A stretch of DNA of 64,000 nucleotides. Origin: Kiloniella laminariae (GTDB lineage Bacteria; Pseudomonadota; Alphaproteobacteria; Kiloniellales; Kiloniellaceae). Position 1 is the stretch's first letter; the number at the start of each line of letters is the position of its first letter. Made by a program: the position numbers and the translations under genes. The notes under the pieces were generated by a model. That model was not told where the DNA came from. It worked only from the letters and a program-made list of their open reading frames with translations, and made no database searches. Shown here piece after piece: positions 1-64,000 of the stretch. The stretch is taken from positions 930,001 to 994,000 of the forward strand of contig NZ_JAPWGY010000001.1 of assembly GCF_027214005.1 (NCBI RefSeq), in the 5' to 3' direction.

Positions 1-1286
1 AGGGTTTTGACGGCGTGCATCCCGTTGCGCCAACCGATATTGCCACGGCATCAGGGCACGGTATTGGCAAGTCGGCCATGTCGGCCTGGCTGATCCTGTT
101 TATTCTCTCGACCCGGCCCTTTGCCAAGGGTGTCGTGACATCGAACACCGGGGATCAGCTGCGGACCAAGACCTGGGCCGAGCTGGGCAAGTGGCATCGT
201 CGTTGCCTGACCGGGCACTGGTTTCAGTACACCGCCAGCAAGGGCAACATGTCGCTGAGCCACAAAAGCCACGGCGAGAGCTGGCGCTGTGATGCCCAGA
301 CCTGCCGCGAGGAAAATTCCGAAAGCTTTGCCGGGCTGCACGCCGCCAACTCGACGCCCTTTTACCTGTTTGATGAAGCATCGGCAGTACCGGATAAAAT
401 CTGGGAGGTGTCGGACGGGGGCCTGACCGATGGCGAACCGATGCGTTTTGTCTTTGGCAACCCGACGCGCAATTCCGGGCGCTTTTTCGAATGTTTCAAC
501 CGCCTGCGCCACCGCTGGCACAGCCGCCAGATCGACAGCCGCGCGGTCGAAGGCACAAATGCCGCGCTGATGCAGCAGTGGGTCGAGGACTATGGCGAGG
601 ACAGCGATTTTGTTCGTGTGCGGGTGCGCGGGGTGTTCCCGCGGGCGGGCTCGACCCAGTTTATCTCTGGCCAGCTGGTGGCCGAGGCCCAGGCGCGCAA
701 CCTGCCGCCACAGGCCGGGCAGGCGATTGTTATCGGTGTCGATGTGGCAAGGTTTGGTGATGACCAGTCGGTGATCCTGATCCGTCAGGGGCGCAAGCTG
801 CTGGAAATCCGCAAATACCGGGTTGATACCATGGCGCTGGCCAGCTTTGTGATCGAGGCCATCGGGCAGTACAAACCCGACGGGGTGCTGGTCGACGGGG
901 TCGGGGTTGGCGGCGGTGTGGTCGATCGGCTGCACCAGCTGGGCCATGATGTGATCGACGTCAATGCCGGGGCGGCGGCGCAGGACCAGAAGACCTACCT
1001 CAACAAACGCGCCGAAATGTGGGGTCGCCTGCGCGACTGGCTCAAATCAGGCGATATTCCCGCCGACGACCCGGAACTGGAAACAGATCTGACCGGGATC
1101 GAGTACGGCTTTGATGCCAAAAACCGCCTGCAGCTGGAGAAAAAAGCCGATATGAAAAAGCGCGGCCTGCACTCGCCCGACGTCGCCGACGCGCTGGCCC
1201 TGACCTTCGCCGAACAGGTGGTCAAATGGGGCGACGATATCGGCGACTTCGATACGGCGATTATGGATTACGAACCGGGAGGGTAA
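1..1286 (+). CDS. terL: phage terminase large subunit (5' end cut by window)
   Basis: DNA-packaging motor ATPase/nuclease that cuts phage DNA and pumps it into the prohead. The reading frame is open to base 1 (codons G-F-D before the first GTG at 15), so the N-terminus lies outside the window. Visible: a Walker A-like S-G-H-G-I-G-K-S near the start, a Walker B-like Y-L-F-D-E-A about 100 residues later, and an RNase H-like nuclease half with G-V-D-V-A-R-F-G-D-D, V-D-G-V-G-V-G-G and a final D-V-A-D-A-L. The family is secure. Its usual partner, the portal, is not adjacent but 16 kb downstream. Its 3' end overlaps the next, minus-strand gene by 19 bp. Confidence 0.93.
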   Translation, partial: GFDGVHPVAPTDIATASGHGIGKSAMSAWLILFILSTRPFAKGVVTSNTGDQLRTKTWAELGKWHRRCLTGHWFQYTASKGNMSLSHKSHGESWRCDAQTCREENSESFAGLHAANSTPFYLFDEASAVPDKIWEVSDGGLTDGEPMRFVFGNPTRNSGRFFECFNRLRHRWHSRQIDSRAVEGTNAALMQQWVEDYGEDSDFVRVRVRGVFPRAGSTQFISGQLVAEAQARNLPPQAGQAIVIGVDVARFGDDQSVILIRQGRKLLEIRKYRVDTMALASFVIEAIGQYKPDGVLVDGVGVGGGVVDRLHQLGHDVIDVNAGAAAQDQKTYLNKRAEMWGRLRDWLKSGDIPADDPELETDLTGIEYGFDAKNRLQLEKKADMKKRGLHSPDVADALALTFAEQVVKWGDDIGDFDTAIMDYEPGG

Positions 1287-2479
1287 GGGAGTGCAATTTG
1301 TGTAAGCTCATTAATCTTTCTGGATAATGAAGGTCTACCCAGTATTGACGTTCCTATAGAAAAATAGGTGGCAAAATTTGTTTTTGTTAATAGACCATGA
1401 ATTTCTTGTGCAAGGTTTTTATCTTTGTTGTGCTTTGAGTATTCTTTGCGTTTTATTTCAAATTCTTGCTCATATAGTTCAGTATAAATTTTGTCACGTG
1501 CTAAATAAAATATTGTTTCGAAATCGGCTAACTCATCAATTGAAAAGTGATTTTCGATTTTTTTTATTACTGAATGTCTAGCCTCCTGTGCTCGTCTACA
1601 TTCCTTGCTACTATAATTATTGGGAGGAAGTCGAAATCCTGGTGCCCTTGGTGGGTGAATTTGTAACCATTGCTGAATGAGAAAAAGAGCACGATCATCT
1701 CTTATATGTAATAGTTCGTGTTCGATATCAATATTGGTACACATTTCGCGATTTATTAGTATTTTATCTAATGCTAATGAAAATTGTTTATTTGAGAGGC
1801 CATATCGTTTTTTTATTATAGTTTTAATGGTGTTAAATTCTGATCGACCCCAGTCACTCCTTTTTGGTAACATCTTAGAAATGTTAAATAAATCATTTCT
1901 GGAGCATTTGGAGGTATGTGATTTTGTTTTTATTTCTCTGCAATAATCAAATGTTCTATATTTTAGATCAGATAATATTTTCGATAGTGATTTTAAACTA
2001 TTTTGGAGAGTTTCAATATTAACTAATGAATAATTAGGCATACTTTTACTGCCATCTTTATTTTTGTGAAAACGTAGTTCTTGGCCATCGTTGTCAATTC
2101 GTGCGAGACTTTCAATAAATGGTCTTAATTTTATGAGGCACTGATTTATTTCCTCGTCAGGAATTGGTCCATTTATTAAATGGTTTAGGTGTGAGTTTAA
2201 ATTATGATTTTTGGGGTGGCTGTGACTTAATATTTTATTTGAAACAAGATAGTCTATAGTCATCTTTAACGTTAGTTCTATCCCATGTCGGGCATTGTAC
2301 AATATTGGTAATACTAATGTATCTCTTTTATGATACATGTCTTTTTCAAGAATTATATTAGCTAGTTCCTGTGCTGCACCAATATACCCATCTACGTAAT
2401 TTTCTTCATACCCTTGTTTTCCAATGAGCGCATTCCAGTTAGAATCTTCCGGCAGAGCAAAAAATGGATCATCACTCAA
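1268..2479 (-). CDS. AT-rich hypothetical protein, possible HEPN-like N-terminal region
   Basis: A 403-residue protein I do not recognise. The start is TTG at 2479, with AGGA about 11 bases upstream; the nearby ATG is out of frame. Residues about 60-100 contain Y-N-A-R-H-G-I-E-L-T-L-K followed by H-N-L-N-S-H-L, a layout reminiscent of HEPN-type helical domains; this is a weak resemblance only. There is no signal peptide or membrane segment. The DNA is far more AT-rich than the terminase it overlaps by 19 bp, and it faces the opposite way, which marks it as a recently acquired moron. Phage defence or exclusion is possible but unproven. Confidence 0.7.
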   Translation of the reverse strand: MSDDPFFALPEDSNWNALIGKQGYEENYVDGYIGAAQELANIILEKDMYHKRDTLVLPILYNARHGIELTLKMTIDYLVSNKILSHSHPKNHNLNSHLNHLINGPIPDEEINQCLIKLRPFIESLARIDNDGQELRFHKNKDGSKSMPNYSLVNIETLQNSLKSLSKILSDLKYRTFDYCREIKTKSHTSKCSRNDLFNISKMLPKRSDWGRSEFNTIKTIIKKRYGLSNKQFSLALDKILINREMCTNIDIEHELLHIRDDRALFLIQQWLQIHPPRAPGFRLPPNNYSSKECRRAQEARHSVIKKIENHFSIDELADFETIFYLARDKIYTELYEQEFEIKRKEYSKHNKDKNLAQEIHGLLTKTNFATYFSIGTSILGRPSLSRKINELTQIALPYPPGS

Positions 2480-2570
2480 GGTTTATTATTCCTAGTTCTT
2501 TAGTGTCATAATTTTTTCTGAATCTATTATATTCAATAAAAAACTACCATGTTGAGATGATTGAACGAAA

Positions 2571-3236
2571 TCAATAACCCCGGATTTTCAGGTATTCGTC
2601 GTAGAGGCCGATGGCTTTGAGGCTGCATTCCATCGGGTCGTAGCCGCTGCTGAGCGGGGTGAAGCTGCTTGCCTCGGTGGCCAGGGTCTTCCGGTCTTCT
2701 GCTGTCAGACTGATCCCCTGGGCTATTTTGTTAAAGCTGTCGCGGTGGGCCGGGGTCAGGATATTTTCCCAGCTGTGTTTGTTGTCGCAGGCACAGGCGG
2801 TGACCTGTTCGCGCAGGGTAATGTTCATGGACCTGTCGGCCATTTCTTGCGTGAAATCCCGGTATTCAGGCGGGACACTGTCCAGCATGTTTTTGAGGTT
2901 CTGCTGCCCCTGTTCTGTCTTCATAACATTTTTCTTCACCTGGGCTTCGTTCATGCAGGCGATATAGCCCATGGCTTCACCGGGTTCGGTAAAGTGGGTC
3001 GACAGGCTTTGGAGGGGGATCAGAAGAGCCGGGGGATAGACGGTGAAGTCGTTTGTCAGATGGTGCTTTTCGTTTGCGAGAAATTCCTGTGCCTCGGGCG
3101 GCAGGGACTGCATCTGTTCCAGCCAGATCGCGGTCTGGCGCTCCAGCCCGTTGATATCGGCCTGCGCAAGGGAAGGGGTCTGGGAAGGCAGCAGGACAGT
3201 GGCCGTCAGTAACAGCGCCTTGATCGTTGGTTTCAT
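2571..3236 (-). CDS. exported cysteine protein, CxC family member 1
   Basis: Start chosen at 3236: GGGGGATA lies just upstream, and the protein then opens with a typical signal peptide (M-K-P-T-I-K-A-L-L-L ... S-L-A-Q-A). The mature part contains Y-I-A-C-M-N-E, then T-A-C-A-C-D-N-K-H-S-W-E, F-N-K-I-A-Q-G, and near the C-terminus E-C-S-L-K-A-I-G-L-Y-D-E-Y-L. The same ordered motifs occur in the genes at 13260-13892 and, more weakly, 12654-13220, so this is a small paralogous family. Four conserved cysteines in an exported protein suggest disulfides or metal binding. Function unknown. Confidence 0.8.
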   Translation of the reverse strand: MKPTIKALLLTATVLLPSQTPSLAQADINGLERQTAIWLEQMQSLPPEAQEFLANEKHHLTNDFTVYPPALLIPLQSLSTHFTEPGEAMGYIACMNEAQVKKNVMKTEQGQQNLKNMLDSVPPEYRDFTQEMADRSMNITLREQVTACACDNKHSWENILTPAHRDSFNKIAQGISLTAEDRKTLATEASSFTPLSSGYDPMECSLKAIGLYDEYLKIRGY

Positions 3237-3366
3237 AAAAATATCCCCCAATAGTTGTGTCGAGCTTAGGGGGTGTTGACAAAAGACGCAAGAGGGGTCG
3301 CCCCCCGTAATTACGAGAGGAGAGCGGTTGCTGTCGAGAGGGTTTATGTCCCTGGAATAGGCGGCG

Positions 3367-4320
3367 TTATCTGACAATCGCGTAATAATGGGTCACAAAC
3401 ACACGGGCGGCGATGTTTAGATGGTATTTCTGGAGTTTCTCGCTATTCAAAGGGATATGTTGAGGGGAGGCGAAGAGGGTAACCTTGACAGTACGGGGCG
3501 CCGACCAGGACAGGATCTTTGCCGTGACGTGAAAGTTGATCAATCCAGCCAGAGCGTCTGAATATGTCGCAAGAACCATGTCTTTGCCTGTTCCATCGGA
3601 TTGAAACTTTCCCGGGCTGCTGCTGAGGGCGATGGTGATCCCTGCGATGGCGGGGACGACAAAGTCGGTTTTATCGGCGGTGTCCAACAGGCGCCAGACT
3701 TCGGGTAGTTTCATGACGAGCGGATCTCGGGAAAACAGGTCTTTCATGGGAAAGCTTTTGGCCAAAATGAATTCATCCACCTGACAGACATGAAAATCCC
3801 CGCGCCTTGAAAAGGCTTTGTTGACCAGATCAAAAGTATCAGGACGGGTCAATTCGGCTCTTTTGGCGAGGGCTTTGAAAATCAGGATCAATGTTTCTGC
3901 CAGATCTTTCGGGTCCCGGCCAATAACCGCTTTCTGAATGGCGCCCTCAACAAAGCCCGGTGAGGCCGGCTTGAAAGTCAGTTGTTCGGAAAGCTGGATA
4001 AGCGTTTGCTGCAAGGCTTGCCGGAAGCGGTTGAAATCACCGAGGTTCTCACTTGCTATGGCCTGGGGCTCAAGATAGGCAAGATAGGCTTCAAGCAAGT
4101 CCGGGTCAGGTGGAGCGGGATCCTGGACAAGGGATTGCAGGTATTGGCAGAGCCGTCCCGCCAGATCAGGGGAGAGTTGCTCGAGCCGATCAGGCAAGGC
4201 TTCTGTCGCGTAGGCCTGCATATAGTCAAAAAAATCGTGTGCAATTTCCGTCCCGTCCATTTCCAGAGAAAGGCGTTCTTGAGACAGGGTAATTGTGGCG
4301 TGATCCGGGTGTTTTGTCAT
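3367..4320 (-). CDS. hypothetical protein, prophage moron
   Basis: A 317-residue protein with no family I recognise. The ATG at 4320 has a near-perfect ribosome binding site (AAGGAG, 8 bases upstream). There is no signal peptide or clear membrane segment. The N-terminal half is rich in acidic and leucine residues and probably helical; the C-terminal half alternates hydrophobic and polar residues (V-V-P-A-I-A-G-I-T-I-A-L and V-K-V-T-L-F-A), suggesting a beta-rich domain. It precedes the exported CxC gene on the same strand (131 bp gap) and may share its transcript. Confidence 0.75.
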   Translation of the reverse strand: MTKHPDHATITLSQERLSLEMDGTEIAHDFFDYMQAYATEALPDRLEQLSPDLAGRLCQYLQSLVQDPAPPDPDLLEAYLAYLEPQAIASENLGDFNRFRQALQQTLIQLSEQLTFKPASPGFVEGAIQKAVIGRDPKDLAETLILIFKALAKRAELTRPDTFDLVNKAFSRRGDFHVCQVDEFILAKSFPMKDLFSRDPLVMKLPEVWRLLDTADKTDFVVPAIAGITIALSSSPGKFQSDGTGKDMVLATYSDALAGLINFHVTAKILSWSAPRTVKVTLFASPQHIPLNSEKLQKYHLNIAARVFVTHYYAIVR

Positions 4321-4434
4321 CTGTGGTTCTCCTTGTGAAAATATTCAAAAAATATTTAAACAGCGGATGAGCTGCAGATGTTCAGTGTGACGCCACTTGT
4401 GGTTGCTGCCAAGTTTCAAGCCCGGTATCCGGGA

Positions 4435-4722
4435 TCAGTATCCCGAATTATCGTCTTCGTCCTCGCCATCAAACGATCGGGCGAGGAAAAACAGGCCGGG
4501 CAGGGCGATGTAAAGAGTCAGCAGAACAAGTATCAGATCAGAAAGATGATAGGAAAAGACCGGTCGGTCGATAAAGATCAGATAGCCAAGCAACAGACCA
4601 TAGGTCGCCGCGAGGACACCGCTGCACGCCGGAGAGACCCGTTCGCTGATCCAGACCGCCAGACCGACATGGGGGAAAAGCAGGTAAAGCAGTCCTTCAA
4701 GTATGTGTCGTCGGTAGGTCAT
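4435..4722 (-). CDS. small membrane protein
   Basis: A 95-residue protein with about three hydrophobic segments (L-L-Y-L-L-F-P-H-V-G-L; A-A-T-Y-G-L-L-L-G-Y-L-I-F; L-I-L-V-L-L-T-L-Y-I-A-L) and an acidic C-terminus (D-G-E-D-E-D-D). The ribosome binding site is weak. A competing + strand frame of 177 codons over the same DNA looks like low-complexity basic sequence, so I prefer this strand. Function unknown. Confidence 0.5.
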   Translation of the reverse strand: MTYRRHILEGLLYLLFPHVGLAVWISERVSPACSGVLAATYGLLLGYLIFIDRPVFSYHLSDLILVLLTLYIALPGLFFLARSFDGEDEDDNSGY

Positions 4723-4944
4723 CTGGTGCCATTAAACTGTTGCTACGGTTGTGAGAAGAAGGCCTGCCTTGTGTGCGGAGCATGGTGGCGGGGCAAGGGC
4801 AGCGTTGTCAAGAAAGCAAAAGCCGGAACCGGGAGAGGGCAGATTTTATCGGAGCAGCAGTCCAGATACTTTGTGGAAGTTGGAAGTAATACCTACACTT
4901 TTCCGGGATAACTGCGTTAGGGATTTGGTATAGGTGAGGGTTTT

Positions 4945-5301
4945 TCAGCTATTGGGGCTGGCTTTGTAATATCGGCTGTCGGTGTCACTTTCTGCTTCGC
5001 AGCGTTTTTCGATGACTATCTGCTCGACATCATTTTGTGTGATCGACTTACTGCTGTCTCCTTCTTTTGTGCAAATCAGCACAGGTGGTGTTGTGGGAGA
5101 GACATGGGTCTGTTTGCTTTTTTTTGAGGTAGTTCCTGTGTTGCCATCAGGATTAGCATTGCCATAGCTAGGTTCTTCCAGGCTGGAAGTAACCTTGTTG
5201 GTCGTATGGACTCCCAGTTTTACACCAACCTGAACCAGCGGGTCCAAGCAAGCGGTCAGTGAGGTGGCGAGAAATAGTGCAAAAAATATCCGGACAGACA
5301 T
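4945..5301 (-). CDS. small lipoprotein
   Basis: Start at 5301 (AGGA upstream) gives a lipoprotein signal, M-S-V-R-I-F-F-A-L-F-L-A-T-S-L-T-A-C. The mature part is short, with a polar S/T/N/K-rich spacer and two more cysteines (L-I-C-T-K and K-R-C-E-A) that could form a disulfide. It is divergent from the + strand gene at 5381, leaving 79 bp for both promoters. No family recognised. Confidence 0.7.
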   Translation of the reverse strand: MSVRIFFALFLATSLTACLDPLVQVGVKLGVHTTNKVTSSLEEPSYGNANPDGNTGTTSKKSKQTHVSPTTPPVLICTKEGDSSKSITQNDVEQIVIEKRCEAESDTDSRYYKASPNS

Positions 5302-5380
5302 GGACTGGTTCCTTTTTTCTGCCTCCAAAATGAAAGCAGAGCAAAAAAGAGTCAATCATCAACCATAAGGAGATTCGATA

Positions 5381-6340
5381 ATGCCAAAAGGATCAAGCCG
5401 CGGTGCGAGAGGTACTGGTAGTCATAGCAATACTGGCAACAAAGATCTGGCAGATCGCGCAGGCAGGGGCGGAAGTGACGCGACAGGAAACGGGCGCTCG
5501 GATAATTTCAACAGTAATCGGAGCATTGCAACGCGTGAGCTGAATAAACCGCCAAGCGAGAGAACAACAACCAAAGCCAAGGCTAAACAAGCCACTTTGG
5601 CGTCGCTTGATCAGTTCTTTGATGAGGAGGATGCTGCACTCAACGGCCTTTCCAGAATTCCTGATGTAATGGGGGGCGGTTGGAAAACCGAGGCTGAAGC
5701 CTATACCCCCGAGCAGCTTGAAGAGATGGGAAAAGCGAGGGGATATGAGACGATTACCGAGAATTCCCGGCGGGCAATCGCCAGGCATCGTAGTCCCTTT
5801 GCAGCATTTATGCACAGGCTTGGATCTTTTTTTATGCCGGGCGTGGATTCACATTTAAGCCTTGATCCGAAAACCGGGCAGCTGGCAAGTGTGGATCAGT
5901 TCGATGCGGTTGGGCTTGGATTGGGACTTGCTGGCGGGAGAGGGGCTCCCGGAGTTAACCAGTTTGCCAACTATGCCTATGCCGGACTGAATGAGCTGGG
6001 CATTCAGGCCCCGACCAATACCTCGACCCGAGCACTCTCGGATTTCAGAAATGGCAAACAGGTATCAGGGATCAAGTCCGGCTATGGGTCCGGAAATCTG
6101 TCCGGCCTTTCTGAAGCAGGTTCAGGTGGTGGATTGCGCGAAAGACAGGATGGCAATCAGGGGCTGGCTTCACCTGTGCAATCGCTTTATGAGCAGGCAA
6201 CACAGGTTCTTTATCCCTATGCATTTGAAGAAGAAAATCCGCAGTATGGGGTCGGGGTGTCCTTTGTGCCTTCCACCGTTCGCAAGGCACCAAAGTTGTC
6301 GAGCCTGAATGCCCGGCGGGCCAGATTTGGCAAGGGATGA
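5381..6340 (+). CDS. LYP-tail protein 1, putative virion-associated protein
   Basis: A 319-residue protein of no named family. The first 70 residues are G/S/N/R-rich and probably disordered. A middle block (R-S-P-F-A-A-F-M ... M-P-G-V-D-S-H-L-S-L-D) matches the equivalent block of the gene at 14213 (P-I-R-S-G-F-H ... L-P-G-V-S-G-K-L-T-Y-D). The C-terminus carries the shared tail: Q-V-L-Y-P, E-E-E-N, V-G-V-S-F, then L-N-A-R-R-A-R-F-G-K-G. The same tail ends the genes at 14213, 15149 and 15478, and its first part resembles the scaffold's last residues. It reads with the phage late genes and has its own terminator. Virion association is my inference. Confidence 0.75.
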   Translation: MPKGSSRGARGTGSHSNTGNKDLADRAGRGGSDATGNGRSDNFNSNRSIATRELNKPPSERTTTKAKAKQATLASLDQFFDEEDAALNGLSRIPDVMGGGWKTEAEAYTPEQLEEMGKARGYETITENSRRAIARHRSPFAAFMHRLGSFFMPGVDSHLSLDPKTGQLASVDQFDAVGLGLGLAGGRGAPGVNQFANYAYAGLNELGIQAPTNTSTRALSDFRNGKQVSGIKSGYGSGNLSGLSEAGSGGGLRERQDGNQGLASPVQSLYEQATQVLYPYAFEEENPQYGVGVSFVPSTVRKAPKLSSLNARRARFGKG

Positions 6341-6494
6341 GGATGCTGTTCCGGGCCAGTTTTGTTTCGGCTTTGCAGGTGTTGCGTGTTAAGTATCTGT
6401 TAAGGCTTGTGTCAAAATGGGTTTATGAAAAATTAGCAGTTGCAGGCTTTCCTAATTTGGCTAGGATGCGCCCACGACTGATTGATTGTACCTG

Positions 6495-6534
6495 AGCGCC
6501 GTGAGGTCCTTGTGACCAAGCGGCGCTTTTGGTT
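6495..6534 (+). terminator. intrinsic terminator after LYP-tail gene 1
   Basis: Inverted repeat AGCGCCG ... CGGCGCT followed by TTTTGGTTT, 150 bp after the stop of the + strand gene at 5381-6340. Confidence 0.6.
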
Positions 6535-6635
6535 TCAGGGAAGGTCCTGAGCCAATGACCCTGTATATGTTCCTGTAATGGTCAGAGGTAAAGAACGGGC
6601 GAGAAAACGGAGTGCCCCAGCTCGCGGTAAATAAT

Positions 6636-6992
6636 TTAATCGAACATCTGTCCCAGGGCATAGCCAACCGCGGCGCTGACAAGAACCAGGATAATAGTGC
6701 TGAGCCCATAGCTGCCACCGATAAATTCAATCGTGAGCCAGCTGAAGACAAGAGCAAGTGATGCCCCGATCACTGTCCCTGCGATACCACCAAGAAATTT
6801 GCTCATAAAGCTGTTCGACGTTATTTTCCGGGTTGTTTTTTCCTCTGGCTCGACCTTGACGGCTTTTGTGTTCACGCCAGTCGTGTCGGTATAATTGTCG
6901 GCCGGTTTCAGGGCGAAGGAAATTCCGCTATGGGAAGCCGGCGTGGGGGAAACACTGCCAGAAGATGAAAGCTGTTCAATCGGTGTGGTCAT
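6636..6992 (-). CDS. small membrane protein, prophage moron
   Basis: 118 residues. The first 60 are polar and P/S/T-rich (probably disordered); the rest holds two hydrophobic helices (F-L-G-G-I-A-G-T-V-I-G-A-S-L-A-L-V-F and L-S-T-I-I-L-V-L-V-S-A-A-V-G-Y) with glycine spacing. The start ATG has GGAA 4-5 bases upstream. It lies 165 bp downstream of the usher on the same strand and might be transcribed with the pilus operon. No family recognised. Confidence 0.6.
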   Translation of the reverse strand: MTTPIEQLSSSGSVSPTPASHSGISFALKPADNYTDTTGVNTKAVKVEPEEKTTRKITSNSFMSKFLGGIAGTVIGASLALVFSWLTIEFIGGSYGLSTIILVLVSAAVGYALGQMFD

Positions 6993-7157
6993 GGTTCCAG
7001 TTGGCGTAAGCGGTTTGCTTTTCCAAAGGCCTAATGCGTCTTTAAGGTTGTATTGAATATTGATCTAGTAATTGATATCTGTCAAGAAATTGAATTTCAG
7101 TTATTTTATGTTTTTCAAATCAATCAATCAGGAGTTTAGCCTAGAAGAAGGGGCGCT

Positions 7158-10100
7158 CTAGAGTTTGATTGCGGTCAGGGTCAGGCTTTCGGCAAAGGGC
7201 TGGTCGTCTGTGATCGTCAGCTCTTGCGTCGGACCCGGTTCGAAGCCAAGCAGGGCAAGCTGTTCCGGGTCGAGGCTCAGGCGGTAATGACCGTAAGGGA
7301 TGCGGTTGATAAAAAAGAACCCGTCATAGGCTGTGATGCTCTCAGCAACAAGGGTGCCTTGGCTGTCATGTACCCGTACTTTCAATCCTGTTCCAGGTTC
7401 TGCCCCTGCAGGCAAGTCAAGGTTCTGCCCGGAATTGTCGAGGCCGGGAGATCCGAGGTTTTTTGGGACGTCATCCGGAATGTCGCCCCGGGTGTTGCCT
7501 GGAATGTCATGAGGGAGATCATCGGAGATGATTTCCGGGACAGTGGGTGTTTCGCCCGGCGCCACGATTGAGGGGATTTCGGAAGTTTCCTGCGATGGAT
7601 CACTTTTAAGAGGAGTTTTTGAAGGGGCTGACAAAAGAGCTATGCCGTCGATCTCGCCCGTCATGATAACGGGGAACTGAAGTGATGTGGTGGTTCCCGG
7701 ACGCATGACCAGTTGTCGGGCAGGTTGGGCTGACATCCAGTAGGGGTCCTCCAGAGTGGCTTCGTTCAGGGCGATATCTACAGCCTTGTAGGGTTGCAGC
7801 CCGACAACAAAGGCGGCGCCTTCCTGATCTGTCGTGGTTTCTCGAGGAAGGCGCGTGCCTGAAAATCCGGCGTTCTCGATGGCTTCATCGCCGGGGCCGA
7901 ACTGTCCGTCGTTGTCACGATCAAGAAAAACCTGTGCGCTGACAGCACTTTGCCGGGCAAAAGGTCTGCCGCGAACTTCGATGGTATCATTGGCAGGGTT
8001 GTGGCCAAAGCTGAAGGACAAGCCGAGGCGGGCGCTGTAATCGCCCTTGCTGTCGGCATCGACGTTAAGACCGAGGTAAAAATTTTCATACTGTCGGTTC
8101 AGGCCCAGGCTGGCCGTGGTGATACTTTCTTCGCCGCGAGAATGGCGCAGGCCTGCCCGGGCCCCCATATCCTGATTAATACGCCAGTCCGTGGTAAAGG
8201 CAGCCAGGGTGAACTGTGAGTCCGGAGCGACATCAAACCCGAGTTCGCCGCGCAGGCGGAAATCATCAACCAGAGTGCTGACCAGCAAACGGGCGTCGCT
8301 TTGGGTTTCCTGATCACGGGATAAACGGGTATTGGAAGAAAGCGCGAGGTTCAGAGGACGGACAACGGTTGAGAGGCGATTGAAAATAGTGGTTTGCCAA
8401 TTGCCGTCTTCGCCTCGCTCATGGGCGATGGAGGCCGAAACCGGTTGATGTCCAAGCCCGAAATCGGGAAGGTGCCCATTAATTCTTGCCGTTGTGCTGC
8501 TGCGAAGATGATTGTCGGCAGTCCCGCTTCCTGATTGTTCCGAATGGAAATCCTGGTACCAGACCTGTTCGCCAAAAAGCGACCAGGACCCAAGCTGGGT
8601 CTGCGCCCGTCCCCCAATGGCCAGGCCGCCCGTATCATCAATGGCCAGATCGAGATTGCCGAGGGTGCCAAAGAGGGTAGTCTGTGCGCCAGTCGAGAGG
8701 TACTGCCGTCGCTCGCCGTCTACCGAGAGCAAGGCGAGACCTGCTGTGACAGAAAGGGTTTCGCCTAATCCGTGTTCTGCCTGAAAGATGAAGCGGTTTT
8801 CACCATCATCCGTCTTGCTGTTCTGCTGGTCGTCAAAGGAGATCAGGTCACGGTTGGCCTGGTTAAAGGCAAGGCGAAATGAAGTCCGGTCCGGTTCAGC
8901 CAGTTCCGGCGAGACAAAATAGCGTTCATATTCTTCACGTTTCTGTCCCTGTGGACCAAAAAATACCAGGCGAAATTCGTTGAAGCCGGAGAGTGTGGGC
9001 AGGTTGACGAATTCATATCTGCCATTGCCGATATCCTGGTCAGTCTGAAAGTCAAGTAATTCGCCGTTGCGGTAAACTTCGACCTCCCAGCCGATCGGCA
9101 GTTCTCCACGGAGGGTGACACGGTTGGTCTGTTCCAACCGGTCAAGATCAAATGACGAGATCTCGAACCCCCGCCCGACAGCGTTTTGAGCTACCAGAGG
9201 CAGATCAGGGGTTGAGACGTCGCCGATGGTAAAAGAGCGGGCATCGAGAGGCCCCAGTAGCCCGCCGCTCAGAGATTGGCGTCCCATACGCAGGCGCATG
9301 TTCGGGTTTTCAAGATCTGTACTGGCAATGGTGGTCGCTTCGCTGTCCAGTCCGCCGATGATCCCGGCAACCGTGGTCGTCTGGCGGGCTTGTCCCTGTC
9401 GTTCGTTTGCCGTGTTCCGACCGGAGATCTGGATGCTGGTATCAACGAAAGGCCATTCGAACCAGTCGTTTTCCGGCTCTATCCTTTGCAGTTTTTTTGT
9501 CACCTGGGGATCTGTCAGGTGGGCGCGACGGATCTCGCGGGCAATACGTTCCTGAAGCGGCAAGGGTTCGAGGGGGCGGATGGAGATCTGAAGTTCCTGA
9601 AACTGGACCTCGAGCAGAAGGGGAAACCAGCTTTCCAGTTCTGACAAAGACACATAGAGATCGTCGGGGTGACGTTCAACGCGGCCTGGCGTGATCGGAC
9701 GGACACGACCTTCTATGCTTACCCGGCTGGTGTGAAGGTCGAGAGAGAAGGCCCGGTCATCATTAAGATACCAGCCTGAAGCTGTGCCGCTTTCCGGATC
9801 GACAGTAATGGGGAATTCGAGGGCTTCCAGAAAAGAGCCGAGCGGCACAAAAGCTTCCCTGCCATCATAGAAAATCAAAAAGGCATCGCTCAGCGTATAC
9901 CGCTCAAGCTGGAGGCCAAAGACAAATATCTCGTCATCCGGACGTTCTGCCCAGGTCAGGTTCCCTGCTGTCGGGGGCGGAAATGCCTCTTGCTCAAAAT
10001 CTGATGGAACAGGTGAAACGGGGGTGGCGGGGGATTGGGCAGTTTGAGTGGGGGTGTTCACCCGGGTAGAGGTCTTTTGGGTTGCGAGCTTTGCAGATGC

Positions 10101-10238
10101 AGGGAGAAGTCTTTCATCGAGGTCCCCGGCAGTTGCCGGTTGAGGCAAGGAGCAGAGAGAAAGAACGGCTGAGATAGCCAGTAAACGCAGAAGAGGGGGA
10201 AGGTGCTGCATGGCCGGAGACCGCTGTCTGACGTCCAC
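7158..10238 (-). CDS. chaperone-usher pathway outer-membrane usher
   Basis: Outer-membrane assembly pore that takes chaperone-bound pilin and polymerises it on the cell surface. 1026 residues, longer than PapC/FimD (about 830-870). Domains: signal sequence (about 1-38), periplasmic N-terminal domain (about 90-230), barrel region starting with the R-I-R-R...R-S-F-T-I-G-D-V-S type strand, and a plug-like stretch (W-E-V-E-V-Y-R-N-G-E-L-L). After the barrel come two extra carboxypeptidase-regulatory-like folds (D-R-D-N-D-G-Q-F-G-P-G-D-E and Y-D-G-F-F-F-I-N-R) joined by a P/D/E-rich linker. GTG at 10238 is preferred over the ATG at 10211 because AGGA sits 6 bases upstream of it. It follows the chaperone by 8 bp, so it is co-transcribed. 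Confidence 0.9.
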   Translation of the reverse strand: MDVRQRSPAMQHLPPLLRLLAISAVLSLCSLPQPATAGDLDERLLPASAKLATQKTSTRVNTPTQTAQSPATPVSPVPSDFEQEAFPPPTAGNLTWAERPDDEIFVFGLQLERYTLSDAFLIFYDGREAFVPLGSFLEALEFPITVDPESGTASGWYLNDDRAFSLDLHTSRVSIEGRVRPITPGRVERHPDDLYVSLSELESWFPLLLEVQFQELQISIRPLEPLPLQERIAREIRRAHLTDPQVTKKLQRIEPENDWFEWPFVDTSIQISGRNTANERQGQARQTTTVAGIIGGLDSEATTIASTDLENPNMRLRMGRQSLSGGLLGPLDARSFTIGDVSTPDLPLVAQNAVGRGFEISSFDLDRLEQTNRVTLRGELPIGWEVEVYRNGELLDFQTDQDIGNGRYEFVNLPTLSGFNEFRLVFFGPQGQKREEYERYFVSPELAEPDRTSFRLAFNQANRDLISFDDQQNSKTDDGENRFIFQAEHGLGETLSVTAGLALLSVDGERRQYLSTGAQTTLFGTLGNLDLAIDDTGGLAIGGRAQTQLGSWSLFGEQVWYQDFHSEQSGSGTADNHLRSSTTARINGHLPDFGLGHQPVSASIAHERGEDGNWQTTIFNRLSTVVRPLNLALSSNTRLSRDQETQSDARLLVSTLVDDFRLRGELGFDVAPDSQFTLAAFTTDWRINQDMGARAGLRHSRGEESITTASLGLNRQYENFYLGLNVDADSKGDYSARLGLSFSFGHNPANDTIEVRGRPFARQSAVSAQVFLDRDNDGQFGPGDEAIENAGFSGTRLPRETTTDQEGAAFVVGLQPYKAVDIALNEATLEDPYWMSAQPARQLVMRPGTTTSLQFPVIMTGEIDGIALLSAPSKTPLKSDPSQETSEIPSIVAPGETPTVPEIISDDLPHDIPGNTRGDIPDDVPKNLGSPGLDNSGQNLDLPAGAEPGTGLKVRVHDSQGTLVAESITAYDGFFFINRIPYGHYRLSLDPEQLALLGFEPGPTQELTITDDQPFAESLTLTAIKL

Positions 10239-10246
10239 ATCGGTTC

Positions 10247-11152
10247 CTAGTTTATTATCGCCTTACCTGTGGCAATGACAGGGGCCTTGTTGTCGCCACG
10301 CGGGCGGTATTCGATCAGGATATCCTGGCCTGAGGTGGTGGAGAGTTTATCCTGTATCAGTGGCATGACCACATCGCGGTAAGGTGTGGACAGGTATACA
10401 GCCACGTTGTTCAGACGTCCGACTTCTTCACCACCTGCCAGAGCAACGAGGTCTCCCCGCAGGGACTGTTTGCCGGAACGGGCGATGCGCAGGCTGATAT
10501 TTTTCTCGCCATTGTGTTGTGAGGACTGAATGTTGGTCAGCTGTCCATGGGATTCCAGCTGACCATGACGAACCAGAACGGGAATGGTGATGCCGAAGAT
10601 GGTCTTGATCTCGACAGAAAGTCCGGCCTGTGTTGAAGAGCTTGCTGCTTGAGGCAGGGCTTCCGGTACCTGTTGGAACAGGAGATGGGAACGGTATTCT
10701 CCTTCGGCCAATGTCGCCGGGCGGCGATAGAGAATGCGCACAGTCTGGGGCTTGCCCGGTTCCAGAGTGACCTGACGCGGGGCGTAGCGGAAGAGACCTT
10801 CGGCAAAGCCTTCGTCAGCAGCAGGCGTGCCGGTGGGATAGAGGTTACCCTGGTCATCCATACGATAGTTGATGACTGAGATACGATAGGTTTCGGGTTT
10901 GTCTCCACGGTTGGCCAGGGTCAATGCTGTGCTGCGGTTGCGACTGTCGAGCTCAACCAGCTGTGGGGTGACCACCAGACCGCCGGCAGCCTGGGCTTCT
11001 GTGTGGTAAAAAAGCGAAGAAACGAGTAACGAGAAAGAGAGGGAAAGTAAAAAACAGAGATTTACTTTGAGTTTGTTCCTGCTGCAGTGTTTCTTTTGTA
11101 ATGATTCTGAATTGTTGTGAACTGCTGCGATGGTTTCAAGCTTGTTTTCCAA
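10247..11152 (-). CDS. periplasmic pilus chaperone (PapD-like)
   Basis: Immunoglobulin-fold chaperone that caps pilin subunits in the periplasm by donor-strand complementation and delivers them to the usher. Visible: signal sequence ending Y-H-T-E-A-Q-A-A, then L-V-V-T-P-Q-L-V-E-L-D and the first-domain strands T-A-L-T-L-A-N-R-G-D-K-P-E-T-Y-R, Q-T-V-R-I-L-Y-R-R-P. No ATG fits the N-terminus well; TTG at 11152 is chosen because GGGGGGAAG lies 4 bases upstream. This start context (GTACATTG) is identical to that of the pilin gene. The upstream ATG at 11215 falls inside the intercistronic hairpin and is disfavoured. Confidence 0.85.
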   Translation of the reverse strand: MENKLETIAAVHNNSESLQKKHCSRNKLKVNLCFLLSLSFSLLVSSLFYHTEAQAAGGLVVTPQLVELDSRNRSTALTLANRGDKPETYRISVINYRMDDQGNLYPTGTPAADEGFAEGLFRYAPRQVTLEPGKPQTVRILYRRPATLAEGEYRSHLLFQQVPEALPQAASSSTQAGLSVEIKTIFGITIPVLVRHGQLESHGQLTNIQSSQHNGEKNISLRIARSGKQSLRGDLVALAGGEEVGRLNNVAVYLSTPYRDVVMPLIQDKLSTTSGQDILIEYRPRGDNKAPVIATGKAIIN

Positions 11153-11191
11153 TGTACTTCCCCCCGGAAGAGATCGTCTGTAAAATCGGTA

Positions 11192-11212
11192 GCGGCCCCG
11201 TAAAGGAGCCGC
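11192..11212 (-). terminator. attenuating hairpin between pilin and chaperone
   Basis: GCGGCTCC-TTTAC-GGGGCCGC (minus strand), an 8-bp stem with one G-T pair, 16 bp after the pilin stop and without a long T tract. A partial terminator or RNA-end stabiliser here would give more pilin than chaperone and usher, as is usual in pilus operons. Confidence 0.5.
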
Positions 11213-11227
11213 CATCGAGGATTTGAT

Positions 11228-11722
11228 TTAGTAATTCACTGTTACTGTGTAAGTCCCGGCATAAGCGCCAGAAGCCTGTGTAGCATTGACAACCAGATCT
11301 GCACCGACGTTGAAGGCAAGATCGCCTGAACCGTCTGTGGTCGGTGTGCCACCGGCATCGTGGGTAAAGTTGTTCAAGGTCATGGCTGCACCCGGACCTG
11401 TCAGAGAACCGTTGGTAAAGCTGATGGTGACAGCTGTACTTGCATCACCTGAGGCGGTAAAGGCACCTGCAGCAGGGGAGCCGGAGAAGGTATAGCCAGC
11501 TGGGCCAGAGACAGCACCAGCAGTGGAAATGGTTACAGTTCCCCCGGAGGCATCAACGGCGGTATTCCCGAAATCCATAGCAGTATTCTCGGTGATCGAG
11601 ATGGCCTGCTGGATCTGTGCAGAGGCATTACCTGTTCCATCTGCAGCCATTGATCCTGATGAAGCTACAGCTCCGGTCATAGTAATAACACCATAGGCAA
11701 TGTATTTTAGTGATTTCTTCAA
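11228..11722 (-). CDS. DUF4402-type major pilin subunit
   Basis: Structural subunit of the chaperone-usher pilus. TTG at 11722 is chosen: AAGGA lies 8 bases upstream and the resulting N-terminus (M-K-K-S-L-K-Y-I-A-Y-G-V) is a good signal peptide cleaved near S-M-A-A-D-G. The mature part matches the DUF4402 pattern: I-Q-Q-A-I-S-I-T-E-N, M-D-F-G-N-T-A-V-D-A-S-G-G-T-V-T-I, a glycine/alanine-rich beta body, F-N-V-G-A-D-L-V-V-N and the terminal G-T-Y-T-V-T-V-N-Y. It is the first gene of the pilin-chaperone-usher operon; no separate tip adhesin gene is visible. Confidence 0.88.
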   Translation of the reverse strand: MKKSLKYIAYGVITMTGAVASSGSMAADGTGNASAQIQQAISITENTAMDFGNTAVDASGGTVTISTAGAVSGPAGYTFSGSPAAGAFTASGDASTAVTISFTNGSLTGPGAAMTLNNFTHDAGGTPTTDGSGDLAFNVGADLVVNATQASGAYAGTYTVTVNY

Positions 11723-12141
11723 TGTACAGTTCCTTGCAGTTGATTTGTATACGAAATGAATATTATGTAATAGCGCTATTGACGAGGATGAATTTTTATA
11801 TTGATTCAATTAATTCTTGGTTAATTGTGATTTTTATTGAGAATCGACTTTTTTATACTGTAAAGTGGTGTGCATTAGTGTTTTTTGCGCCTTATGCGTG
11901 TTTGATCTATACTCTTGATTGTTTTTCTGGTCGTAAAATACTCTTGTTACCCTGGGAGCGAATTGTGAGTAACTATTTTCCGAACAGGAGGTTTTTTTTG
12001 AAATATATGTTTGTTTGGCCGGAAGGCCGGGGTGCCATCCCTCCGGAGACCCTCTTCAAGATTACTTTGAACAGGATATCAGATGAGAAGGCGGCGCTGT
12101 CAGGAATTTCCCGGACTGAATTTTTATCCCGCTGTTCAGCG
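11723..12141. other. AT-rich intergenic region upstream of the pilin
   Basis: Between the pilin start and the first copy of the 250-bp repeat. It must contain the pilus operon promoter; AT-rich hexamers are present but I cannot pick a convincing -35/-10 pair. A 153-codon + strand frame runs through it but has no good ribosome binding site and mixes AT-rich with GC-rich sequence, so I do not call it a gene. Confidence 0.4.
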
Positions 12142-12391
12142 AGATACTTTTTATTTCGTTTTCAATCCTGATAAACTCGTTCCCGGACCATTGTGACTTT
12201 CGGTGTCACTGGGGATGCCATCAGGTTCATCGTGTTTTTCAGGTCACGCAGTTGCGTGGCTTTTTTGTTTCATTGGGCAAAAATATTATTAACAGTTTGG
12301 TCGTTAGGAGATTGAGTAGTGGCAAAGGGAGCTTATGACGGTTCAGGTGGCTGGTCGGGTGATGGAGGCTCAAACCCGGGAAATGAGGATA
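12142..12391 (+). repeat. 250-bp direct repeat, copy 1 (truncated gene start)
   Basis: Matches 14036-14285. The first 30 bp or so have several mismatches; from GATAAACTCGTTCCCGG onward the two copies are identical through GGGAAATGAGGATA. The repeat contains a terminator-like hairpin, the leader, the ribosome binding site and the first 24 codons of the gene at 14213. The two copies bracket the minus-strand genes at 12654-13892. Confidence 0.95.
12243..12266 (+). terminator. terminator-like hairpin in repeat copy 1
   Basis: GTCACGC-AGTT-GCGTGGC followed by TTTTTTG, 50-70 bp before the GTG start in this repeat. The identical structure is at 14137-14160. Confidence 0.6.
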
Positions 12392-12396
12392 GATAA
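12319..12396 (+). pseudogene. truncated 5' copy of LYP-tail gene 2
   Basis: GTG start and 24 codons identical to the gene at 14213, then one differing codon and TAA. It retains the ribosome binding site (TAGGAGATTGAGTA) and could still direct synthesis of a 25-residue peptide, but it is best read as the leftover of the duplication that accompanied insertion of the two genes downstream. Confidence 0.85.
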
Positions 12397-12653
12397 CCCC
12401 TTGAATGTGACTGGATAGCTTTAGAGTGTAAAAAGATGGGTTAATACTCTTTGTATTAAAAAAAATAGATAAAATATTATTTTGTTACCGAAACAGTGAT
12501 TTTTTAAGTGATCATTCCGTGAGCAGGTGAGTCCTGACTATAATTATCATTTTAAAATTTCTTTTTGGATAGGGAGAAAACAAAACATGTTGTGGCAGTC
12601 GCCATCTAAATAAAAGGAATTTATTCAAGTTTTCTAGAGATAACCGAGCTGTC
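12397..12653. other. AT-rich gap after the truncated repeat
   Basis: 257 bp of AT-rich sequence downstream (on the minus strand) of the CxC gene pair. I see no gene, no clear terminator and no repeat here; it is presumably the outer edge of the inserted segment. Confidence 0.4.
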
Positions 12654-13220
12654 TTAGGAGGCTTTTGTTAAAGCCGTACAGTATCTAACGTGTTGATTAA
12701 GTTGTGGTTGGAAAAGATTATGGCCTGTTAGTAGATATTCGATATTGTTATCTTCGAGTGGGGTACCGTTCGAGATAAGCGTAAATAATTCCTGTTGTTC
12801 TTGGCTGTAGTGTTCCCACACACTTTCGGCCACGCAGCCACAAATTTCGACTTGTACCAGACGGGGCAGAACGACCTGCGGCTCAGAGTTCGTGATTCTA
12901 TCTCGGCTTTTGAAGAGAATAAAATCTGAAATGCAACTGTGATAAAGGACCGTTTTTCCTGGTGTCTTCAATAGCTCTGCAAGAGTTGTTAAGGCGTCTG
13001 TAACAACTGGGAAGTGGGCCAAGAAAATACCGCTCCTGATCTTTGATTCAAGTTCGATAGATCCGGTCGGATTATCATGAAGATCTGATATTGCCGTTGT
13101 AAATCTCTGTTCTTGCTCAAAAGTTAGAGCCAAACCTGTGGCATTTCTTTCATTCGCTTTTACTGGAAGAGAAGAGAATGAAAGAAATGCAAGTGTGATT
13201 ATTATAATAGCCAGCTTCAT
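12654..13220 (-). CDS. exported cysteine protein, CxC family member 3
   Basis: Start at 13220 (AGG upstream) gives a clear signal peptide, M-K-L-A-I-I-I-I-T-L-A-F-L ... P-V-K-A-N-E. It is the most divergent member of the exported family: Y-H-S-C-I-S-D, E-I-C-G-C-V-A-E-S-V-W-E, F-T-L-I-S-N-G and a late Y-C-T-A-L-T, corresponding to the Y-x-x-C, C-x-C...W, F-x-x-I-x-x-G and C-terminal Cys positions of the genes at 2571 and 13260. It lies directly downstream of member 2 on the same strand (about 40 bp gap). Function unknown. Confidence 0.78.
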   Translation of the reverse strand: MKLAIIIITLAFLSFSSLPVKANERNATGLALTFEQEQRFTTAISDLHDNPTGSIELESKIRSGIFLAHFPVVTDALTTLAELLKTPGKTVLYHSCISDFILFKSRDRITNSEPQVVLPRLVQVEICGCVAESVWEHYSQEQQELFTLISNGTPLEDNNIEYLLTGHNLFQPQLNQHVRYCTALTKAS

Positions 13221-13259
13221 TCTAAACCTGGTGTAAAAAAGGGCGACTGTAATCGTCAT

Positions 13260-13892
13260 CTATCGCAATGAAAGCATTTCTTCGTAAAGTCCTAATGCCC
13301 GGATGTTACACACCATGCCCAGAGTACTTGCTTTTTCTTCGTCTGTTTTTTTGAGAATGTTGCTTAGTTCTTCAGGTGTTGTGTCAATACCGTTAACAAT
13401 TTTATCAAACACAGGACGTTTATCAGTAGAGGTGAAGTTCCAGCTGTTCTCCGCATGGCAACGACAAGTTGTTTCAATTTCTTCTGGCGTATAATTAATG
13501 ATACGATTCATAACCTTTCTGGTGAAGCTCTTCCGGTCTGCTGGCAAACGTGGATTACGCAGTACGTTTTCAAAAGTATCGGCGATACCGTTTCTGTCTT
13601 CAGATGAATGAATTTCATCAAGGCATGTCTGATAATAAATAGCCTTGCCAGGTGGATCGAAAGCAACAGCTGTCTGCTGTAACTGTTTCAGAGTACGTGA
13701 GGGGAGATGCGTGAAGGTTTTGTTTTCAATTTTCTGGATAAACGCGTCGTCTTTGAGTTTTTCAGCCTGATTATAGGAAGTTGTAGGGACCGAATTCCTC
13801 AGTTGAGCCAGCGAGGATCGATCAGCATCAGACAGGGTCTGACACGCGGTTAGAAATACGGTGAGGAGAAGTGGTGCAAGGAACAAGCGCAT
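13260..13892 (-). CDS. lipoprotein, CxC family member 2
   Basis: Start at 13892 gives a lipoprotein signal M-R-L-F-L-A-P-L-L-L-T-V-F-L-T-A-C. Family motifs are Y-Y-Q-T-C-L-D-E, T-T-C-R-C-H-A-E-N-S-W-N, F-D-K-I-V-N-G, and M-V-C-N-I-R-A-L-G-L-Y-E-E-M-L-S-L-R at the end. The final motif aligns closely with A-I-G-L-Y-D-E-Y-L of the gene at 2571. Membrane-anchored version of the family, forming a tandem pair with the gene at 12654. The pair is bracketed by the 250-bp direct repeats. Confidence 0.8.
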   Translation of the reverse strand: MRLFLAPLLLTVFLTACQTLSDADRSSLAQLRNSVPTTSYNQAEKLKDDAFIQKIENKTFTHLPSRTLKQLQQTAVAFDPPGKAIYYQTCLDEIHSSEDRNGIADTFENVLRNPRLPADRKSFTRKVMNRIINYTPEEIETTCRCHAENSWNFTSTDKRPVFDKIVNGIDTTPEELSNILKKTDEEKASTLGMVCNIRALGLYEEMLSLR

Positions 13893-14035
13893 GAAAATAC
13901 TCTGATAAAATGTCTGTTGGGGGCAATACATGAAGAAATGGAGATAGTTAGACGAGGTGACGATGGCAATATCTGACCGTAATGTCAATCAGAGGCTGTA
14001 ATGTCTTTTTAAAATAACGTTTCCGAGTGTGGGCA

Positions 14036-14285
14036 AGATACTTTTTATTTCATTTTGAACACCGATAAACTCGTTCCCGGACCATTGTGACTTTCGGTGT
14101 CACTGGGGATGCCATCAGGTTCATCGTGTTTTTCAGGTCACGCAGTTGCGTGGCTTTTTTGTTTCATTGGGCAAAAATATTATTAACAGTTTGGTCGTTA
14201 GGAGATTGAGTAGTGGCAAAGGGAGCTTATGACGGTTCAGGTGGCTGGTCGGGTGATGGAGGCTCAAACCCGGGAAATGAGGATA
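14036..14285 (+). repeat. 250-bp direct repeat, copy 2 (intact gene start)
   Basis: Second copy of 12142-12391; here the repeat runs into the full-length gene at 14213. The copies are 1894 bp apart. Confidence 0.95.
14137..14160 (+). terminator. terminator-like hairpin upstream of LYP-tail gene 2
   Basis: GTCACGC-AGTT-GCGTGGC then TTTTTTG, 52 bp before the GTG start at 14213. It would insulate the gene from upstream + strand transcription. Confidence 0.6.
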
Positions 14286-15145
14286 AATCACCGGGGGATA
14301 ACAGACCAGAAGACCGAATGAGCAAAGCCGGGAATGGTACATGGGGAACGGCGAGCAAGCAGGCGTCATCTGTTAGTGATGAGCAGATAAGGGCTATGCG
14401 CGAGAAACATAGAAAACCCGGTTTTAATCCAACGCCTTCACCGCCTTCCAACTATACAGGAACCTGGGGCGAATGGACGGAAAGATACAACCGGGCAAAT
14501 AGGTTGGGGCGGTACAGCAATGCATTGAATGAACCATTGGATGTTGAAGATCAAAGAGCGCTGTCCAAGATGATCTCTCCCAAACACAAACCGGGAACGC
14601 CGGAATACAACAAAGCTGTCGCGGCGCGGAATGTTCGGGCTCAGTCAATTGCAGCGTATAATCATCCGATACGATCCGGGTTTCACAATTTCCTGTCTAG
14701 CTTGTTGCCTGGCGTGAGCGGCAAACTGACGTATGATACCTACGGTAACCTGGCCACAGAAAAGCGCTTTAATGTTCCTGATTTTGTAGCGAGCCTTCCA
14801 AGTCCAAGATTCATGGGGTTTGGGATGTCCACACCTGCTGGGATCGCTGCTAAAGCAGCCGTGGCTGCTGCAGGCCTTGCAGGATATCGCTCCAAAGATT
14901 TCGTAGATATTCAAAGCATGTCCGATGCTTTGGATGAAATGTCGATTACTCCAGAACGGTCAAGTGACAATAGTTCTTCAACCCGGTCAATTGCGAAACG
15001 TCCCGAGGATATTCTTTACCCCTACACGGTGGAGGATGAAAATCTGCCCGCTGGGCAAGGGGTTTCTTTCGGAGCAACGCCGGTTCGCAGGGCGCCGGTA
15101 CTTACGGCGTTGAACAGGCGGCGTGCAGCTTATGGGAGGGGGTAG
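14213..15145 (+). CDS. LYP-tail protein 2, putative virion-associated protein
   Basis: 310 residues; GTG start with AGGAG 9 bases upstream. Glycine/serine-rich N-terminus, a middle block resembling the gene at 5381 (P-I-R-S-G-F-H, L-P-G-V-S-G-K-L-T-Y-D-T-Y-G-N-L-A), an alanine-rich stretch (A-A-K-A-A-V-A-A-A-G-L-A-G-Y), and the shared C-terminal tail: R-P-E-D-I-L-Y-P, E-D-E-N, Q-G-V-S-F, P-V-R-R-A-P and L-N-R-R-R-A-A-Y-G-R-G. First of three consecutive genes with this tail. Not a family I can name; virion association is inferred from the scaffold-like L-Y-P motif and the phage context. Confidence 0.78.
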   Translation: MAKGAYDGSGGWSGDGGSNPGNEDKSPGDNRPEDRMSKAGNGTWGTASKQASSVSDEQIRAMREKHRKPGFNPTPSPPSNYTGTWGEWTERYNRANRLGRYSNALNEPLDVEDQRALSKMISPKHKPGTPEYNKAVAARNVRAQSIAAYNHPIRSGFHNFLSSLLPGVSGKLTYDTYGNLATEKRFNVPDFVASLPSPRFMGFGMSTPAGIAAKAAVAAAGLAGYRSKDFVDIQSMSDALDEMSITPERSSDNSSSTRSIAKRPEDILYPYTVEDENLPAGQGVSFGATPVRRAPVLTALNRRRAAYGRG

Positions 15146-15148
15146 AAG

Positions 15149-15460
15149 GTGAGTTTGACGAACAGTTACAAGGGGCATTCGCTTCAGGGAGAGTGGCGGG
15201 AGCGGAATAACAGCCTTTCTGCATCCAGAAATGGTCCGACGCAAAACCCTGTTCAAAACAGGGAGCGGGCAAACTCACTTGCATCGGTGAGGCGGATTGA
15301 GCAGAGGCCTGAGCAGATACTCTACCCCCAGTATCGCCCTGTTGAGGAAAAGAAAGCGCTTTCCCCCTATGTGTCATTAGCGGCGTCGCCTGTGCAGCGC
15401 TTGCGCGGTATGGGGCTGCTGAATGTCCGCCGGGCATTGTACGAACGTGGCGACAGTTGA
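15149..15460 (+). CDS. LYP-tail protein 3 (short form)
   Basis: 103 residues; GTG start 3 bp after the previous stop, with a G-rich ribosome binding region (GGGGGTAGAAG). The first 55 residues are polar and probably disordered; the rest is the tail: R-P-E-Q-I-L-Y-P-Q-Y-R-P-V-E-E, S-P-Y-V-S-L, S-P-V-Q-R-L-R-G-M-G and L-N-V-R-R-A-L-Y-E-R-G. Its tail is almost identical to that of the next gene, so the two are recent duplicates in that part, while the N-termini differ. Confidence 0.75.
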   Translation: MSLTNSYKGHSLQGEWRERNNSLSASRNGPTQNPVQNRERANSLASVRRIEQRPEQILYPQYRPVEEKKALSPYVSLAASPVQRLRGMGLLNVRRALYERGDS

Positions 15461-15477
15461 GTGGAAAGGTCTGATCA

Positions 15478-15777
15478 ATGAGTTTTTTGGCTATTTCCTC
15501 TGGTGAGGAGTCTTCCCGGGAGCGGGGAGAGTTTGTTCGCAAATCTCTGTCCAACCCGGAACCTGTAAAAAACAGTGGTGGCGGAATTAGTATGGGGCCT
15601 TTTACCGCGAGGCAAAGAAGGCCGGAAGCGGTACTTTATCCACAATATCGTCCGCTTGAAGAACAAAAGGTGCTTTCGCCCTATGTCTCGCTCGCGCCTT
15701 CGCCAGTACAGAAATTACGTGGCATGGGGGTATTGAATGTGCGTCGGGCCCTGTATGAACGCGGGGATGGGGTTTAA
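15478..15777 (+). CDS. LYP-tail protein 4 (short form)
   Basis: 99 residues; ATG with AAAGG 8 bases upstream. Polar N-terminus, then R-P-E-A-V-L-Y-P-Q-Y-R-P-L-E-E, S-P-Y-V-S-L, S-P-V-Q-K-L-R-G-M-G-V and L-N-V-R-R-A-L-Y-E-R-G. Together with the gene at 15149 it shows that the roughly 50-residue tail can occur almost alone, so it is a separable module. Function unknown. Confidence 0.75.
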   Translation: MSFLAISSGEESSRERGEFVRKSLSNPEPVKNSGGGISMGPFTARQRRPEAVLYPQYRPLEEQKVLSPYVSLAPSPVQKLRGMGVLNVRRALYERGDGV

Positions 15778-15914
15778 TGGCGAAGTAATTTTAAAATTCG
15801 GCGAAAAACAAAATTAGATTTCTCGCAATTGTAGAAAGTACCTTCCATTAGAACCTCGAAAAGTGCTACTGAAACGGGTTGTATTTATCGCTTACAGTGA
15901 CTTCCGGGGGGAAT

Positions 15915-16889
15915 ATGCTCAGCATCCAAGAAAACACCAACAGGCTTTTATCTGCCTTTGACGACAGGGAAAAAGGTTTTTGGGTCTGGTTTGCCAGTGT
16001 GATCCCCCTGATCCTGATTTCCGGAATTCTTGTAGTGCTTGTGGTGGCGGGATATTTCCTGTCAAATCCCGAGATTTTGGATAATCCGGCTTTACTTCAA
16101 ACACCAGAACTTTTGATAAAAGTAGAGGATTATGACCGGGATGCTGTGATCCGGAGGACGTTGACGTATTTTCTTTCGGTTGCAGTGATCTTCCCCGGTA
16201 TTTTTGTTGCACTCAAGATGTTTCGTTTGAAGGTTTCCGATATCATCGCTCCGGGGGATACAGTGCGTTGGGGGACGATATGGGGGCTCGCCCTGACGAC
16301 GTTGGTGATTGCCATATCTGGTGTCCTCGTTTTTGGATGGCTTGACGAGGTCCAATATTCCTATGAACCCCATTCTGGTTGGGGATGGGGTGTCGTTGTT
16401 GTCATGATTCCGATTGTTGCGCTACAGGCCATGACAGAGGAGCTGTTTTTTCGCGGCTATCTGTTGCAGCTTGTCGGGCGCTTTACCCGGCGCTGGTGGC
16501 TTATTCTCCTGATTATCGCAGGACTGTTTTTCGCCATGCATCTGTCCAATCCGCCGGTTGAGGTTTTTGGCTGGTATGCGTTATTCAGCTATGCGATGAG
16601 TTCGGTTCTTTTTACTTTTCTGGCATTAAAAACCGGGCGACTGGAATATTCCATTGCGCTGCATATTGGCTGGAACTGGTCGGTTTTATTCGTAGATACG
16701 CGGCTAAGTCCGGATATGTACATGGGTATCGGGTCTTTTGTCATCGATTTTAAACCAGATATTATTTCTGCAGTTCAGGATATTTTTGTGGCGGCGGGGC
16801 TCTATTATCTGGCGATGATGTTCTACAGAAAAAATATCTCCAGCGGGTACAGAGGTTCTGTGGAAGCTGTTCCGTCAGCCGGAGAATGA
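15915..16889 (+). CDS. CPBP family intramembrane metalloprotease
   Basis: Membrane protein of the CAAX-protease/bacteriocin-processing (CPBP, Abi) family. The start at 15915 has GGGGGGAAT immediately upstream. About 7-8 hydrophobic segments. Family motifs: T-E-E-L-F-F-R-G-Y-L-L (EExxxR), F-A-M-H-L-S-N-P (first His) and A-L-H-I-G-W-N-W (second His), so the catalytic residues look intact. Members process or protect against prenylated or peptide substrates; here it is a + strand accessory gene just before the portal. A role in lysogeny, bacteriocin immunity or surface-protein handling is possible but not shown. Confidence 0.85.
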   Translation: MLSIQENTNRLLSAFDDREKGFWVWFASVIPLILISGILVVLVVAGYFLSNPEILDNPALLQTPELLIKVEDYDRDAVIRRTLTYFLSVAVIFPGIFVALKMFRLKVSDIIAPGDTVRWGTIWGLALTTLVIAISGVLVFGWLDEVQYSYEPHSGWGWGVVVVMIPIVALQAMTEELFFRGYLLQLVGRFTRRWWLILLIIAGLFFAMHLSNPPVEVFGWYALFSYAMSSVLFTFLALKTGRLEYSIALHIGWNWSVLFVDTRLSPDMYMGIGSFVIDFKPDIISAVQDIFVAAGLYYLAMMFYRKNISSGYRGSVEAVPSAGE

Positions 16890-16949
16890 AAGCGCCGATA
16901 TATATCAAAAAATCGAGAAAAATATTTTCGTGATACTTTGTTTGCTCTT

Positions 16950-16978
16950 TTGACAGGGGCTATATTCGTCCTTGGATA
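16950..16978 (+). promoter_or_regulatory. possible promoter upstream of the portal
   Basis: TTGACA at 16950 followed 17 bp later by TGGATA (overlapping GGATAAAT). The -35 box is perfect, the -10 box poor. It would transcribe through the terminator at 17017 into the structural operon. Confidence 0.35.
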
Positions 16979-17016
16979 AATGGGTCTGCCGCAAGGTGGT
17001 TCCGAAGATTGTTTTA

Positions 17017-17059
17017 AACCCTCCCAACTTTACCTTTACCGGTTTTGGGAGGGTTTTTT
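17017..17059 (+). terminator. strong terminator before the portal gene
   Basis: AACCCTCCCAA ... TTTTGGGAGGG followed by TTTTTTG. It separates the accessory block from the structural operon that begins at 17115. Confidence 0.8.
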
Positions 17060-17114
17060 GTTGTCCGTATTTTGAACCCGGTCTCTGTGACACAAGAGAC
17101 AGACTGGAGAGCTT

Positions 17115-18794
17115 ATGGAACTGGCTGAAAAGGTGATCAACCGCCAGAGCGCATTGCAGCAGGAGCGGCAGAAATTCGAGAAGATCTGGAAGGAAACCGC
17201 CGAGCGGCTTGATCCCTTCGGGTCGATCCTTGAAGGTTCTGTCGGCGATATGTCAAAGATGTACAGCTCGCGTCCCTTGCAGGATCTGGCACGCTTTGCG
17301 GCGGCGATTGAAAGCCTGCTGATCCCGCGCGGGTCGATCTGGCACGGGCTGGAGCCGATGGATGACGAGCTCAAGCAAAACGACGAGGTGCAGGTCTGGG
17401 CCGAAGCACAGACCAAGAAGCTGTTTGCCGTGCGCTATATGGCGCAGTCGGGATTTGTTGCCAATACCCAGCGCATGTTCCGCTCGCTTGGCTGTTACGG
17501 CAATCAGGTGATGATGACCGAGGAAGTACTGGGGCGCGGTCCCGGTGGTATGGACCTGCCACCGATCCGCTATCGCATGATCCCGATGATCGAGTGTTTT
17601 CTGGCCACCACGGCCTGGGGACAGATTGATACTTTCTATCGGGTGTACAAGCTGACCCTGCGGCAGATGATCCAGGAATTCGGCGAGGAAAACCTGCCGG
17701 ACTTTCTCAAGGTCCGTATGGACAAGCCGGATATTCTGGAACAGAAATTCGAGATCATCCATGCCATTGATACCTCGCTGGCCGATGGGGTGGCAACGCA
17801 GTTGCCCTGGCCGTCGGTGCATGTGCTTAAAGGTCAGAACCATGTGCTGAGGCAGTCGGGCTATTACGAGTTTCCGATCCATGCCTCGTCTTTTGTCGAG
17901 AGCGACGGCCATGCCTATGGCTGGGGGCCGGGGATGATGGCGCTGCCGGATATCAAGCAGCTCAACATCATGAACAAGACCACGATTGCGGCAGCAGAAC
18001 AGGCGGTATCGCCTGCTTTTGCCACGGTGCAAAAGCTCAAGCGGCGTCTGAACCTGAGTGCCGGGGCAATCAACCCGGATCTGATTACCGAAGACGGGCG
18101 CCTGAAAATCCAGCCGATTGCCACCGGCGTTCGTCCGGATATCGGCGAGCAGTTGATCGCCAAGAAACAGGCAGATATCGGGGCCAATTTTTATGTCGAT
18201 CTCTGGCAAATTCTGGTCAACAAGCCGGATATGACGGCCTATGAGGCGGCCTTGCGGGCACAGGAAAAGAGCGAGCTGATCGGGCCGCCTTTTGCCAAGC
18301 AGGAAGAAATGCTGGCCTCCATCGTCATGCGCGAAAACGCGATACTGGAACGACAGGCAGCGGATGGCATTATCGATTTGCCGCCACGCCCGGAGATCCT
18401 GCAGGGGCGCAAGTTGTCGCTGAAATTCACCAGCCCCATGGCCAAATTGCGCCGGGCGGCAGAAGACGCAGGTATCCAGCGTACGCTGGAGACCGCGGCC
18501 CAGCAGGCCCAGTTCGATCCAAGTATCATGGACAATTTTGACCACGACCGGATTATCCGGGCGCGGGCGGATATCAACGGCATGCCTGCGGATCTGCTCA
18601 ACCCGATTGAGCTGGTTGAGGCCCGCCGCCAGGCCCGTCAACAGGCAGAACAGCAACAGGACATGGCTGCACAGCAGGCGCAAAGCCTTGATATGGCGGG
18701 CAAGGCCCTGCCGATGATGGAGGCGCTGGGGGCCGCGGGTATTGATCCCGCTGCACTGGAAGCGGCTGCAGCTGAAGGAGGTCCGGTTGCTTAA
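17115..18794 (+). CDS. portal (head-tail connector) protein
   Basis: Forms the dodecameric ring at the capsid vertex through which DNA enters and leaves. 559 residues, typical of the podovirus head-to-tail connecting protein family. N-terminus W-K-E-T-A-E-R-L-D-P-F and S-S-R-P-L-Q-D-L-A-R-F-A-A-A-I-E-S-L-L-I-P-R-G; the central G-W-G-P-G-M-M-A-L-P-D-I-K-Q-L-N is characteristic. The C-terminus is a Q/A-rich helical barrel region. First gene of the uninterrupted head block; overlaps the next gene's TTG start. Confidence 0.93.
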   Translation: MELAEKVINRQSALQQERQKFEKIWKETAERLDPFGSILEGSVGDMSKMYSSRPLQDLARFAAAIESLLIPRGSIWHGLEPMDDELKQNDEVQVWAEAQTKKLFAVRYMAQSGFVANTQRMFRSLGCYGNQVMMTEEVLGRGPGGMDLPPIRYRMIPMIECFLATTAWGQIDTFYRVYKLTLRQMIQEFGEENLPDFLKVRMDKPDILEQKFEIIHAIDTSLADGVATQLPWPSVHVLKGQNHVLRQSGYYEFPIHASSFVESDGHAYGWGPGMMALPDIKQLNIMNKTTIAAAEQAVSPAFATVQKLKRRLNLSAGAINPDLITEDGRLKIQPIATGVRPDIGEQLIAKKQADIGANFYVDLWQILVNKPDMTAYEAALRAQEKSELIGPPFAKQEEMLASIVMRENAILERQAADGIIDLPPRPEILQGRKLSLKFTSPMAKLRRAAEDAGIQRTLETAAQQAQFDPSIMDNFDHDRIIRARADINGMPADLLNPIELVEARRQARQQAEQQQDMAAQQAQSLDMAGKALPMMEALGAAGIDPAALEAAAAEGGPVA

Positions 18795-19065
18795 GGGTTG
18801 GAATTTTTCCCTGAAAAAACAGCATGAGCTGGTGGACGCCTACGCCCGGCTTTTTGCCACATTGGACGGCCAGCTGGTTCTGGCAGATATCCTTGATCAG
18901 GCGGCGGCTTTTGAAGCCACGCCCCCAGGGGGACCGTCGGTGTTTAACGATGGCAAACGGGCCATTGCCTTTGACATTTTGCGCAAGGCCTCGATCAGCG
19001 CCGATCTTCGGGCTGAACTGGCCAAGGCGGCTTATCTTGCACAAGAGGAAGATCAACAGGAATGA
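18787..19065 (+). CDS. Bbp19-like small phage protein
   Basis: About 92 residues starting at TTG 18787, which has an ideal ribosome binding site (AAGGAGGT, 4 bases away) inside the end of the portal gene. Contains A-Y-A-R-L-F-A-T-L-D-G-Q-L-V-L-A-D-I-L and N-D-G-K-R-A-I-A-F-D-I-L, matching small proteins found between portal and scaffold in BPP-1-like podophages. Exact function unknown. The stop overlaps the next start (ATGA). Confidence 0.75.
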   Translation: MLKGWNFSLKKQHELVDAYARLFATLDGQLVLADILDQAAAFEATPPGGPSVFNDGKRAIAFDILRKASISADLRAELAKAAYLAQEEDQQE

Positions 19066-19913
19066 GTGAATATGACGTCTCTGCTTCTGCTGAAACCACG
19101 GGTTCAGGTAGTGCACCACCCGGCCATCCCCATGATAAACCCCAGTCTTTCCCACATCAAAGAGATGGGGATTATGCTTCCGGACCCGCCTCGACAGAGA
19201 GCGGGATTTTTTATGCCCGATCAGAAGAAGGACGGGACCAGGAGCCGGGAACGGTCAGCCATTATCTGAATAATCCCGCTGTTGCCGGAGGAGAACAAAA
19301 CCCCACTGCAGCAGAGGGGATAAAATCACAGCAGGACGCAGACGGCTTTGTCCGCCTGCCGGGACAGGATGCTTCGCCCGAAGAGGTCGATGCTTTTTAT
19401 GCCGCGCTGGGTGTGCCGGAAAGTCCGGAAGGATACGAGCTGCACCTGCCGAAAGATCTGGAAGTCGAGGGATCGGAAGAACAGTGGGGGCAGTACCGTT
19501 CTGCCATCAGCGAGCTGTCCCACGCCCTGGGTTTGTCACCACAACAGGCACAGGCACTGGCTGATCTGGATCTGCAGGCGAAAAGCCAGTCGATGGAAAA
19601 CCTGCAGGTCGAACGCGAACGTTATCTCAAACAACAGATTGACGACACTCTTGGCACGTTGCGCCAGGAATGGGGCGGCAATCTGGATGCGAATGTCAGA
19701 ACCGCAAACCGGGCACTCCGGGCCTTTGGCGGTTCTGAACTGGAAGCCGTGTTGAACGAAGCGGGGGTTCTGAATGATCCCGTGGTTCTGCGCGCTTTCC
19801 ACAAAGCTGGCCTCTCCCTGGTAGAGGACAGCAGTCCCGGCGGAGCCGGTGCAACCCGACGCAACAGATCTGCTGCGGAAATTCTCTACCCATCATCTAC
19901 TAAGGAAGGCTGA
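19062..19913 (+). CDS. capsid scaffold protein
   Basis: Internal scaffold that directs procapsid assembly and then leaves. 283 residues. Disordered, acidic N-terminal 90 residues; the hallmark segment F-Y-A-A-L-G-V-P-E-S-P-E-G-Y-E-L; then a long helical part (K-Q-Q-I-D-D-T-L-G-T-L-R-Q-E-W-G-G-N). It ends S-A-A-E-I-L-Y-P-S-S, the L-Y-P motif also seen in the accessory proteins at 5381, 14213, 15149 and 15478. In T7-like phages the scaffold C-terminus contacts the capsid, so this end may be the docking peptide. Followed by the capsid gene after 2 bp. Confidence 0.88.
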   Translation: MSEYDVSASAETTGSGSAPPGHPHDKPQSFPHQRDGDYASGPASTESGIFYARSEEGRDQEPGTVSHYLNNPAVAGGEQNPTAAEGIKSQQDADGFVRLPGQDASPEEVDAFYAALGVPESPEGYELHLPKDLEVEGSEEQWGQYRSAISELSHALGLSPQQAQALADLDLQAKSQSMENLQVERERYLKQQIDDTLGTLRQEWGGNLDANVRTANRALRAFGGSELEAVLNEAGVLNDPVVLRAFHKAGLSLVEDSSPGGAGATRRNRSAAEILYPSSTKEG

Positions 19914-19915
19914 AA

Positions 19916-20935
19916 ATGGCTACACTTGGAAATACCTTTGTCGATCTGATCGACATCTACAAACAGACCGATCCCAACGGATCAACCGCAACCATCATCG
20001 AGCTGCTGAAACAGCAGAACCCCATTCTGGATGACGCTATTGCCATGGAGTGCAACAAGGGGGGCGAGCATCTGCACACCATCCGTACCGGGCTGCCTTC
20101 TGTCAGCTGGGGTGCGCTTTATCAGGGCATTACCCAGTCCAAAGCCAAGCAGCAGCAGGTCACCGACACCACGGGTTACCTGGAAGCACTGGCAACGATT
20201 GACGAACGGGTGCTGAGCCTGTCGCGCAATGAAGCGGGTGTGCGTCTGAACGAGGCCATGGCCTTCATGGAATCAATGAACCAGGAAGCCGCGCGGGGCC
20301 TGTTTTATCACGATACGGCGACCACACCGGAAAAGTTCAAGGGGCTGTCTGCCCGCTTTAACGTCATCGGTGGTGGTGATGCCGGGGAACAGGTGATTGA
20401 TGCAGGCGGCACCGGATCGGACAATACATCAATCTGGTTTGTCACCTGGGGCGACCGTCACTGTCACCTGCTTTATCCGCAGGGTACAAAGGCTGGTCTG
20501 CAGCGCGATGACATGGGCCGTCAGCGGGTGCTGGATGAAAACAGCAATCCCTATTACGTCAAGGAAGAGAAGTTCACCTGGCATCTGGGTCTGGCGGTGA
20601 AGGACTGGCGTTATGTATCGCGCGTGGCGAACATCGATGTTTCGGAAATGCAGGCCGGAAACGTGGCGCTTTATGATTTTATGCGCAAAGCCTATTACAA
20701 ACTGCAATCGCGCATGCGTCGCGGCGATGCCGCGGGTGGTCGCCAGGTGATCTATTGTAACCGCGATGTGCTTGAAGCCCTGGATGCGCTGGCAACCAAT
20801 GCCGGATCCGGCGACAACTTTGTCCGCCTGAAATCCACCGAACTGGAAGGTCAGGAAGTGCTGACATTCCGCGGTATTCCAATCCGTGAAACCGATGCGC
20901 TTCTGAATACCGAAGCCCGCGTTCTGTCTGCCTGA
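19916..20935 (+). CDS. major capsid protein
   Basis: HK97-fold shell protein, 339 residues, a podovirus type without a protease domain or cleaved N-terminal arm. Recognisable by M-A-T-L-G-N-T-F-V-D-L, the central V-T-W-G-D-R-H-C-H-L-L-Y-P-Q-G and F-R-G-I-P-I-R-E-T-D-A-L near the end. Sits directly after the scaffold and before the cement protein, the usual order in BPP-1-like phages. Confidence 0.93.
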   Translation: MATLGNTFVDLIDIYKQTDPNGSTATIIELLKQQNPILDDAIAMECNKGGEHLHTIRTGLPSVSWGALYQGITQSKAKQQQVTDTTGYLEALATIDERVLSLSRNEAGVRLNEAMAFMESMNQEAARGLFYHDTATTPEKFKGLSARFNVIGGGDAGEQVIDAGGTGSDNTSIWFVTWGDRHCHLLYPQGTKAGLQRDDMGRQRVLDENSNPYYVKEEKFTWHLGLAVKDWRYVSRVANIDVSEMQAGNVALYDFMRKAYYKLQSRMRRGDAAGGRQVIYCNRDVLEALDALATNAGSGDNFVRLKSTELEGQEVLTFRGIPIRETDALLNTEARVLSA

Positions 20936-20951
20936 TAAGGAGGGATAATTT

Positions 20952-21374
20952 ATGATCCACAGTAAGCAGCTTACCTTTTCCGACCAGCAGGCGATTACCG
21001 CGACTGCTGCGTCCACCAACATCCTTGATCTGGGAACAACCGGGACTGTTGTCGGGGCCTCTGCGGCGCTGACGTCCGATCCGGGGAATGGCACAGCGGT
21101 GCCGATCAATGTGCAGGTGACCCAGAACTTCAACAACCTGACCAGCCTGAAGGTTGCGATCGAAGTTGATGACAACACCGGGTTTTCCTCGGCCCGTGAA
21201 ATTCTGGCCCAGACCATTCCACTGGCTGAGCTGAAAGCGGGTAAACAGACCTCGTTCCATATCCTGCCCAAGGGGGTGAACGAACGTTACATGCGTCTGC
21301 GTTATACCGTCACGGGAACAAACCCGAGCGCGGGTAAAATCTCTGCCGCGATTGTTGCCGGGGTCCAGAGTTGA
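20952..21374 (+). CDS. Bbp16-like capsid cement protein
   Basis: 140 residues, beta-rich, with S-K-Q-L-T-F-S-D-Q-Q-A-I-T-A at the start and a final R-Y-M-R-L-R-Y-T-V-T-G-T-N-P-S-A-G-K-I-S-A. This matches the jellyroll cement protein that trimerises on the outside of BPP-1-type capsids (Bbp16 family). Excellent ribosome binding site (AAGGAGG). It overlaps the TTG start of the next small gene. Confidence 0.82.
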   Translation: MIHSKQLTFSDQQAITATAASTNILDLGTTGTVVGASAALTSDPGNGTAVPINVQVTQNFNNLTSLKVAIEVDDNTGFSSAREILAQTIPLAELKAGKQTSFHILPKGVNERYMRLRYTVTGTNPSAGKISAAIVAGVQS

Positions 21375-21580
21375 CGAGCGTAAAGACCAAAGCGAAAGCG
21401 GTGGTTCCGGTTCTGGCTGCGGTTCCGGGCTCTGACCCTGATCCTGACAAGGAAGCGGCAGTCGTAAAGGTCCGGGCGATAAAGCTGGGCTATTACGGAG
21501 TACAGCTGCGTCAGGTCGGCGATGTGTTCGAGCTGCGGGATGCGGCGCATTTTTCCACCAGCTGGATGGAAAAAATCTAG
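21371..21580 (+). CDS. small phage structural-region protein
   Basis: 69 residues; TTG start overlapping the stop of the cement gene (TTGA). Basic/alanine-rich N-terminus, then K-V-R-A-I-K-L-G-Y-Y-G-V-Q-L-R-Q-V-G-D-V-F-E-L, a short beta-rich segment common in phage head-block small proteins. Function unknown. Confidence 0.6.
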   Translation: MTSVKTKAKAVVPVLAAVPGSDPDPDKEAAVVKVRAIKLGYYGVQLRQVGDVFELRDAAHFSTSWMEKI

Positions 21581-21601
21581 AGCGCCTGGATTGGCGTTTT
21601 T

Positions 21602-21676
21602 AACCGGAAAAAGGGAACGGGTTTTCCTTTCCGGTTTATTAGAAGAAGGCTCTGCCCCCTGGGGTGGAGCCTTTTG
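21602..21676 (+). terminator. two hairpins closing the head operon
   Basis: First AACCGGAAA ... TTTCCGGTT (21602-21636), then a proper intrinsic terminator AAGGCTC ... GAGCCTTTTG (21646-21676). They lie between the head genes and the tail-tube genes and probably lower read-through into the latter. Confidence 0.75.
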
Positions 21677-21715
21677 TTTTGAGCTGTTGCAATTGAAATC
21701 AGGACGGGAAAAGCC

Positions 21716-22294
21716 ATGACCAGCAAGGTTGAAATCTGTCGGGATGCCCTGCAGATCCTGGGGGACAAGTCGATTGTCTCGCTGGAAGAAAACAGCAAGG
21801 AAGCCCGCCAGTGCAAGATTGCCTATCCCCGGGCGGTCGAGACAGTTTTGCGGGAATACCCCTGGTCCTGTGCGATCCGCCGGGTGAGGCTGGCAGCATC
21901 TGCCGAAGCAGCCGCTTTTGGCACAAGGAAACGATACCGTCGGCCAGTGGATGATATCCAGGTTCTGCCGATCACAACATCTGGCGAAGCCGATGGCCTG
22001 CCCATTCCCTATCAGCTGGAGGGGCGCTTTATTCTTTGTGATCTGCCTGCCCCGCTGAAATACCGCTACATCACCAATAATCTTGACCCGGTTGACATGC
22101 CGCCGGATCTGCGCCGGGTGATCGCGACACAGCTGGCGGTGCGTCTGGCTGAGGTGCTGACAGGATCACAGTCCAAACTGCAGACGGCACTGGCGCTTTA
22201 TCGCAGTGATCTGCGCGATGCCAAGGCCAATGACATGATGGAGGATGGCATCCCCGAGATCCTGCCATCCAGCTGGCTGGAGGCACGGCAGTAA
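21716..22294 (+). CDS. tail tube/adaptor protein (T7 gp11-like)
   Basis: 192 residues; ring protein joining portal and nozzle. The start M-T-S-K-V-E-I-C-R-D-A-L-Q-I-L-G and the segment V-L-R-E-Y-P-W-S-C-A-I-R-R are typical of the tubular protein A family. The stop overlaps the next start (TAATG). Confidence 0.85.
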   Translation: MTSKVEICRDALQILGDKSIVSLEENSKEARQCKIAYPRAVETVLREYPWSCAIRRVRLAASAEAAAFGTRKRYRRPVDDIQVLPITTSGEADGLPIPYQLEGRFILCDLPAPLKYRYITNNLDPVDMPPDLRRVIATQLAVRLAEVLTGSQSKLQTALALYRSDLRDAKANDMMEDGIPEILPSSWLEARQ

Positions 22295-24057
22295 TGACCC
22301 AGAGAACACTTCAGGCCAGCTTTGTCCGCGGCGAGATTACCCCGAGACTGCATGGTCGCGAGGACACCCAGCTCTATCAATCCGGGCTGGCGATCTGTGA
22401 AAACTGGATTGTATTGCCACATGGCGGTCTGACCCGCAGGCCGGGCACGCGCTTTGTTGCCACCGCCAAACATGCGGATAAACAATGCCGTCTGATCACC
22501 TTTGAATACTCGACTGAAGATGCCTATACCATCGAGGTCGGGGATCTTTACATGCGGTTCTATCGTGACTTCGGGCAAATTCAGAAAAATGATGCACCCT
22601 ATGAGATCGTCACACCCTATACCGAGGCCCAGCTGTTTGAGCTGGTGGTGACCCAGACGGAAAACTCGCTCTGGATCGTGCACAAGGATCACCCGCCCAA
22701 GGAACTCAAGCGCAACGACCACGACGACTGGGTCATAAGCGACATTGTCTTTACCGCCAAACCGGCGGAGTGGAAGGCCGGAAACTATCCACGCCGCTGT
22801 TCTTTTTATCAGCAGCGCTCGATCTTTGCCTCGCCGCCGGATCAGCCGCAGACCATCTGGACCTCGAAAACATCGGATGAGAAAAACCTGACGCTGGGGA
22901 CCAATGCGGATGACGGTTTCAAGGCGACGATCAAGGCCGGGCAGGTCAACCACATCCAGTGGATGGTGGAGGGCCGGGCGTTGATGATGGGCACATCCGG
23001 GGCAACCAGGACCCTGAGCGGGGCCTCTGGTGGTGAAGCGCTGACCGTGACCTCGGTGATCAACCGCCGCCATACCACCGAAGGCTCAGCGGCGATCACG
23101 CCGATCCAGAAAGGCGAGGTCGCACTGTTTCTCAGCCGCAACCGCAAGCGCCTGCACGAGTTTGTTTTCTCGTTTGAACGCGACAGCTTTATCGCGCCGG
23201 ATCTGACTTTTTTGTCCCAGCACATCACCGGGCCAGGCATCAAGGCGATGGATATGGAAAATGATCCTGACGCCATCATCTGGATGGTTCGGGATGACGG
23301 GCAGCTGGTCGGGGTGACCTATGAAAAATCGCAGGAAGTGGTGGCGTTTCACCGGCACAAGCTGGGTGGCAAGACCGATGAACATCCCTGGGGTGAGGCT
23401 GAATCCGTTGCCGTGACCTATGAAGCCAAGCGCGAGGTGCTGTGGCTGTCAGTCAAGCGCAAGGTCAATGGCGCGGTCGTGCGGCACATCGAATATATGG
23501 AGGCGGTTTTCAACGACAATGCGGTCAAGGAAGATGCCTTTTTTGTCGATTGCGGCGGCACCTATAGCGGCGAGTTGGCTGGAACCATCACCGGATTTTC
23601 CCATCTGGTCGGCGAGACGCTGGATATCCTGCACGACGGCAAGGTGTCGCCCCAGGCCACTGTGCTTGGTGACGGGTCGGTGACCCTGCCGAACAAACGC
23701 AAGGGCGTGAAGATCACGGCGGGCTTGCCCTATGCTTCGCTGATCCAGCCGCTTTCGCCGATTGTTGCAACCCAAAACGGGACCGGACGGGGCAAGAAAA
23801 AACGTGTGGTTTCCATGGGTGTCGATGTGATGAATACCGGCACACTGGAAGCGGGCGAGAACCCTGAGGAAGCCCAGAACTATATCTTCCGCGATGGCTC
23901 GACACCGTTTGGCCAGTCGCCGGAACTCTATACCGGTTATCTGGAGATCGATCCGGACAACGGTTTTAACGACAAGGCGCAGATCTATATCCGCGCCAGT
24001 CAGCCACTGCCCGCCACCATAAGATCACTGATCACCGAAGTCCAGTCGGAGGGATAA
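22294..24057 (+). CDS. tail nozzle protein (T7 gp12-like)
   Basis: 587 residues; forms the end of the short tail. Family hallmark at the N-terminus: R-G-E-I-T-P-R-L-H-G-R-E-D and C-E-N-W-I-V-L-P-H-G-G-L-T-R-R-P-G-T-R-F-V. The C-terminal 59 codons are duplicated downstream at 24883-25070, bracketing a foreign gene. Confidence 0.9.
   Translation: MTQRTLQASFVRGEITPRLHGREDTQLYQSGLAICENWIVLPHGGLTRRPGTRFVATAKHADKQCRLITFEYSTEDAYTIEVGDLYMRFYRDFGQIQKNDAPYEIVTPYTEAQLFELVVTQTENSLWIVHKDHPPKELKRNDHDDWVISDIVFTAKPAEWKAGNYPRRCSFYQQRSIFASPPDQPQTIWTSKTSDEKNLTLGTNADDGFKATIKAGQVNHIQWMVEGRALMMGTSGATRTLSGASGGEALTVTSVINRRHTTEGSAAITPIQKGEVALFLSRNRKRLHEFVFSFERDSFIAPDLTFLSQHITGPGIKAMDMENDPDAIIWMVRDDGQLVGVTYEKSQEVVAFHRHKLGGKTDEHPWGEAESVAVTYEAKREVLWLSVKRKVNGAVVRHIEYMEAVFNDNAVKEDAFFVDCGGTYSGELAGTITGFSHLVGETLDILHDGKVSPQATVLGDGSVTLPNKRKGVKITAGLPYASLIQPLSPIVATQNGTGRGKKKRVVSMGVDVMNTGTLEAGENPEEAQNYIFRDGSTPFGQSPELYTGYLEIDPDNGFNDKAQIYIRASQPLPATIRSLITEVQSEG
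23881..24057 (+). repeat. direct repeat, original copy (3' end of nozzle gene)
   Basis: Matches 24883-25070. The long core CCGGTTATCTGGAGATCGAT through GCGCAGATCT is essentially identical, and the end GATCACTGATCACCGAAGTC plus CAGTCGGAGGGATAA is identical. Elsewhere the copies have diverged, including an insertion in copy 2 near GAGGTTTTCTGCGAGG. Confidence 0.92.
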
Positions 24058-24116
24058 AATAACCAGGGTCTGAACCCTGAAGATGTGATTATGAAGCTCT
24101 ATCATGAGGGCAAACT

Positions 24117-24725
24117 TCAACACGCGCCTTTTACTTTAAGGCGGAAATAACAAACCAGAAACAACGGGCTGAAAGCCAAGGTACATCCGGCGAACAGAAG
24201 TTGATAAAACACACTGTGAATATAACCGCTGAAATGTTCAGCCATAGAGATGTCATAACTCTGACCGATGATCTCGATCATATTTGGTGGATAGGCACCA
24301 GAGAGAAGCCAGAGGGTGAAAATACTCCAGGATAAAACCCAGGTAATCAGCGCGAACAGAAGCCCTCTCTGTTTGACTTTGGAGTTTTTAATTCGGGCCG
24401 AGATCCGGTGTATGTATTGCCTGATAGCAGCATCTGCCGCTGATTTGTGCTGAAAGTAAAAGGGTCCCAGAAGTGTGATCGCCAGGGCAAGAAGCAGGAA
24501 AAACAATAACCCCAGTGACAGAAAAAAAAGCCAGTATTTCCGATATTCCAGAAATTCCGGCGGTGTTGACCAGCTTGCCATCTGATAAACACTGACAGGG
24601 GTCAGGAGCAGGAAGTAAACAAGCAGGCAAAGGGCAAAGAGGGCCGCGAGTGACCAGGAACATAGTCTGTAGATCCAAGGATGCATTTCATAAAACTGTG
24701 AGAGTTTTCTAACGATCCAGAGCAT
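24117..24725 (-). CDS. moron membrane protein between repeats
   Basis: About 202 residues from ATG 24725 (GAG upstream). Four hydrophobic segments in two pairs (S-L-A-A-L-F-A-L-C-L-L-V-Y-F; F-F-L-S-L-G-L-L-F-F-L-L-L-A-L; L-F-A-L-I-T-W-V-L-S-W; L-L-F-A-G-C-T-L-A-F) with a basic loop (R-I-K-N-S-K-V-K-Q-R) between the pairs. Not a family I recognise. It is antisense to the tail genes and bracketed by duplicated nozzle-gene sequence, so it was acquired after the backbone formed. A lysogenic conversion or superinfection-exclusion role is possible. Confidence 0.7.
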   Translation of the reverse strand: MLWIVRKLSQFYEMHPWIYRLCSWSLAALFALCLLVYFLLLTPVSVYQMASWSTPPEFLEYRKYWLFFLSLGLLFFLLLALAITLLGPFYFQHKSAADAAIRQYIHRISARIKNSKVKQRGLLFALITWVLSWSIFTLWLLSGAYPPNMIEIIGQSYDISMAEHFSGYIHSVFYQLLFAGCTLAFSPLFLVCYFRLKVKGAC

Positions 24726-24882
24726 TTGATTTCTCGGGCAGGGATGAGTGTATTTAGGGGACGGTTGCTGTTTCTGCTCAACAAGATACCGCTGATCGGG
24801 TTGTGGAACAATCCGGTTTGTCTCTTTTAAGTTTGGGAATTTTACCAGTTCGACTTTCAAGGAGCTGGAGGATACCCCGATC

Positions 24883-25070
24883 TATATCTTCCGCGAGGTT
24901 TTCTGCGAGGGCTCGACGCCTTTGGGCCAGTCGCGGAACATTACACCGGTTATCTGGAGATCGATCCGGACAACGGTTTTAACGACAAGGCGCAGATCTG
25001 TATCCGCGCCAGTCAACCACAACCAGAAATCATCAGATCACTGATCACCGAAGTCCAGTCGGAGGGATAA
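24883..25070 (+). repeat. direct repeat, degenerate copy of nozzle 3' end carrying the next gene's ribosome binding site
   Basis: Non-coding remnant of 23881-24057. It ends CGGAGGGATAA directly joined to the ATG at 25071, so the duplicated sequence still supplies the Shine-Dalgarno for the gp14-like gene. Confidence 0.9.
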
Positions 25071-25532
25071 ATGGGATTCATCAAGAAGTTATTTAATGGC
25101 GTGAGTAAGGTTATCGGCGGGGTTGGGGCTGTTGCCGGGTTGGCCGGGCTGGCCGGAATTGGCGGGCTTTCGGCAACGGCGGGTCTTCTCGGGGCCGGAT
25201 CAAGCCTGTATGGGGGATTTGCCGAGCAGAAAAGAGCCAAAAAACAGGCCAAACTGGCTCGCTGGCAGGCATCGCTGGATGCACAGAATTCCCGGCGCAA
25301 TACGCAGCGGCTGGCAGGGCAACAACGGGCCAATTTTGCGGCGGCGGGCCTGAAGATAGAAGGCAGCCCGGCCTTGTTAATTGAAGAGACGGAACAGCTG
25401 GGGGCCGAGGAAGTCAACAATATCCTCTATGCCGGTGACCAGGAGGCCAAGGCCTATAAACGCGCCGGACGAAATGCTCTGATCGGCGGAACGCTTGGTG
25501 CAGGGGCAGGTTTTCTGAAGGGGTTGAGCTAA
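25071..25532 (+). CDS. internal virion protein (T7 gp14-like)
   Basis: 153 residues. Glycine/alanine-rich hydrophobic N-terminus (G-V-G-A-V-A-G-L-A-G-L-A-G-I-G-G), then a basic helix and R-R-N-T-Q-R-L-A-G-Q-Q-R-A-N-F-A-A-A-G, which is typical of the small ejection protein of podovirus internal cores. Ejection proteins are injected into the host envelope to extend the tail. Confidence 0.78.
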   Translation: MGFIKKLFNGVSKVIGGVGAVAGLAGLAGIGGLSATAGLLGAGSSLYGGFAEQKRAKKQAKLARWQASLDAQNSRRNTQRLAGQQRANFAAAGLKIEGSPALLIEETEQLGAEEVNNILYAGDQEAKAYKRAGRNALIGGTLGAGAGFLKGLS

Positions 25533-25679
25533 TAGAATAACAACCTATAGGGAAAAATTGTTGGTATTTTATAGCGGCATGGATAGAGTCAGGTTTAGTG
25601 ATCTGGTTCGTAAGGGATCGTAACAAGATCGCCTTATCTGGTGGTGGTAAGGTCTGGATAACGGAGAAACGGGCAGGGA

Positions 25680-26549
25680 ATGGTTTTAAAATCGTATAGA
25701 TCTTTAATGATCCTGCCTTTTTTGGTGTTGGCTTTGTTTAACCTGTTCTCGCAGGGGGCTGTAAAAAATGCTGATGCCACAGAGGTAACACGTGCCCCTG
25801 TCTATTCGGTTTCAGGAGAGATCATCAATGTTGTAGAACTGGTATCCTTGATTTCCCGGGAAGATCTTGAGGTAACTGACAGCAGTCAGGACAGGGTTAT
25901 CGAAATATCCGATGATCACATCAATCGCTATTCCTGGAATTTTAGCAGATTTAGAAACGCCTGTGACTTTACTTCTGATTATTATTCCTATGAAAAATAT
26001 GGACCGTTTCCTGATATTGATGAGGCGTTCCGAAACAGGCATTTACTGTTTGAAATGCGTTTGTGCATTCGGAAAATTTTTCGCTCTACAGAACCCGAAA
26101 TTCTTTATTCCACCGACCATAGAAAGATGGAAAACGAGATCATTGCCCACGCAAAGTTCTGCGGGTATGACCAGCCATCGGTTTTTGAGCAGTTTGCCAG
26201 AGTTTATTCTTATCTCGGGATCGATAATCTGAACCAGATAGATTATTTTGTCTGTAAAAAAGGCTATAGCGGTGTTCAAACAAATATTGAAAGTATTCTT
26301 GGCATTCAGGTTCGCAATTACATGTATTACATTGATGTTTTTGGATCACGTGATCTGGCGGACAAGTATCTGAAATTCGAGCGCAAGGTATATGATAACT
26401 TCGATCGGGAAATAGAAGAGTATTTAAAGACACCTGAAGGGCAGGCTCAGGCAATAGAGATCGAGTGGCTGAATGAGTTCTCTATGTTTCATGAAGAAAT
26501 GAACCGACGCTGGCAGGCGACTGAAAGGCATTATACCAACGACCTGTGA
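25680..26549 (+). CDS. exported hypothetical protein, prophage moron
   Basis: 289 residues. Signal-peptide-like start (L-M-I-L-P-F-L-V-L-A-L-F-N-L-F-S-Q-G-A) followed by an acidic, aromatic-rich mature part with several cysteines (R-N-A-C-D-F, M-R-L-C-I-R, K-F-C-G-Y, F-V-C-K-K) and a helical C-terminus. The ribosome binding site is weak and close to the start, so the start is uncertain. Same strand as the late genes but more AT-rich. An IS element is inserted 72 bp downstream. No family recognised. Confidence 0.65.
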   Translation: MVLKSYRSLMILPFLVLALFNLFSQGAVKNADATEVTRAPVYSVSGEIINVVELVSLISREDLEVTDSSQDRVIEISDDHINRYSWNFSRFRNACDFTSDYYSYEKYGPFPDIDEAFRNRHLLFEMRLCIRKIFRSTEPEILYSTDHRKMENEIIAHAKFCGYDQPSVFEQFARVYSYLGIDNLNQIDYFVCKKGYSGVQTNIESILGIQVRNYMYYIDVFGSRDLADKYLKFERKVYDNFDREIEEYLKTPEGQAQAIEIEWLNEFSMFHEEMNRRWQATERHYTNDL

Positions 26550-26621
26550 TGATCTCTTTTGAGAAACAATAGTTTTTGATCAGTACTGCGTCTCATCACT
26601 GAATCCACTTGGCAGGTTTAA

Positions 26622-27553
26622 GAGCCTGCCCGAAAGTAGTTGAGTGATTACAGTGACTTGTGATTCTATTGGTTTGCGACAACAAATGGAGATCACAATG
26701 GTTTGGACCGCAACCACTCGGCGCGATTATGATCGGCCTCCTTGCCGTTATGCAAGTGATTTAACTGATCGGGAATGGGATTTGATAAATGGCTTCATGC
26801 CGTTGCCCCTCTTTCAGGGTCGCCCTCGGACAACGGATTTACGTGAGGTGATGAATGGTATTCTTTATATTGCAACAACGGGCTGCCAATGGCGGATGCT
26901 GCCGAAAGATTTCCCTCCCCGCTCGACGGTTCAACGCTATTTCTACCACTGGCGGGATTGTGAGCTCCTGAAAACGATCAACAATCACCTGGTCATGTGG
27001 AGCCGCGATCTTGAGGGCAGGGAGGCCCAGCCCGACAGCAGGGATCATTGACAGCCAAAGCGTCAAGACCACAGAAAACGGCGGACTTCGGGGCTATGAT
27101 GCAGGAAAGAAAATCAAAGGCAGAAAACGTCATATTGTCACGGATACCTTGGGGCTGCTGATCGGAAGTATCGTTCACCCCCACTGATATCCAGGATCGG
27201 GACGGGGTATCGGATGTTTTGAATTCCATTCGCCGAAGCCATCCGTGGCTGCGACATCTTTTTGCCGATGTCGGATATGCAGGACCCAAACTCCGCAAAG
27301 CCCTGGATAAAATCGGTGACTGGAAAGTTGAAATCGTGAAGCGTTCTGACAGGGCGGAAGGATTTGAAATCCTGCCCCGACGATGGGTGGTCGAACGGAC
27401 ATTCGCATGGCTCAATCTCTGCCGTCGATTGGCAAAGGACTGGGAAAAATCCATCCCGTCCGCTGAAACATGGGTACTCGTATCATCCATCAGAATGATG
27501 ACGAGAAGGCTGGCAAGGTATTATTATAAAACATAAAATTTCGAGTCAGGCTC
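26622..27553 (+). mobile_element. IS5-family insertion sequence, 932 bp
   Basis: Terminal inverted repeats GAGCCTGCC-CGAAA (left, from 26622) and GAGCCTGACTCGAAA (right, read on the minus strand from 27553), flanked by the 3-bp direct repeat TAA (26619-26621 and 27554-27556). Three-base TNA duplications are typical of some IS5 subgroups. It carries one frameshifted transposase frame set (26698-27536). It is inserted between two accessory genes in the phage tail region. Confidence 0.88.
26698..27536 (+). pseudogene. IS5-family DDE transposase, two frameshifts
   Basis: Begins at ATG 26698 (M-V-W-T-A-T-T-R-R-D-Y-D). N-terminal part: D-L-T-D-R-E-W-D-L-I and G-C-Q-W-R-M-L-P-K-D-F. A C run near 27028 (CAGCCCGACAGC) shifts the frame before [10 protein letters not shown], which has the first catalytic Asp. 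A second C run near 27180 (CACCCCCACTG) shifts it again before L-F-A-D-V-G-Y-A-G (second Asp) and V-V-E-R-T-F-A-W-L (Glu). The first shift could be a programmed ORFA/ORFB slip as in some IS5 subgroups; two shifts in the same direction at C runs look more like decay or sequencing error. Confidence 0.85.
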
Positions 27554-27565
27554 TAAGGAGGGGGT

Positions 27566-28486
27566 ATGAATAAAGTAAAAGGTATAATCGAAAGTTCAGG
27601 GGTTGCTGTTTTTAACTATGGTTCAAGACATGCGCTTCGGATGAATTTTTCTGTGCGTGGCCCAAGTGCAGTTGCAGGATATACCCCCCCAGGTGTTGCT
27701 TTCGTCTCGTATTTTGATCCAGTCACTCAGAAGAATGTAACTTCATCCTTTCCAATTGGTGGGGTTAGAGAAACAAATATTTCAATTGTTACTGGTTCGC
27801 ACAATGGCGATTTAGTAATGGATCAAGTAAAAATTACTGTTGTCGATAATTTTGATCATCCTCTGCCTGCAACTATTGAATCTAACAAATTTAATAAACT
27901 CATACGAAACCTTCTAGGTACGGTCAATGCTGTCGATGACGGTGTTTCAGGTGTTTATGGGACAGCTGGCTATTATGTAATCCAGACATCGTCAACTCCG
28001 TTATTCGAAGAATATCCTGAAGAACCATTATCAACTATAATAAAGGAGTTTCATGAGAGCGGTAGAAGTGCTGAGAGTGAACTTGAAACCCGTGAGAGGA
28101 AAGGTTCTGACGAGTTTCTTTTCATTGATCCGAATTTCTATAAACATAATTCAAATATAGATAATGTTGAAAATAAGGAGTCGGATAATTTTCAAGTGGA
28201 TAAGGGTGGATCTGCTCCGTCTGATCCAAAGGAGGATAGAAGTTTTCGAAACAAGAATAATAAAGGATCAATTTTAATTAAGGAACCAGAAGAGATTTTC
28301 GGGAGTGACGCTGACATTCAACGCAATTTAGTATCTGGGATAGAACAGACAAAATTACGAAATGGCCCCAGTTCCTCTGGAGAGGAGGGATTGAGTGATG
28401 CCTCGGAAAGTGATGTTGAAAGCCGGTCCGCCGGACTGTTGAACGGCTATGCGCGCAATGCCTTTTTGCACCCTCAAGTTCGCTAG
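27566..28486 (+). CDS. AT-rich hypothetical protein with a GC-rich C-terminal end
   Basis: 306 residues; ATG with a strong AAGGAGGGGG ribosome binding site that begins inside the IS target repeat. N-terminal 120 residues look beta-rich; the middle is polar, acidic and probably disordered. The last 20 codons (A-G-L-L-N-G-Y-A-R-N-A-F-L-H-P-Q) abruptly become GC-rich like the phage backbone, suggesting that the reading frame was fused onto the remnant of an older gene. No family recognised. Confidence 0.65.
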   Translation: MNKVKGIIESSGVAVFNYGSRHALRMNFSVRGPSAVAGYTPPGVAFVSYFDPVTQKNVTSSFPIGGVRETNISIVTGSHNGDLVMDQVKITVVDNFDHPLPATIESNKFNKLIRNLLGTVNAVDDGVSGVYGTAGYYVIQTSSTPLFEEYPEEPLSTIIKEFHESGRSAESELETRERKGSDEFLFIDPNFYKHNSNIDNVENKESDNFQVDKGGSAPSDPKEDRSFRNKNNKGSILIKEPEEIFGSDADIQRNLVSGIEQTKLRNGPSSSGEEGLSDASESDVESRSAGLLNGYARNAFLHPQVR

Positions 28487-28563
28487 TTCGCCTAACGCAT
28501 CTTTGGCCCGGTTCAGGTTCGAAACCAGCAAATCATAACCTCTTGTCAGATGATGCTGTTCAA

Positions 28564-28595
28564 AGGCTCAGGCGGAATTGCCGAGCCTGTTTTTT
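28564..28595 (+). terminator. intrinsic terminator before the short MPNIPDS gene
   Basis: AGGCTCAGGC ... GCCGAGCCT followed by GTTTTTTG. It ends transcripts from the preceding gene and lies 72 bp before the start at 28667. Confidence 0.8.
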
Positions 28596-28666
28596 GTTCC
28601 AAGCTCTGCCGTCCGGTTTTTCTATTCAGCCAACTTCCCAAACGCGTCAAATCCAAGGTAGTCCAG

Positions 28667-29020
28667 ATGCCCAATATTCCCGATAGCCGTGCCCCAGCGC
28701 GCATGAGTTTTTCTTTACCCGACGAAAATATTGATGCGGTGACAAAAGGGGGAGCCTTGTTGTCTGATTATCTGGCAAACGAAGAGGTCCAGATGAAAAT
28801 CAGGAAGCTGTTTCTTGGTGAGCCGGAAGAGGTCATTGATAGCGATAAAAAACAGCAAAGTAATCTGGTACTCGCGCAGGAAGAAAAAAGACAGGCGCGG
28901 CAATGGCAAAGACAGGAACAGGCCAAATTGGCCGGGCCGTCGCATCATGCCAAAATGCCACTGCTTTTGAACGGGCGTGTCGCCAATTCGATGATGCAAT
29001 CCAGCAGACGGGATAAATAA
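28667..29020 (+). CDS. short paralogue of the internal virion protein N-terminus
   Basis: 117 residues. The start M-P-N-I-P-D-S-R-A-P-A and L-P-D-E-N-I-D-A-V-T-K-G are shared with the 1050-residue protein at 29129; after about 30 residues the sequences diverge (R-K-L-F-L-G-E-P-E-E, Q/R/K-rich helix). AAGG 8 bases upstream of ATG. It seems to be a duplicated 5' module of the downstream gene attached to a new, charged tail. Possibly a small ejection-core or regulatory protein. Confidence 0.7.
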   Translation: MPNIPDSRAPARMSFSLPDENIDAVTKGGALLSDYLANEEVQMKIRKLFLGEPEEVIDSDKKQQSNLVLAQEEKRQARQWQRQEQAKLAGPSHHAKMPLLLNGRVANSMMQSSRRDK

Positions 29021-29055
29021 ATTCGATTATCTTGCTGAAAAATATGATGTTTCCA

Positions 29056-29088
29056 AGGCCCGCGCGTAACTGCCGGGCCTGTTTTTTT
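29056..29088 (+). terminator. intrinsic terminator before the large internal virion protein
   Basis: AGGCCCG ... CGGGCCT followed by GTTTTTTTG, 41 bp before the start at 29129. Same arrangement as at 28564. Confidence 0.8.
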
Positions 29089-29128
29089 GCCCAGAGCCCT
29101 GTTGCTCGCTTATCTCAAGGTCGTCAAA

Positions 29129-32100
29129 ATGCCAAATATTCCTGATAGCCGTGCGCCAGCGAGCGTTCGGATCACTCTGCCTGATGAAAATATTGATGCT
29201 GTTACCAAAGGGGTTTCTTCCCTGTCCTCTGCCTTGGCGGATCGCTCCAGGCGGTCGTCTGAGGAAGGGGCAGCGAATAAATCGGCGGTATCAGATAGCG
29301 AAGACGACGAGAGTTTTGTTGAAGGCCTGAAATCGGATGTCAGCGAACTGTCAGGGTATCTGCAGGAAAAGCTGCGCGATGTGGATCTCTATGAAGAGTT
29401 GTCTGAGTTTACCTCTGGTCTTTTCCAGAGCTTTCGGGAACAGTTTGATTTTACAGAAAAATCCGCTGAAGAGATCTATCGGGACGCGGGTCGCGCCTTT
29501 GGTGAAAAAAAGCAGGAGATCCTGGCGCGGCAGAAGTTTGATAACCCGGCTGCGGCATCTGTTTTCAACCGGAAGCTTGACGAGAAAATCGGCTATGACC
29601 TTCAGGCTGTGCCGACTTTTCATCAGCAGGCGCTGGTTGAACAAAGCAGGGGGAAACTCGATCAATATGTTGAAAAGTACGTTGCGGCTGTAGCAGAAAA
29701 TCCCGATACCCTGACAGACGCAATTGTCGTGATTGATAATGCCATCAATGAACTGTCATCTGCTTTTGGGCATAACGCTGCCGTTAAGCGGTCGATTGAT
29801 GCGCGCACAAAAGTTCTGAAATCAGGTTTTGAGAGCTATGCCCGGCAGGGGAACTATGCTGCCTTGCAAACCCTGCTGGACGGGATTGATCCGCGCACAA
29901 AGGCGCAGATCAATATCGATCGTTATGTGACGCCTGGGGACAAAGCGCATTTCCAGAGCCTGGTCAACAAGGGTAACTTGCGCAGTGGTGCTGTCAGGTT
30001 TCTGGAGGATATGGCCGCTGGTGGTTTGTCGCCTCAGGAACAGCTAAAGCAGATTGGCGAGATATCAGATCAGTCACACCGCGAAGAGGTGCTGGCGCTT
30101 TATGGCAGTCAACATCGGGCAAAAACCAAGGCAAAAACACGGGCACTCAGGGGCAAGCGCTATAACGATTGGGAAGAGCTTTTGGTACGGGGAGAACAAG
30201 CAAGCGCTACTGATATTCCGCTCGACAGTGATCTGACAACACGGCGGGAAATGGAGCGGTTTCTTGCTGGAAGTCAACGGAACAGTCCTGATGCTCTAAA
30301 ACAAAACAGGTATGTCCGCTATGAGATTTTACGATTTTCCCAGGAAGACCCGGCAGCGTTTCGGGAAGCTGATCTGTCAGAATTTTTCAGCAGCCTGACA
30401 CCGGAACAGATTATCTGGGTAAGAGAACTGCAGGAGACCGAGCTTGACCCGCTTAAAGGGGCTGAATTCAGGCTGGATGATAAATTTGCCCTTAATGCCT
30501 GGAAAAAGGCAACCGGGAAGAGCGGTCGGGATGAGGACCAAGAACAGGAATTTTCCGATTTCCGGATCAGGTACATCGAACGGGTAGCCGATTTTGAAAT
30601 TCTGGAACAGCGAAAAGCAACAGGTTTTGAAAAAGAAGCCATTATCAGGGAAATGGAAGAAAACGGCGAGGTGACCGGGGATGCGCTTGGCAAGGAGCGC
30701 AGCGGGTCGCTGTCACGTTTTGCCAAGCGGGATGTGTTTGAAGAAGAGCATCTGGTTGTGCCCGATAATCCTGCTTCCTATGCCGGACTGGTTGAGGAGT
30801 TTGGAGGGCGGGAAGATATTCTTCCTTATGTGTTTGAAGGAATACTCCGGGATGGACAGGATCCGACCATTGCCAACCTGAGACGGCGTCTGTCTGGTAT
30901 GAAGGAGCTATTTGCGATCAATGCAGGAACTCTTGCCGAAGCCAGAGAGGTTTTGGCTGAAAGCGGGCAGCCTGTCACCGATGTTGACATCCTTGAATAT
31001 CAGAGGGAACAGCAAGGCGGCACCCGGATGGAAACCCTTTCGTCCAGCATTGATGCCGTTGGGAGTATGACGGCCGAGATTGGGCAAGAGGATAATTCAG
31101 AGAGCGTTTCCAAGCGAAATCAGGATATTGCCAACTCTGCTGTCAAGGGGTACTGGCTAGGTCTGTATGGTCGGCTTCCGAAAGATTGGGACAAGGATCC
31201 CGTTGCCCAAGATTGGTCACAAAAGGTGGCGGAAAAAATTCAGGAAGACTACGGATCTGATTACGAGCCTTCACAAGGTGAGATATATACCGTTATTGAT
31301 GACCTAGCGAAAGAACAGAAAATTCCTGGGTTAAGTTCTATTGTTGGATATAGGCGACCAACTACAGCGTTAGAGATAGAGCTTGAAAAATATTATAATG
31401 AGACCAACGTCTTCGGACGATTTCGTGATGGATTGAGTTATGGAAGGAATAATATTGGTCTTGGCTTTGAAGTGTGGTCTGCGTTTGATGCTGTTGAGAG
31501 AAAAGTAAGATTAGATAAAGAGCTTCCTGCATTAGAACAGGAATACGAATCTAGATTAAGTGAGCTTAAGAAGAGAGTTAAAAATGGCTCTCTTCATCCT
31601 GACGCATTCAAGTTGCAAATTGCTGTGATAGAAAACCCTGTCCTAGTAAACAGAATGTTAGCGGATAAGCATTCAAGACAATTCACCAAGAGCCTAAAAG
31701 ATGCATCTGAATATCAAGATTTGCTACTCCAAGGTAGAAGAAATCCGGTTTTAAAAGCAATGGAGGACGTTGATTTTGGGGATGAATTTTGGCAATTATT
31801 CACTATGGATCCGATGGGAGTTGTTGGGCAATTCCTTTTAGAGAGCACTGTAGAATTTGCGGCTACAACGGGGGTTAGTACTGCTGGAGCTCTCGTGGGA
31901 CAACCCTTAGCTGGAATTGCTCTTGAAGCCAATATTACTGGGGCTTTAGAATATATGAAAGTGCTGAAGGAAAAATTACTTAAGGCAGGTGCAGACCTTC
32001 GTGATCCTGAGAGTGTGCAGAGAATCATGCTTGAAAATAGTGAAGAATTTAAGAGTGATGCAGAAAGAAATGGCATTTTTGCAGGAGTAACAAATATGCT

Positions 32101-32281
32101 TGGGGGGACGATGGGAGAACTAGTGGTCGCTACTCCAATTATCAAGAAAGCTGCTGAAGGATTAGGTGATCCGCTTGCAGGAAAAATCTTGGAAGGAGTT
32201 GTTGGTGGAGGGAGCGCCGAGATTGTTGAATATCCATTGACTGATGCATGGGAAAAGAAAAAACGAAACCAGGTGCAATGA
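29129..32281 (+). CDS. large internal virion (ejection) protein
   Basis: 1050 residues starting at M-P-N-I-P-D-S-R-A-P-A; AAGG lies 8 bases before this ATG, and its upstream context matches that of the gene at 28667. Mostly charged, helical sequence, as in the T7 gp15/gp16 type of core protein that is injected with the DNA. The C-terminal 330 residues include hydrophobic G/A-rich segments (V-G-Q-F-L-L-E-S-T-V-E-F-A; A-L-V-G-Q-P-L-A-G-I-A-L) that could insert in the host membrane. Base composition shifts from GC-rich to AT-rich near 31270, so the C-terminus looks imported. No lytic transglycosylase motif seen. Confidence 0.78.
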   Translation: MPNIPDSRAPASVRITLPDENIDAVTKGVSSLSSALADRSRRSSEEGAANKSAVSDSEDDESFVEGLKSDVSELSGYLQEKLRDVDLYEELSEFTSGLFQSFREQFDFTEKSAEEIYRDAGRAFGEKKQEILARQKFDNPAAASVFNRKLDEKIGYDLQAVPTFHQQALVEQSRGKLDQYVEKYVAAVAENPDTLTDAIVVIDNAINELSSAFGHNAAVKRSIDARTKVLKSGFESYARQGNYAALQTLLDGIDPRTKAQINIDRYVTPGDKAHFQSLVNKGNLRSGAVRFLEDMAAGGLSPQEQLKQIGEISDQSHREEVLALYGSQHRAKTKAKTRALRGKRYNDWEELLVRGEQASATDIPLDSDLTTRREMERFLAGSQRNSPDALKQNRYVRYEILRFSQEDPAAFREADLSEFFSSLTPEQIIWVRELQETELDPLKGAEFRLDDKFALNAWKKATGKSGRDEDQEQEFSDFRIRYIERVADFEILEQRKATGFEKEAIIREMEENGEVTGDALGKERSGSLSRFAKRDVFEEEHLVVPDNPASYAGLVEEFGGREDILPYVFEGILRDGQDPTIANLRRRLSGMKELFAINAGTLAEAREVLAESGQPVTDVDILEYQREQQGGTRMETLSSSIDAVGSMTAEIGQEDNSESVSKRNQDIANSAVKGYWLGLYGRLPKDWDKDPVAQDWSQKVAEKIQEDYGSDYEPSQGEIYTVIDDLAKEQKIPGLSSIVGYRRPTTALEIELEKYYNETNVFGRFRDGLSYGRNNIGLGFEVWSAFDAVERKVRLDKELPALEQEYESRLSELKKRVKNGSLHPDAFKLQIAVIENPVLVNRMLADKHSRQFTKSLKDASEYQDLLLQGRRNPVLKAMEDVDFGDEFWQLFTMDPMGVVGQFLLESTVEFAATTGVSTAGALVGQPLAGIALEANITGALEYMKVLKEKLLKAGADLRDPESVQRIMLENSEEFKSDAERNGIFAGVTNMLGGTMGELVVATPIIKKAAEGLGDPLAGKILEGVVGGGSAEIVEYPLTDAWEKKKRNQVQ

Positions 32282-32357
32282 TAAGTGTTCAGTGAGCCTG
32301 ATGAATTGTTGCTCTCCCTTTCACACTTTATAATCGGTTCTGGATAAACAGGTCTTC

Positions 32358-32383
32358 ACCTCTGCTTTGGCGGAGGTTTTTTT
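32358..32383 (+). promoter_or_regulatory. terminator hairpin that encloses the Shine-Dalgarno of the tail-fibre adaptor
   Basis: ACCTCTG-CTTTGG-CGGAGGT (32358-32377) followed by a T run to 32383, and the ATG begins at 32384. The GGAGG of the 3' arm is the only Shine-Dalgarno for that ATG (7-base spacing). When folded, the RNA would end transcription or hide the ribosome binding site; transcripts that pass it can express the gene only if the stem opens. Confidence 0.7.
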
Positions 32384-33319
32384 ATGGGATTTTCTGACAT
32401 GACGATTTCTGCCACGCCGCGCCGGGCCTCCTATAGCGGGGACGGCTCCACGGTGACCTTTGCCGTGCCGTTCAAGTTTCTCACCGACAGCCATCTCAGG
32501 GTGGTGGTCACGGCGGCAAACGGGACCGAGCTTGCCGTGGCCCCGGCGCTGGTGACCGGGGTGGGGGCAGCCAGTGGCGGGTCTGTCAGTCTGGCTGTGG
32601 CGCCTGCGGCTGGGGAAACCGTGACCATTCTGGGCAATACGCCGCTGGAACAGCAGACGGATCTGGCGATCAGTGACGGGATGCCCGCCGATGTGATTGA
32701 AACCGCTGTGGATCTTCTGACCATCCAGAACCAGGAACAGGCCGACCAGATTGGTCTGGCGATCAAGCTGCCGGTCTCCTATAGCGGGAGCGAATTACAG
32801 TTTCCCGCGCCTGTGGCAAACGAGGTGCCCTATTACGACAGTAACGGCAAGCTGGTGACCTCGACCGTCGGGTTCGGGTCTTTGATGGGCACGGTACAGG
32901 ACCTGATTACCCTGGCGGGAAACACCGGGCAGGCGCATACGCATCCCTTTTCTGTATTGACAGGAACCGAAGAGGTGGTGGTGACAGACCAGAGCAAAAC
33001 CCTGTCCGTCGGGTTTCCCACCAGCGAAAACGATTACGGCACCCTGACGGCAGGGCAGACCTTGAGCATCGATCTGACCAAGCAACGTCTGACACATGCG
33101 GTGAACGGCGGAGCCTTTACCCTGGCAGCGGATGCGACCAACAAAGGCGAGCAGGCCCTGTACTTGACCAACAACGGCTCAGCCGGAGCGGTGACACTTT
33201 CCGGCCTGACCCTTGCGCCGGGATCAGGGGCTTTTGATACAACAGTTGGAAATGTCTTCCGCTGTTTTGTCGAGCAAAGCGCCGCCGGGAACTTTATCTG
33301 GATCGAGGCAATGCAATGA
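32384..33319 (+). CDS. tail-fibre/tailspike adaptor protein
   Basis: 311 residues. The N-terminal 130 residues match the T7 gp17-type attachment domain: R-A-S-Y-S-G-D-G-S-T-V-T-F-A-V-P-F-K-F, V-T-I-L-G-N-T-P-L-E-Q-Q-T-D-L and D-L-L-T-I-Q-N-Q-E. The remainder is beta-rich and ends in a small jellyroll-like region. It would anchor the receptor-binding protein encoded next, whose start overlaps this stop (ATGA). Confidence 0.82.
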   Translation: MGFSDMTISATPRRASYSGDGSTVTFAVPFKFLTDSHLRVVVTAANGTELAVAPALVTGVGAASGGSVSLAVAPAAGETVTILGNTPLEQQTDLAISDGMPADVIETAVDLLTIQNQEQADQIGLAIKLPVSYSGSELQFPAPVANEVPYYDSNGKLVTSTVGFGSLMGTVQDLITLAGNTGQAHTHPFSVLTGTEEVVVTDQSKTLSVGFPTSENDYGTLTAGQTLSIDLTKQRLTHAVNGGAFTLAADATNKGEQALYLTNNGSAGAVTLSGLTLAPGSGAFDTTVGNVFRCFVEQSAAGNFIWIEAMQ

Positions 33320-36300
33320 GTTTTGGTGCCATAAAAACACTGGGCAAGAGGAAGTACAAACCCGACCTGTCCAATTCACTTGCATTGTCTGCAGGCAAGA
33401 AACTGACCATCACGCCAACCCAAACAGGCAACCGACGCCAGTTTACGGTTATGATGAATGTGCGGCGGACGAGCTTCGGGACCACGCAATACCTGCTAAA
33501 CGCAAGCAATCAAAGTCAATGGTACTTTGATACTTCTGACAGGCTTGTCTATAACGGTACGGCGTCGGGCGGCAACTACATCTCGACCCGAAAATTCCGC
33601 GACACGGGCTGGATGTTTGTTGGCCTTGCAGTTGATACGGTGGCCCGAACAATCAAGATGGTAGTGAATGATCAGGAGATTGACCAGTGGGATACCGCCA
33701 CGATACCGACGGCGAACTGGGTAAGTCACTTCAATCTGGCAGGGCAATCCGTGTCAATCGGAGCCTACAACGGTGGTGCCGGAACGCTTGAAGCCAATGT
33801 CTCCGACGTGGTGCTGCTCGATGGCGAAGTCCTGACCCCCGCCGAGATGATCGTCTATCGGATGCGGTATATTCCCCATGGCGGGGGGACAATTGCGGCA
33901 ACCAAGAAATTCACGACCGAGGATATCAAGGCGCGGTTTCTGACCTTCTCCCGCAACAATCCGGGTGGGGCAGAACCGATTATCAATGATGAGGGCAGGT
34001 TTATATCCGGGCCTTCCAATGCATGGGTTGGGGCGCATACGGAAGTTCTGCCAAGTACGGGTAAATACCAGGTTGAGTTTACCCTGCTGGGCGATGGGGA
34101 GAACCTGGTTATCGGGACATCTCCTGCCAGCAATTCCGGCTTTACAGGGAACACAGTCAACACACTGGGTAGCTTCACAGGTGCCTACATGCGCCTTGCC
34201 GGAATACTATCCTACAACAATACAAGTAACGGCGGTTCTTACGCCTATCCTGTATGGGGCGGGACGTCCGGCAATGAAGTCTTTTCCCTGTATCTCGATA
34301 TGGACAACCGCAAGATGGCGATGGCTGTTGACGGGGTTTTCTTGCCAAATCAGGGCGGTGCAACCGGAACTGGTCTGTACAATATCACATCGGGAGATGT
34401 CCGGTTGTTTGCCGAGACGTATGGCTTTACCGGAGCCAAAGTAAACTTCGGACAGAATGACTACGTTTATCCTGTTGCCGGATACGGGCCGCTTCAGTTC
34501 CCCGGACAGTCTGATCTCAAGCGCTGCAACATGGTCGAGCACTACGGGACCATTATCTGTGACAATGTGAACGACCGCTGCAATCAGGGTGCTGGGGCCT
34601 GGTACGCAGCGCTGTCCAACTTTGTTATGCCAACGGGCAAGTTCTATGCAGAGTTCAAATGTGTCGCCAGTAGCCAGAGCACCCTTGTTGGTGTGACTTC
34701 TGATGTCGTCGCAAGCAATATGAGCTTTCCGGGAAACCAGCCGAACTCGGCGGGGATCTACGGGCATTCTGCTGGCTGGACGGATTATGAATTTCCGACG
34801 GGCGGCTCCCAGACTTCAAAAGGTATTCCCGGAAGTGTCGCTTCCGGCAGCATCCTGAGTACACAGACTATTCAGGTCGCTGTGGATGTTGCTACTGGCA
34901 AGGTCTGGTACGGGGTCAACAACAGCTGGACGGGCAATCCTGCGGCGGGAACGGGAGCGTTGCATACGATTGTTCCGGGGAACATGAAATTTGCCATTGG
35001 GCTGCACAACCATTCAGGTATTTACTGGAATTTCGGGGACACTCCCTTTGCCCATACACCGCCAACAGGTTTCGTTGGCCCGGCTAGGGTTGACTTTGAT
35101 ACGCTCAAAGTTGCAGGGGATACAAGGGATCTCGAATACGGCCCTAACGGTTGCCAACTGCTCTTCGAGAATGGAGCCAATCTGGGAGAGGTCTCAGCCG
35201 GGAACAAAGTTAACTGGACACCGACCGGGATAACTTCTGCAGATCAAAGCGAAGATGTTCCGGGTGATCCTTACGCGGTTATGAATGCGCTGACTGCAAG
35301 CAACACGTCTATGACTTTCACCGAAGCAGGGACAAGGGTTAATTTCAACAGCGCCTATCCCGGCACCGCGATGGGATCTTTGGGGGTAAGTTCCGGGAAA
35401 TGGTATTGGGAGGTTAAACTCTCCGGTGGGTCTAGCGGGAACGGTCATGCCTGTGGGATTGCTACAGAAGCGTGGGCCAATAAAAACGTTGATCCGGACG
35501 GAAACTCTACCCCCTACAGTCATCTTGTAGATAGTCGCGGTCATTATGCGGACAATGGCACCATCACCAATAACTCGACTACTTTCGCACCAGCTGTGAC
35601 TATCGGTATCCGGCTGGATTGTGACGCCAACACGATATCATATTATAAAGATAATGTGCTTATAGGCACTCGGGCCATCGAGGCGGGTCAGAGGTGGTAT
35701 CCGTTTCACAAGAATAGTACTTCTGTAGCGTCACTAAGCCAGGTCATAAACCACGGCCAGAAGCCTTTTGTCTACGCACCTCCTACGGGCTTTAAAAAAC
35801 TCAAAGGCTCGAACCTGCCAACCCCTGAACACCACGGGCGGGACTGGTTTAATGCCCTTCTGCATGTCGGCACAAGTGCAATTAAGGTTCTGTCCGGGGC
35901 TGGGTTTGCGCCGGATCTTCTATGGGGAAAGGCGCGGTCATCGGCCTACAGCCACAGGCTTGAGGATAAGGTCAGAGGAGCCGGAAAAGGGCTTTTCTCT
36001 AATACAACTTGGGTCGAGGAGACACGGGCGGATAGTGTAACGTCCTTTGGTTCGGACGGTGTGAGCTTTGGGGCCGATGTGGGGTCTGGTTTTAACCAGA
36101 ACGGGGTTTCTTACGTTGACTGGCTGTTCCGGGCTGGAGGCGCTCTTGTTATCAACAACGACGGCACAATCCCAAGTATGGTTTCTGCGGCGGAGGCAGG
36201 GCATTTCTCGATTGCAACGGCCACAGCAACTGGATCAGTGGGAACCTTTGGTCACGGTCTTGAGCATGTCGAGATGGTGATCATCAAATCCAGAAATAAC

Positions 36301-36843
36301 GTGGGAACCACAGGATGGAATGTCTGGCATAAGGATCTGTCCAGCCCGGTTCACTATCTCGGCCTTGAGAGTACATCTGCTCAATCCTCTGGAGGCTCAA
36401 ATTTCTCCGGGACGTGGGGGAGTTTGATTGGCGGGACGGCCACATTATTTGCCAGTGGCTCAAACCTTGTAGCCTACAATTTCCGATCCATCCCCGGTCT
36501 ATGCAAAGTTGGGAGCTACACTGGAAATGGTTCTGCAGATGGGCCCTTTGTGGACTGCGGATTTAAGCCCCGGTGGCTGTTGTACAAACGGGTTGATAGT
36601 ACGTCGCACTGGACGATTCACGATACTGTACGTGATCCAGTAAATCCCGCCCGCGGTATTCTGGAGGCAAGTTCGAGTGCAGCAGAAAGTGTGTTGACAA
36701 CCCTCGACATAGACCTCTTGTCGAACGGGTTCACAATCAGAACCAGCCACCAGAACCATAACTATAACGGTCACAAATACATCTACCTTGCACTTGCCGA
36801 GGAAGCCGGGGGCGGGGATTTGCCCTGGCCTTTGGCGCGCTAA
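33316..36843 (+). CDS. receptor-binding tail protein with LamG/SPRY-type domains
   Basis: 1175 residues. Order: concanavalin-like LamG domain (about 30-190; Q-F-T-V-M-M-N-V-R-R), then several SPRY-type beta-sandwich domains. Each has a K-Y-Q-V-E-F or K-W-Y-W-E-V-K-L strand early and a closing motif such as N-F-G-D-T-P-F-A-H-T-P-P-T-G-F or Q-K-P-F-V-Y-A-P-P-T-G-F. The C-terminal 330 residues contain G-F-A-P-D-L-L-W, G-S-Y-T-G-N-G-S, G-F-K-P-R-W-L-L-Y-K-R and H-K-Y-I-Y-L-A-L-A-E, a module common at phage fibre ends (DUF7483-like). It probably binds surface glycans and decides host range. Coupled to the adaptor by a 4-bp overlap. Confidence 0.82.
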   Translation: MSFGAIKTLGKRKYKPDLSNSLALSAGKKLTITPTQTGNRRQFTVMMNVRRTSFGTTQYLLNASNQSQWYFDTSDRLVYNGTASGGNYISTRKFRDTGWMFVGLAVDTVARTIKMVVNDQEIDQWDTATIPTANWVSHFNLAGQSVSIGAYNGGAGTLEANVSDVVLLDGEVLTPAEMIVYRMRYIPHGGGTIAATKKFTTEDIKARFLTFSRNNPGGAEPIINDEGRFISGPSNAWVGAHTEVLPSTGKYQVEFTLLGDGENLVIGTSPASNSGFTGNTVNTLGSFTGAYMRLAGILSYNNTSNGGSYAYPVWGGTSGNEVFSLYLDMDNRKMAMAVDGVFLPNQGGATGTGLYNITSGDVRLFAETYGFTGAKVNFGQNDYVYPVAGYGPLQFPGQSDLKRCNMVEHYGTIICDNVNDRCNQGAGAWYAALSNFVMPTGKFYAEFKCVASSQSTLVGVTSDVVASNMSFPGNQPNSAGIYGHSAGWTDYEFPTGGSQTSKGIPGSVASGSILSTQTIQVAVDVATGKVWYGVNNSWTGNPAAGTGALHTIVPGNMKFAIGLHNHSGIYWNFGDTPFAHTPPTGFVGPARVDFDTLKVAGDTRDLEYGPNGCQLLFENGANLGEVSAGNKVNWTPTGITSADQSEDVPGDPYAVMNALTASNTSMTFTEAGTRVNFNSAYPGTAMGSLGVSSGKWYWEVKLSGGSSGNGHACGIATEAWANKNVDPDGNSTPYSHLVDSRGHYADNGTITNNSTTFAPAVTIGIRLDCDANTISYYKDNVLIGTRAIEAGQRWYPFHKNSTSVASLSQVINHGQKPFVYAPPTGFKKLKGSNLPTPEHHGRDWFNALLHVGTSAIKVLSGAGFAPDLLWGKARSSAYSHRLEDKVRGAGKGLFSNTTWVEETRADSVTSFGSDGVSFGADVGSGFNQNGVSYVDWLFRAGGALVINNDGTIPSMVSAAEAGHFSIATATATGSVGTFGHGLEHVEMVIIKSRNNVGTTGWNVWHKDLSSPVHYLGLESTSAQSSGGSNFSGTWGSLIGGTATLFASGSNLVAYNFRSIPGLCKVGSYTGNGSADGPFVDCGFKPRWLLYKRVDSTSHWTIHDTVRDPVNPARGILEASSSAAESVLTTLDIDLLSNGFTIRTSHQNHNYNGHKYIYLALAEEAGGGDLPWPLAR

Positions 36844-36864
36844 AATCAATTTAAGGAAAGCATC

Positions 36865-37533
36865 ATGTATGTAATCGAAAAAGCCGGAAAGGTTATGATC
36901 GGGCCGTCTGGCTGGACGCCGCGTCTGGCTGCTGCTTGTGGTTTGACCGGGAATCTCTCGACACCTAAGGATCTGCCATTTGATCTGGGTGATGGCAAGA
37001 GTCTTCGTGCTGTGCGTTTTATCACGGCCACAGTGGGCAAGTATCAGATGCTGGTTGAAGATGCCGGAGCGCTGCTGGACGGGGAGTGGGTGATCACCCG
37101 TTCGGCGATGGATATTCCGCTGGAGCAGGCAAAACAGCTGGCTCTGTCGGAGATCAAGAACCGTCGGGATGCCATCGCTGATGAGGGGGATTTTCTCTGG
37201 ACTCTGGATGATGTGACTTATCGTCTTCAGGGGAAAACGTCTTCGTTGACCCAGATGGAACGCTCTCGCGACCTGCTGCGGGAGATGGTTGCTCGTGGCG
37301 TGCCTGCAGAACAGGCGCGACAGCCATGGAGGACGGCGGATAATGCCTGGACCCCGGCCCTAACAGCAGATCAGATCAGCGATATGGCCTTTACCAAGGG
37401 GCAGCAAAGTCTGGCCTGCTGGAAGAATTATGCCGTGCTGGAGGCCAGGATCATTGCAAACACCACCGATAATATTGCGAAGCTTTCTGTGCTTAATCTT
37501 TTTTCGGGCTGGCCTGAAACAGGGGAGGGCTGA
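36865..37533 (+). CDS. DUF4376-type tail fibre accessory protein
   Basis: 222 residues; AAGGAAAG 5 bases upstream of the ATG. The central part (K-N-R-R-D-A-I-A-D-E-G-D-F-L-W-T-L-D-D-V-T-Y-R-L-Q) resembles the DUF4376 domain usually encoded right after tail-fibre genes and thought to act in fibre assembly or as a distal subunit. Position fits that role. Confidence 0.75.
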   Translation: MYVIEKAGKVMIGPSGWTPRLAAACGLTGNLSTPKDLPFDLGDGKSLRAVRFITATVGKYQMLVEDAGALLDGEWVITRSAMDIPLEQAKQLALSEIKNRRDAIADEGDFLWTLDDVTYRLQGKTSSLTQMERSRDLLREMVARGVPAEQARQPWRTADNAWTPALTADQISDMAFTKGQQSLACWKNYAVLEARIIANTTDNIAKLSVLNLFSGWPETGEG

Positions 37534-37536
37534 TCA

Positions 37537-37650
37537 ATGATTTTCTCAATCTCGATAACCAAGAATTATTTTGCGAAAATGCCGCATTTACAGGTCGTTT
37601 TTTCCTGTCCGAGACAAGAGAATTTTCCGGCAGGAGACATGCAGCGGTGA
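37537..37650 (+). CDS. 37-residue ORF coupled to the holin-like gene
   Basis: ATG at 37537 with a strong GGAGGG ribosome binding site 8 bases upstream; 37 codons ending CGG-TGA, whose GTGA overlaps the GTG start of the next gene. The peptide (M-I-F-S-I-S-I-T-K-N-Y-F...) resembles nothing I know. It may be a leader for translational coupling of the holin-like gene. Confidence 0.4.
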   Translation: MIFSISITKNYFAKMPHLQVVFSCPRQENFPAGDMQR

Positions 37651-37859
37651 TCAATGAAGTTTTCAAACAGATCCCACTGGTGGACAAGGTTGCGGCGCTC
37701 CCCGTACTGACGGTCCCAATCTGGCTGCAGTATCTCAATGGAGCTGTGGCTTTGACAGTAGGTCTGGGCACCATTTTGATTGTGGTTTTCAGAGTGCTTT
37801 CAGCTTACCAGGACTGGGTTAACAAAAAGACAGGTTCGCATCAGAGTGACCAGTCATGA
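37647..37859 (+). CDS. holin-like small membrane protein
   Basis: 70 residues, GTG start overlapping the previous stop. One or two hydrophobic segments (V-A-A-L-P-V-L-T-V-P-I-W-L and A-V-A-L-T-V-G-L-G-T-I-L-I-V-V-F-R-V-L) and a charged C-terminus (K-K-T-G-S-H-Q-S-D). Holin function is inferred from size, topology and position just before the endolysin. Confidence 0.65.
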   Translation: MINEVFKQIPLVDKVAALPVLTVPIWLQYLNGAVALTVGLGTILIVVFRVLSAYQDWVNKKTGSHQSDQS

Positions 37860-37965
37860 CCCGATTTGTCTGGCTGTGAAAGACAAGAGCCGGATGTGTG
37901 ATCAGGCAATAAGACCATAGTTCGGCTGGTTAAATAACAAATTTCACGAAACAAAAGGTTATTTT

Positions 37966-38382
37966 ATGGATAGAGTAACGCATGCTGGGTCTTTCACGCC
38001 AATGAAGGACACTGGGATAGTAAACTGGTCGCTCTATCCCAATTTTTCTCGCGAAGAGTTTATCTGTCGTTGCGGTTGTGGCCGTGCGGATATGAACCGG
38101 GATTTTCTGACAAAGCTACAGAAACTGCGTCTTGTTATCGGGCCTTTAAAAGTCACCAGTGGCTTTCGCTGCCCTGATCACCCGGAAGAACGCAAGAAAA
38201 AAGCTCCGGGTGCGCATTCTGCCGGGCTGGCTGCTGATGTTGTGCCGCTGAAAGCTGGCAAATATGAGCTTTTGAAAGCGGCCCTCGATCTGGATTTTGT
38301 CGGTATTGGTGTGGCGAAGTCCTTTATCCATCTGGACACAGGACACCCCGCTGCGGGCCGTCCGGCATTATGGAGTTATTGA
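37966..38382 (+). CDS. peptidase M15 family endolysin
   Basis: Zinc D-Ala/L-Ala carboxy- or endopeptidase that cuts cell-wall peptides for lysis. 138 residues; AAAGG upstream. M15A motifs: V-T-S-G-F-R-C-P-D-H-P, then A-H-S-A-G-L-A-A-D-V (zinc His and Asp) and F-I-H-L-D-T-G (second zinc His). The N-terminal C-R-C-G-C-G is typical of the phage type. No signal peptide, so it needs the holin. Confidence 0.88.
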   Translation: MDRVTHAGSFTPMKDTGIVNWSLYPNFSREEFICRCGCGRADMNRDFLTKLQKLRLVIGPLKVTSGFRCPDHPEERKKKAPGAHSAGLAADVVPLKAGKYELLKAALDLDFVGIGVAKSFIHLDTGHPAAGRPALWSY

Positions 38383-38385
38383 GTA

Positions 38386-38727
38386 ATGAAACATATGCTT
38401 ATCGCAGTCGCCTTCGTGGCGGCTTTTTTTGTGCCCGGATTTCTGACCGCGATTATGGGGCCTGCACAGGCCCAGACGCAGGGGCGTTGCCTTACGCAAG
38501 ACGCCATGACAGCCCGGCTTGCACAGGATTACCACGAACAGCTTGTTTACACCTCGACCTCAACCCGTGGGCATGTGGTCTCGATTTTCCTCTCTCCCGG
38601 CGGCGAAACCTACAGCGTGATTTTTACGAAGGTCAACCCAGACGGTATCCGGGTTAGCTGCCTTGTCTTTGCTGGTGAAAACTGGCGCGAACTTCCCTTA
38701 GAAAAGGAAACAGAAAATGAAGTTTAA
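38386..38727 (+). CDS. exported protein in the lysis block
   Basis: 113 residues with a signal peptide (M-K-H-M-L-I-A-V-A-F-V-A-A-F-F-V-P-G-F ... A-Q-A-Q). Two mature cysteines (R-C-L-T-Q and V-S-C-L-V) probably pair. Lies 3 bp after the endolysin; its 3' end overlaps the next gene. Could be part of the lysis machinery, but no family is recognised. Confidence 0.65.
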   Translation: MKHMLIAVAFVAAFFVPGFLTAIMGPAQAQTQGRCLTQDAMTARLAQDYHEQLVYTSTSTRGHVVSIFLSPGGETYSVIFTKVNPDGIRVSCLVFAGENWRELPLEKETENEV

Positions 38728-39043
38728 AACCCTCCTGATCGGGCTGGCCCTGATCACGTCTGGTTTACTGCTGGCTGGCTGCACCACGTCAGCCGGAAAC
38801 AAGCTCACCCCGGAACAGCAGCTACAGCTTACCTGTGACGGCATTTCGTCCACGGTCAAGGTTCTGGCCGGGTACCGCGCCGCAGGTGAACTGTCTGATA
38901 GTTCAATCAAGCTGGTCGATGATCTGCGGCCCTCTAGCGTTGCTCTCTGCGACGGTTCGGTCACGGATTACCCGGCTGCACTGATTACCCTGTCTGACAC
39001 CGCTTTTACCCTGCTGACCATTCGTAAGGAGGCCGCACAATGA
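38717..39043 (+). CDS. phage lipoprotein, possible spanin-type or lysis protein
   Basis: 108 residues; AAGGAAA upstream. Lipoprotein signal L-I-T-S-G-L-L-L-A-G-C-T-T-S. The mature part has T-C-D-G-I-S-S-T-V-K-V-L and A-L-C-D-G, two further cysteines. Lysis-block position suggests an outer-membrane lysis or disruption role (spanin-like), but it lacks the proline-rich look of Rz1. Overlaps the next start. Confidence 0.65.
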   Translation: MKFKTLLIGLALITSGLLLAGCTTSAGNKLTPEQQLQLTCDGISSTVKVLAGYRAAGELSDSSIKLVDDLRPSSVALCDGSVTDYPAALITLSDTAFTLLTIRKEAAQ

Positions 39044-39237
39044 ACCCCGCAACACTTGCAACCGTAAACGCGCTGGTGGAAATCGGCCTGTTTGCGTTCA
39101 AATCCATCCGGGCTGTCCAGAACGGTGACAAAACGCCGGAGGAAATCCGCGCTGAATGGCCTGTTGTTTCGGCAAAGCTTGACGATGCCTGGGCGGCTTG
39201 GGATGCAGCCGGAGATAAAACAGGGGAACAGAAGTGA
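39040..39237 (+). CDS. small phage protein
   Basis: 65 residues; very strong AAGGAGG ribosome binding site; start overlaps the previous stop and its own stop overlaps the next GTG start. Amphipathic helix (V-N-A-L-V-E-I-G-L-F-A-F-K-S-I-R) then an acidic/tryptophan-rich end (A-W-A-A-W-D-A-A). Function unknown; part of the lysis/end block. Confidence 0.65.
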   Translation: MNPATLATVNALVEIGLFAFKSIRAVQNGDKTPEEIRAEWPVVSAKLDDAWAAWDAAGDKTGEQK

Positions 39238-39650
39238 GCAAGGCATTCACCTTCACCCCTGTGATCAACCCGGTCAAGATCCGCAACAGCCGCCCGCCCG
39301 GTGGGGTGCTGGTCTGGATTGCGCCGGGTGATCCGGATAATCCCTTTACTGCGGCCTGTGATCACAAGATCACGGGTCCGGTGGGGATGGATATCGTGAT
39401 GGAGGCGGGCTTTAACTATGACGGGGCTTCGGTGCCGCGTCCGCTCTGGTGGTTTATTCCCCGTGCCGATGCCCGTTTCTTTCGCGCTGCCTCGCTGCAC
39501 GATCTGCTCTATGCCACAAGGGAAGGCTCCCGCGCTGTGGCTGATGCCATTCTAAAAGCCGTGGCGGAACAGGACCGGATGCCCTGCCTCAAACGCTGGG
39601 CGGCGTATCTGGCTGTACGGGCAGGCGGGCAGGGGGCGTGGGAGGATTAA
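39234..39650 (+). CDS. DUF1353 protein
   Basis: 138 residues; GTG start in a GTGA overlap. Typical DUF1353: E-A-G-F-N-Y-D-G-A-S-V-P-R-P-L-W-W, then F-R-A-A-S-L-H-D-L-L-Y-A-T and A-D-A-I-L-K. Commonly found at the end of phage structural/lysis regions; conserved His and Asp suggest an enzyme, but its activity is unknown. Last prophage gene in the window. Confidence 0.85.
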   Translation: MSKAFTFTPVINPVKIRNSRPPGGVLVWIAPGDPDNPFTAACDHKITGPVGMDIVMEAGFNYDGASVPRPLWWFIPRADARFFRAASLHDLLYATREGSRAVADAILKAVAEQDRMPCLKRWAAYLAVRAGGQGAWED

Positions 39651-39688
39651 ACACCCGGTAGCTTGTCGTTCTTAAAAGCCCGTTAGGA

Positions 39689-40642
39689 TTAATTCTCAAC
39701 TGTCTTCGGGAAGGGGATGTCAAAATAGTTCAAGCCAGCAGTTGTGTTTGCAACAACACCGCCGACAGTTCCCGAGGGCAAGGCAAAGCCGCTGTAACCA
39801 CAGTAAACTGCCGGGCGAAAACGACCATAAGGGCGATTGCCTACTGCGTTTGTCCCCACGACATTTGCCGTTCCGATGTACTTGGCAGCCTGGGATGAAT
39901 AGGTGGTGGCATTAAACCATTCCTGGCCACATTCCTGTTCTTTTTGGGCTCCAACACCCCAGGTGACAATGACAAGATGAGGTTCAAGCTGTTTGAGTTT
40001 GTCCAGAGCAGTTGTGTCCGAGGTATAGGCATCGGCACAGACCAGCAAAGCCGTTTTGCCAAAGGGAGTCTGGATGACTGTAATGTCCGAGACTTCTCCC
40101 CTACTGTAATTGCAGCCCCCTGTTTCGTTTAAAACTTCCTTAGGGCATTTATCTGCATCAAAGGCATTCTGAAGTACGTTTAGTTTTCTTTGATGCAATA
40201 CAAGCTGCCCGGTGGGATCAACTAGAATGGCGGAATCGAAGGCATAATGTACCTCATCTTTTGTATTTTTCGGTACAGGCCCCTGTTCTGCGAGACCACT
40301 TGCGATCCATATATTTGCGGTTTTTGCCATTTCCTGAAAAGCCTGTGAGGCATTTCCCGGTATGGGAGGCGCTTCGGTAAAAGCACTCGGGTTTAACCAA
40401 CCCAGGAGAGAAGATTCCGGGAAGATAATAATATTTGCCCCGTTCTGTTTTGCCTTTATGGCAAGCTCCGTCATTTTGGTGAAATTCCCGGCATCAGCTG
40501 AATCAATCTGAGCCAGAGCCGCCCGAAAACTTGTTGGGCTGTTTTTGGCTGTTACGTCTTGAAGGGGCTTGGCCTCATCCGCGTGGGAAGGGTGGGTAAA
40601 TAAGAGCGCGAAAAGGAGGATTGTGCTTTGCAGGCGTAACAT
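39689..40642 (-). CDS. exported nitrilase-superfamily (carbon-nitrogen) hydrolase
   Basis: Hydrolyses a C-N bond (nitrile, amide or carbamoyl substrate). ATG 40642 (GGGAGA upstream) gives a signal peptide (L-Q-S-T-I-L-L-F-A-L-L-F-T-H-P-S-H-A), so the enzyme acts outside the cytoplasm, which is unusual for the family. The catalytic triad is visible: Glu about 76 (F-P-E-S-S), Lys about 153 (H-Q-R-K-L) and Cys about 202 (L-L-V-C-A-D-A-Y). Many other cysteines (K-C-P-K, G-G-C-N-Y, Q-E-C-G, V-Y-C-G) suit a periplasmic protein with disulfides. It is the first host gene after the prophage and sits downstream of the nitrile hydratase operon, so it may use the amides made there. Confidence 0.82.
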   Translation of the reverse strand: MLRLQSTILLFALLFTHPSHADEAKPLQDVTAKNSPTSFRAALAQIDSADAGNFTKMTELAIKAKQNGANIIIFPESSLLGWLNPSAFTEAPPIPGNASQAFQEMAKTANIWIASGLAEQGPVPKNTKDEVHYAFDSAILVDPTGQLVLHQRKLNVLQNAFDADKCPKEVLNETGGCNYSRGEVSDITVIQTPFGKTALLVCADAYTSDTTALDKLKQLEPHLVIVTWGVGAQKEQECGQEWFNATTYSSQAAKYIGTANVVGTNAVGNRPYGRFRPAVYCGYSGFALPSGTVGGVVANTTAGLNYFDIPFPKTVEN

Positions 40643-40769
40643 TTCTGTTCTCCCTGGTAATGTACTCTTCACCTGAGAAGCCAAGCGAGAGAAAGATTAC
40701 AAAAAAGCATATCACTTAATGATGGTGAAATAAAATTATTCTATTCCCATGGTTGATTTTGTGAATAGG

Positions 40770-41162
40770 TCAAGGATGGAATTCAGTATCAAATTTCAAC
40801 GTAATTTGTTTCCAGATTTCATATTTTTCGGCAGGTAAATCAAAGGGGGTACTGTTTTTTAGTACGCTCTCAATGCATTGAAAATATTGATAGTATCCGG
40901 ATTTGTCCCTGTCCTCTGCTTCGTCTGTTGATGTAACGGAAAGGACGGTGCCATCCGGAGCCAGGTGAACTGATATATTGAGGGCGGCTATCTGATCGGG
41001 TCTCTGGTTTTGACAAAGATCAAGTTGGTTCTTGAGATTAGAAAATTTGCTTTTGAAGCTAGAAATAATATTTTCTTCAACCGCATTGGCTGTAGGAGTA
41101 ACAGACAGTACAAGGAACGTTAACGGGAATATAACTTTGTTTATTTGTTTAAACTGTCTCAC
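40770..41162 (-). CDS. exported TonB/TolA C-terminal-like protein, coupled to the nitrile hydratase operon
   Basis: About 130 residues from GTG 41162, which overlaps the activator's stop (GTGA) and has GGAG two bases upstream, so it is translated with the operon. Signal-like segment (V-I-F-P-L-T-F-L-V-L-S-V-T-P-T-A-N-A). The mature part I-S-V-H-L-A-P-D-G-T-V-L-S-V, C-I-E-S-V-L-K, F-D-L-P-A-E-K-Y-E-I-W-K-Q-I-T-L-K-F has the strand-helix-strand pattern of TonB/TolA C-terminal domains. Its role next to nitrile hydratase is unknown. Confidence 0.65.
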   Translation of the reverse strand: MRQFKQINKVIFPLTFLVLSVTPTANAVEENIISSFKSKFSNLKNQLDLCQNQRPDQIAALNISVHLAPDGTVLSVTSTDEAEDRDKSGYYQYFQCIESVLKNSTPFDLPAEKYEIWKQITLKFDTEFHP

Positions 41163-41557
41163 AACTCCACCGCCTTTCCATGGGGCGTGCTGAGATAGGC
41201 CTGTCGCCATTGTTCCTTGCGTGAGAGTAGGTCAGGGGTCTGTAAAATTCCCTTGTCGGTAATGATTTTCTCCAGTACCGCGAGCCAGTGATCGTAGTAG
41301 GTGTTGCCGAGATCCGGGTCGCCTGCGGCCTGGGCGCGTTTGATTTCGGCGGAGAAGTTTTCGACCCATTCGGCCCAGGTGAAGTGGCCTTGATCACAGA
41401 GGCGCACGGCGAGGGCAAAGGCCTGGGCCTGCCAGGGTTCGGCAAAGACGGGGCCGTCTTCATCCCTTGGCAGATCGGGCAGGCCTTTACAGAGTGTAAG
41501 GGGGACTTCTTCGCTTTTGGTGGGTTGTCCCAAAACGCTGCCGGGATCTTTATCCAT
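41159..41557 (-). CDS. nitrile hydratase activator (P14K-like)
   Basis: Chaperone that delivers cobalt to, and helps oxidise the cysteines of, the alpha subunit. ATG 41557 (GGGGA upstream) preferred over GTG 41572. It resembles the N-terminal half of the beta subunit: V-F-A-E-P-W-Q-A-Q-A-F-A-L-A-V-R-L, H-F-T-W-A-E-W, Y-Y-D-H-W-L-A-V-L-E-K. Third gene of the operon after alpha and beta. Confidence 0.88.
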   Translation of the reverse strand: MDKDPGSVLGQPTKSEEVPLTLCKGLPDLPRDEDGPVFAEPWQAQAFALAVRLCDQGHFTWAEWVENFSAEIKRAQAAGDPDLGNTYYDHWLAVLEKIITDKGILQTPDLLSRKEQWRQAYLSTPHGKAVEL

Positions 41558-41645
41558 GTTATCTTTCCCCACCTTTTCTTCTATATGCTTGTCCCAAACC
41601 TGCCGGGATGCTGATGTTCACTTGAAAAATGCCCTCCACCGAGGG

Positions 41646-42311
41646 TCAATCGAGGGGCAGGAGGTAATCCTGCCAGAGGTCGACCTGGATGGTGCTGTCG
41701 TTGCCTGCGCCCCAGAGATCTGCCCCGGCAAAGGCGACGTTGTAGAGGTGCTGGCCGATGCGGTTGCCTTTGGCGCTTTCATCCGGAAAGACATGGCTGC
41801 CGTGATAGTCGGTAATAATGCCCTTTTGACCACGGACATAGCGTGGGACGCGGGTGTGCCCGGCGGGATTGAACAGGATTACGCGGACCCGGTCGCCGAT
41901 GTTGAACTGGCGCGGGCTGTCGGAGGCAAGATCGGCGGGACCGCCTTTCGCCAATATGCCAGGAACCTGTCCGGGGGTGACGCGACGCTCGCAAAGTTCT
42001 TCTGGGGCGTGACCGTTTGATTGGCCGCTGTGCAATTCCTCAGCTGTGACAATGCCGCGTTCCAGCAACAGGGTTTCCAGCCCGGCAAGCCAGGTTTCGT
42101 AATAGCTGTTGCTGAGATAGGCGACGGGGTGCTGGCGTTCGCGGGCATGACGCGAGATATCAATGTTCCATTGGCCGAGGAACCCGGCGCAGAGGGTCAG
42201 GCCCAGCGCACGCTTTTCCCATTCCGCATGAAAGATCGGTTCGTGTTTTTCCGCTTCGGGATTGATCGGGCCAAGGCCGTGACAGCCGCCGAGATCATGG
42301 GCGCCGTTCAT
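41646..42311 (-). CDS. nthB: nitrile hydratase beta subunit
   Basis: Partner of the alpha subunit in hydrating nitriles to amides. 221 residues from ATG 42311, which overlaps the alpha stop (ATGA). N-terminus [12 protein letters not shown] (Met is more usual where Cys stands). Middle [11 protein letters not shown]-terminal SH3-like barrel with F-N-I-G-D-R-V-R-V and [11 protein letters not shown], ending V-D-L-W-Q-D-Y-L. Confidence 0.93.
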
Positions 42312-42991
42312 GCCTTGCCTCCGGATTTTACCGGAATCTGATCCGGTCGCAAAGCCAGCTCGACCCCGATCATGGAATTGCGGGTGACCAGCTGTTCCAG
42401 CCGTTCGGCGTTCCAGCCTGCCGTGCCTTTCGGGCGCAGGGGCAGGACCAGAAAACGCATTTCCGAAGTGGAATCCCAGACCTTTATTTTTGTGCCTTTG
42501 GGCAACTCGGTTCCAAACTCTGCCAGCACGCCTTTCGGGTCCGATACTGCCCGTGCCCTGTAGGGCGCTGATTTGTACCAGACCGGGGGCAGACCCAACA
42601 CGGTCCAGGGGTAACAGGAACAGAGCGTGCAAACCACCATGTTGTGGCGTTCATGTGTGTTTTCGACCACCTTCATATGTTCGCCCTGTCGTCCGATATA
42701 TCCCATGGATGAAATCGCGGCTGTCGCGTCTTCGAGCAGGTGTTTTTTGAAAGCGGGGTCGCTCCAGGCACGGGCAACCACCTTGGCACCGTTGCGTGGG
42801 CCGACTTTGGTTTCATAGGTCTCGACGATGGCATCAATGGCAGCAGGATCAACCAGACCTTTTTCCACCAGCAGGGATTCCAGTGCCTTGACCCGCAAGA
42901 CGGGATCAGCAGGCGGTTCGGTGTGATCATGATGATGGGCGTGAGAATGGCCTGGTTCGTGCGCATTATCGTTCGAATGATCCTGTCCCAT
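42308..42991 (-). CDS. nthA: nitrile hydratase alpha subunit, cobalt type
   Basis: Catalytic subunit; hydrates nitriles to amides at a non-corrin metal site. The metal motif V-C-T-L-C-S-C-Y (Cys 121, 124, 126) has Thr and Tyr at the positions that mark cobalt enzymes (iron enzymes have Ser and Thr). The N-terminus is extended and His-rich (about nine His in residues 5-23), a possible metal store. Order alpha-beta-activator is the usual one. The AGGGA ribosome binding site precedes ATG 42991. Confidence 0.95.
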
Positions 42992-43118
42992 CTGTATCCC
43001 TGTTCCTTTTTGTTTTACGGCTTCTGTTCACCGATAGATTGTTTTTATGATGTTGGCCTTTATCGCCGGAATTACAATGCTTCTTTATCGTTGAAGGCTG
43101 GTTAGGAGAGATGCTTTA

Positions 43119-43502
43119 TCAGGTTATTTTCTCGTCGGGGCTGACCAGATGAATCATGCCGCCGGGCGCGGCAATCCAGAAAGCACCGAGTTCTTCGGGC
43201 AACTGTTCGATTTCATCACAGCGTACAACGCCCTGTTCCTCGAAATATTTTGCGGCGGCAGGGGTGTCCGGGGTGGTCACCTGCAGCCAGAGTTCCGGCT
43301 GGGTCATGCCCGGTACCTTGTCGAGCCAGAGCTTGATTGCGCCAAAGTCAATGGTCACACTGGATTTTCCATGGTTGGCAGGCAGACCAAGGGTATCTTC
43401 GTAAAAGGCGACCATCTGATCAAAAAGATGTGTCGGTACCTTCATGGCGATGTTGGTACCGGGGGTGAAAAGCGGCTTCGGGGCTGGTTTGGGAAAGGGC
43501 AT
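43119..43502 (-). CDS. VOC (glyoxalase/dioxygenase-fold) family protein
   Basis: About 127 residues from ATG 43502. One VOC module: M-V-A-F-Y-E-D-T-L-G-L-P, then K-S-S-V-T-I-D-F-G-A-I-K-L-W-L-D, and G-A-F-W-I-A-A-P-G-G-M-I-H-L-V. Substrate unknown. The same strand as the nitrile hydratase genes and 127 bp upstream of alpha. Confidence 0.75.
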   Translation of the reverse strand: MPFPKPAPKPLFTPGTNIAMKVPTHLFDQMVAFYEDTLGLPANHGKSSVTIDFGAIKLWLDKVPGMTQPELWLQVTTPDTPAAAKYFEEQGVVRCDEIEQLPEELGAFWIAAPGGMIHLVSPDEKIT

Positions 43503-43716
43503 GGCCGGAGTTCCTGATGATAAAGTCGGGGACCTTGGCCAAAATACTAGAGGTTTTTTCACCAGATGGGAACTCGGGATCACTGGTGAAACAGCTGTGG
43601 GGCAAATCTTCCGTTAAAGCTGTTGTGCTTCTTCTTTCCGGCGGAAGAGTTCTGTGGAATGATCGCGGTTTATTATTGTGCCAGCCTCAGCAACAGAGAT
43701 TGAAAACAAGGACAGA

Positions 43717-44634
43717 ATGACGCCAGGATCAGCTTTGGTATCCGGATTTGTTTCCGGTTTTGTGCGTGAACTGCTGCGCGGTCTTGCACAGATCATGTTA
43801 CAGCCTGCGCCTCTGGTCGGGGCGCTTTTTTTTGCTGGATTTCTGCTTAACTCATCCTTGTTGTCCCTTCTGGCGCTGCTTGGTTGCGGCGTGGCGACGG
43901 TTATGGCCAGGATCTGTGGTTGTGATGTAGCGGAACGTCAGGCAGGGCTGTACGGGTTTAACGGGGCGCTGGTTGGATTGACGTTGGGATATTTTTACCA
44001 AGCCTCAATTTTGATCTGGGTGCTGGTTATCCTGGGGGGCATGGCTTCAACGCTGGTGATGCGGGAAATGTTGCGCCGTCACCTACGCCCCCTGACCTTT
44101 CCCTTTATTCTGGTGAGTTGGCTGATCATGTCCCTGCTTTGGCTGGGTGGCTGGAGTGAAAGCACTGTCGGGATTGAAGTTAACCCGGATCAGATCAGAG
44201 TGCTGGATGGTCTGTTGCGGGCTTTTGGTCAGGTGATGTTTCAGGAAAACCTTGTCACCGGAGCGGTGTTTCTCGGCGCCATCATTTTGACAAACCGGGT
44301 TGCCGGGTTCTTTGCCCTGCTGGGGGCAGGGCTGTCGGTGGCTGTTGTATCCATAGCCAGCCTGACCGATTTGGGCGAAATCTTTCCGGTGGAGGCAGTT
44401 AACCTTGGTCTGTTCGGCTATAACGCGGTTCTCTGCGGGATTGTCTTTGCCGGATGGTCCTTAAAAAATCTTGGCGCGGCCCTGCTGGCGATTGTTTTAT
44501 CCATCCTGTTTGTCCGGCTGTTTCAACTGGTGGCTTTGCCTGCGCTCACCTTCCCCTTTGTCCTTGCCAGTTGGCTGGTTTTCTGGCTTCAGGCAAAATC
44601 AGGGACGTATAAACCGCGCAGAGGAAAAAACTAA
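43717..44634 (+). CDS. urea transporter family membrane protein
   Basis: Channel-like urea permease (UT family), about 305 residues with some ten hydrophobic helices arranged as two homologous halves. Each half has the family pattern: G-L-Y-G-F-N-G-A-L-V-G-L with later L-T-F-P-F-I-L-V-S-W-L, and L-F-G-Y-N-A-V-L-C-G-I with L-T-F-P-F-V-L-A-S-W-L. ATG 43717 is preferred (AAGGA upstream) over GTG 43678, which lacks a ribosome binding site. Stop codons overlap by 4 bp with the convergent serine dehydratase gene. No urease is in the window. Confidence 0.85.
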   Translation: MTPGSALVSGFVSGFVRELLRGLAQIMLQPAPLVGALFFAGFLLNSSLLSLLALLGCGVATVMARICGCDVAERQAGLYGFNGALVGLTLGYFYQASILIWVLVILGGMASTLVMREMLRRHLRPLTFPFILVSWLIMSLLWLGGWSESTVGIEVNPDQIRVLDGLLRAFGQVMFQENLVTGAVFLGAIILTNRVAGFFALLGAGLSVAVVSIASLTDLGEIFPVEAVNLGLFGYNAVLCGIVFAGWSLKNLGAALLAIVLSILFVRLFQLVALPALTFPFVLASWLVFWLQAKSGTYKPRRGKN

Positions 44635-46232
44635 CAACAGCTTCCGCAGGCCTTGCTGGCCAGCTGATGTTCCAGTGCCTTGGCCGTGGGGGTGGTGGCG
44701 AGGCCGCCTTTGCCGGTGCAGCGCAGGTCGGAATGGATCGACTGTCCGACCTTGTGCATGGCGACAATCACTTCATCCAGCGGGATCAGCGGGTCAAATC
44801 CGGCCAGTGCCATATTGGCGGCGGAAAGTGCGTTGCCAGCCATCATCACGTTTTTGCCCAGACAGGGCGCTTCGACCCGGTTGGCCACGGGATCACAGAT
44901 CAGGCCAAAGGTGTTTTGCAAGGCCATTGAGGCAGCGGCGAGACTTTGCTCAAAGCTGCCATCCAGCAAAGTGACCAACGCGGCGGCGGCCATGCCCGAT
45001 CCTGATCCTGTTTCTGCCTGACAGCCGCCAAGCTCGGCGGAGAAAGTCGCTTTTCCGGCAATAAACACCCCGATCAACCCGGCGGCGAGCATGGCCCGGA
45101 CCTTTTGGTCTTCGCCCATGTTCAACGCAGTGGCAATGCCCAAACAGGTGCCGGGCAGGGTGCCGCAGGACCCGGCAGTTGGCGCGGCAACGATGACACC
45201 CATAGAGCTTTTGACATCCATCAGCGCGGTTACGGCAAGTACTGCATCGTTGTAAAGCCCGAGATCAAGAAAGGCATTGCTGCCGACTTTTTCCTTAAAG
45301 GCAGGGGCCTGGGCCGGATACATCCGGTCTTCGTAACGGGTGCCCGCGATCCCCTGGGCGATGGATTTTTCGAGGATCTGGACAATGGTCCGCATTTTTT
45401 CAAACACGGTGTCTTCGGAAACATTTCCCCGGGCGCTTTCAAATATCAGCGCCAGTTTCCACAGTGGCAGATCCTTGTCCTTGTTGTAGGCGATCATTTC
45501 TTCACTGTCGCGAAAGGGCAGGCTGAGTTGACGCTGGCTGCAAAGGGGCAACACGGGTGCGAGCACCTTGCGGTTGAGGACCTTGATATCTTTTCCGGCG
45601 GCAGCGCGCAGGTCGTCGGTGCTGATAAAAGCCTGGCCTTTAACCTGAACCAGATAGTTTTCTCCGGCGGGGTGAACCAGAACAAAATCCACGACGGGGT
45701 TCTGTTCCAGCCGGGTTTTGAAATCCGGGGCGCTTTCCAGTTCTTCTGCCGGGCAGAGAAACAGCGTTTCATGGTAATCGCCAAACAGCGAGAGATGAAC
45801 GCCGTTGAGTGCGATAACCTCAATAATCCCGCCGCCAATCGAAATGGCGAGCAGACAACAGCTTTCGCCGGTTTTTTTGTTACTCAGGGTCAGGCGATAG
45901 GTGTTGGCGTGACTGGCCTGATAATCGGTAATGCGGATTTCAACGGCGATACCCTGTTGTTCCAGATGCGCCCCGGCCTCGACCATTCGGTCATCGGTGA
46001 TGTCCCAGCCCATCAGCCCGGTGAAAAGCCCCATGTCGGATCCCTGGCTTTCATGGGTTGGCTCCAGTGATCCGTTGGGATCGTATTCGATCAGGACCGA
46101 GCTGAATTCTCCGTCCATATAGTCGCGTGCGAGCTGGCCAATGCGATAGGCGGCGGCAACGTGAGAGCTTGATGCTCCGCGCATGACCGGACCAATGGCA
46201 TCGTTGAGGATTGAAGGGAAGTAGCTGTTCAT
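44631..46232 (-). CDS. iron-sulfur L-serine dehydratase (fused beta-alpha)
   Basis: Deaminates L-serine (or a related hydroxy amino acid) to the 2-oxo acid using a [4Fe-4S] cluster. 533 residues, a single-chain form: beta domain first (G-P-V-M-R-G-A-S-S-S-H-V, T-H-E-S-Q-G-S-D) then alpha (P-T-A-G-S-C-G-T-L-P-G, E-L-G-G-C-Q-A-E-T-G-S-G, L-I-C-D-P-V). These three cysteines fit the cluster ligands; the C-terminal C-G-S-C-C could supply the tail ligand described in this family. Last gene of the amino-acid catabolic cluster, 62 bp after the racemase-family gene. Confidence 0.85.
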   Translation of the reverse strand: MNSYFPSILNDAIGPVMRGASSSHVAAAYRIGQLARDYMDGEFSSVLIEYDPNGSLEPTHESQGSDMGLFTGLMGWDITDDRMVEAGAHLEQQGIAVEIRITDYQASHANTYRLTLSNKKTGESCCLLAISIGGGIIEVIALNGVHLSLFGDYHETLFLCPAEELESAPDFKTRLEQNPVVDFVLVHPAGENYLVQVKGQAFISTDDLRAAAGKDIKVLNRKVLAPVLPLCSQRQLSLPFRDSEEMIAYNKDKDLPLWKLALIFESARGNVSEDTVFEKMRTIVQILEKSIAQGIAGTRYEDRMYPAQAPAFKEKVGSNAFLDLGLYNDAVLAVTALMDVKSSMGVIVAAPTAGSCGTLPGTCLGIATALNMGEDQKVRAMLAAGLIGVFIAGKATFSAELGGCQAETGSGSGMAAAALVTLLDGSFEQSLAAASMALQNTFGLICDPVANRVEAPCLGKNVMMAGNALSAANMALAGFDPLIPLDEVIVAMHKVGQSIHSDLRCTGKGGLATTPTAKALEHQLASKACGSCC

Positions 46233-46294
46233 TGGTCCGGGCCTTTCGGGGTAAAGGTCGCTGGTATGTTCTGTTCGCTCAGACTAGCACAGGT

Positions 46295-47326
46295 TCATTT
46301 GATCAGGGGCCAGGTATCGCTCAGGCGATAACCTTCGGGCCAGGGGTCGGTCGGGTCGAGCATGTGCTGATGGGTTCCGGTGATCCAGGCCTGCCCGGAC
46401 AGGCTGGGGATAATCGCCGCCTTGTCGCCCAGCGAAGTGGTCGAAAGGATTTGCCCGTCAAAGCGCGAGCCAATGATCGAGCGGGCGATATAACGTTCCC
46501 CGACGGCCATTTCTCCTTTGGCATGAAGCACGGCCATGCGGGCGGAAACGCAGGTTCCGGTGGGAGAGCGATCAAGTTTTCCGGGCTGGATCACCACGGT
46601 GTTTTTCACGGACTTGATGCCGTCTTCGAGGGTCAGGGGCGCATGGATCTGGCAAAAGGAAATATGTTTCCAGTCGGGATTGGTCGGATGGCTGAAGCCG
46701 AGCTGCTGATTGGCGGCATTGGTGATGCGAATTCCGGCCTCGGCCAGATCGCGGGCTTCATCCGGGACAATTTCAAAGCCGAGTGCTCTGGCATCGACCA
46801 TGACAAAACTGTCCCCCCCAAAAGCGGTATCAACTGTCAAGGTACCAAAGCCCTCAACCTCCAGCGGGACCGCCAGTTTCCCGGCAAAAGAAGGCACGTT
46901 CTGGACCGTGACCTTTTCGACTTTGCCATTGCGACAACTGGCTATGACCTCGACCAGTCCTCCCGGTGCTTCCAGGGTCAGACGGGTTTCGGGTTCGCTC
47001 ATCGGCAGGATGCCGGACTCAAGCAAAACGGTGGTGACACAGATGGAATTGGATCCGGACATCGGCGGAGTGTCTTCGGGTTCCATGATGATCCAGCCCA
47101 TCTGGGCCTTTGGGTTTTTCGGTGGCACCAGCAGATTGACATGGCGAAACACACCGCCACGCGGTTCGTTGAGCATGAAATTGCGCAAGGTCTGGTCGCG
47201 GGCAATAAAGCGCGATTGTTCCCAGAGGGTTTCACCGGGGGGCGGGGCGACACCGCCGACGATCACATCCCCGACTTCACCTTCGGCATGGCAGCTGACG
47301 ACATGAACGGTTTTGGATGATCGCAT
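46295..47326 (-). CDS. proline racemase superfamily enzyme with altered active site
   Basis: About 343 residues from ATG 47326 (GGGAG upstream). Typical opening [19 protein letters not shown]. Proline racemase and hydroxyproline epimerase use two cysteines. Here the first position reads M-S-G-S-N-S-I-C (Ser about 90) and the second [11 protein letters not shown] (Thr about 256, with Cys three residues later). Ser- and Thr-substituted relatives include 4-hydroxyproline epimerases and 3-hydroxyproline dehydratases, so the reaction is probably on a hydroxyproline-like imino acid but cannot be fixed from sequence. Flanked by the DapA-family gene and serine dehydratase. Confidence 0.82.
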
Positions 47327-47373
47327 GGGCAGAACTCCCGCCAAAAATCAGAGAAGAATAACAGGGTAAAGAA

Positions 47374-47411
47374 GGCGGAACAGCAGGGGAAAACAAATCT
47401 GCTGTTCCGCC
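47374..47411 (-). terminator. perfect 13-bp intercistronic hairpin
   Basis: GGCGGAACAGCAG ... CTGCTGTTCCGCC with a 12-base loop, between the DapA-family stop and the racemase-family start. On the minus strand it is followed only by TTCTTT, so it is more likely an attenuator or mRNA-processing/stability element than a full terminator. Confidence 0.65.
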
Positions 47412-47427
47412 AGTTTACCGCTACGGC

Positions 47428-48321
47428 CTAGAGCACAGGCAGCGCAGGGCGACAAGCAATCGCATCCCGAATGATCTTCTCGACCTGTTCACGACGGGCA
47501 CCAACCAAAGGCAGGCGTGGCGCACGGCAACGGTCGTTGGAGTTCAATTCGATCTGTTCAGCCAGTTTGATGTTCTGAACCAGATAGGTGGATACATCGA
47601 GATCGAGCAGCGGACGGAACCAGCGATAGATTTCCAGAGCTTCAGCATTGCGACCAGCCTGCATCAGGCGGTAAATCGCAACGGTTTCTTTCGGGAAAGC
47701 CACAACCAGCCCGGCAACCCAGCCAATGGCACCGACGCTGAGAGCTTCGTAACCAAGGTTGTCAACACCGGTGAAGACGTCGTAACGATCACCCAGAAGG
47801 TTGATGATCTCGGTCGTGCGGCGGATGTCGTCAGAGCTTTCCTTGACCGCGACAAAGCGTTTGTCATCAGCCAGTTCCAGCATGACCTGTGGGGTAACGT
47901 CCACGCGATAGGCCACACGGTTGGAATAGATCATGATCGGCAGATCGGATGCTTCGGCAACCGAACGCAGGGTGGCAACAGTTTCGCGGTGATCGGTGTG
48001 ATAGATCGGGCTTGGCACAACCATCAGACCATCGGCACCGGCTTTCGCCGCAGCCTGGGCCATAGAACAGGCATCGCGGGTGGCGGCTTCGTTGATGGTC
48101 ATCAGGGTTGGCTTGTTGCCGGTCGAAGCTTTTGCGGTCTTGAGGACGGCGATTTTCTCTTCTCTGGACAGCATGGAGCCTTCGCCCAGTGAGCCACAGA
48201 CGATCAGACCGTCGCAACCTGCTTCCATCTGATAGTCAAAGCAACGCGTCATTTCCGCGTGATCAAGGTTGTCGTTGCCATCGAATTTCGTCGTAACGGC
48301 GGGGATAACGCCTTTCCACAT
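47428..48321 (-). CDS. DapA/N-acetylneuraminate lyase family enzyme, possible pyrroline-hydroxy-carboxylate deaminase
   Basis: Class I aldolase-type TIM barrel, 297 residues. G-S-L-G-E-G-S-M-L-S replaces the G-T-T-G-E loop; Tyr of M-I-Y-S-N-R-V and Schiff-base Lys of F-V-A-V-K-E-S-S are present. In hydroxyproline catabolism a DapA-family enzyme deaminates 1-pyrroline-4-hydroxy-2-carboxylate; the neighbouring proline-racemase-family gene and amino-acid transporter make that the leading guess. Genuine dihydrodipicolinate synthase is unlikely given the altered phosphate/pyruvate loop and context. Confidence 0.78.
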   Translation of the reverse strand: MWKGVIPAVTTKFDGNDNLDHAEMTRCFDYQMEAGCDGLIVCGSLGEGSMLSREEKIAVLKTAKASTGNKPTLMTINEAATRDACSMAQAAAKAGADGLMVVPSPIYHTDHRETVATLRSVAEASDLPIMIYSNRVAYRVDVTPQVMLELADDKRFVAVKESSDDIRRTTEIINLLGDRYDVFTGVDNLGYEALSVGAIGWVAGLVVAFPKETVAIYRLMQAGRNAEALEIYRWFRPLLDLDVSTYLVQNIKLAEQIELNSNDRCRAPRLPLVGARREQVEKIIRDAIACRPALPVL

Positions 48322-48414
48322 AGTCTTGTTCCTGTAGTCATAAAGTTATTGTTCGGGGTGTAGGTATTAAAGGGTATTCGGGTATCTCTTGGTTTTTAAA
48401 CTCTGGCGAACTTC

Positions 48415-49137
48415 CTAACGCACACTGGCGAGGAATTTCCGGGTATGGGGACTTTGCGGGTCTCCGAAAATCTGTGCCGGAGGGCCGACTTCCTCCATAT
48501 GTCCTTGATGAAAATATGCTACACGATCAGATACATCGCGGGCAAAGCTCATTTCATGGGTGACACAAATCATGGTCATGCCTTCTTCGGCCAGCAGGCG
48601 CATGGTATCAAGCACCTCGCCAACCAGTTCAGGGTCGAGGGCCGAGGTGGCCTCGTCAAACAGCATATATGCTGGCTCCATCGCCAGGGCGCGGGCAATG
48701 GCCAGACGCTGTTGCTGGCCACCAGACAGAGCGGAAGGATAAACGTCCAGCTTGTCGCCCAGACCAACATGGCGCAGCTGTTTTTCAGCGATGGTTTTGG
48801 CCTCGTCCCGAGACATCTTGCGCACGATCTTCGGGGCCAGAGCCACGTTTTCCAAAGCAGTCAGATGCGGGAAGGAATTCCACTGCTGGAAGACCATGCC
48901 CAGTTTCTGGCGCAGCTTGTTGATATCGGTTTTGGCATCGTGCACAGGGATGCCATCCACCATAATCTGTCCCTGCTGGATCGGCTCAAGCCCATTGATG
49001 CAATAGAGCAGGGTGGATTTACCGGACCCGGAGGAGCCGATGATACTCAATACTTCGCCCTTGTTCACATTGAGGTCGATACCTTGCAGCACATGGAGCT
49101 TGCCGAAGTATTTGTGGAGCTGCTTGATCTCGATCAT
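48415..49137 (-). CDS. amino-acid ABC transporter ATPase
   Basis: Polar amino-acid importer ATPase (HisP/GlnQ type), about 240 residues. Walker A G-S-S-G-S-G-K-S-T, signature L-S-G-G-Q-Q-Q-R, Walker B Y-M-L-F-D-E-A-T-S-A-L-D and H-loop C-V-T-H-E-M. ATG 49137 overlaps the permease stop (ATGA); the in-frame TTG at 49146 is less likely. Third component of the importer after binding protein and permeases. Confidence 0.92.
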   Translation of the reverse strand: MIEIKQLHKYFGKLHVLQGIDLNVNKGEVLSIIGSSGSGKSTLLYCINGLEPIQQGQIMVDGIPVHDAKTDINKLRQKLGMVFQQWNSFPHLTALENVALAPKIVRKMSRDEAKTIAEKQLRHVGLGDKLDVYPSALSGGQQQRLAIARALAMEPAYMLFDEATSALDPELVGEVLDTMRLLAEEGMTMICVTHEMSFARDVSDRVAYFHQGHMEEVGPPAQIFGDPQSPHTRKFLASVR

Positions 49138-49796
49138 GAGGTCCAACTTTCTTCCAGCTTTTGGGAATATTTAGAGAGAGGGTAGGAAAGGGCAAAGTAG
49201 AATGCCCCGGCACAAGCCAGAATGATAAAGGGTTCCTGCGTCCGGGTAATCAGGATCTGGGAGGCCCGCAACAGTTCCATGTAGCCGAGAACTGAAACCA
49301 GCGCACTGTCCTTGATCACACTGAGCGCGACCCCGACCCAGGACGGGAATACGGCGCGCAGACCGATGGGCCAGACCACATAGCGCAGGTCCTGCCAGTA
49401 ACTCATGCCCAGGGATCTTGCCGCCCGACGCATGGGGATGCCGACTGCTTCAATACCGCCGCGCACCACGTTGGCGACCAGCGCAGCAGTATAGATGCTC
49501 AACACCACAGCACCCGCCGCAAAGGGACCTGTATTCCAGCCAATGATCGGAAAGAAATTGTAAAACAGGATCAACTGGATGATCAGCGGCACCGAGCGGA
49601 AAATATCAAGGATTGTTCCGATGGTCGTCTGTGCAAGCCATTTGGATGCCTGAAGCGACCAGCCGAAAAAGATGCCAAAGATCGTACCGATGGTGATAGA
49701 GACCGCTGAAATCAGTAATGTCCGTCCGGCGGCTTCCCCGAGAAACACCAGGTCATTGACCTGAAATCCACTGAAAAAGGAAATGGGTTCACTCAT
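49134..49796 (-). CDS. amino-acid ABC transporter permease 2
   Basis: 220 residues, HisM/GlnP family, with about five membrane helices. The coupling motif for the ATPase is seen in A-A-L-V-A-N-V-V-R-G-G-I-E-A-V and R-R-A-A-R-S-L-G-M-S. AAGGAG upstream of ATG 49796. Forms a heterodimer with the gene at 49811, 14 bp upstream. Confidence 0.9.
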   Translation of the reverse strand: MSEPISFFSGFQVNDLVFLGEAAGRTLLISAVSITIGTIFGIFFGWSLQASKWLAQTTIGTILDIFRSVPLIIQLILFYNFFPIIGWNTGPFAAGAVVLSIYTAALVANVVRGGIEAVGIPMRRAARSLGMSYWQDLRYVVWPIGLRAVFPSWVGVALSVIKDSALVSVLGYMELLRASQILITRTQEPFIILACAGAFYFALSYPLSKYSQKLEESWTS

Positions 49797-49810
49797 GGGG
49801 CATCTCCTTT

Positions 49811-50470
49811 CTAGTATTTGAACAGCCGGCGGGCGGCCAGTTTCGAGCCAATCAGGATGATCTTGACGATGACATAGTAAATCACCGCTGTGACCGCGAA
49901 ATATTCAAAGATGCGATAGGTCTTCGAGGCAAAGAACTGGGTCTCGCCCGAGAGTTCGCGAAAACCGACCAGCATGCCAAGCGAGCTCATCAGGACTGCC
50001 CAGACCATCTGATTGGTCATGGGGTGATAAACGATGCGCAGGACCTGTGGAATGATGATCCGGATATAGGTCTGGCTTGCGGTCATGCCCAGTGAACGGG
50101 CCGCCCGGATCTGGGTGTCGGGTACGGCGAGGAACCCGCCGCGAAAGTTCTCGGCCAGATAACCGGCATTGTTAAAAGACAGACCCAGCAAGACAATCAG
50201 ATAGGGCGTCAGATGCAGACCAAAGGCACCCAGCCCGAAACCGAAGAAAAACAGCTGGAACAGGGCCGGAGTGTTGCGGGCCAGCTCAACCCAGAAGTTG
50301 GCGATCCAGCGCAGGGGTCTGGGACCGTTCATCCGCAACAGGGCCAGGATCAGCCCCAGCATGATGCCCAGTATCATTGACAGAATGGCGACTTCCAGTG
50401 TCAGCAGGCCTGCCTCGAACAGATCGGGCAATTGCCTGAATACCGGTCGCCAATGAAAATTGTAATCCAC
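49811..50470 (-). CDS. amino-acid ABC transporter permease 1
   Basis: 219 residues, GTG start with AGGAG upstream. Hydrophobic helices and the EAA-like loop A-E-N-F-R-G-G-F-L-A-V ... R-A-A-R-S-L-G-M-T. First permease after the binding protein gene, from which it is separated by a 144-bp gap with two hairpins. Confidence 0.9.
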   Translation of the reverse strand: MDYNFHWRPVFRQLPDLFEAGLLTLEVAILSMILGIMLGLILALLRMNGPRPLRWIANFWVELARNTPALFQLFFFGFGLGAFGLHLTPYLIVLLGLSFNNAGYLAENFRGGFLAVPDTQIRAARSLGMTASQTYIRIIIPQVLRIVYHPMTNQMVWAVLMSSLGMLVGFRELSGETQFFASKTYRIFEYFAVTAVIYYVIVKIILIGSKLAARRLFKY

Positions 50471-50536
50471 GTTGGAAGGCTCCTGTCCGGTGCTTCAACC
50501 GGGATGTTGGTGCTTTTGATTTGTTTTGCCTCACAA

Positions 50537-50598
50537 CCGGGGGACTTTGCAGATCCCCCGGCAGAGCTTCCCGCAGCAGGAATAATTACTGCGGGAAG
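50537..50598 (-). terminator. two perfect hairpins between binding protein and permease genes
   Basis: CCGGGGGA ... TCCCCCGG (50537-50561) and CTTCCCGCAG ... CTGCGGGAAG (50567-50598), neither followed by a T run. They probably stabilise the binding-protein mRNA and lower downstream expression, giving the usual excess of binding protein over membrane components. Confidence 0.65.
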
Positions 50599-50614
50599 TA
50601 CAGCAGGTGATCGA

Positions 50615-51430
50615 TCAGTAGAGAACGCCAGGAATGCGCAACTCTGGTGCTTCACCACCAACATAGGTATCCCAGAGTTCCTGATAACGGCCAGAGCGGA
50701 CCTGATGGGTCACAAAGAGGTTCAGGTAGTTCAACCAGGTTACATCTAGACGTGGGCCGACAACCGAGGTGTAATCTGTGGTCCAGGGCATGCGAGGGCC
50801 TGCGTCAATAGTGTCATACTGTTCCACAATCGGTTTGACGGCTGTGTTGGTCGTGATGCCGACATCAGCTTTACCCTGAGCTACAGCGAGGAAAACCTCA
50901 TTTTCGCTCTGGTAGCCCTGATAAAGGTTCTCGACACCCCACTCTTTGGCGTACTTGAGGTACTCCTGTTCCGGCACCGTACCGACAGCGGCGGCAACAC
51001 GTTTGCCTTTGAGGTCTTCAAAAGTCTTTACGCCGCTGTCTTTACCAACCACAGCCTGGGCATAATAGATGGCGTAGGGAATGGAGAAGCCGACAGTCTT
51101 GGCGCGTTCAAGTGAATCAGAGGTGCCGCCAAAAACAACATCGGCGCGGTTGGTTGCAATCACAGGCAGACGTTCGGCCCAGGTGACGGGCAGGATTGTC
51201 GCGTCAACATCCAGTGCTTTGGCCAGATCCTTACAATATTCCACATCAAAGCCAGCTGGCTCGTTGTTCGCATCGCGATAACCGATGGGCGGAAAGTCGA
51301 GCACAACGCCGCAGCGGAGTTCACCCGCATTGATCACATCATCCAGCTTGTCAGCAAAAGCTGCAGGGGTGGTCATGACGGTTGCTATACAGCCGCCAAG
51401 GGTCAGGGCTTTCATTACATTCTTTAGCAT
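50615..51430 (-). CDS. amino-acid ABC transporter substrate-binding protein
   Basis: About 271 residues from ATG 51430, which has an excellent GGAGGA site; the in-frame TTG upstream is that ribosome site itself. Signal peptide ending T-T-P-A-A-F-A-D-K. Family-3 binding-protein motifs: R-C-G-V-V-L-D-F-P-P-I-G-Y-R-D, G-F-D-V-E-Y-C-K-D-L-A-K-A-L, A-D-V-V-F-G-G-T and G-K-R-V-A-A-A-V-G-T. First gene of the seven-gene cluster. Substrate not determinable; an amino or imino acid fits the neighbours. Confidence 0.9.
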   Translation of the reverse strand: MLKNVMKALTLGGCIATVMTTPAAFADKLDDVINAGELRCGVVLDFPPIGYRDANNEPAGFDVEYCKDLAKALDVDATILPVTWAERLPVIATNRADVVFGGTSDSLERAKTVGFSIPYAIYYAQAVVGKDSGVKTFEDLKGKRVAAAVGTVPEQEYLKYAKEWGVENLYQGYQSENEVFLAVAQGKADVGITTNTAVKPIVEQYDTIDAGPRMPWTTDYTSVVGPRLDVTWLNYLNLFVTHQVRSGRYQELWDTYVGGEAPELRIPGVLY

Positions 51431-51631
51431 TTCTTCCTCCAACTGTTCATCATTGCGCCTGCCAGTAACGCCCGAAGTTCACTCCCGGGGTCGGGACAAT
51501 GGCTCGCTCTGGCATGGCCGTTTTTGTTTGCTCAGGCTTGGGCCCGATTTGCTCTGTACGTCTCTCTGTCACCGACTGTCGCGTTTTGACTGTCTGTATT
51601 TCTCATCGGCGTGAGATTGTGTATAACGTAG

Positions 51632-51690
51632 ATTGTATACAATATTCAATATAATTTCTGCAGATCTTCTGAAAAAAAATTGTATACTCT
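51632..51690. promoter_or_regulatory. GntR-type operator sites in the divergent promoter region
   Basis: Perfect palindrome ATTGTATACAAT at 51632-51643 and a second, imperfect copy ATTGTATACTCT at 51679-51690, 47 bp apart. The pattern T-T-G-T-A-T-A-C-A-A fits known FCD-subfamily GntR operators. The region lies between the binding-protein gene (minus) and the GntR gene (plus), so the regulator probably controls both directions. Confidence 0.72.
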
Positions 51691-51758
51691 CCTTCATCTT
51701 CGCAGGCACCGCAGGAAATCCAGTGAAGATATCGTTGTAATTAAAGAGAGAATCTGAA

Positions 51759-52430
51759 GTGTTGGAAGGCTTGACAGGACTGGGCGTGGATCTCGCTAAA
51801 ACGGCGTCATCATCTGATATTATCTATGATGCGCTGCGTGACGGGATCATCAGTGGACAGATAAAAGCGGGGGAGTCGCTGCGGCAAGAACACGTTGCCA
51901 AGCTGTTTAATGTGTCCCGTATTCCTGTACGTGAAGCCTTGAACCGCCTTGAGGCTCAAGGGCTGGTACAAAGCCTGCGCTACAAGGGCTATGTCGTATC
52001 CTTGCTTTCACCTGCGGATGTCGAGGAAATCTACGAAGTCCGGGCAACGCTTGAGCCGATGGTGATTGAAAAATCTGTGGCGATGATGACCCCGGAAACA
52101 CTTGAGGAAGCCAGAAGATATTGTGAGCTTTTCAGCTCTGAGACTGATTCGTCAAAGTGGGGCGAATGGAACCGCCTGTTCCACGGTGCGCTCTACAAGG
52201 ATGCCAAGCGTCCGTTCCATCTCAAATTGATCGGTGAAGCGATTGACCGGGTTGATTCCTATATCCGGGCCCAGCTGGTTCTGACCAACGGGATGGAGAA
52301 AGCCCGCAAGGAACACCTTGAAATTCTTGCTGCCTGTGTTGAAGGGGACGGCGAATTGGCTGGCAAGAGAACACGTAAACACATCCTTGGTTCCTACAAG
52401 GTCCTGCGCAAGTATCTTGACAACCAGTAA
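51759..52430 (+). CDS. GntR family regulator, FCD subfamily
   Basis: 223 residues, GTG start. N-terminal winged helix: I-Y-D-A-L-R-D-G-I-I-S-G-Q-I-K-A-G-E and R-I-P-V-R-E-A-L-N-R-L-E-A-Q-G-L-V. C-terminal FCD ligand domain: Y-E-V-R-A-T-L-E-P-M and the metal-type histidines F-H-G-A-L-Y and K-E-H-L-E-I-L. Divergent from the catabolic cluster and very likely its local, substrate-responsive regulator. Confidence 0.9.
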   Translation: MLEGLTGLGVDLAKTASSSDIIYDALRDGIISGQIKAGESLRQEHVAKLFNVSRIPVREALNRLEAQGLVQSLRYKGYVVSLLSPADVEEIYEVRATLEPMVIEKSVAMMTPETLEEARRYCELFSSETDSSKWGEWNRLFHGALYKDAKRPFHLKLIGEAIDRVDSYIRAQLVLTNGMEKARKEHLEILAACVEGDGELAGKRTRKHILGSYKVLRKYLDNQ

Positions 52431-52447
52431 ATCATATCCGGTTTCGT

Positions 52448-53923
52448 CTAATCGATCAGGCTTTTGAAAAGCTCAAGTTTGCCGTTGGCACTGCGTTCAA
52501 GCCTGCGCTGGGCGATGATAGTAATTGTTGCCGGAAAATGCAGGGCTGAACGTGCCCATTCCTGCAGTTGCCGTATCTGATCGGGGGCAGGATCTTCTGG
52601 CACCGCAATTCTGAACTCGAGCTCCGTCAGGGAATTCTGGATAATCTGGTATTCCTGGATCGGGGCAATGGCCAGCAGTTTCCCGTTATCGGTTGCTGAA
52701 ATACTAATCCAGCGATAGCTGCCATCCGGATGACGCAGACGATTTCTTTCGCGCCCGAGGATACGTTCGAGAACGGGAAGGCCGCGTCCACAGGCGCAGG
52801 GGGGACCCAACACAGCATAATCGCCGACTGCGTACCGGATCAGCGGCATGGCAAAATTGTGCAGGGGGGTGACCAGCACCTTGCCGGGTTGTCCCGGCAG
52901 GCAAGGACTGCCGTCGTCGTTCACCACCTCCAAAAACACACCTTCACTCTGGACATGATAATGCGGATGTTCCGGGCATTGCAGGGCAAGGTATCCCAGC
53001 TCCCGAGTGGAATAGAGGTCAACAAGTTCGATGCCAAAAGCTTTCCGGCAAATGGCACGTGTCTCTTCTGTCATGATTTCCGAAATGGTTTCAATCTGTC
53101 TGAGGCGGTTTGCCTTTAGTCCCTTGTCGAGAAAATGCTGAGCCAGGCGATGGATAATACTGGGAAAGGTAATCAGGAAATCCGGATCATTGTCCAGCAA
53201 CCATTTGCCCTGCTGTTCAACAGGGGTGTTGATGTTCAATCCTGCCGTCGGACCGGTCCGGATCAGGGCATTGGCCCCACGTTCAGAAGACCAGCCGTGC
53301 CCGGTAACACCGGGGTAAACCGCTTGTCCGGTCTTGGAGATACGGATATGTCCCAGTTTCCAGTCGGGATTGCGCTGGTGCCAGATGTGATCCCTGAGGG
53401 TAAAGGCGCGCCAGAATACACCGCTGAGGGCCGTGTTCTTGACGCCAATCGGTTGTCCGGTAGACCCTGATGTGTATTTGGTTGTGACGCTACCATGGGC
53501 CTTGAGCAGTTTGCCAGACGTCAAGGTAGTCTGGTTGGCGTTGATATCCCCACGGGCCAGAACGGGGTATTCCTGCCAGATTTCAGCAAGATGCTCGGGG
53601 CTATCAGCTTTGGGGTAATCTTTGTAGAAAGGCACAGTTTTTTGGCTATGCTGGACAAGCTGGTAGAGCTGTTTGAATTGCATTTCCCGGATTTTCTCTG
53701 GCGTCCACCACTGGGTATTCTCCAGTTGGGTCAGGCTGGAGATAACTGCAAGGTTTGAGGCTGTGCTGATAACGGGGAAGGCAAGATGGGGAACCGCGCA
53801 GTTCAGCTCATAACGGGACAGCCAGTTATTGTGGGCTTTTGAAGATGTCTTAGAAGGTAAGGGCGTTGTTTTTTGAGTTTTCTTCACTGTTTTTGTAACA
53901 GGTCGAGCTGCTTTTTTCTTCAT
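52448..53923 (-). CDS. PaaK/CapK-like AMP-forming ligase
   Basis: About 491 residues from ATG 53923 (GGGGA upstream). Adenylate-forming family: P-loop T-K-Y-T-S-G-S-T-G-Q-P-I-G, then D-L-Y-S-T-R-E-L-G-Y and the downstream R-Y-A-V-G-D-Y-A, resembling phenylacetate-CoA ligase relatives used in coenzyme A or polysaccharide/secondary-metabolite chemistry. The N-terminus is unusual: a Lys/Thr/Pro-rich basic tail (K-K-K-A-A-R-P-V-T-K-T-V-K-K-T-Q-K) of about 30 residues. Substrate unknown. Converges on the GntR gene with a 17-bp gap. Confidence 0.78.
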   Translation of the reverse strand: MKKKAARPVTKTVKKTQKTTPLPSKTSSKAHNNWLSRYELNCAVPHLAFPVISTASNLAVISSLTQLENTQWWTPEKIREMQFKQLYQLVQHSQKTVPFYKDYPKADSPEHLAEIWQEYPVLARGDINANQTTLTSGKLLKAHGSVTTKYTSGSTGQPIGVKNTALSGVFWRAFTLRDHIWHQRNPDWKLGHIRISKTGQAVYPGVTGHGWSSERGANALIRTGPTAGLNINTPVEQQGKWLLDNDPDFLITFPSIIHRLAQHFLDKGLKANRLRQIETISEIMTEETRAICRKAFGIELVDLYSTRELGYLALQCPEHPHYHVQSEGVFLEVVNDDGSPCLPGQPGKVLVTPLHNFAMPLIRYAVGDYAVLGPPCACGRGLPVLERILGRERNRLRHPDGSYRWISISATDNGKLLAIAPIQEYQIIQNSLTELEFRIAVPEDPAPDQIRQLQEWARSALHFPATITIIAQRRLERSANGKLELFKSLID

Positions 53924-54011
53924 TAAGTTTCCCCGCCAGGCAAAGAACAGATGAATGTTACCTGATTTTGCGATCGCGGGGGAATTTATTCCGATTGATG
54001 GCCTGTTGGGC

Positions 54012-54695
54012 TCAGTCCTGTAGAACCAGCAGGGCGGTGGAGCTGAACTCGCGGCGGTAGAGTACAATAACCACAACGAGCGAAGCCAACATCAATGCCA
54101 GAGGGTGAAACATCCAGGCAAGGGCCGCAGATCCAAAGAAAAAGGCGCGCAAGCCCCGGTTAAAGTGATGTCCGGCCCGGCAACTCAGTTTTGTGGCACG
54201 TTTGGCATGCTGTTCCAGTTTGATCGGATCAGCTTCCTTGACCGGAGCACTGCCGACCATGATGTTGCAATAGTTGGTCAGACGAAAGGCCCAAGCAAAC
54301 TTGAAAAAGGCATAGACAAAAATCAGGGCCAGCAGCAACACTTTGAATTCCCAGACCACCGGACTACTGTCCACCGCATAGGGCAGGTGTTTGATCGACT
54401 GGGTAACCAGGGTCGGGTTGCCGAGCAGGGCGATAATACCCCCGAGGATCAGCATGGCCGTCGAGGCGAAAAAAGCAATGCCGGTCATCAGGTTGCCAAG
54501 GATGGTGGTGTCAATCATCCGAAGATCACGGGTGACCATTTCCATCATCCAGCGTTCGCGATAGACATTGATCCGGTTGGTCAGGCTTTTGTCGGACCAG
54601 CGACTGTGATCAGCAAAAAGCGTATAGGCCAGCCAGGACGCGACAAAGACTGCAAGGGCCAGCCAGTCGAGGGAAGAAAAAAGTGTCAGGTTCAA
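54012..54695 (-). CDS. DUF599 family membrane protein
   Basis: 227 residues; TTG start with AAGGA upstream. Four or five membrane helices. Matches DUF599 proteins: N-R-I-N-V-Y-R-E-R-W-M-M-E-M, R-M-I-D-T-T-I-L-G-N-L-M, F-A-W-A-F-R-L-T-N-Y and G-H-H-F-N-R-G-L-R-A-F-F-F. Function unknown. Confidence 0.85.
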   Translation of the reverse strand: MNLTLFSSLDWLALAVFVASWLAYTLFADHSRWSDKSLTNRINVYRERWMMEMVTRDLRMIDTTILGNLMTGIAFFASTAMLILGGIIALLGNPTLVTQSIKHLPYAVDSSPVVWEFKVLLLALIFVYAFFKFAWAFRLTNYCNIMVGSAPVKEADPIKLEQHAKRATKLSCRAGHHFNRGLRAFFFGSAALAWMFHPLALMLASLVVVIVLYRREFSSTALLVLQD

Positions 54696-54819
54696 TGGCG
54701 CAGTCCTTGTTTTCAGCTATTCAGCTGGGTGTATTCAGCCAGAGCCTATGCTCGATGCTGTCTGTTCGGCTATAGCGCTCTGGTTCCGGACCGCTTGGCA
54801 ATAGCCGGATTTTCCTGTT

Positions 54820-55215
54820 TTAGCTGGAAGGGGGCTGTTTGGCGATCTTTCGGTACAGATCTTCCATGATTTCATTATTGTGATTCTGGACAATCAACTG
54901 AGAGCGGAAAAGTTCAAAGAGTTCGAAAGCCGTGATCAGCAGAAAAACCAGAACCCCGAGTTCGATGTTGCCGGTAAAAAGAAAAATAATGGCGATCAGA
55001 AAGATGGTAATGTTGGCAATACCCCGCCCCCATTTGCCGAGGTAGAAATGATGCAGTCCGGCAATGAAAACGTAATTCAAAGTGGCATAGGTATCAGGGT
55101 CTTTGAGCTGCTTTTCTGTTTCTTTAAAGAATGAAAGTCGCTGGTCGTCGGGTAAATCCCGGACCTGTTTGCGCAGAGCTTCTTCTTTGGCCAGGACCTC
55201 TTCTTTGCTTAACAT
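54820..55215 (-). CDS. TM2-like small membrane protein
   Basis: 131 residues; AAGGAG upstream. Charged helical N-terminus (K-E-E-V-L-A-K-E-E-A-L-R-K-Q), then G-L-H-H-F-Y-L-G-K-W-G-R-G-I-A-N-I-T-I-F-L and a second helix (E-L-G-V-L-V-F-L-L-I-T-A-F-E-L-F), the two-helix layout with the H-x-F-Y-L-G motif of TM2 domain proteins. Function unknown. Confidence 0.75.
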   Translation of the reverse strand: MLSKEEVLAKEEALRKQVRDLPDDQRLSFFKETEKQLKDPDTYATLNYVFIAGLHHFYLGKWGRGIANITIFLIAIIFLFTGNIELGVLVFLLITAFELFELFRSQLIVQNHNNEIMEDLYRKIAKQPPSS

Positions 55216-55442
55216 GTCAGCTCCTTGAGTTTGAGATCGCCTGATTTGCGATCACTTGCCATTGGACAGCATTATGAATTGTTATTCCAGATCTGTTCAG
55301 GCGAAGGCTGTTCCGGGCTATTTCAGTATCTTTATTACCCGAATAATAGCCCGGCGGTACCTCTGCCAGATCAGATCTCCGATTGGATCTCTGGGTCAAA
55401 GCGCTTTTAATGACCCGGTTTTCCGGGCGTCCTCCGGGTTGC

Positions 55443-55655
55443 CTAGCGACCCAGCGTAACGATTACTGCTTCACGTTTCCAGAACAGCATAAAGCGTTTT
55501 TGTTCGACGATCTGAAAGACCACATTCCAGCCCTCGGCAGCTTCGGCATTGAGCATGGTTTCCATTTTCTTGATTGGAATACCGGATGCGCCAAGAAAGA
55601 TTGTGCCCAGTCCGCCTTCAACCACGTGAATGATTTTGTATTCTTTGTAAGCCAC
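55443..55655 (-). CDS. DUF4177-like small protein
   Basis: 70 residues. Y-K-I-I-H-V-V-E ... M-E-T-M-L-N-A-E-A-A-E-G-W-N-V-V-F-Q-I resembles DUF4177 (short beta-alpha-beta with a conserved G-W). Function unknown. The start has little Shine-Dalgarno support. Confidence 0.7.
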   Translation of the reverse strand: MAYKEYKIIHVVEGGLGTIFLGASGIPIKKMETMLNAEAAEGWNVVFQIVEQKRFMLFWKREAVIVTLGR

Positions 55656-55999
55656 GAATGCCCCCTATGAGATGTTCAGCTGTTGGTAAAAAAATCCATA
55701 AAATCAATAGTGAAGACATGCCGGGTTGTAAAGATTGAAACCCGAAGATGTGTGGGATTGAGAAGCCGCGGCAAAGAGGTGTTGCTTCTATCCTGAGATG
55801 ATGTGCCGTCCAGGCACAAGTCTTTTTTGGGATATACTGCTTGATCTTGGGGGAGAGAATGTGTATCCCTTTGGCACTAGCTAAAGGGATGCGCTTGAAA
55901 ATACAGTGTATTGAATAATAAGGAATTATTACCTGGAGTTCACAAGAGAATGTTTTCTCGGGTGTTTTCTCAGGGATTTAAAAGTAAGAGGTTTTATTA
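55656..55999. other. intergenic region upstream of the XRE regulator
   Basis: Contains an inverted repeat ATCCCTTT ... AAAGGGAT (55865-55890, 8-bp arms, 10-base loop) about 110 bp before the regulator start; it may be an operator or a terminator without T run. Nothing else convincing; the last 100 bp are AT-rich and probably hold the promoter. Confidence 0.45.
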
Positions 56000-56383
56000 A
56001 TGACGTATGTGACAATTGGTGAACGTATTGCTACCGCCCGCAAAAGCAGAGGACTTACTGCTTCTCAGCTGGCCCGTCGGGTCGGGGTCAAGGTATCCAC
56101 AGTGAACAACTGGGAAAGCGATCGTTCCGAACCCCGTGCAAACAAGCTGGTGAGCATGGCCGGGGTTCTGGGTGTCAGCATGATGTGGTTGATCGAAGGA
56201 AATAGCGATGGCACAGATCTGCCACCAAGTGTTGAGGTGGTGGAAACTGCTGATCTGCAGAGCAAAATCGAACGTCTCCAGTCCATGCATGAGCGCATGG
56301 TGCAGCTGCTGTTCGAAATTTCCAGCGAAGTTAACCGGGTTCAGCGCGGTATCCGCGAAGAACAGGCTGATGGTATCGGCTAA
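56000..56383 (+). CDS. XRE family transcriptional regulator
   Basis: 127 residues; AAGAGG 8 bases upstream. Helix-turn-helix in residues about 7-62: R-I-A-T-A-R-K-S-R-G-L-T-A-S-Q-L-A-R-R-V-G followed by V-N-N-W-E-S-D-R-S-E-P-R-A. The C-terminal 50 residues form a leucine-heptad coiled coil, probably for dimerisation. Regulon unknown; resembles the stand-alone XRE regulators common in alphaproteobacteria. Confidence 0.85.
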   Translation: MTYVTIGERIATARKSRGLTASQLARRVGVKVSTVNNWESDRSEPRANKLVSMAGVLGVSMMWLIEGNSDGTDLPPSVEVVETADLQSKIERLQSMHERMVQLLFEISSEVNRVQRGIREEQADGIG

Positions 56384-56759
56384 AGCCAAACGGCTTTTCT
56401 ACGGCTTTATGGTAACAGACAGGGTCCAATTCGGGCCCTGTTTGCGGTTTTATTGACTTTCAAGAATGTGAAAGGTCGGATCTGTGCAGGCTGGGCAAGA
56501 TACGACCGTAATCCTTAGGGCTATGATTGACGATGGATGTGGCTGTTGGAATTCAAAACCCAGTAAAGGATACCAATATACGACCCTGATCAGACTGTCG
56601 GGAACAGCCGGTCTTTGTGACATCATGCCTGACAGTTCTGACAAAAAAAGAAGACCGGAACAGGGCTGCTCCGGTCTCGAGGGTGTCATCGGCAACTGGC
56701 AGGTCCCGATGACAGAGCAGGTGATACGTCGTCAGGGTGGCGGGGAAACAAAATCGGAA
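56384..56759. other. intergenic region with two terminators
   Basis: CAGGGTCC ... GGGCCCTG + TTTGCGGTTTT (56420-56447) closes the regulator gene on the + strand. GACCGGA ... TCCGGTC next to a run of seven A (56642-56676) is a good minus-strand intrinsic terminator for the binding-protein gene at 56760. Small frames in between lack ribosome sites; I call no gene. Confidence 0.65.
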
Positions 56760-58343
56760 TTAACTGGCCAGCCAGACCCTTTCGCCTGAACGGTGGCCCG
56801 ACATCTCGTTTTCCGGTGAGGCCTCGAAACCCATGACATCTGCAGTGGCAATATCGACAAAGTCGGCAAACATCGGGGTGAGGGCCCCGCCTTCTTCACT
56901 GATCATCCGCTGCAGTTCATAATAAATTTCTGCACGCTTACTGGTATCAAGCTCGGCTCTGACCGAAAGCAGCAGTTTGTCGAAGTCTTCCCGTTTCCAG
57001 AAGGTATCGTTCCAGGACGCGTCGGACTGAAAGACTGTGGACATCATCATCTCGCCAGTCGGGCGTCCATCCCAATAAACCGGACAGAACGGCTTTTTCA
57101 TCCAGACATCCGACCAGAAACCATCCGCAGGCTCACGGACGATATCAACATTTATTCCGGCAGCTGCAGCACTTTCTCGCAAGAGAACACCAGCATCTAC
57201 CGCGCCGACAAAAGCGGCATCCGAGGTGTGGAAAGGAATGGAGAGGCTGTCGAGTCCGGCCTGTTTCAGGTGGAACTTTGCCTTGTCCGGGTCATAGCTG
57301 TGCTGGGGCAGGTCTTTGGCGTGATAGGGATCGGTTTCCGGGACCGGATGGTCATTCCCGACCCGACCGTAACCCCGCAGAATGGTATTAACCAGCTGCT
57401 CCCGGTCGATGGCATATTTGAGTGCGAGACGGACATGGTTGTTGTCAAAGGGGGCCATATCGGTGCGCATGGCAAAGGTAAAGTGACGTCCACCAGCAGA
57501 ACGCAGAATTTGCAGGTTTTTGTTGCGCTTCATGAGTCCCAGGGTTTTGGGGTCTGGTGCGTTCATCAGATGAATGGCGCCGGTTTGCAGCGCAGAGGAA
57601 CGGGCGGCCGTATCGTTGATCGCCAGGGTTTCAATCGCCTCGACATGGGCGCGACCTTCTTTCCAGTAGTTCGGGTTTTTACGGGTAATCGCCCGAACGC
57701 CCGGCTCCCAGGATTCCAGGATATAACCGCCAGTTCCAACGCCGTTACTGGGGTTCTCGTCTTTCTGGATGACTTTGAAGTGTCGATCAGCGAGCAGATA
57801 AGGCAGGTCTGCATTGCCGGAGGTCAACTCGACGATTACCTTGTTCTTGCCGTCAGTGCGAACATCGGCGATTCCAGAAGCCAGACCCTTGCCGCCTGAT
57901 TCAGAAGCTTCCCCGCGATGCTGGTTGAGCGAGAAGACCACATCCTCTGCGTCCATCGTCTTGCCGTTGTGAAACTCGACTCCCTGACGCAGGTTGAAGA
58001 CCCATTTTTGGGCACCGGGTTCGACATCCCAGCTTTCGGCAAGCTCAGGTATGGCCTGACCGTCAGATGCAATCTCGACCAGATTGTTACGCAGCTGGTA
58101 ATTGACGTTGACGATCATGCGATCGACCTGTTTTCCCGGAGCAAGGTCATCAACGGTAGACGCGCCAAGCATGCCCTGTTTCAGCGTCCCGCCTTTGTTC
58201 GGGCTTTGGGCAAGAGCACCTGAACTCAGTAAAGTTGAAGCAGCCGTGGCGGTCAGACCAAGGACAGCAGCCTTTTCGAAGAAATCACGGCGGGTGATTT
58301 TTCCAGTGGAAACCATGTGTTGATAGTGGGATATTTCAGACAA
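56760..58343 (-). CDS. peptide/nickel-type ABC substrate-binding protein with Tat signal
   Basis: 527 residues, family-5 solute-binding protein (DppA/OppA type). TTG start with an ideal AAGGAGG site. Twin-arginine signal T-R-R-D-F-F-E-K-A with A-A-S-T-L-L-S-S-G-A-L-A cleavage. Core: G-T-L-K-Q-G-M-L-G-A, L-A-E-S-W-D-V-E-P-G-A-Q-K-W-V-F-N-L-R, V-V-F-S-L-N-Q-H. Periplasmic; ligand unknown (peptide, opine, or other). No permease or ATPase genes lie beside it, so it is an orphan here. Confidence 0.88.
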   Translation of the reverse strand: MSEISHYQHMVSTGKITRRDFFEKAAVLGLTATAASTLLSSGALAQSPNKGGTLKQGMLGASTVDDLAPGKQVDRMIVNVNYQLRNNLVEIASDGQAIPELAESWDVEPGAQKWVFNLRQGVEFHNGKTMDAEDVVFSLNQHRGEASESGGKGLASGIADVRTDGKNKVIVELTSGNADLPYLLADRHFKVIQKDENPSNGVGTGGYILESWEPGVRAITRKNPNYWKEGRAHVEAIETLAINDTAARSSALQTGAIHLMNAPDPKTLGLMKRNKNLQILRSAGGRHFTFAMRTDMAPFDNNHVRLALKYAIDREQLVNTILRGYGRVGNDHPVPETDPYHAKDLPQHSYDPDKAKFHLKQAGLDSLSIPFHTSDAAFVGAVDAGVLLRESAAAAGINVDIVREPADGFWSDVWMKKPFCPVYWDGRPTGEMMMSTVFQSDASWNDTFWKREDFDKLLLSVRAELDTSKRAEIYYELQRMISEEGGALTPMFADFVDIATADVMGFEASPENEMSGHRSGERVWLAS

Positions 58344-58673
58344 GTGATCCTCCTTCGCGGAGCCGACGGCTCATCGCAAACCCAAATTCCAGGCTTTGTT
58401 TGTTAATATCGCAGGGGAGGTACCAAACCCGCTTTTGCTCATCGATGTTCTTGTGAAAAGTTCATCAACAACGAGGCCTATTAGACATGCTTTAGTGGGT
58501 AAAACTTTTCTTATTTCTCTGGTTTCAATACATAAATCTACGCAGTGTATAAAAATATCCGGAAACAAACTCTGCCCCGAGGTGCTCGAGGTAACCCGGG
58601 GGAAAGGGCAAGGAAGGCCTTTGCTGGCCAACAGCTTTCCTTGCCTGATTTTTAAAGCGCCTAAAACTTCCGT
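58344..58673. other. intergenic region with bidirectional hairpin
   Basis: GGCAAGGAA ... TTCCTTGCC at 58607-58645 followed by TGATTTTT on the + strand; it also lies just after the stop of the minus-strand gene at 58674 and can end it. The part near 58344 must contain the promoter of the binding-protein gene; nothing specific stands out. Confidence 0.5.
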
Positions 58674-60176
58674 TCAGATGTCACGGTCATAAATCCAGGT
58701 TTCCGGGATTGGCGTGGGGCAGCCCGTGGTCGATACCAGGGGAAACTCGACGTCTTTGGTAAAGGGCCTCGGGGACATCTTTTTGCTCTCCAGCGCGGCT
58801 TTAAGTTCGGCTTTGCTGCCCCAGGTGGCATAACGTGTCGGGGTGTAAAAACATTCTTCAACCTTTTCCCAGTCCGCTGACAACATGTCGTGTTTCCAGA
58901 CCCGACGATTGTTGATGTAGAGCGCCTGTGAAGGGATTGCGGAGTATTTGTAATGCAGCTTCAATTTGCCATCACTGCAACAGAGTTTGAAGCCCAGGTC
59001 TCCGCCCTGAAAGGCGATCAGCTTTCCTGTGGCGGCATAGTTCAGCAGATTATGTGCCTTGCCGACCCGTACAGCAAAATCCCAATTGCCACTGAAGCAG
59101 TCAGCTGCTGGCGTGTATTTGTAGTGCCGTTCACCTTCACTGAAAGATTCATTGGTTTCATCACAGAGTTCTTTGATCAAGGCGGCGGCGTCTTCGTACT
59201 GATCGCCGACAGCAAATCCGGGGACCCCGGTGATCTCCGTCCCGGTGTCGCTGTTTAGGAGACTCTCGGCAATCGAGCCGACTGTTTGCTGATCCTTGTG
59301 GTCATCATTGAGGCGTTTGGCCAAGGTGTTCGCCGGGGTGGCCGGAACTTCAGACGGCGCCGGGGTATAGCCTGCCTTGTTGAGGTAATCGAGATCATTC
59401 TTCGGCCTTTCGCCCGGACAACAGACAAACAACAGGTGGTGGGTGACCCCCCGGTATTCCTTTGAAGCGACGAGCTTGTCCCAGGATGCCTTGGTCGGGA
59501 ACGTGCGTGGAGGTGGAGGGTTGCCCGTGGCGAGCATGGCCCGCGCCGCCATGCGCTGTTCCTGGCTCATGGTGGCGAACTTCCATCGGGTAGGCAAGAA
59601 GCGGGTTGGGATTGGAAACTTGTTGGGGCGGTAAGGGATCCAGTAGACCAGCTTGATATCAACCCGGTAATAACTTCGCGCCACGGTCTCGATTGTCCCG
59701 TGGGGAATGTCTGGATCTTCTGGCGGTGTGGACAGGTCGGGATCTTCTGGTGCTTCAGGAATTTCGGTCATAATTTCTGCCGGAAGATCAGCCCCGGCGA
59801 GTTCAAAGTCCTGTTCCAGTCGCGGGGGCTGGCCGGGACGGTCCCGCAGGACCATCACCTTGACCTTGTTCCCTTGACGCAGGGCAAAGCGTTGTTTCAG
59901 GTCAGGGGGATCATCATCGAACAACTTCCCGGTAACGATCGCTTCCAGGGTTTTCGGCGTGATCAGTCGCCGGTTCTCCGGATCTGGACGGGTTAGCGAT
60001 AACAGAATTTTTGCAAGGGTTTCTGGATGGGGAGGTAGTTTTTCTCCGCCAAGTCCAGCGGCGTCCAGGTGTTTTTTCAGAGTGGTTTTGCCCCAGGATG
60101 CCATCTTCTTATGGGCTTTGTCGCGGGTGATTTCTTCATTATCCAGGGCGGTGATGACAGTGAACAGGTCCTCCAT
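58674..60176 (-). CDS. large hypothetical protein
   Basis: About 500 residues from ATG 60176 (GGGGAGAG upstream). No family recognised. The N-terminal 60 residues are helical; a Pro/Asp/Glu-rich linker (E-A-P-E-D-P-D-L-S-T-P-P-E-D-P-D) separates them from a larger C-terminal part with many aromatic residues, Y-Y-R-V-D-I-K-L-V-Y-W-I-P-Y, H-L-L-F-V-C-C-P-G and S-G-N-W-D-F-A-V-R-V-G. No signal peptide. Single gene, divergent from the small + strand gene at 60343. Confidence 0.7.
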   Translation of the reverse strand: MEDLFTVITALDNEEITRDKAHKKMASWGKTTLKKHLDAAGLGGEKLPPHPETLAKILLSLTRPDPENRRLITPKTLEAIVTGKLFDDDPPDLKQRFALRQGNKVKVMVLRDRPGQPPRLEQDFELAGADLPAEIMTEIPEAPEDPDLSTPPEDPDIPHGTIETVARSYYRVDIKLVYWIPYRPNKFPIPTRFLPTRWKFATMSQEQRMAARAMLATGNPPPPRTFPTKASWDKLVASKEYRGVTHHLLFVCCPGERPKNDLDYLNKAGYTPAPSEVPATPANTLAKRLNDDHKDQQTVGSIAESLLNSDTGTEITGVPGFAVGDQYEDAAALIKELCDETNESFSEGERHYKYTPAADCFSGNWDFAVRVGKAHNLLNYAATGKLIAFQGGDLGFKLCCSDGKLKLHYKYSAIPSQALYINNRRVWKHDMLSADWEKVEECFYTPTRYATWGSKAELKAALESKKMSPRPFTKDVEFPLVSTTGCPTPIPETWIYDRDI

Positions 60177-60342
60177 AGCGCTCTCCCCTTGTTTTGTTTC
60201 TCCGATGATTTTTTTTAGGTGGCTCTTGCAAAACAGCAGAGTATATAGAAAAAACGACAACCATCGGGGGATTAGTTCATCAAACTTTCGTGTAGACAGG
60301 TCTGGTCTTGACAAAAACAGATAAGTGTTCTCTTTTTGTTCT

Positions 60343-60639
60343 ATGTCATTTGCTCAAGCCAAACCCCAAACAACGGAACCAAGGTTTTATCGCGTTACGG
60401 TCTTTGCGCCGGGCAGAGTTGCGGTCCGTACCCAGGAGCTGTTCGGGGTTCGGAACAAAGCCGAAGCCCTACAGGCTGCGCGTCAGATTCTTCTGGAATA
60501 CCTCGAGCAAGGCCACCAGACCGGAGCCGTAGAGCTCCGCGGGCAGGGAACGATGATCGCGATCTCACGCGATCCCGGATCGATCGAGCTGGAAGAGACT
60601 GACCTGATCAATCTTCTGCCCGGAACGTCGGTTTTATAA
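60343..60639 (+). CDS. small hypothetical protein
   Basis: About 98 residues from ATG 60343; the upstream M at 60325 is also possible, and neither has a clear Shine-Dalgarno. R-F-Y-R-V-T-V-F-A-P-G-R-V-A-V-R-T-Q-E, then a helix (A-L-Q-A-A-R-Q-I-L-L-E-Y-L) and G-Q-G-T-M-I-A-I-S: a small alpha/beta fold. Function unknown. Confidence 0.6.
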   Translation: MSFAQAKPQTTEPRFYRVTVFAPGRVAVRTQELFGVRNKAEALQAARQILLEYLEQGHQTGAVELRGQGTMIAISRDPGSIELEETDLINLLPGTSVL

Positions 60640-60656
60640 AAAACCACTAAAAAAAC

Positions 60657-60711
60657 ACTGGCCCAACTCACGCATGATATGCGCGAAATATTGGGCCAGT
60701 TTTAGTTTTTG
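60657..60711. terminator. bidirectional intrinsic terminator
   Basis: ACTGGCCCAA ... TTGGGCCAGT, perfect 10-bp stem, followed by TTTAGTTTTT on one side and preceded by an A run on the other. It lies between convergent genes at 60639 and 60726 and can end both. Confidence 0.85.
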
Positions 60712-60725
60712 GATTGTTTCTCTAT

Positions 60726-61850
60726 CTAGTGCTTAAGCCATGTATTGAATAGACGCTCCATCTCGTCCTCATTATCAACCCACCAGATCGCATCGGGAAC
60801 TAAAGAACGCGACATACGTTCAGGGGTTGTGGGTATGTAAGGAAGCATGTCTTTGCCAGACGTGTAATGCTTGCCAACGAACGGGATAGAGGAACGCCTT
60901 GCTGGACCGTGCGCGATATAACTTGCTTGTCTGGCTAGCGCAGGCGTGTTCGAGGAATAACGAATGAACTCGAGTGCCAGTTCCAGATCAGGTGTGCCCT
61001 TTGGGATAACCCAACCCTCCAGTTCAAGCGATTGCCAATCCCAAAGTGTTGAAATGGACTGTCCTTGTTCAATCTCAGCCTGATAACTGCGTCCATTATA
61101 AATGGAAGTCATCGCGACCTGCTTTTCTTTGAGAAATATACCCGGTTCTATTCCTTTTTCCCACCAGACAATATGATCTTTGATGGTATCGAGCTTTGCG
61201 AATGCCCTTTTTTTGCCTTCTGAAGTCGAGAGTGTTTGGTAAAGTTGGTCAGGCAGAACCCCGTCAGCCAATAAAGCCCATTCGAGATTATTCGTGGCTC
61301 CTTTAAATAAGCCGCGTTTTCCAGGAAATTTTTTGAGATCAAAAAAATCTGCCAATTCGGTGGGGTGTTTTTCGCCCCATTGTCCGGTTGGGTAAGCAAA
61401 ATGAGTGGAATATGCGACCATGGGAACAAAACAGTTTTTGCTCGTTTTGCTTAATTGAAGAGCTGGATAAAAATCTTTGCTCGCGGGGGTCCCATCTGGA
61501 GCAGGGTATAGATCCTTGTCTAAATCTATTTCCACTAAAAGGCCTTCATCACAAGCGACCATGGCCGCCCCGGGGAGCATGTCTACAACATCCCATATTA
61601 TAGCATTCTGTTTGGCCTGGTATCGAAGGTCGTTTATAGCAGTGAAGCTTCCGGTGATAAGCTCGATCTTTTTGTCTGGGTGTTCTTCTTGGAATGGTTT
61701 GATATAGGCCTTTTCTTGACTGATGCCATAAGCTCCGCCCCAGGAAGTGACAACAAAAGATGATGGGCTGGTGGAACGTACACAGCCAGATGTGCCCAGT
61801 AGCATCAGGCCAATAATTGCCCAAAAGCACCCGTCTAGATTATTTTTCAT
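60726..61850 (-). CDS. PotD-like extracellular solute-binding lipoprotein
   Basis: 374 residues. Lipoprotein signal L-M-L-L-G-T-S-G-C. Polyamine-type (family 1/8) binding protein: V-V-T-S-W-G-G-A-Y, K-P-F-Q-E-E-H-P-D-K-K-I, W-D-V-V-D-M, F-D-L-K-K-F-P-G-K-R-G-L. Usually works with PotABC-type permeases; none is nearby, so it is an orphan component whose transporter lies elsewhere or is missing. Ligand unknown. Confidence 0.82.
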   Translation of the reverse strand: MKNNLDGCFWAIIGLMLLGTSGCVRSTSPSSFVVTSWGGAYGISQEKAYIKPFQEEHPDKKIELITGSFTAINDLRYQAKQNAIIWDVVDMLPGAAMVACDEGLLVEIDLDKDLYPAPDGTPASKDFYPALQLSKTSKNCFVPMVAYSTHFAYPTGQWGEKHPTELADFFDLKKFPGKRGLFKGATNNLEWALLADGVLPDQLYQTLSTSEGKKRAFAKLDTIKDHIVWWEKGIEPGIFLKEKQVAMTSIYNGRSYQAEIEQGQSISTLWDWQSLELEGWVIPKGTPDLELALEFIRYSSNTPALARQASYIAHGPARRSSIPFVGKHYTSGKDMLPYIPTTPERMSRSLVPDAIWWVDNEDEMERLFNTWLKH

Positions 61851-61904
61851 GAAGAAAAACCGTTTCGAATAAAAATGGATGTGGAGAGACTGTAGGCTGT
61901 GTCG

Positions 61905-62414
61905 TCAGGGATGGGTAGAAAACGGAATATCCTCGACAAACCCGTCTGAAATTTTGTCAATACGCGCGCGAACGTACCCGGCACTTTTGAAATTTGTCGC
62001 TGCAATCAAGTAACTGCTCTGATCGTTGTAAATCTGAAAGCAACGATCATGAATAGCGGAATCATCGTATGAGAAGCACAGTTCGTTTTCTTTAACATGC
62101 CAAGCGCCTGCAACGTTTTTTCCGCAGTCCCAGTTTTTGTTTTTTTGGGCTTCGCAATAGCGGTAGTTCGTGGTGCCATTCACATCGTAGTACTCCATCC
62201 ATTTGTTCTTTTTGTTTTCAAAGTTTGCTGATGGAGTTGTCACATATTCGCCGACGAGAGTGTTACCCGTGAGCAGCTTTGTAATCTCTTCACCGGATAA
62301 AGGAGTAAGGCCTTTGCTTTGGAGGTCTGCAATAGATTGATAATTTTCGCTTCCGGTTGTAACGCAACCAGCGAGCAACAATAAAGTCGGAGCAAGAGAC
62401 AGTTTTGATAACAT
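61905..62414 (-). CDS. small lipoprotein
   Basis: 169 residues; AGGGA upstream. Lipoprotein signal L-L-L-L-A-G-C-V-T-T. The mature part has four more cysteines (Y-C-E-A, D-C-G-K, L-C-F-S, R-C-F-Q), probably two disulfides, and the pattern L-L-T-G-N-T-L-V-G-E-Y ... W-M-E-Y-Y-D, W-H-V-K-E-N-E-L-C-F-S-Y, similar to alphaproteobacterial lipoproteins of unknown role. Downstream of the PotD-like gene's promoter region, same strand. Confidence 0.75.
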   Translation of the reverse strand: MLSKLSLAPTLLLLAGCVTTGSENYQSIADLQSKGLTPLSGEEITKLLTGNTLVGEYVTTPSANFENKKNKWMEYYDVNGTTNYRYCEAQKNKNWDCGKNVAGAWHVKENELCFSYDDSAIHDRCFQIYNDQSSYLIAATNFKSAGYVRARIDKISDGFVEDIPFSTHP

Positions 62415-62602
62415 AGAACTTCCCTGTGTGATAAATCATATGAGAGCGAGTTTACTCTCGACGGTGGACGAGTTATTTTTTGCGAATGGTGATACTATCA
62501 GCACAAGGGAAATTCAAAGAAATAAATACATCTTATGGTATTGGTTCGTTTGTGCTGATGTGAATACAAAGTAGAAAACACCCTGCTTTTATTTCAAGAA
62601 TT

Positions 62603-63667
62603 TTAATTCAGGGCACGACCATCAGCGGTTCCATCCCGGGTTACTTCCTCGAACCAGTCGAGGGCGAGGGTGGCCCAGCCTTTGGGGACGTCGTGGCCTC
62701 CGGGAAACAGGACAAAGCGCAGGTCGCTGTCGGGGGTGCAGCGGGTCCACCAGCGTTGCCAGAAGATGGTGCCCATCTTTTCTTCGGGCATCATGTCAGT
62801 TTTGCTCATTTCGAATTCATCAGCGCGCAGGCCGTTACAGCCATTGACCTCTCGCAGGACCTGCAGGCCCTGAAATACATCCCCCTGATAAACACCCGAG
62901 CGCAAAGGGCGGCCTTCCAGCGGCACGGTCTGATCCATCCAGCCGTGGGTATGCATCAGCTTGACCGGCCCCTTGCAGTCGGATGATTCGGGATGTGGTC
63001 GCCAGAAGGCACCGGAAACCGGCGCATAGGCGGCGGCGATGTCCGGTGCCTGACAGGCAAGGTACCAGGTCAGGGACCCGCCGACGGAAAAGCCGCTCAT
63101 CAGAATACGCTGACGATCAATACCAAAGCGTTGTGTCGCGTCATCCAGAATTTCGCGGGAAAAAGCCAGTTCATCCCTGAGTTTCTTGCGCTGGGGCAAA
63201 AATGACCAGCCTGCACCAAAACGGGATTCTGGATACATCAGCCCGGTCGGGGCCAACACGGCATAACCACGTCCGGTCAAGGTATTGATCATCTCTTTGT
63301 CTTTCAGGGTAACTTCACCCGAACGCCCGGCGCCGTGAAAGAAAAGCACTGCAGGGATCTTGTTGCCCTTGGCCAGGTTCTTGGTATCGGGCAACGCAAC
63401 ATTATATTCGCCCAAAGGTATCTTGCAGGCATTGCCGATGTCTCCGCAACTTGTTCCTGAAGGTGTCAGCTCGCCTGCTGCCAATGCAGATGAAACAAAC
63501 GGATCGCGAATGATAAGGCTCAAGAACCAAACAAGTGCCACTGCAAAACCTGCCCGTGTTTTGTACCGGCCAGAGCACCTGTGCCTGTGCCCGATGGTTT
63601 CCTTGTTGGTGGTGATCTTTCTGGCACGTTTGACAGAGCTGGACAGCAGGGGGCGAGAGACCATCAT
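62603..63667 (-). CDS. PHB-depolymerase/feruloyl-esterase-like hydrolase
   Basis: Alpha/beta hydrolase of the exported polyhydroxybutyrate depolymerase (LpqC) type, about 354 residues from ATG 63667 (AAGG upstream; ATG 63721 lacks a site). Membrane/signal segment A-G-F-A-V-A-L-V-W-F-L-S-L-I, oxyanion region F-F-H-G-A-G-R-S-G, nucleophile elbow M-S-G-F-S-V-G-G-S, and the terminal G-G-H-D-V-P-K with catalytic His. Cysteine pairs suit export. Substrate may be an ester polymer or small ester. Confidence 0.83.
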   Translation of the reverse strand: MMVSRPLLSSSVKRARKITTNKETIGHRHRCSGRYKTRAGFAVALVWFLSLIIRDPFVSSALAAGELTPSGTSCGDIGNACKIPLGEYNVALPDTKNLAKGNKIPAVLFFHGAGRSGEVTLKDKEMINTLTGRGYAVLAPTGLMYPESRFGAGWSFLPQRKKLRDELAFSREILDDATQRFGIDRQRILMSGFSVGGSLTWYLACQAPDIAAAYAPVSGAFWRPHPESSDCKGPVKLMHTHGWMDQTVPLEGRPLRSGVYQGDVFQGLQVLREVNGCNGLRADEFEMSKTDMMPEEKMGTIFWQRWWTRCTPDSDLRFVLFPGGHDVPKGWATLALDWFEEVTRDGTADGRALN

Positions 63668-63781
63668 GGGACCTTGGTTGCTATGGGGGCTTTGGTTTGA
63701 AAAGACACGTATCGTGATCATACTATGCTGCTTGTATAATGGTGCCAGTACTAAAATGCGGACCGCAACAAATGTTATGAT

Positions 63782-64000
63782 CTAGCCAGCACTGCCGGGC
63801 AGAAACAGGTGGTTTTCCTGCCGGACCAGCTGGTCAAGGAATTCTGCGACGACGGCGACTTTCTTGGTGTTTTTCATGCTTTCATGCCAGACAGTCCAAT
63901 AGCTGCGCTGGATGGACTGTTCCGGGAAAAGCCGCACCAGATCTTTGCTGTGCGGATGGGCCATGAATTCGTGCAGGACGCCAATACCCGCCCCGGAGCA
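63782..64000 (-). CDS. LysR family regulator, C-terminal part (cut by window)
   Basis: The open frame continues past base 64000. The visible 72 codons start C-S-G-A-G-I-G-V-L-H-E-F-M and include L-V-R-L-F-P, Y-W-T-V-W-H-E and V-A-V-V-A-E-F-L-D, the typical end of the LysR ligand-binding domain. The helix-turn-helix lies outside the window. Confidence 0.8.
   Translation of the reverse strand, partial: CSGAGIGVLHEFMAHPHSKDLVRLFPEQSIQRSYWTVWHESMKNTKKVAVVAEFLDQLVRQENHLFLPGSAG

Follow-up and report, generated by a model that had tools for sequence, protein, structure and literature searches.

In Kiloniella laminariae (GCF_027214005.1, contig NZ_JAPWGY010000001.1), four genes of a phage-like element encode proteins with a common tail whose core resembles the end of the element's presumed scaffold, and the locus raises the question of what such a motif does on proteins that are not scaffolds. 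The window analyzed here is a stretch of 64,000 nucleotides (positions 930,001–994,000 of the contig, forward strand), and all features given below lie on its + strand. Compared with epsilon15, the gene order of the element is that of the epsilon15/BPP-1 module (portal, small gene, scaffold/'protease', capsid protein, Bbp16 cement, tail tubes). The interval in which the tailed genes are found is bounded by the terminase large subunit (15..1286, its frame extending about 213 bases to the left of the window) and the portal or head-tail adaptor (17115..18794; phrog_332). Beyond the portal lie the presumed scaffold of 283 aa (19062..19913; phrog_3742 and phrog_458, the latter labelled protease), the major capsid protein of the epsilon15 gp7/BPP-1 Bbp17 type (19916..20935), a cement protein of the Bbp16/epsilon15 gp8 type (20952..21374; PF21190), a small untagged protein with a profile relation to the gene at the BPP-1 Bbp15 position (21371..21580) and two tail (tube) proteins of 192 and 587 aa (21716..24057; phrog_394, phrog_376). 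The capsid protein is of the GP7 type (PF20911, E 2e-132), and a profile of its family matches 3j4u, 3j40 and 8cjz. Homology and position together point to the protein at 19062 as the scaffold; it ends in SAAEILYPSSTKEG, with the tag SAAEILYP (at about 19869–19892) six residues before the C-terminus. Public records do not agree on a name for this family: some entries have protease or peptidase, others capsid assembly protein or scaffold protein.

An earlier note on this DNA had described a tail of about 50 residues shared by the four genes, and all the residues it gave are present: [E/Q]x[I/V]LYP, an acidic E-[E/D] spot, V-S-[F/L] and LNxRRAx[Y/F]x[R/K]G in all four, and P-V-[R/Q] in three, 5381 having T-V-R instead. 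The note had also taken the four proteins to be unrelated and two of them to be almost only tail, and here the description had to be changed. The long LYP-tail proteins, one of 319 aa at 5381..6340 (tail 6182–6337; core QATQVLYP, a weak match to the scaffold tag) and one of 310 aa at 14213..15145 (tail 14987–15142; core RPEDILYP), are paralogues with about 25% identity, in which a Gly/Ser/Asn-rich N-terminus and a middle region precede the tail. The short LYP-tail proteins, of 103 aa at 15149..15460 (tail 15296–15451; core RPEQILYP) and of 99 aa at 15478..15777 (tail 15613–15765; core RPEAVLYP), are paralogues with 55% identity, and the tail makes up about half of each. As each pair is paralogous, we are dealing with two families with a common tail. 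After the LYP core the window proteins continue for 40–44 residues, and the core is therefore not terminal as the tag is in scaffolds and in the virion protein gp10 (see below). Docking offers no explanation for the conserved end of the tail, PVRR..L..LN.RRA. Relatives of the tail and of the long proteins were sought in annotated phages, Pfam, PHROGs, PADLOC and PDB, and nothing useful was found.

Within the genus, the tail was found 24 times, in seven of nine Kiloniella genomes, always inside the one phage-like element, in its terminase–portal interval and with the orientation of the structural genes (24/24). L and Y are invariant in the 24 tails and P occurs in at least 90% of the rows; given these occurrences and this conservation, the tail is beyond chance. 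Variant cores were seen as well: the weakly matching 5381 type includes QAQHILYP beside QATQVLYP, and one homologue has QQLYL. All seven scaffolds of the element that were read across the genus end in ILYP, and no other convincing tail was found in 61 genomes of the order. This agrees with the expectation of the earlier note that the tail would keep to elements with an LYP scaffold; as the tail is restricted to one genus, however, it is a weak test. Five Kiloniella-type IMG/VR contigs (L104, L185–L188), retrieved through the capsid gene, carry the tail too. When IMG/VR was scanned for a pattern with 14213, no match emerged, a weak negative, since those five contigs do have the tail.

The motif was then compared with scaffold ends of phages that have an epsilon15/BPP-1-type capsid protein. 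At least 149 loci were available (at least 147 from two overlapping IMG/VR scans, plus L102 and L103), of which 142 yielded a scaffold end; three with a truncated capsid gene and four too close to the contig end were left out. Among the matches listed, the loose form of the tag was present in 122 of the 126 distinct scaffold ends from outside Kiloniella versus 155 of 1797 other proteins, and the strict form in 82 of 126 versus 2 of 1797, the background including proteins of Kiloniella contigs. The match between scaffold and tail covers six to eight residues, which are conserved across scaffolds and followed there by 0–10 residues. The loose pattern was failed by four of the 142 ends: in L165 the reason was a wrong frame call (the true neighbour ends in SPAEILYPNT), in L180 apparently a wrong frame as well, and in L168 and L174 the tag is missing. 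The scaffold of the GP7-type phage LS06 also ends without the tag, and E15's own ends (AFYP), which are outside the 126, fail the loose pattern. Two further ideas were rejected. One was that scaffolds beside another capsid type lack the tag: none of eight such loci, in whose stretches no GP7-type capsid gene was found, ends in it, yet three fit the loose pattern with RLYG/KLYG 12 residues from the end (two of them from one genome), so that the contrast between capsid types is not clean. The other saw in the tag an imitation of LLYPxG, a segment inside the capsid protein; it is unsupported, because this segment keeps Y where the scaffold has F.

The tag has a second carrier in these phages, the small virion protein gp10 (PF21628, phrog_825). 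All seven named phages with gp10 (recognized by PF21628, or by tblastn in Vibrio 1.021.B) have an aromatic, tag-like gp10 end, which fits the loose pattern in four; the end reads AFYP in E15 and SPN1S and LYK in RapA. The strict tag in 33 of 49 gp10 proteins is circular, as these 33 profile seeds had been selected for it; 16 more were added by homology, and 10 of these are loose-tagged. The ends of scaffold and gp10 co-vary: in 49 non-redundant phages their similarity was 2.53 within the own phage versus 1.78 with other phages (0 of 20000 permutations), and 2.53 versus 2.29 against the nearest capsid-protein neighbour (p = 0.013). L219, which has no gp10 tag, and four pairs with capsid proteins at least 95% identical were left out of this test. 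In print, gp10 has been putatively identified in epsilon15 particles, and its location in the shell is disputed. A small Bbp15-like protein had been considered as the second carrier and proved wrong; the carrier is the next gene, which is gp10-like. In the window no gp10-like ORF was found between the gene at 21371..21580 and the tail gene at 21716 (no + strand ORF of at least 50 aa within 21580–21716), and PF21628 matched in none of the nine Kiloniella genomes, with a control matching in none of 14.

On balance, we lean towards a portable tag for capsid docking, carried here by late proteins that would thereby be packaged; the element itself would be GTA-like and of long inheritance. The tail core E-x-I/V-L-Y-P would be the docking tag that ends the scaffolds of short-tailed phages of the epsilon15/BPP-1 type and, in many of these phages, gp10, set here inside a probably disordered module of about 50 residues on two late-operon protein families. 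While the procapsid assembles, tailed proteins would use it to bind the major capsid protein, the presumed partner, either alongside scaffold copies or in place of some of them; they would stay in the particle as internal or shell-lining proteins and may exit with the DNA. Capsid binding of the tag, packaging and ejection or injection are each predictions drawn from sequence. If true, the capsid lineage whose structures have been studied in epsilon15 and BPP-1 would have a readable code for the proteins that dock on its capsid protein as the shell assembles; internal and minor head proteins could be predicted from sequence, and epsilon15 gp10 would have a testable location. The capsid targeting sequence of T4 is N-terminal and is cut by a protease. 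According to PMC3012670, one short conserved sequence directs diverse T4 internal proteins to the prohead scaffold core; the Kiloniella tag is likewise one short sequence on otherwise diverse proteins, but it stands towards the C-terminal end and looks like the end of the scaffold itself, and the packaging is predicted. With epsilon15 gp10 the tailed proteins share a scaffold-type tag on a non-scaffold protein, whereas gp10 has a different domain and the tag at its very end.

It is possible, though in our judgement unlikely, that the tailed proteins are alternative or helper scaffolds, which compete for the scaffold's site on the capsid protein and set shell size or shape. CpmB of SaPI1 is the model for this: according to PMC5644958, CpmB and the 80alpha scaffolding protein have a common C-terminal hook, RIIK, that binds the same capsid-protein cleft. 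CpmB is also a precedent for the docking tag, in that a second protein has a motif of the scaffold, but the motif is RIIK and not LYP, CpmB redirects size for a satellite, and we claim no sequence relation. The short LYP-tail proteins would suit such a role, being small, half tail and oriented with the late genes, and a smaller shell could benefit a GTA-like element. Size control would not need the large variable regions of the long proteins, and the fact that one element can carry two long and two short copies also argues against it; the AlphaFold2 model of 14213 (mean pLDDT 53) is too poor to assess a dimer domain.

Similarly improbable, in our view, is a paralogous module specific to Kiloniella with another job, for example binding of DNA or the portal through the basic LN.RRA end, the LYP likeness being due to chance or convergence. 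The shortness of the scaffold match, the different position of the tag, the weak core of the 5381 type and the conserved basic tail end, for which no counterpart was seen in scaffold ends, fit this explanation. The L-Y-P core is small and could be convergent, and the scaffold match is in effect one event, because the tails have common ancestry. It is opposed by the invariant L-Y and nearly invariant P, and by scores from outside the genus. On a profile of 94 outside-scaffold tags, 14213, 15149 and 15478 take places two to four among the 72 window proteins, just behind the scaffold (15149 was included by hand, as the overlap filter had removed it), whereas 5381 ranks 12th; adding gp10 tags left the ranks of the three unchanged. 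The best scores of the 24 tails have a median of 15.4, a value that no more than about 1 in 60000 background 8-mers attain, and a score of at least 13 was found in 9 of 433743. The same short motif on scaffold and non-scaffold proteins of one element is therefore strong for three of the four window proteins and weak for 5381, and the likeness to the scaffold proposed in the earlier note has gained support, the motif ending scaffolds across the phage family as well as a second virion protein.

The terminase–portal interval also contains non-phage genes. Of its 44 other conserved genes, 40 face opposite to the tail genes; in this count 17 LYP genes were picked by script, one gene classed as 'other, same strand' is a truncated fragment of an LYP gene, and among those classed as 'opposite' two are probably antisense artefacts. 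We consider it very improbable that the tailed proteins act as capsid poisons, which would attach to the capsid protein of related invaders and disrupt their assembly: the non-phage neighbours and the fast divergence of the long proteins would fit, but the tailed genes share the strand of their element's late genes, unlike most genes of the interval, poisons would harm that element, and PADLOC gave no match for the four proteins.

The favored reading, a docking tag on packaged late proteins, places them in a long-inherited element, while the earlier note had spoken of a prophage. The element occurs in seven of nine Kiloniella genomes, with a topo-RecD2 gene adjoining the terminase genes in 7/7 and two further left-flank genes common to six of the seven; among the stretches compared, the right flank is common only to G002, G003 and G005. 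Identity to the G002–G008 group is 95.6–95.9% for the capsid protein versus 90.3–90.4% for RpoB, and dS is 1.39–1.87 for the capsid gene versus 1.13–1.28 for rpoB, a single host gene, with values near saturation. Three tyrosine integrase genes were found in the genome and none on the element's contig. Because the left flank is kept in 6/7, dS is not below that of rpoB, the capsid protein is more conserved than RpoB and the contig has no tyrosine integrase, 'prophage' in the usual sense is probably wrong. The pattern is that of a cluster which has stayed at one locus, descended with its host and been kept under purifying selection, and the element is probably a genus-wide, GTA-like block and not an ordinary prophage.

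We know of no Kiloniella particle, and the GTAs known to us have a capsid of another type than epsilon15. Taking the GTA groups as in PMC9662315, the element resembles RcGTA and BaGTA in that a structural cluster is fixed at one place across a genus, with old divergence and purifying selection; it differs from them in its epsilon15-type capsid and in being known from genes alone. In a bolder and improbable extension, Kiloniella would have a short-tailed GTA of the epsilon15/BPP-1 capsid lineage. Its scaffold tag would double as a portable signal by which a changing set of proteins is loaded and reaches recipient cells together with the DNA, and the tag would be a family-wide loading code with gp10 as its standard user. 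If true, this would be a possible GTA from the epsilon15-type capsid lineage, for which we found no report among the publications listed. One IMG/VR contig has two related copies about 45 kb apart. In the window, a 260-bp duplication (12139–12398 versus 14033–14292, 97%) has at its end a copy of the opening 25 codons of gene 14213, closed by a stop codon (12319..12399).

The C-terminal module of about 50 residues (LYP tail, with the core E-x-I/V-L-Y-P here called the tag) that the earlier note had claimed for the genes at 5381, 14213, 15149 and 15478 is present at all four C-termini. The long proteins, 5381 and 14213, are diverged paralogues with a Gly/Ser/Asn-rich N-terminal start and a common middle region, and the short ones, 15149 and 15478, are 55% identical, the tail making up about half of each. 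A 260-bp duplication with 97% identity has at its end, at 12319, a remnant of an additional copy (25 codons, then a stop). None of the four proteins had a useful match in Pfam, PHROGs or PADLOC. The presumed scaffold, encoded at 19062, ends in SAAEILYPSSTKEG.

The same kind of end was found at the C-termini of scaffold homologues of distant phages (Ab31 AERMYPNYPA, HEMP4 SAAEVLYGK, BPP-1 ARRLYAASNMNP, HU1 AADVMFGDVFKA); the LS06 homologue ends without the tag. Among the matches listed for capsid-gene loci from IMG/VR, the immediate upstream neighbour of the capsid gene could be read in 142 of 149 loci; its product is presumed to be the scaffold from position and homology. Once Kiloniella rows were removed, 126 distinct scaffold ends remained among these matches. 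A loose pattern (L/M/R/I/K/A/Y, then Y or F, then P/G/S/A, or WYG, within the last 25 residues) occurred in 122 of them vs. 155 of 1797 other proteins of the contigs, and a strict one, [ILVMTQ][LM]Y[PG], in 82 vs. 2 of 1797. The tag of these scaffolds stands 0-10 residues (median 4) before the C-terminus. Annotation of this family varies between phages: some records have it as capsid assembly protein or scaffold, others, including PHROG 458, epsilon15 gp6 and BPP-1 Bbp18, as protease or peptidase. A conserved internal LLYPxG/IYPKG segment of the capsid protein (19916-20935, about residues 181-188) resembles the scaffold tag; that the tag mimics this segment is not supported, as the segment does not vary along with the tag.

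Scanning all other proteins with the strict pattern led to a protein of about 100 residues encoded between the cement protein and the tail tube, which belongs to the family of epsilon15 gp10 (PF21628; phrog_825; PDB 3j40). In named phages, scaffold and gp10 ends are alike phage by phage: ISAFYPKK and KDAFYPDGEDD in epsilon15 (those of SPN1S differ from these in one residue), SAAEVLYGK and SAAETLYGNGGE in phiV10, ARRLYAASNMNP and AQRLYGASSMSA (Bbp20) in BPP-1, NRMYPDM and ARMYADDPSMKD in CP2, AKSLYPNSNHN and AAKLYKDTD in RapA, and VSLLYPNDKTA and AEQLYGPKS in Vibrio 1.021.B. The Carin1 scaffold ends in AEIMYPDLK, and no gp10 end was found among the CDS read of Carin1, Ab31 and HU1. Letter by letter, only 4 of 7 named-phage gp10 ends follow the loose pattern.

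Co-variation was assessed on 49 non-redundant scaffold-gp10 pairs (capsid proteins less than 95% identical). End similarity was 2.53 within the same phage vs. 1.78 for mixed pairs, none of 20000 permutations reaching the former, and vs. 2.29 with the neighbour closest in its capsid protein (Wilcoxon p = 0.013). These comparisons control only in part for shared ancestry and gene conversion. Since the ends of two different proteins change together, one common, changing partner best explains them, a role for which the capsid protein readily suggests itself. In the literature, gp10 has been putatively identified by proteomics in infectious epsilon15 particles; its assignment to an outer 'staple' density has since been considered probably incorrect, with the 130-residue protein as the better fit (PMC9207676), and a 2025 paper mentions it as on the inner surface (PMC12391199). 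The available part of the BPP-1 capsid paper contains nothing on a scaffold (PMC3863775). Among the best-ranked matches in one open-access literature library no report of a C-terminal tag common to scaffold and gp10 was found, which is not proof of absence.

A profile of 94 distinct scaffold tags, all from outside Kiloniella, was applied to the 72 proteins of the window. The scaffold ranked first (20.2), followed by 14213 (15.5), 15149 (14.6) and 15478 (13.3); the next protein scored 10.8, and 5381 came 12th with 6.1. Including gp10 tags left the top four unchanged and moved 5381 to 11th, through another 8-mer. Among 433743 background 8-mers, of which 9 reach 13, a score as high as the tail median of 15.4 is very rare. 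The weakest tail cores (QATQVLYP, QAQHILYP, RAQQTLYP, RAAQQLYL) all belong to the long family. The docking idea of the earlier note, which rested on six residues, is strengthened well beyond these, and packaging stays a prediction. The main structural difference is that, unlike in scaffolds and gp10, 40-44 residues with a conserved basic end follow the tag in the window's tailed proteins.

Most likely, the tail would attach late proteins to the capsid protein in the manner presumed for the scaffold, so that these would become built into the procapsid. We regard the putative docking as probable and the predicted loading of tailed proteins into particles as slightly favoured; their ejection with the DNA is doubtful. 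Comparable cases have been described: a SaPI1 satellite protein and the 80alpha phage scaffold have in common a C-terminal motif by which both bind the same capsid cleft (PMC5644958), and a capsid targeting sequence is the only feature that T4 internal proteins have in common (PMC3012670).

Homologues of 14213, the scaffold and the capsid protein were found in 7 of the 9 genomes of the genus; the two others are a partial assembly (77% complete) and one of 440 contigs (97%). The capsid gene (94-100% identity) occurs in public contigs of K. laminariae, K. majae, K. litopenaei, K. spongiae, K. sp. EL199 and one uncultured MAG. A tail profile, built from 24 tails of the same Kiloniella genomes that were then searched, recovered these 24; across 61 genomes of the order no other match was convincing, and six partial ones in other genomes (E 0.02-0.08) look like chance. 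By coordinates, 21 of 21 tails in the six genomes with a whole interval lie between the terminase large subunit and portal genes, and their positions in the seventh, where the interval is divided over two contigs, are consistent with this placement. All 24 tails are on the structural-gene strand, and the opposite strand carries 40 of the 44 other interval genes conserved in at least one more genome (six genomes). On these grounds the tailed genes appear to belong to the late unit, and their non-tailed neighbours to be passengers. Such neighbours include TM2 proteins and a minus-strand group at 7158-11809, within the terminase-portal interval. This group comprises genes for an usher-like protein (by eye; no usher match in Pfam), a PapD-type chaperone and a DUF4402 subunit and, among the genomes read, has counterparts only in G001 (84-92% identity). 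The minus strand at 2571-3377, 12654-13259 and 13260-13988 encodes small proteins that are related to one another and by eye resemble exported proteins or lipoproteins; they have relatives in the same interval of G001, G002, G003, G005 and G008.

In all genomes with the element (7 of 7), a gene for a type IA topoisomerase/RecD2-like helicase fusion adjoins the terminase genes, and in 6 of 7 two more left-flank genes are kept, which places the element at one locus. Here the fusion gene (1475 residues, minus strand) lies about 7.4 to 2.9 kb left of the window (L038:7635-12062). The right flank is common only to G002, G003 and G005 among the stretches compared. Compared with G001, the capsid protein is 99.7% identical (dS 0.44) and RpoB, the only host gene used, 99.3% (dS 0.24); compared with the G002-G008 group, the values are 95.6-95.9% (dS 1.4-1.9) and 90.3-90.4% (dS 1.1-1.3), dS above 1 being near saturation. 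Conservation against that group is lower for other phage genes than for RpoB (portal 83-85%, scaffold 60-64%). This old divergence under purifying selection fits a domesticated element resembling a gene transfer agent (GTA). The three tyrosine integrase genes are all on other contigs. Against strict domestication count two related copies on the 75-kb IMG/VR contig IMGVR_UViG_2890351070, which to judge from its number is probably from an isolate. They lie about 45 kb apart (L104 and L187), their capsid proteins are 96% and 94% identical to that of the window, and the second has one LYP-tail protein and an interval gene with a weak, sub-threshold Pfam match to HTH_3. A published table gives 0 RcGTA-like clusters for 5 Kiloniellales genomes, from a tool that targets another GTA family (PMC6821227). 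A second epsilon15-type capsid gene (53% identity) is perhaps the remnant of another such phage: it lies near a contig end (G000:C61:142385-143296, L275), and the genes after it resemble host genes by eye.
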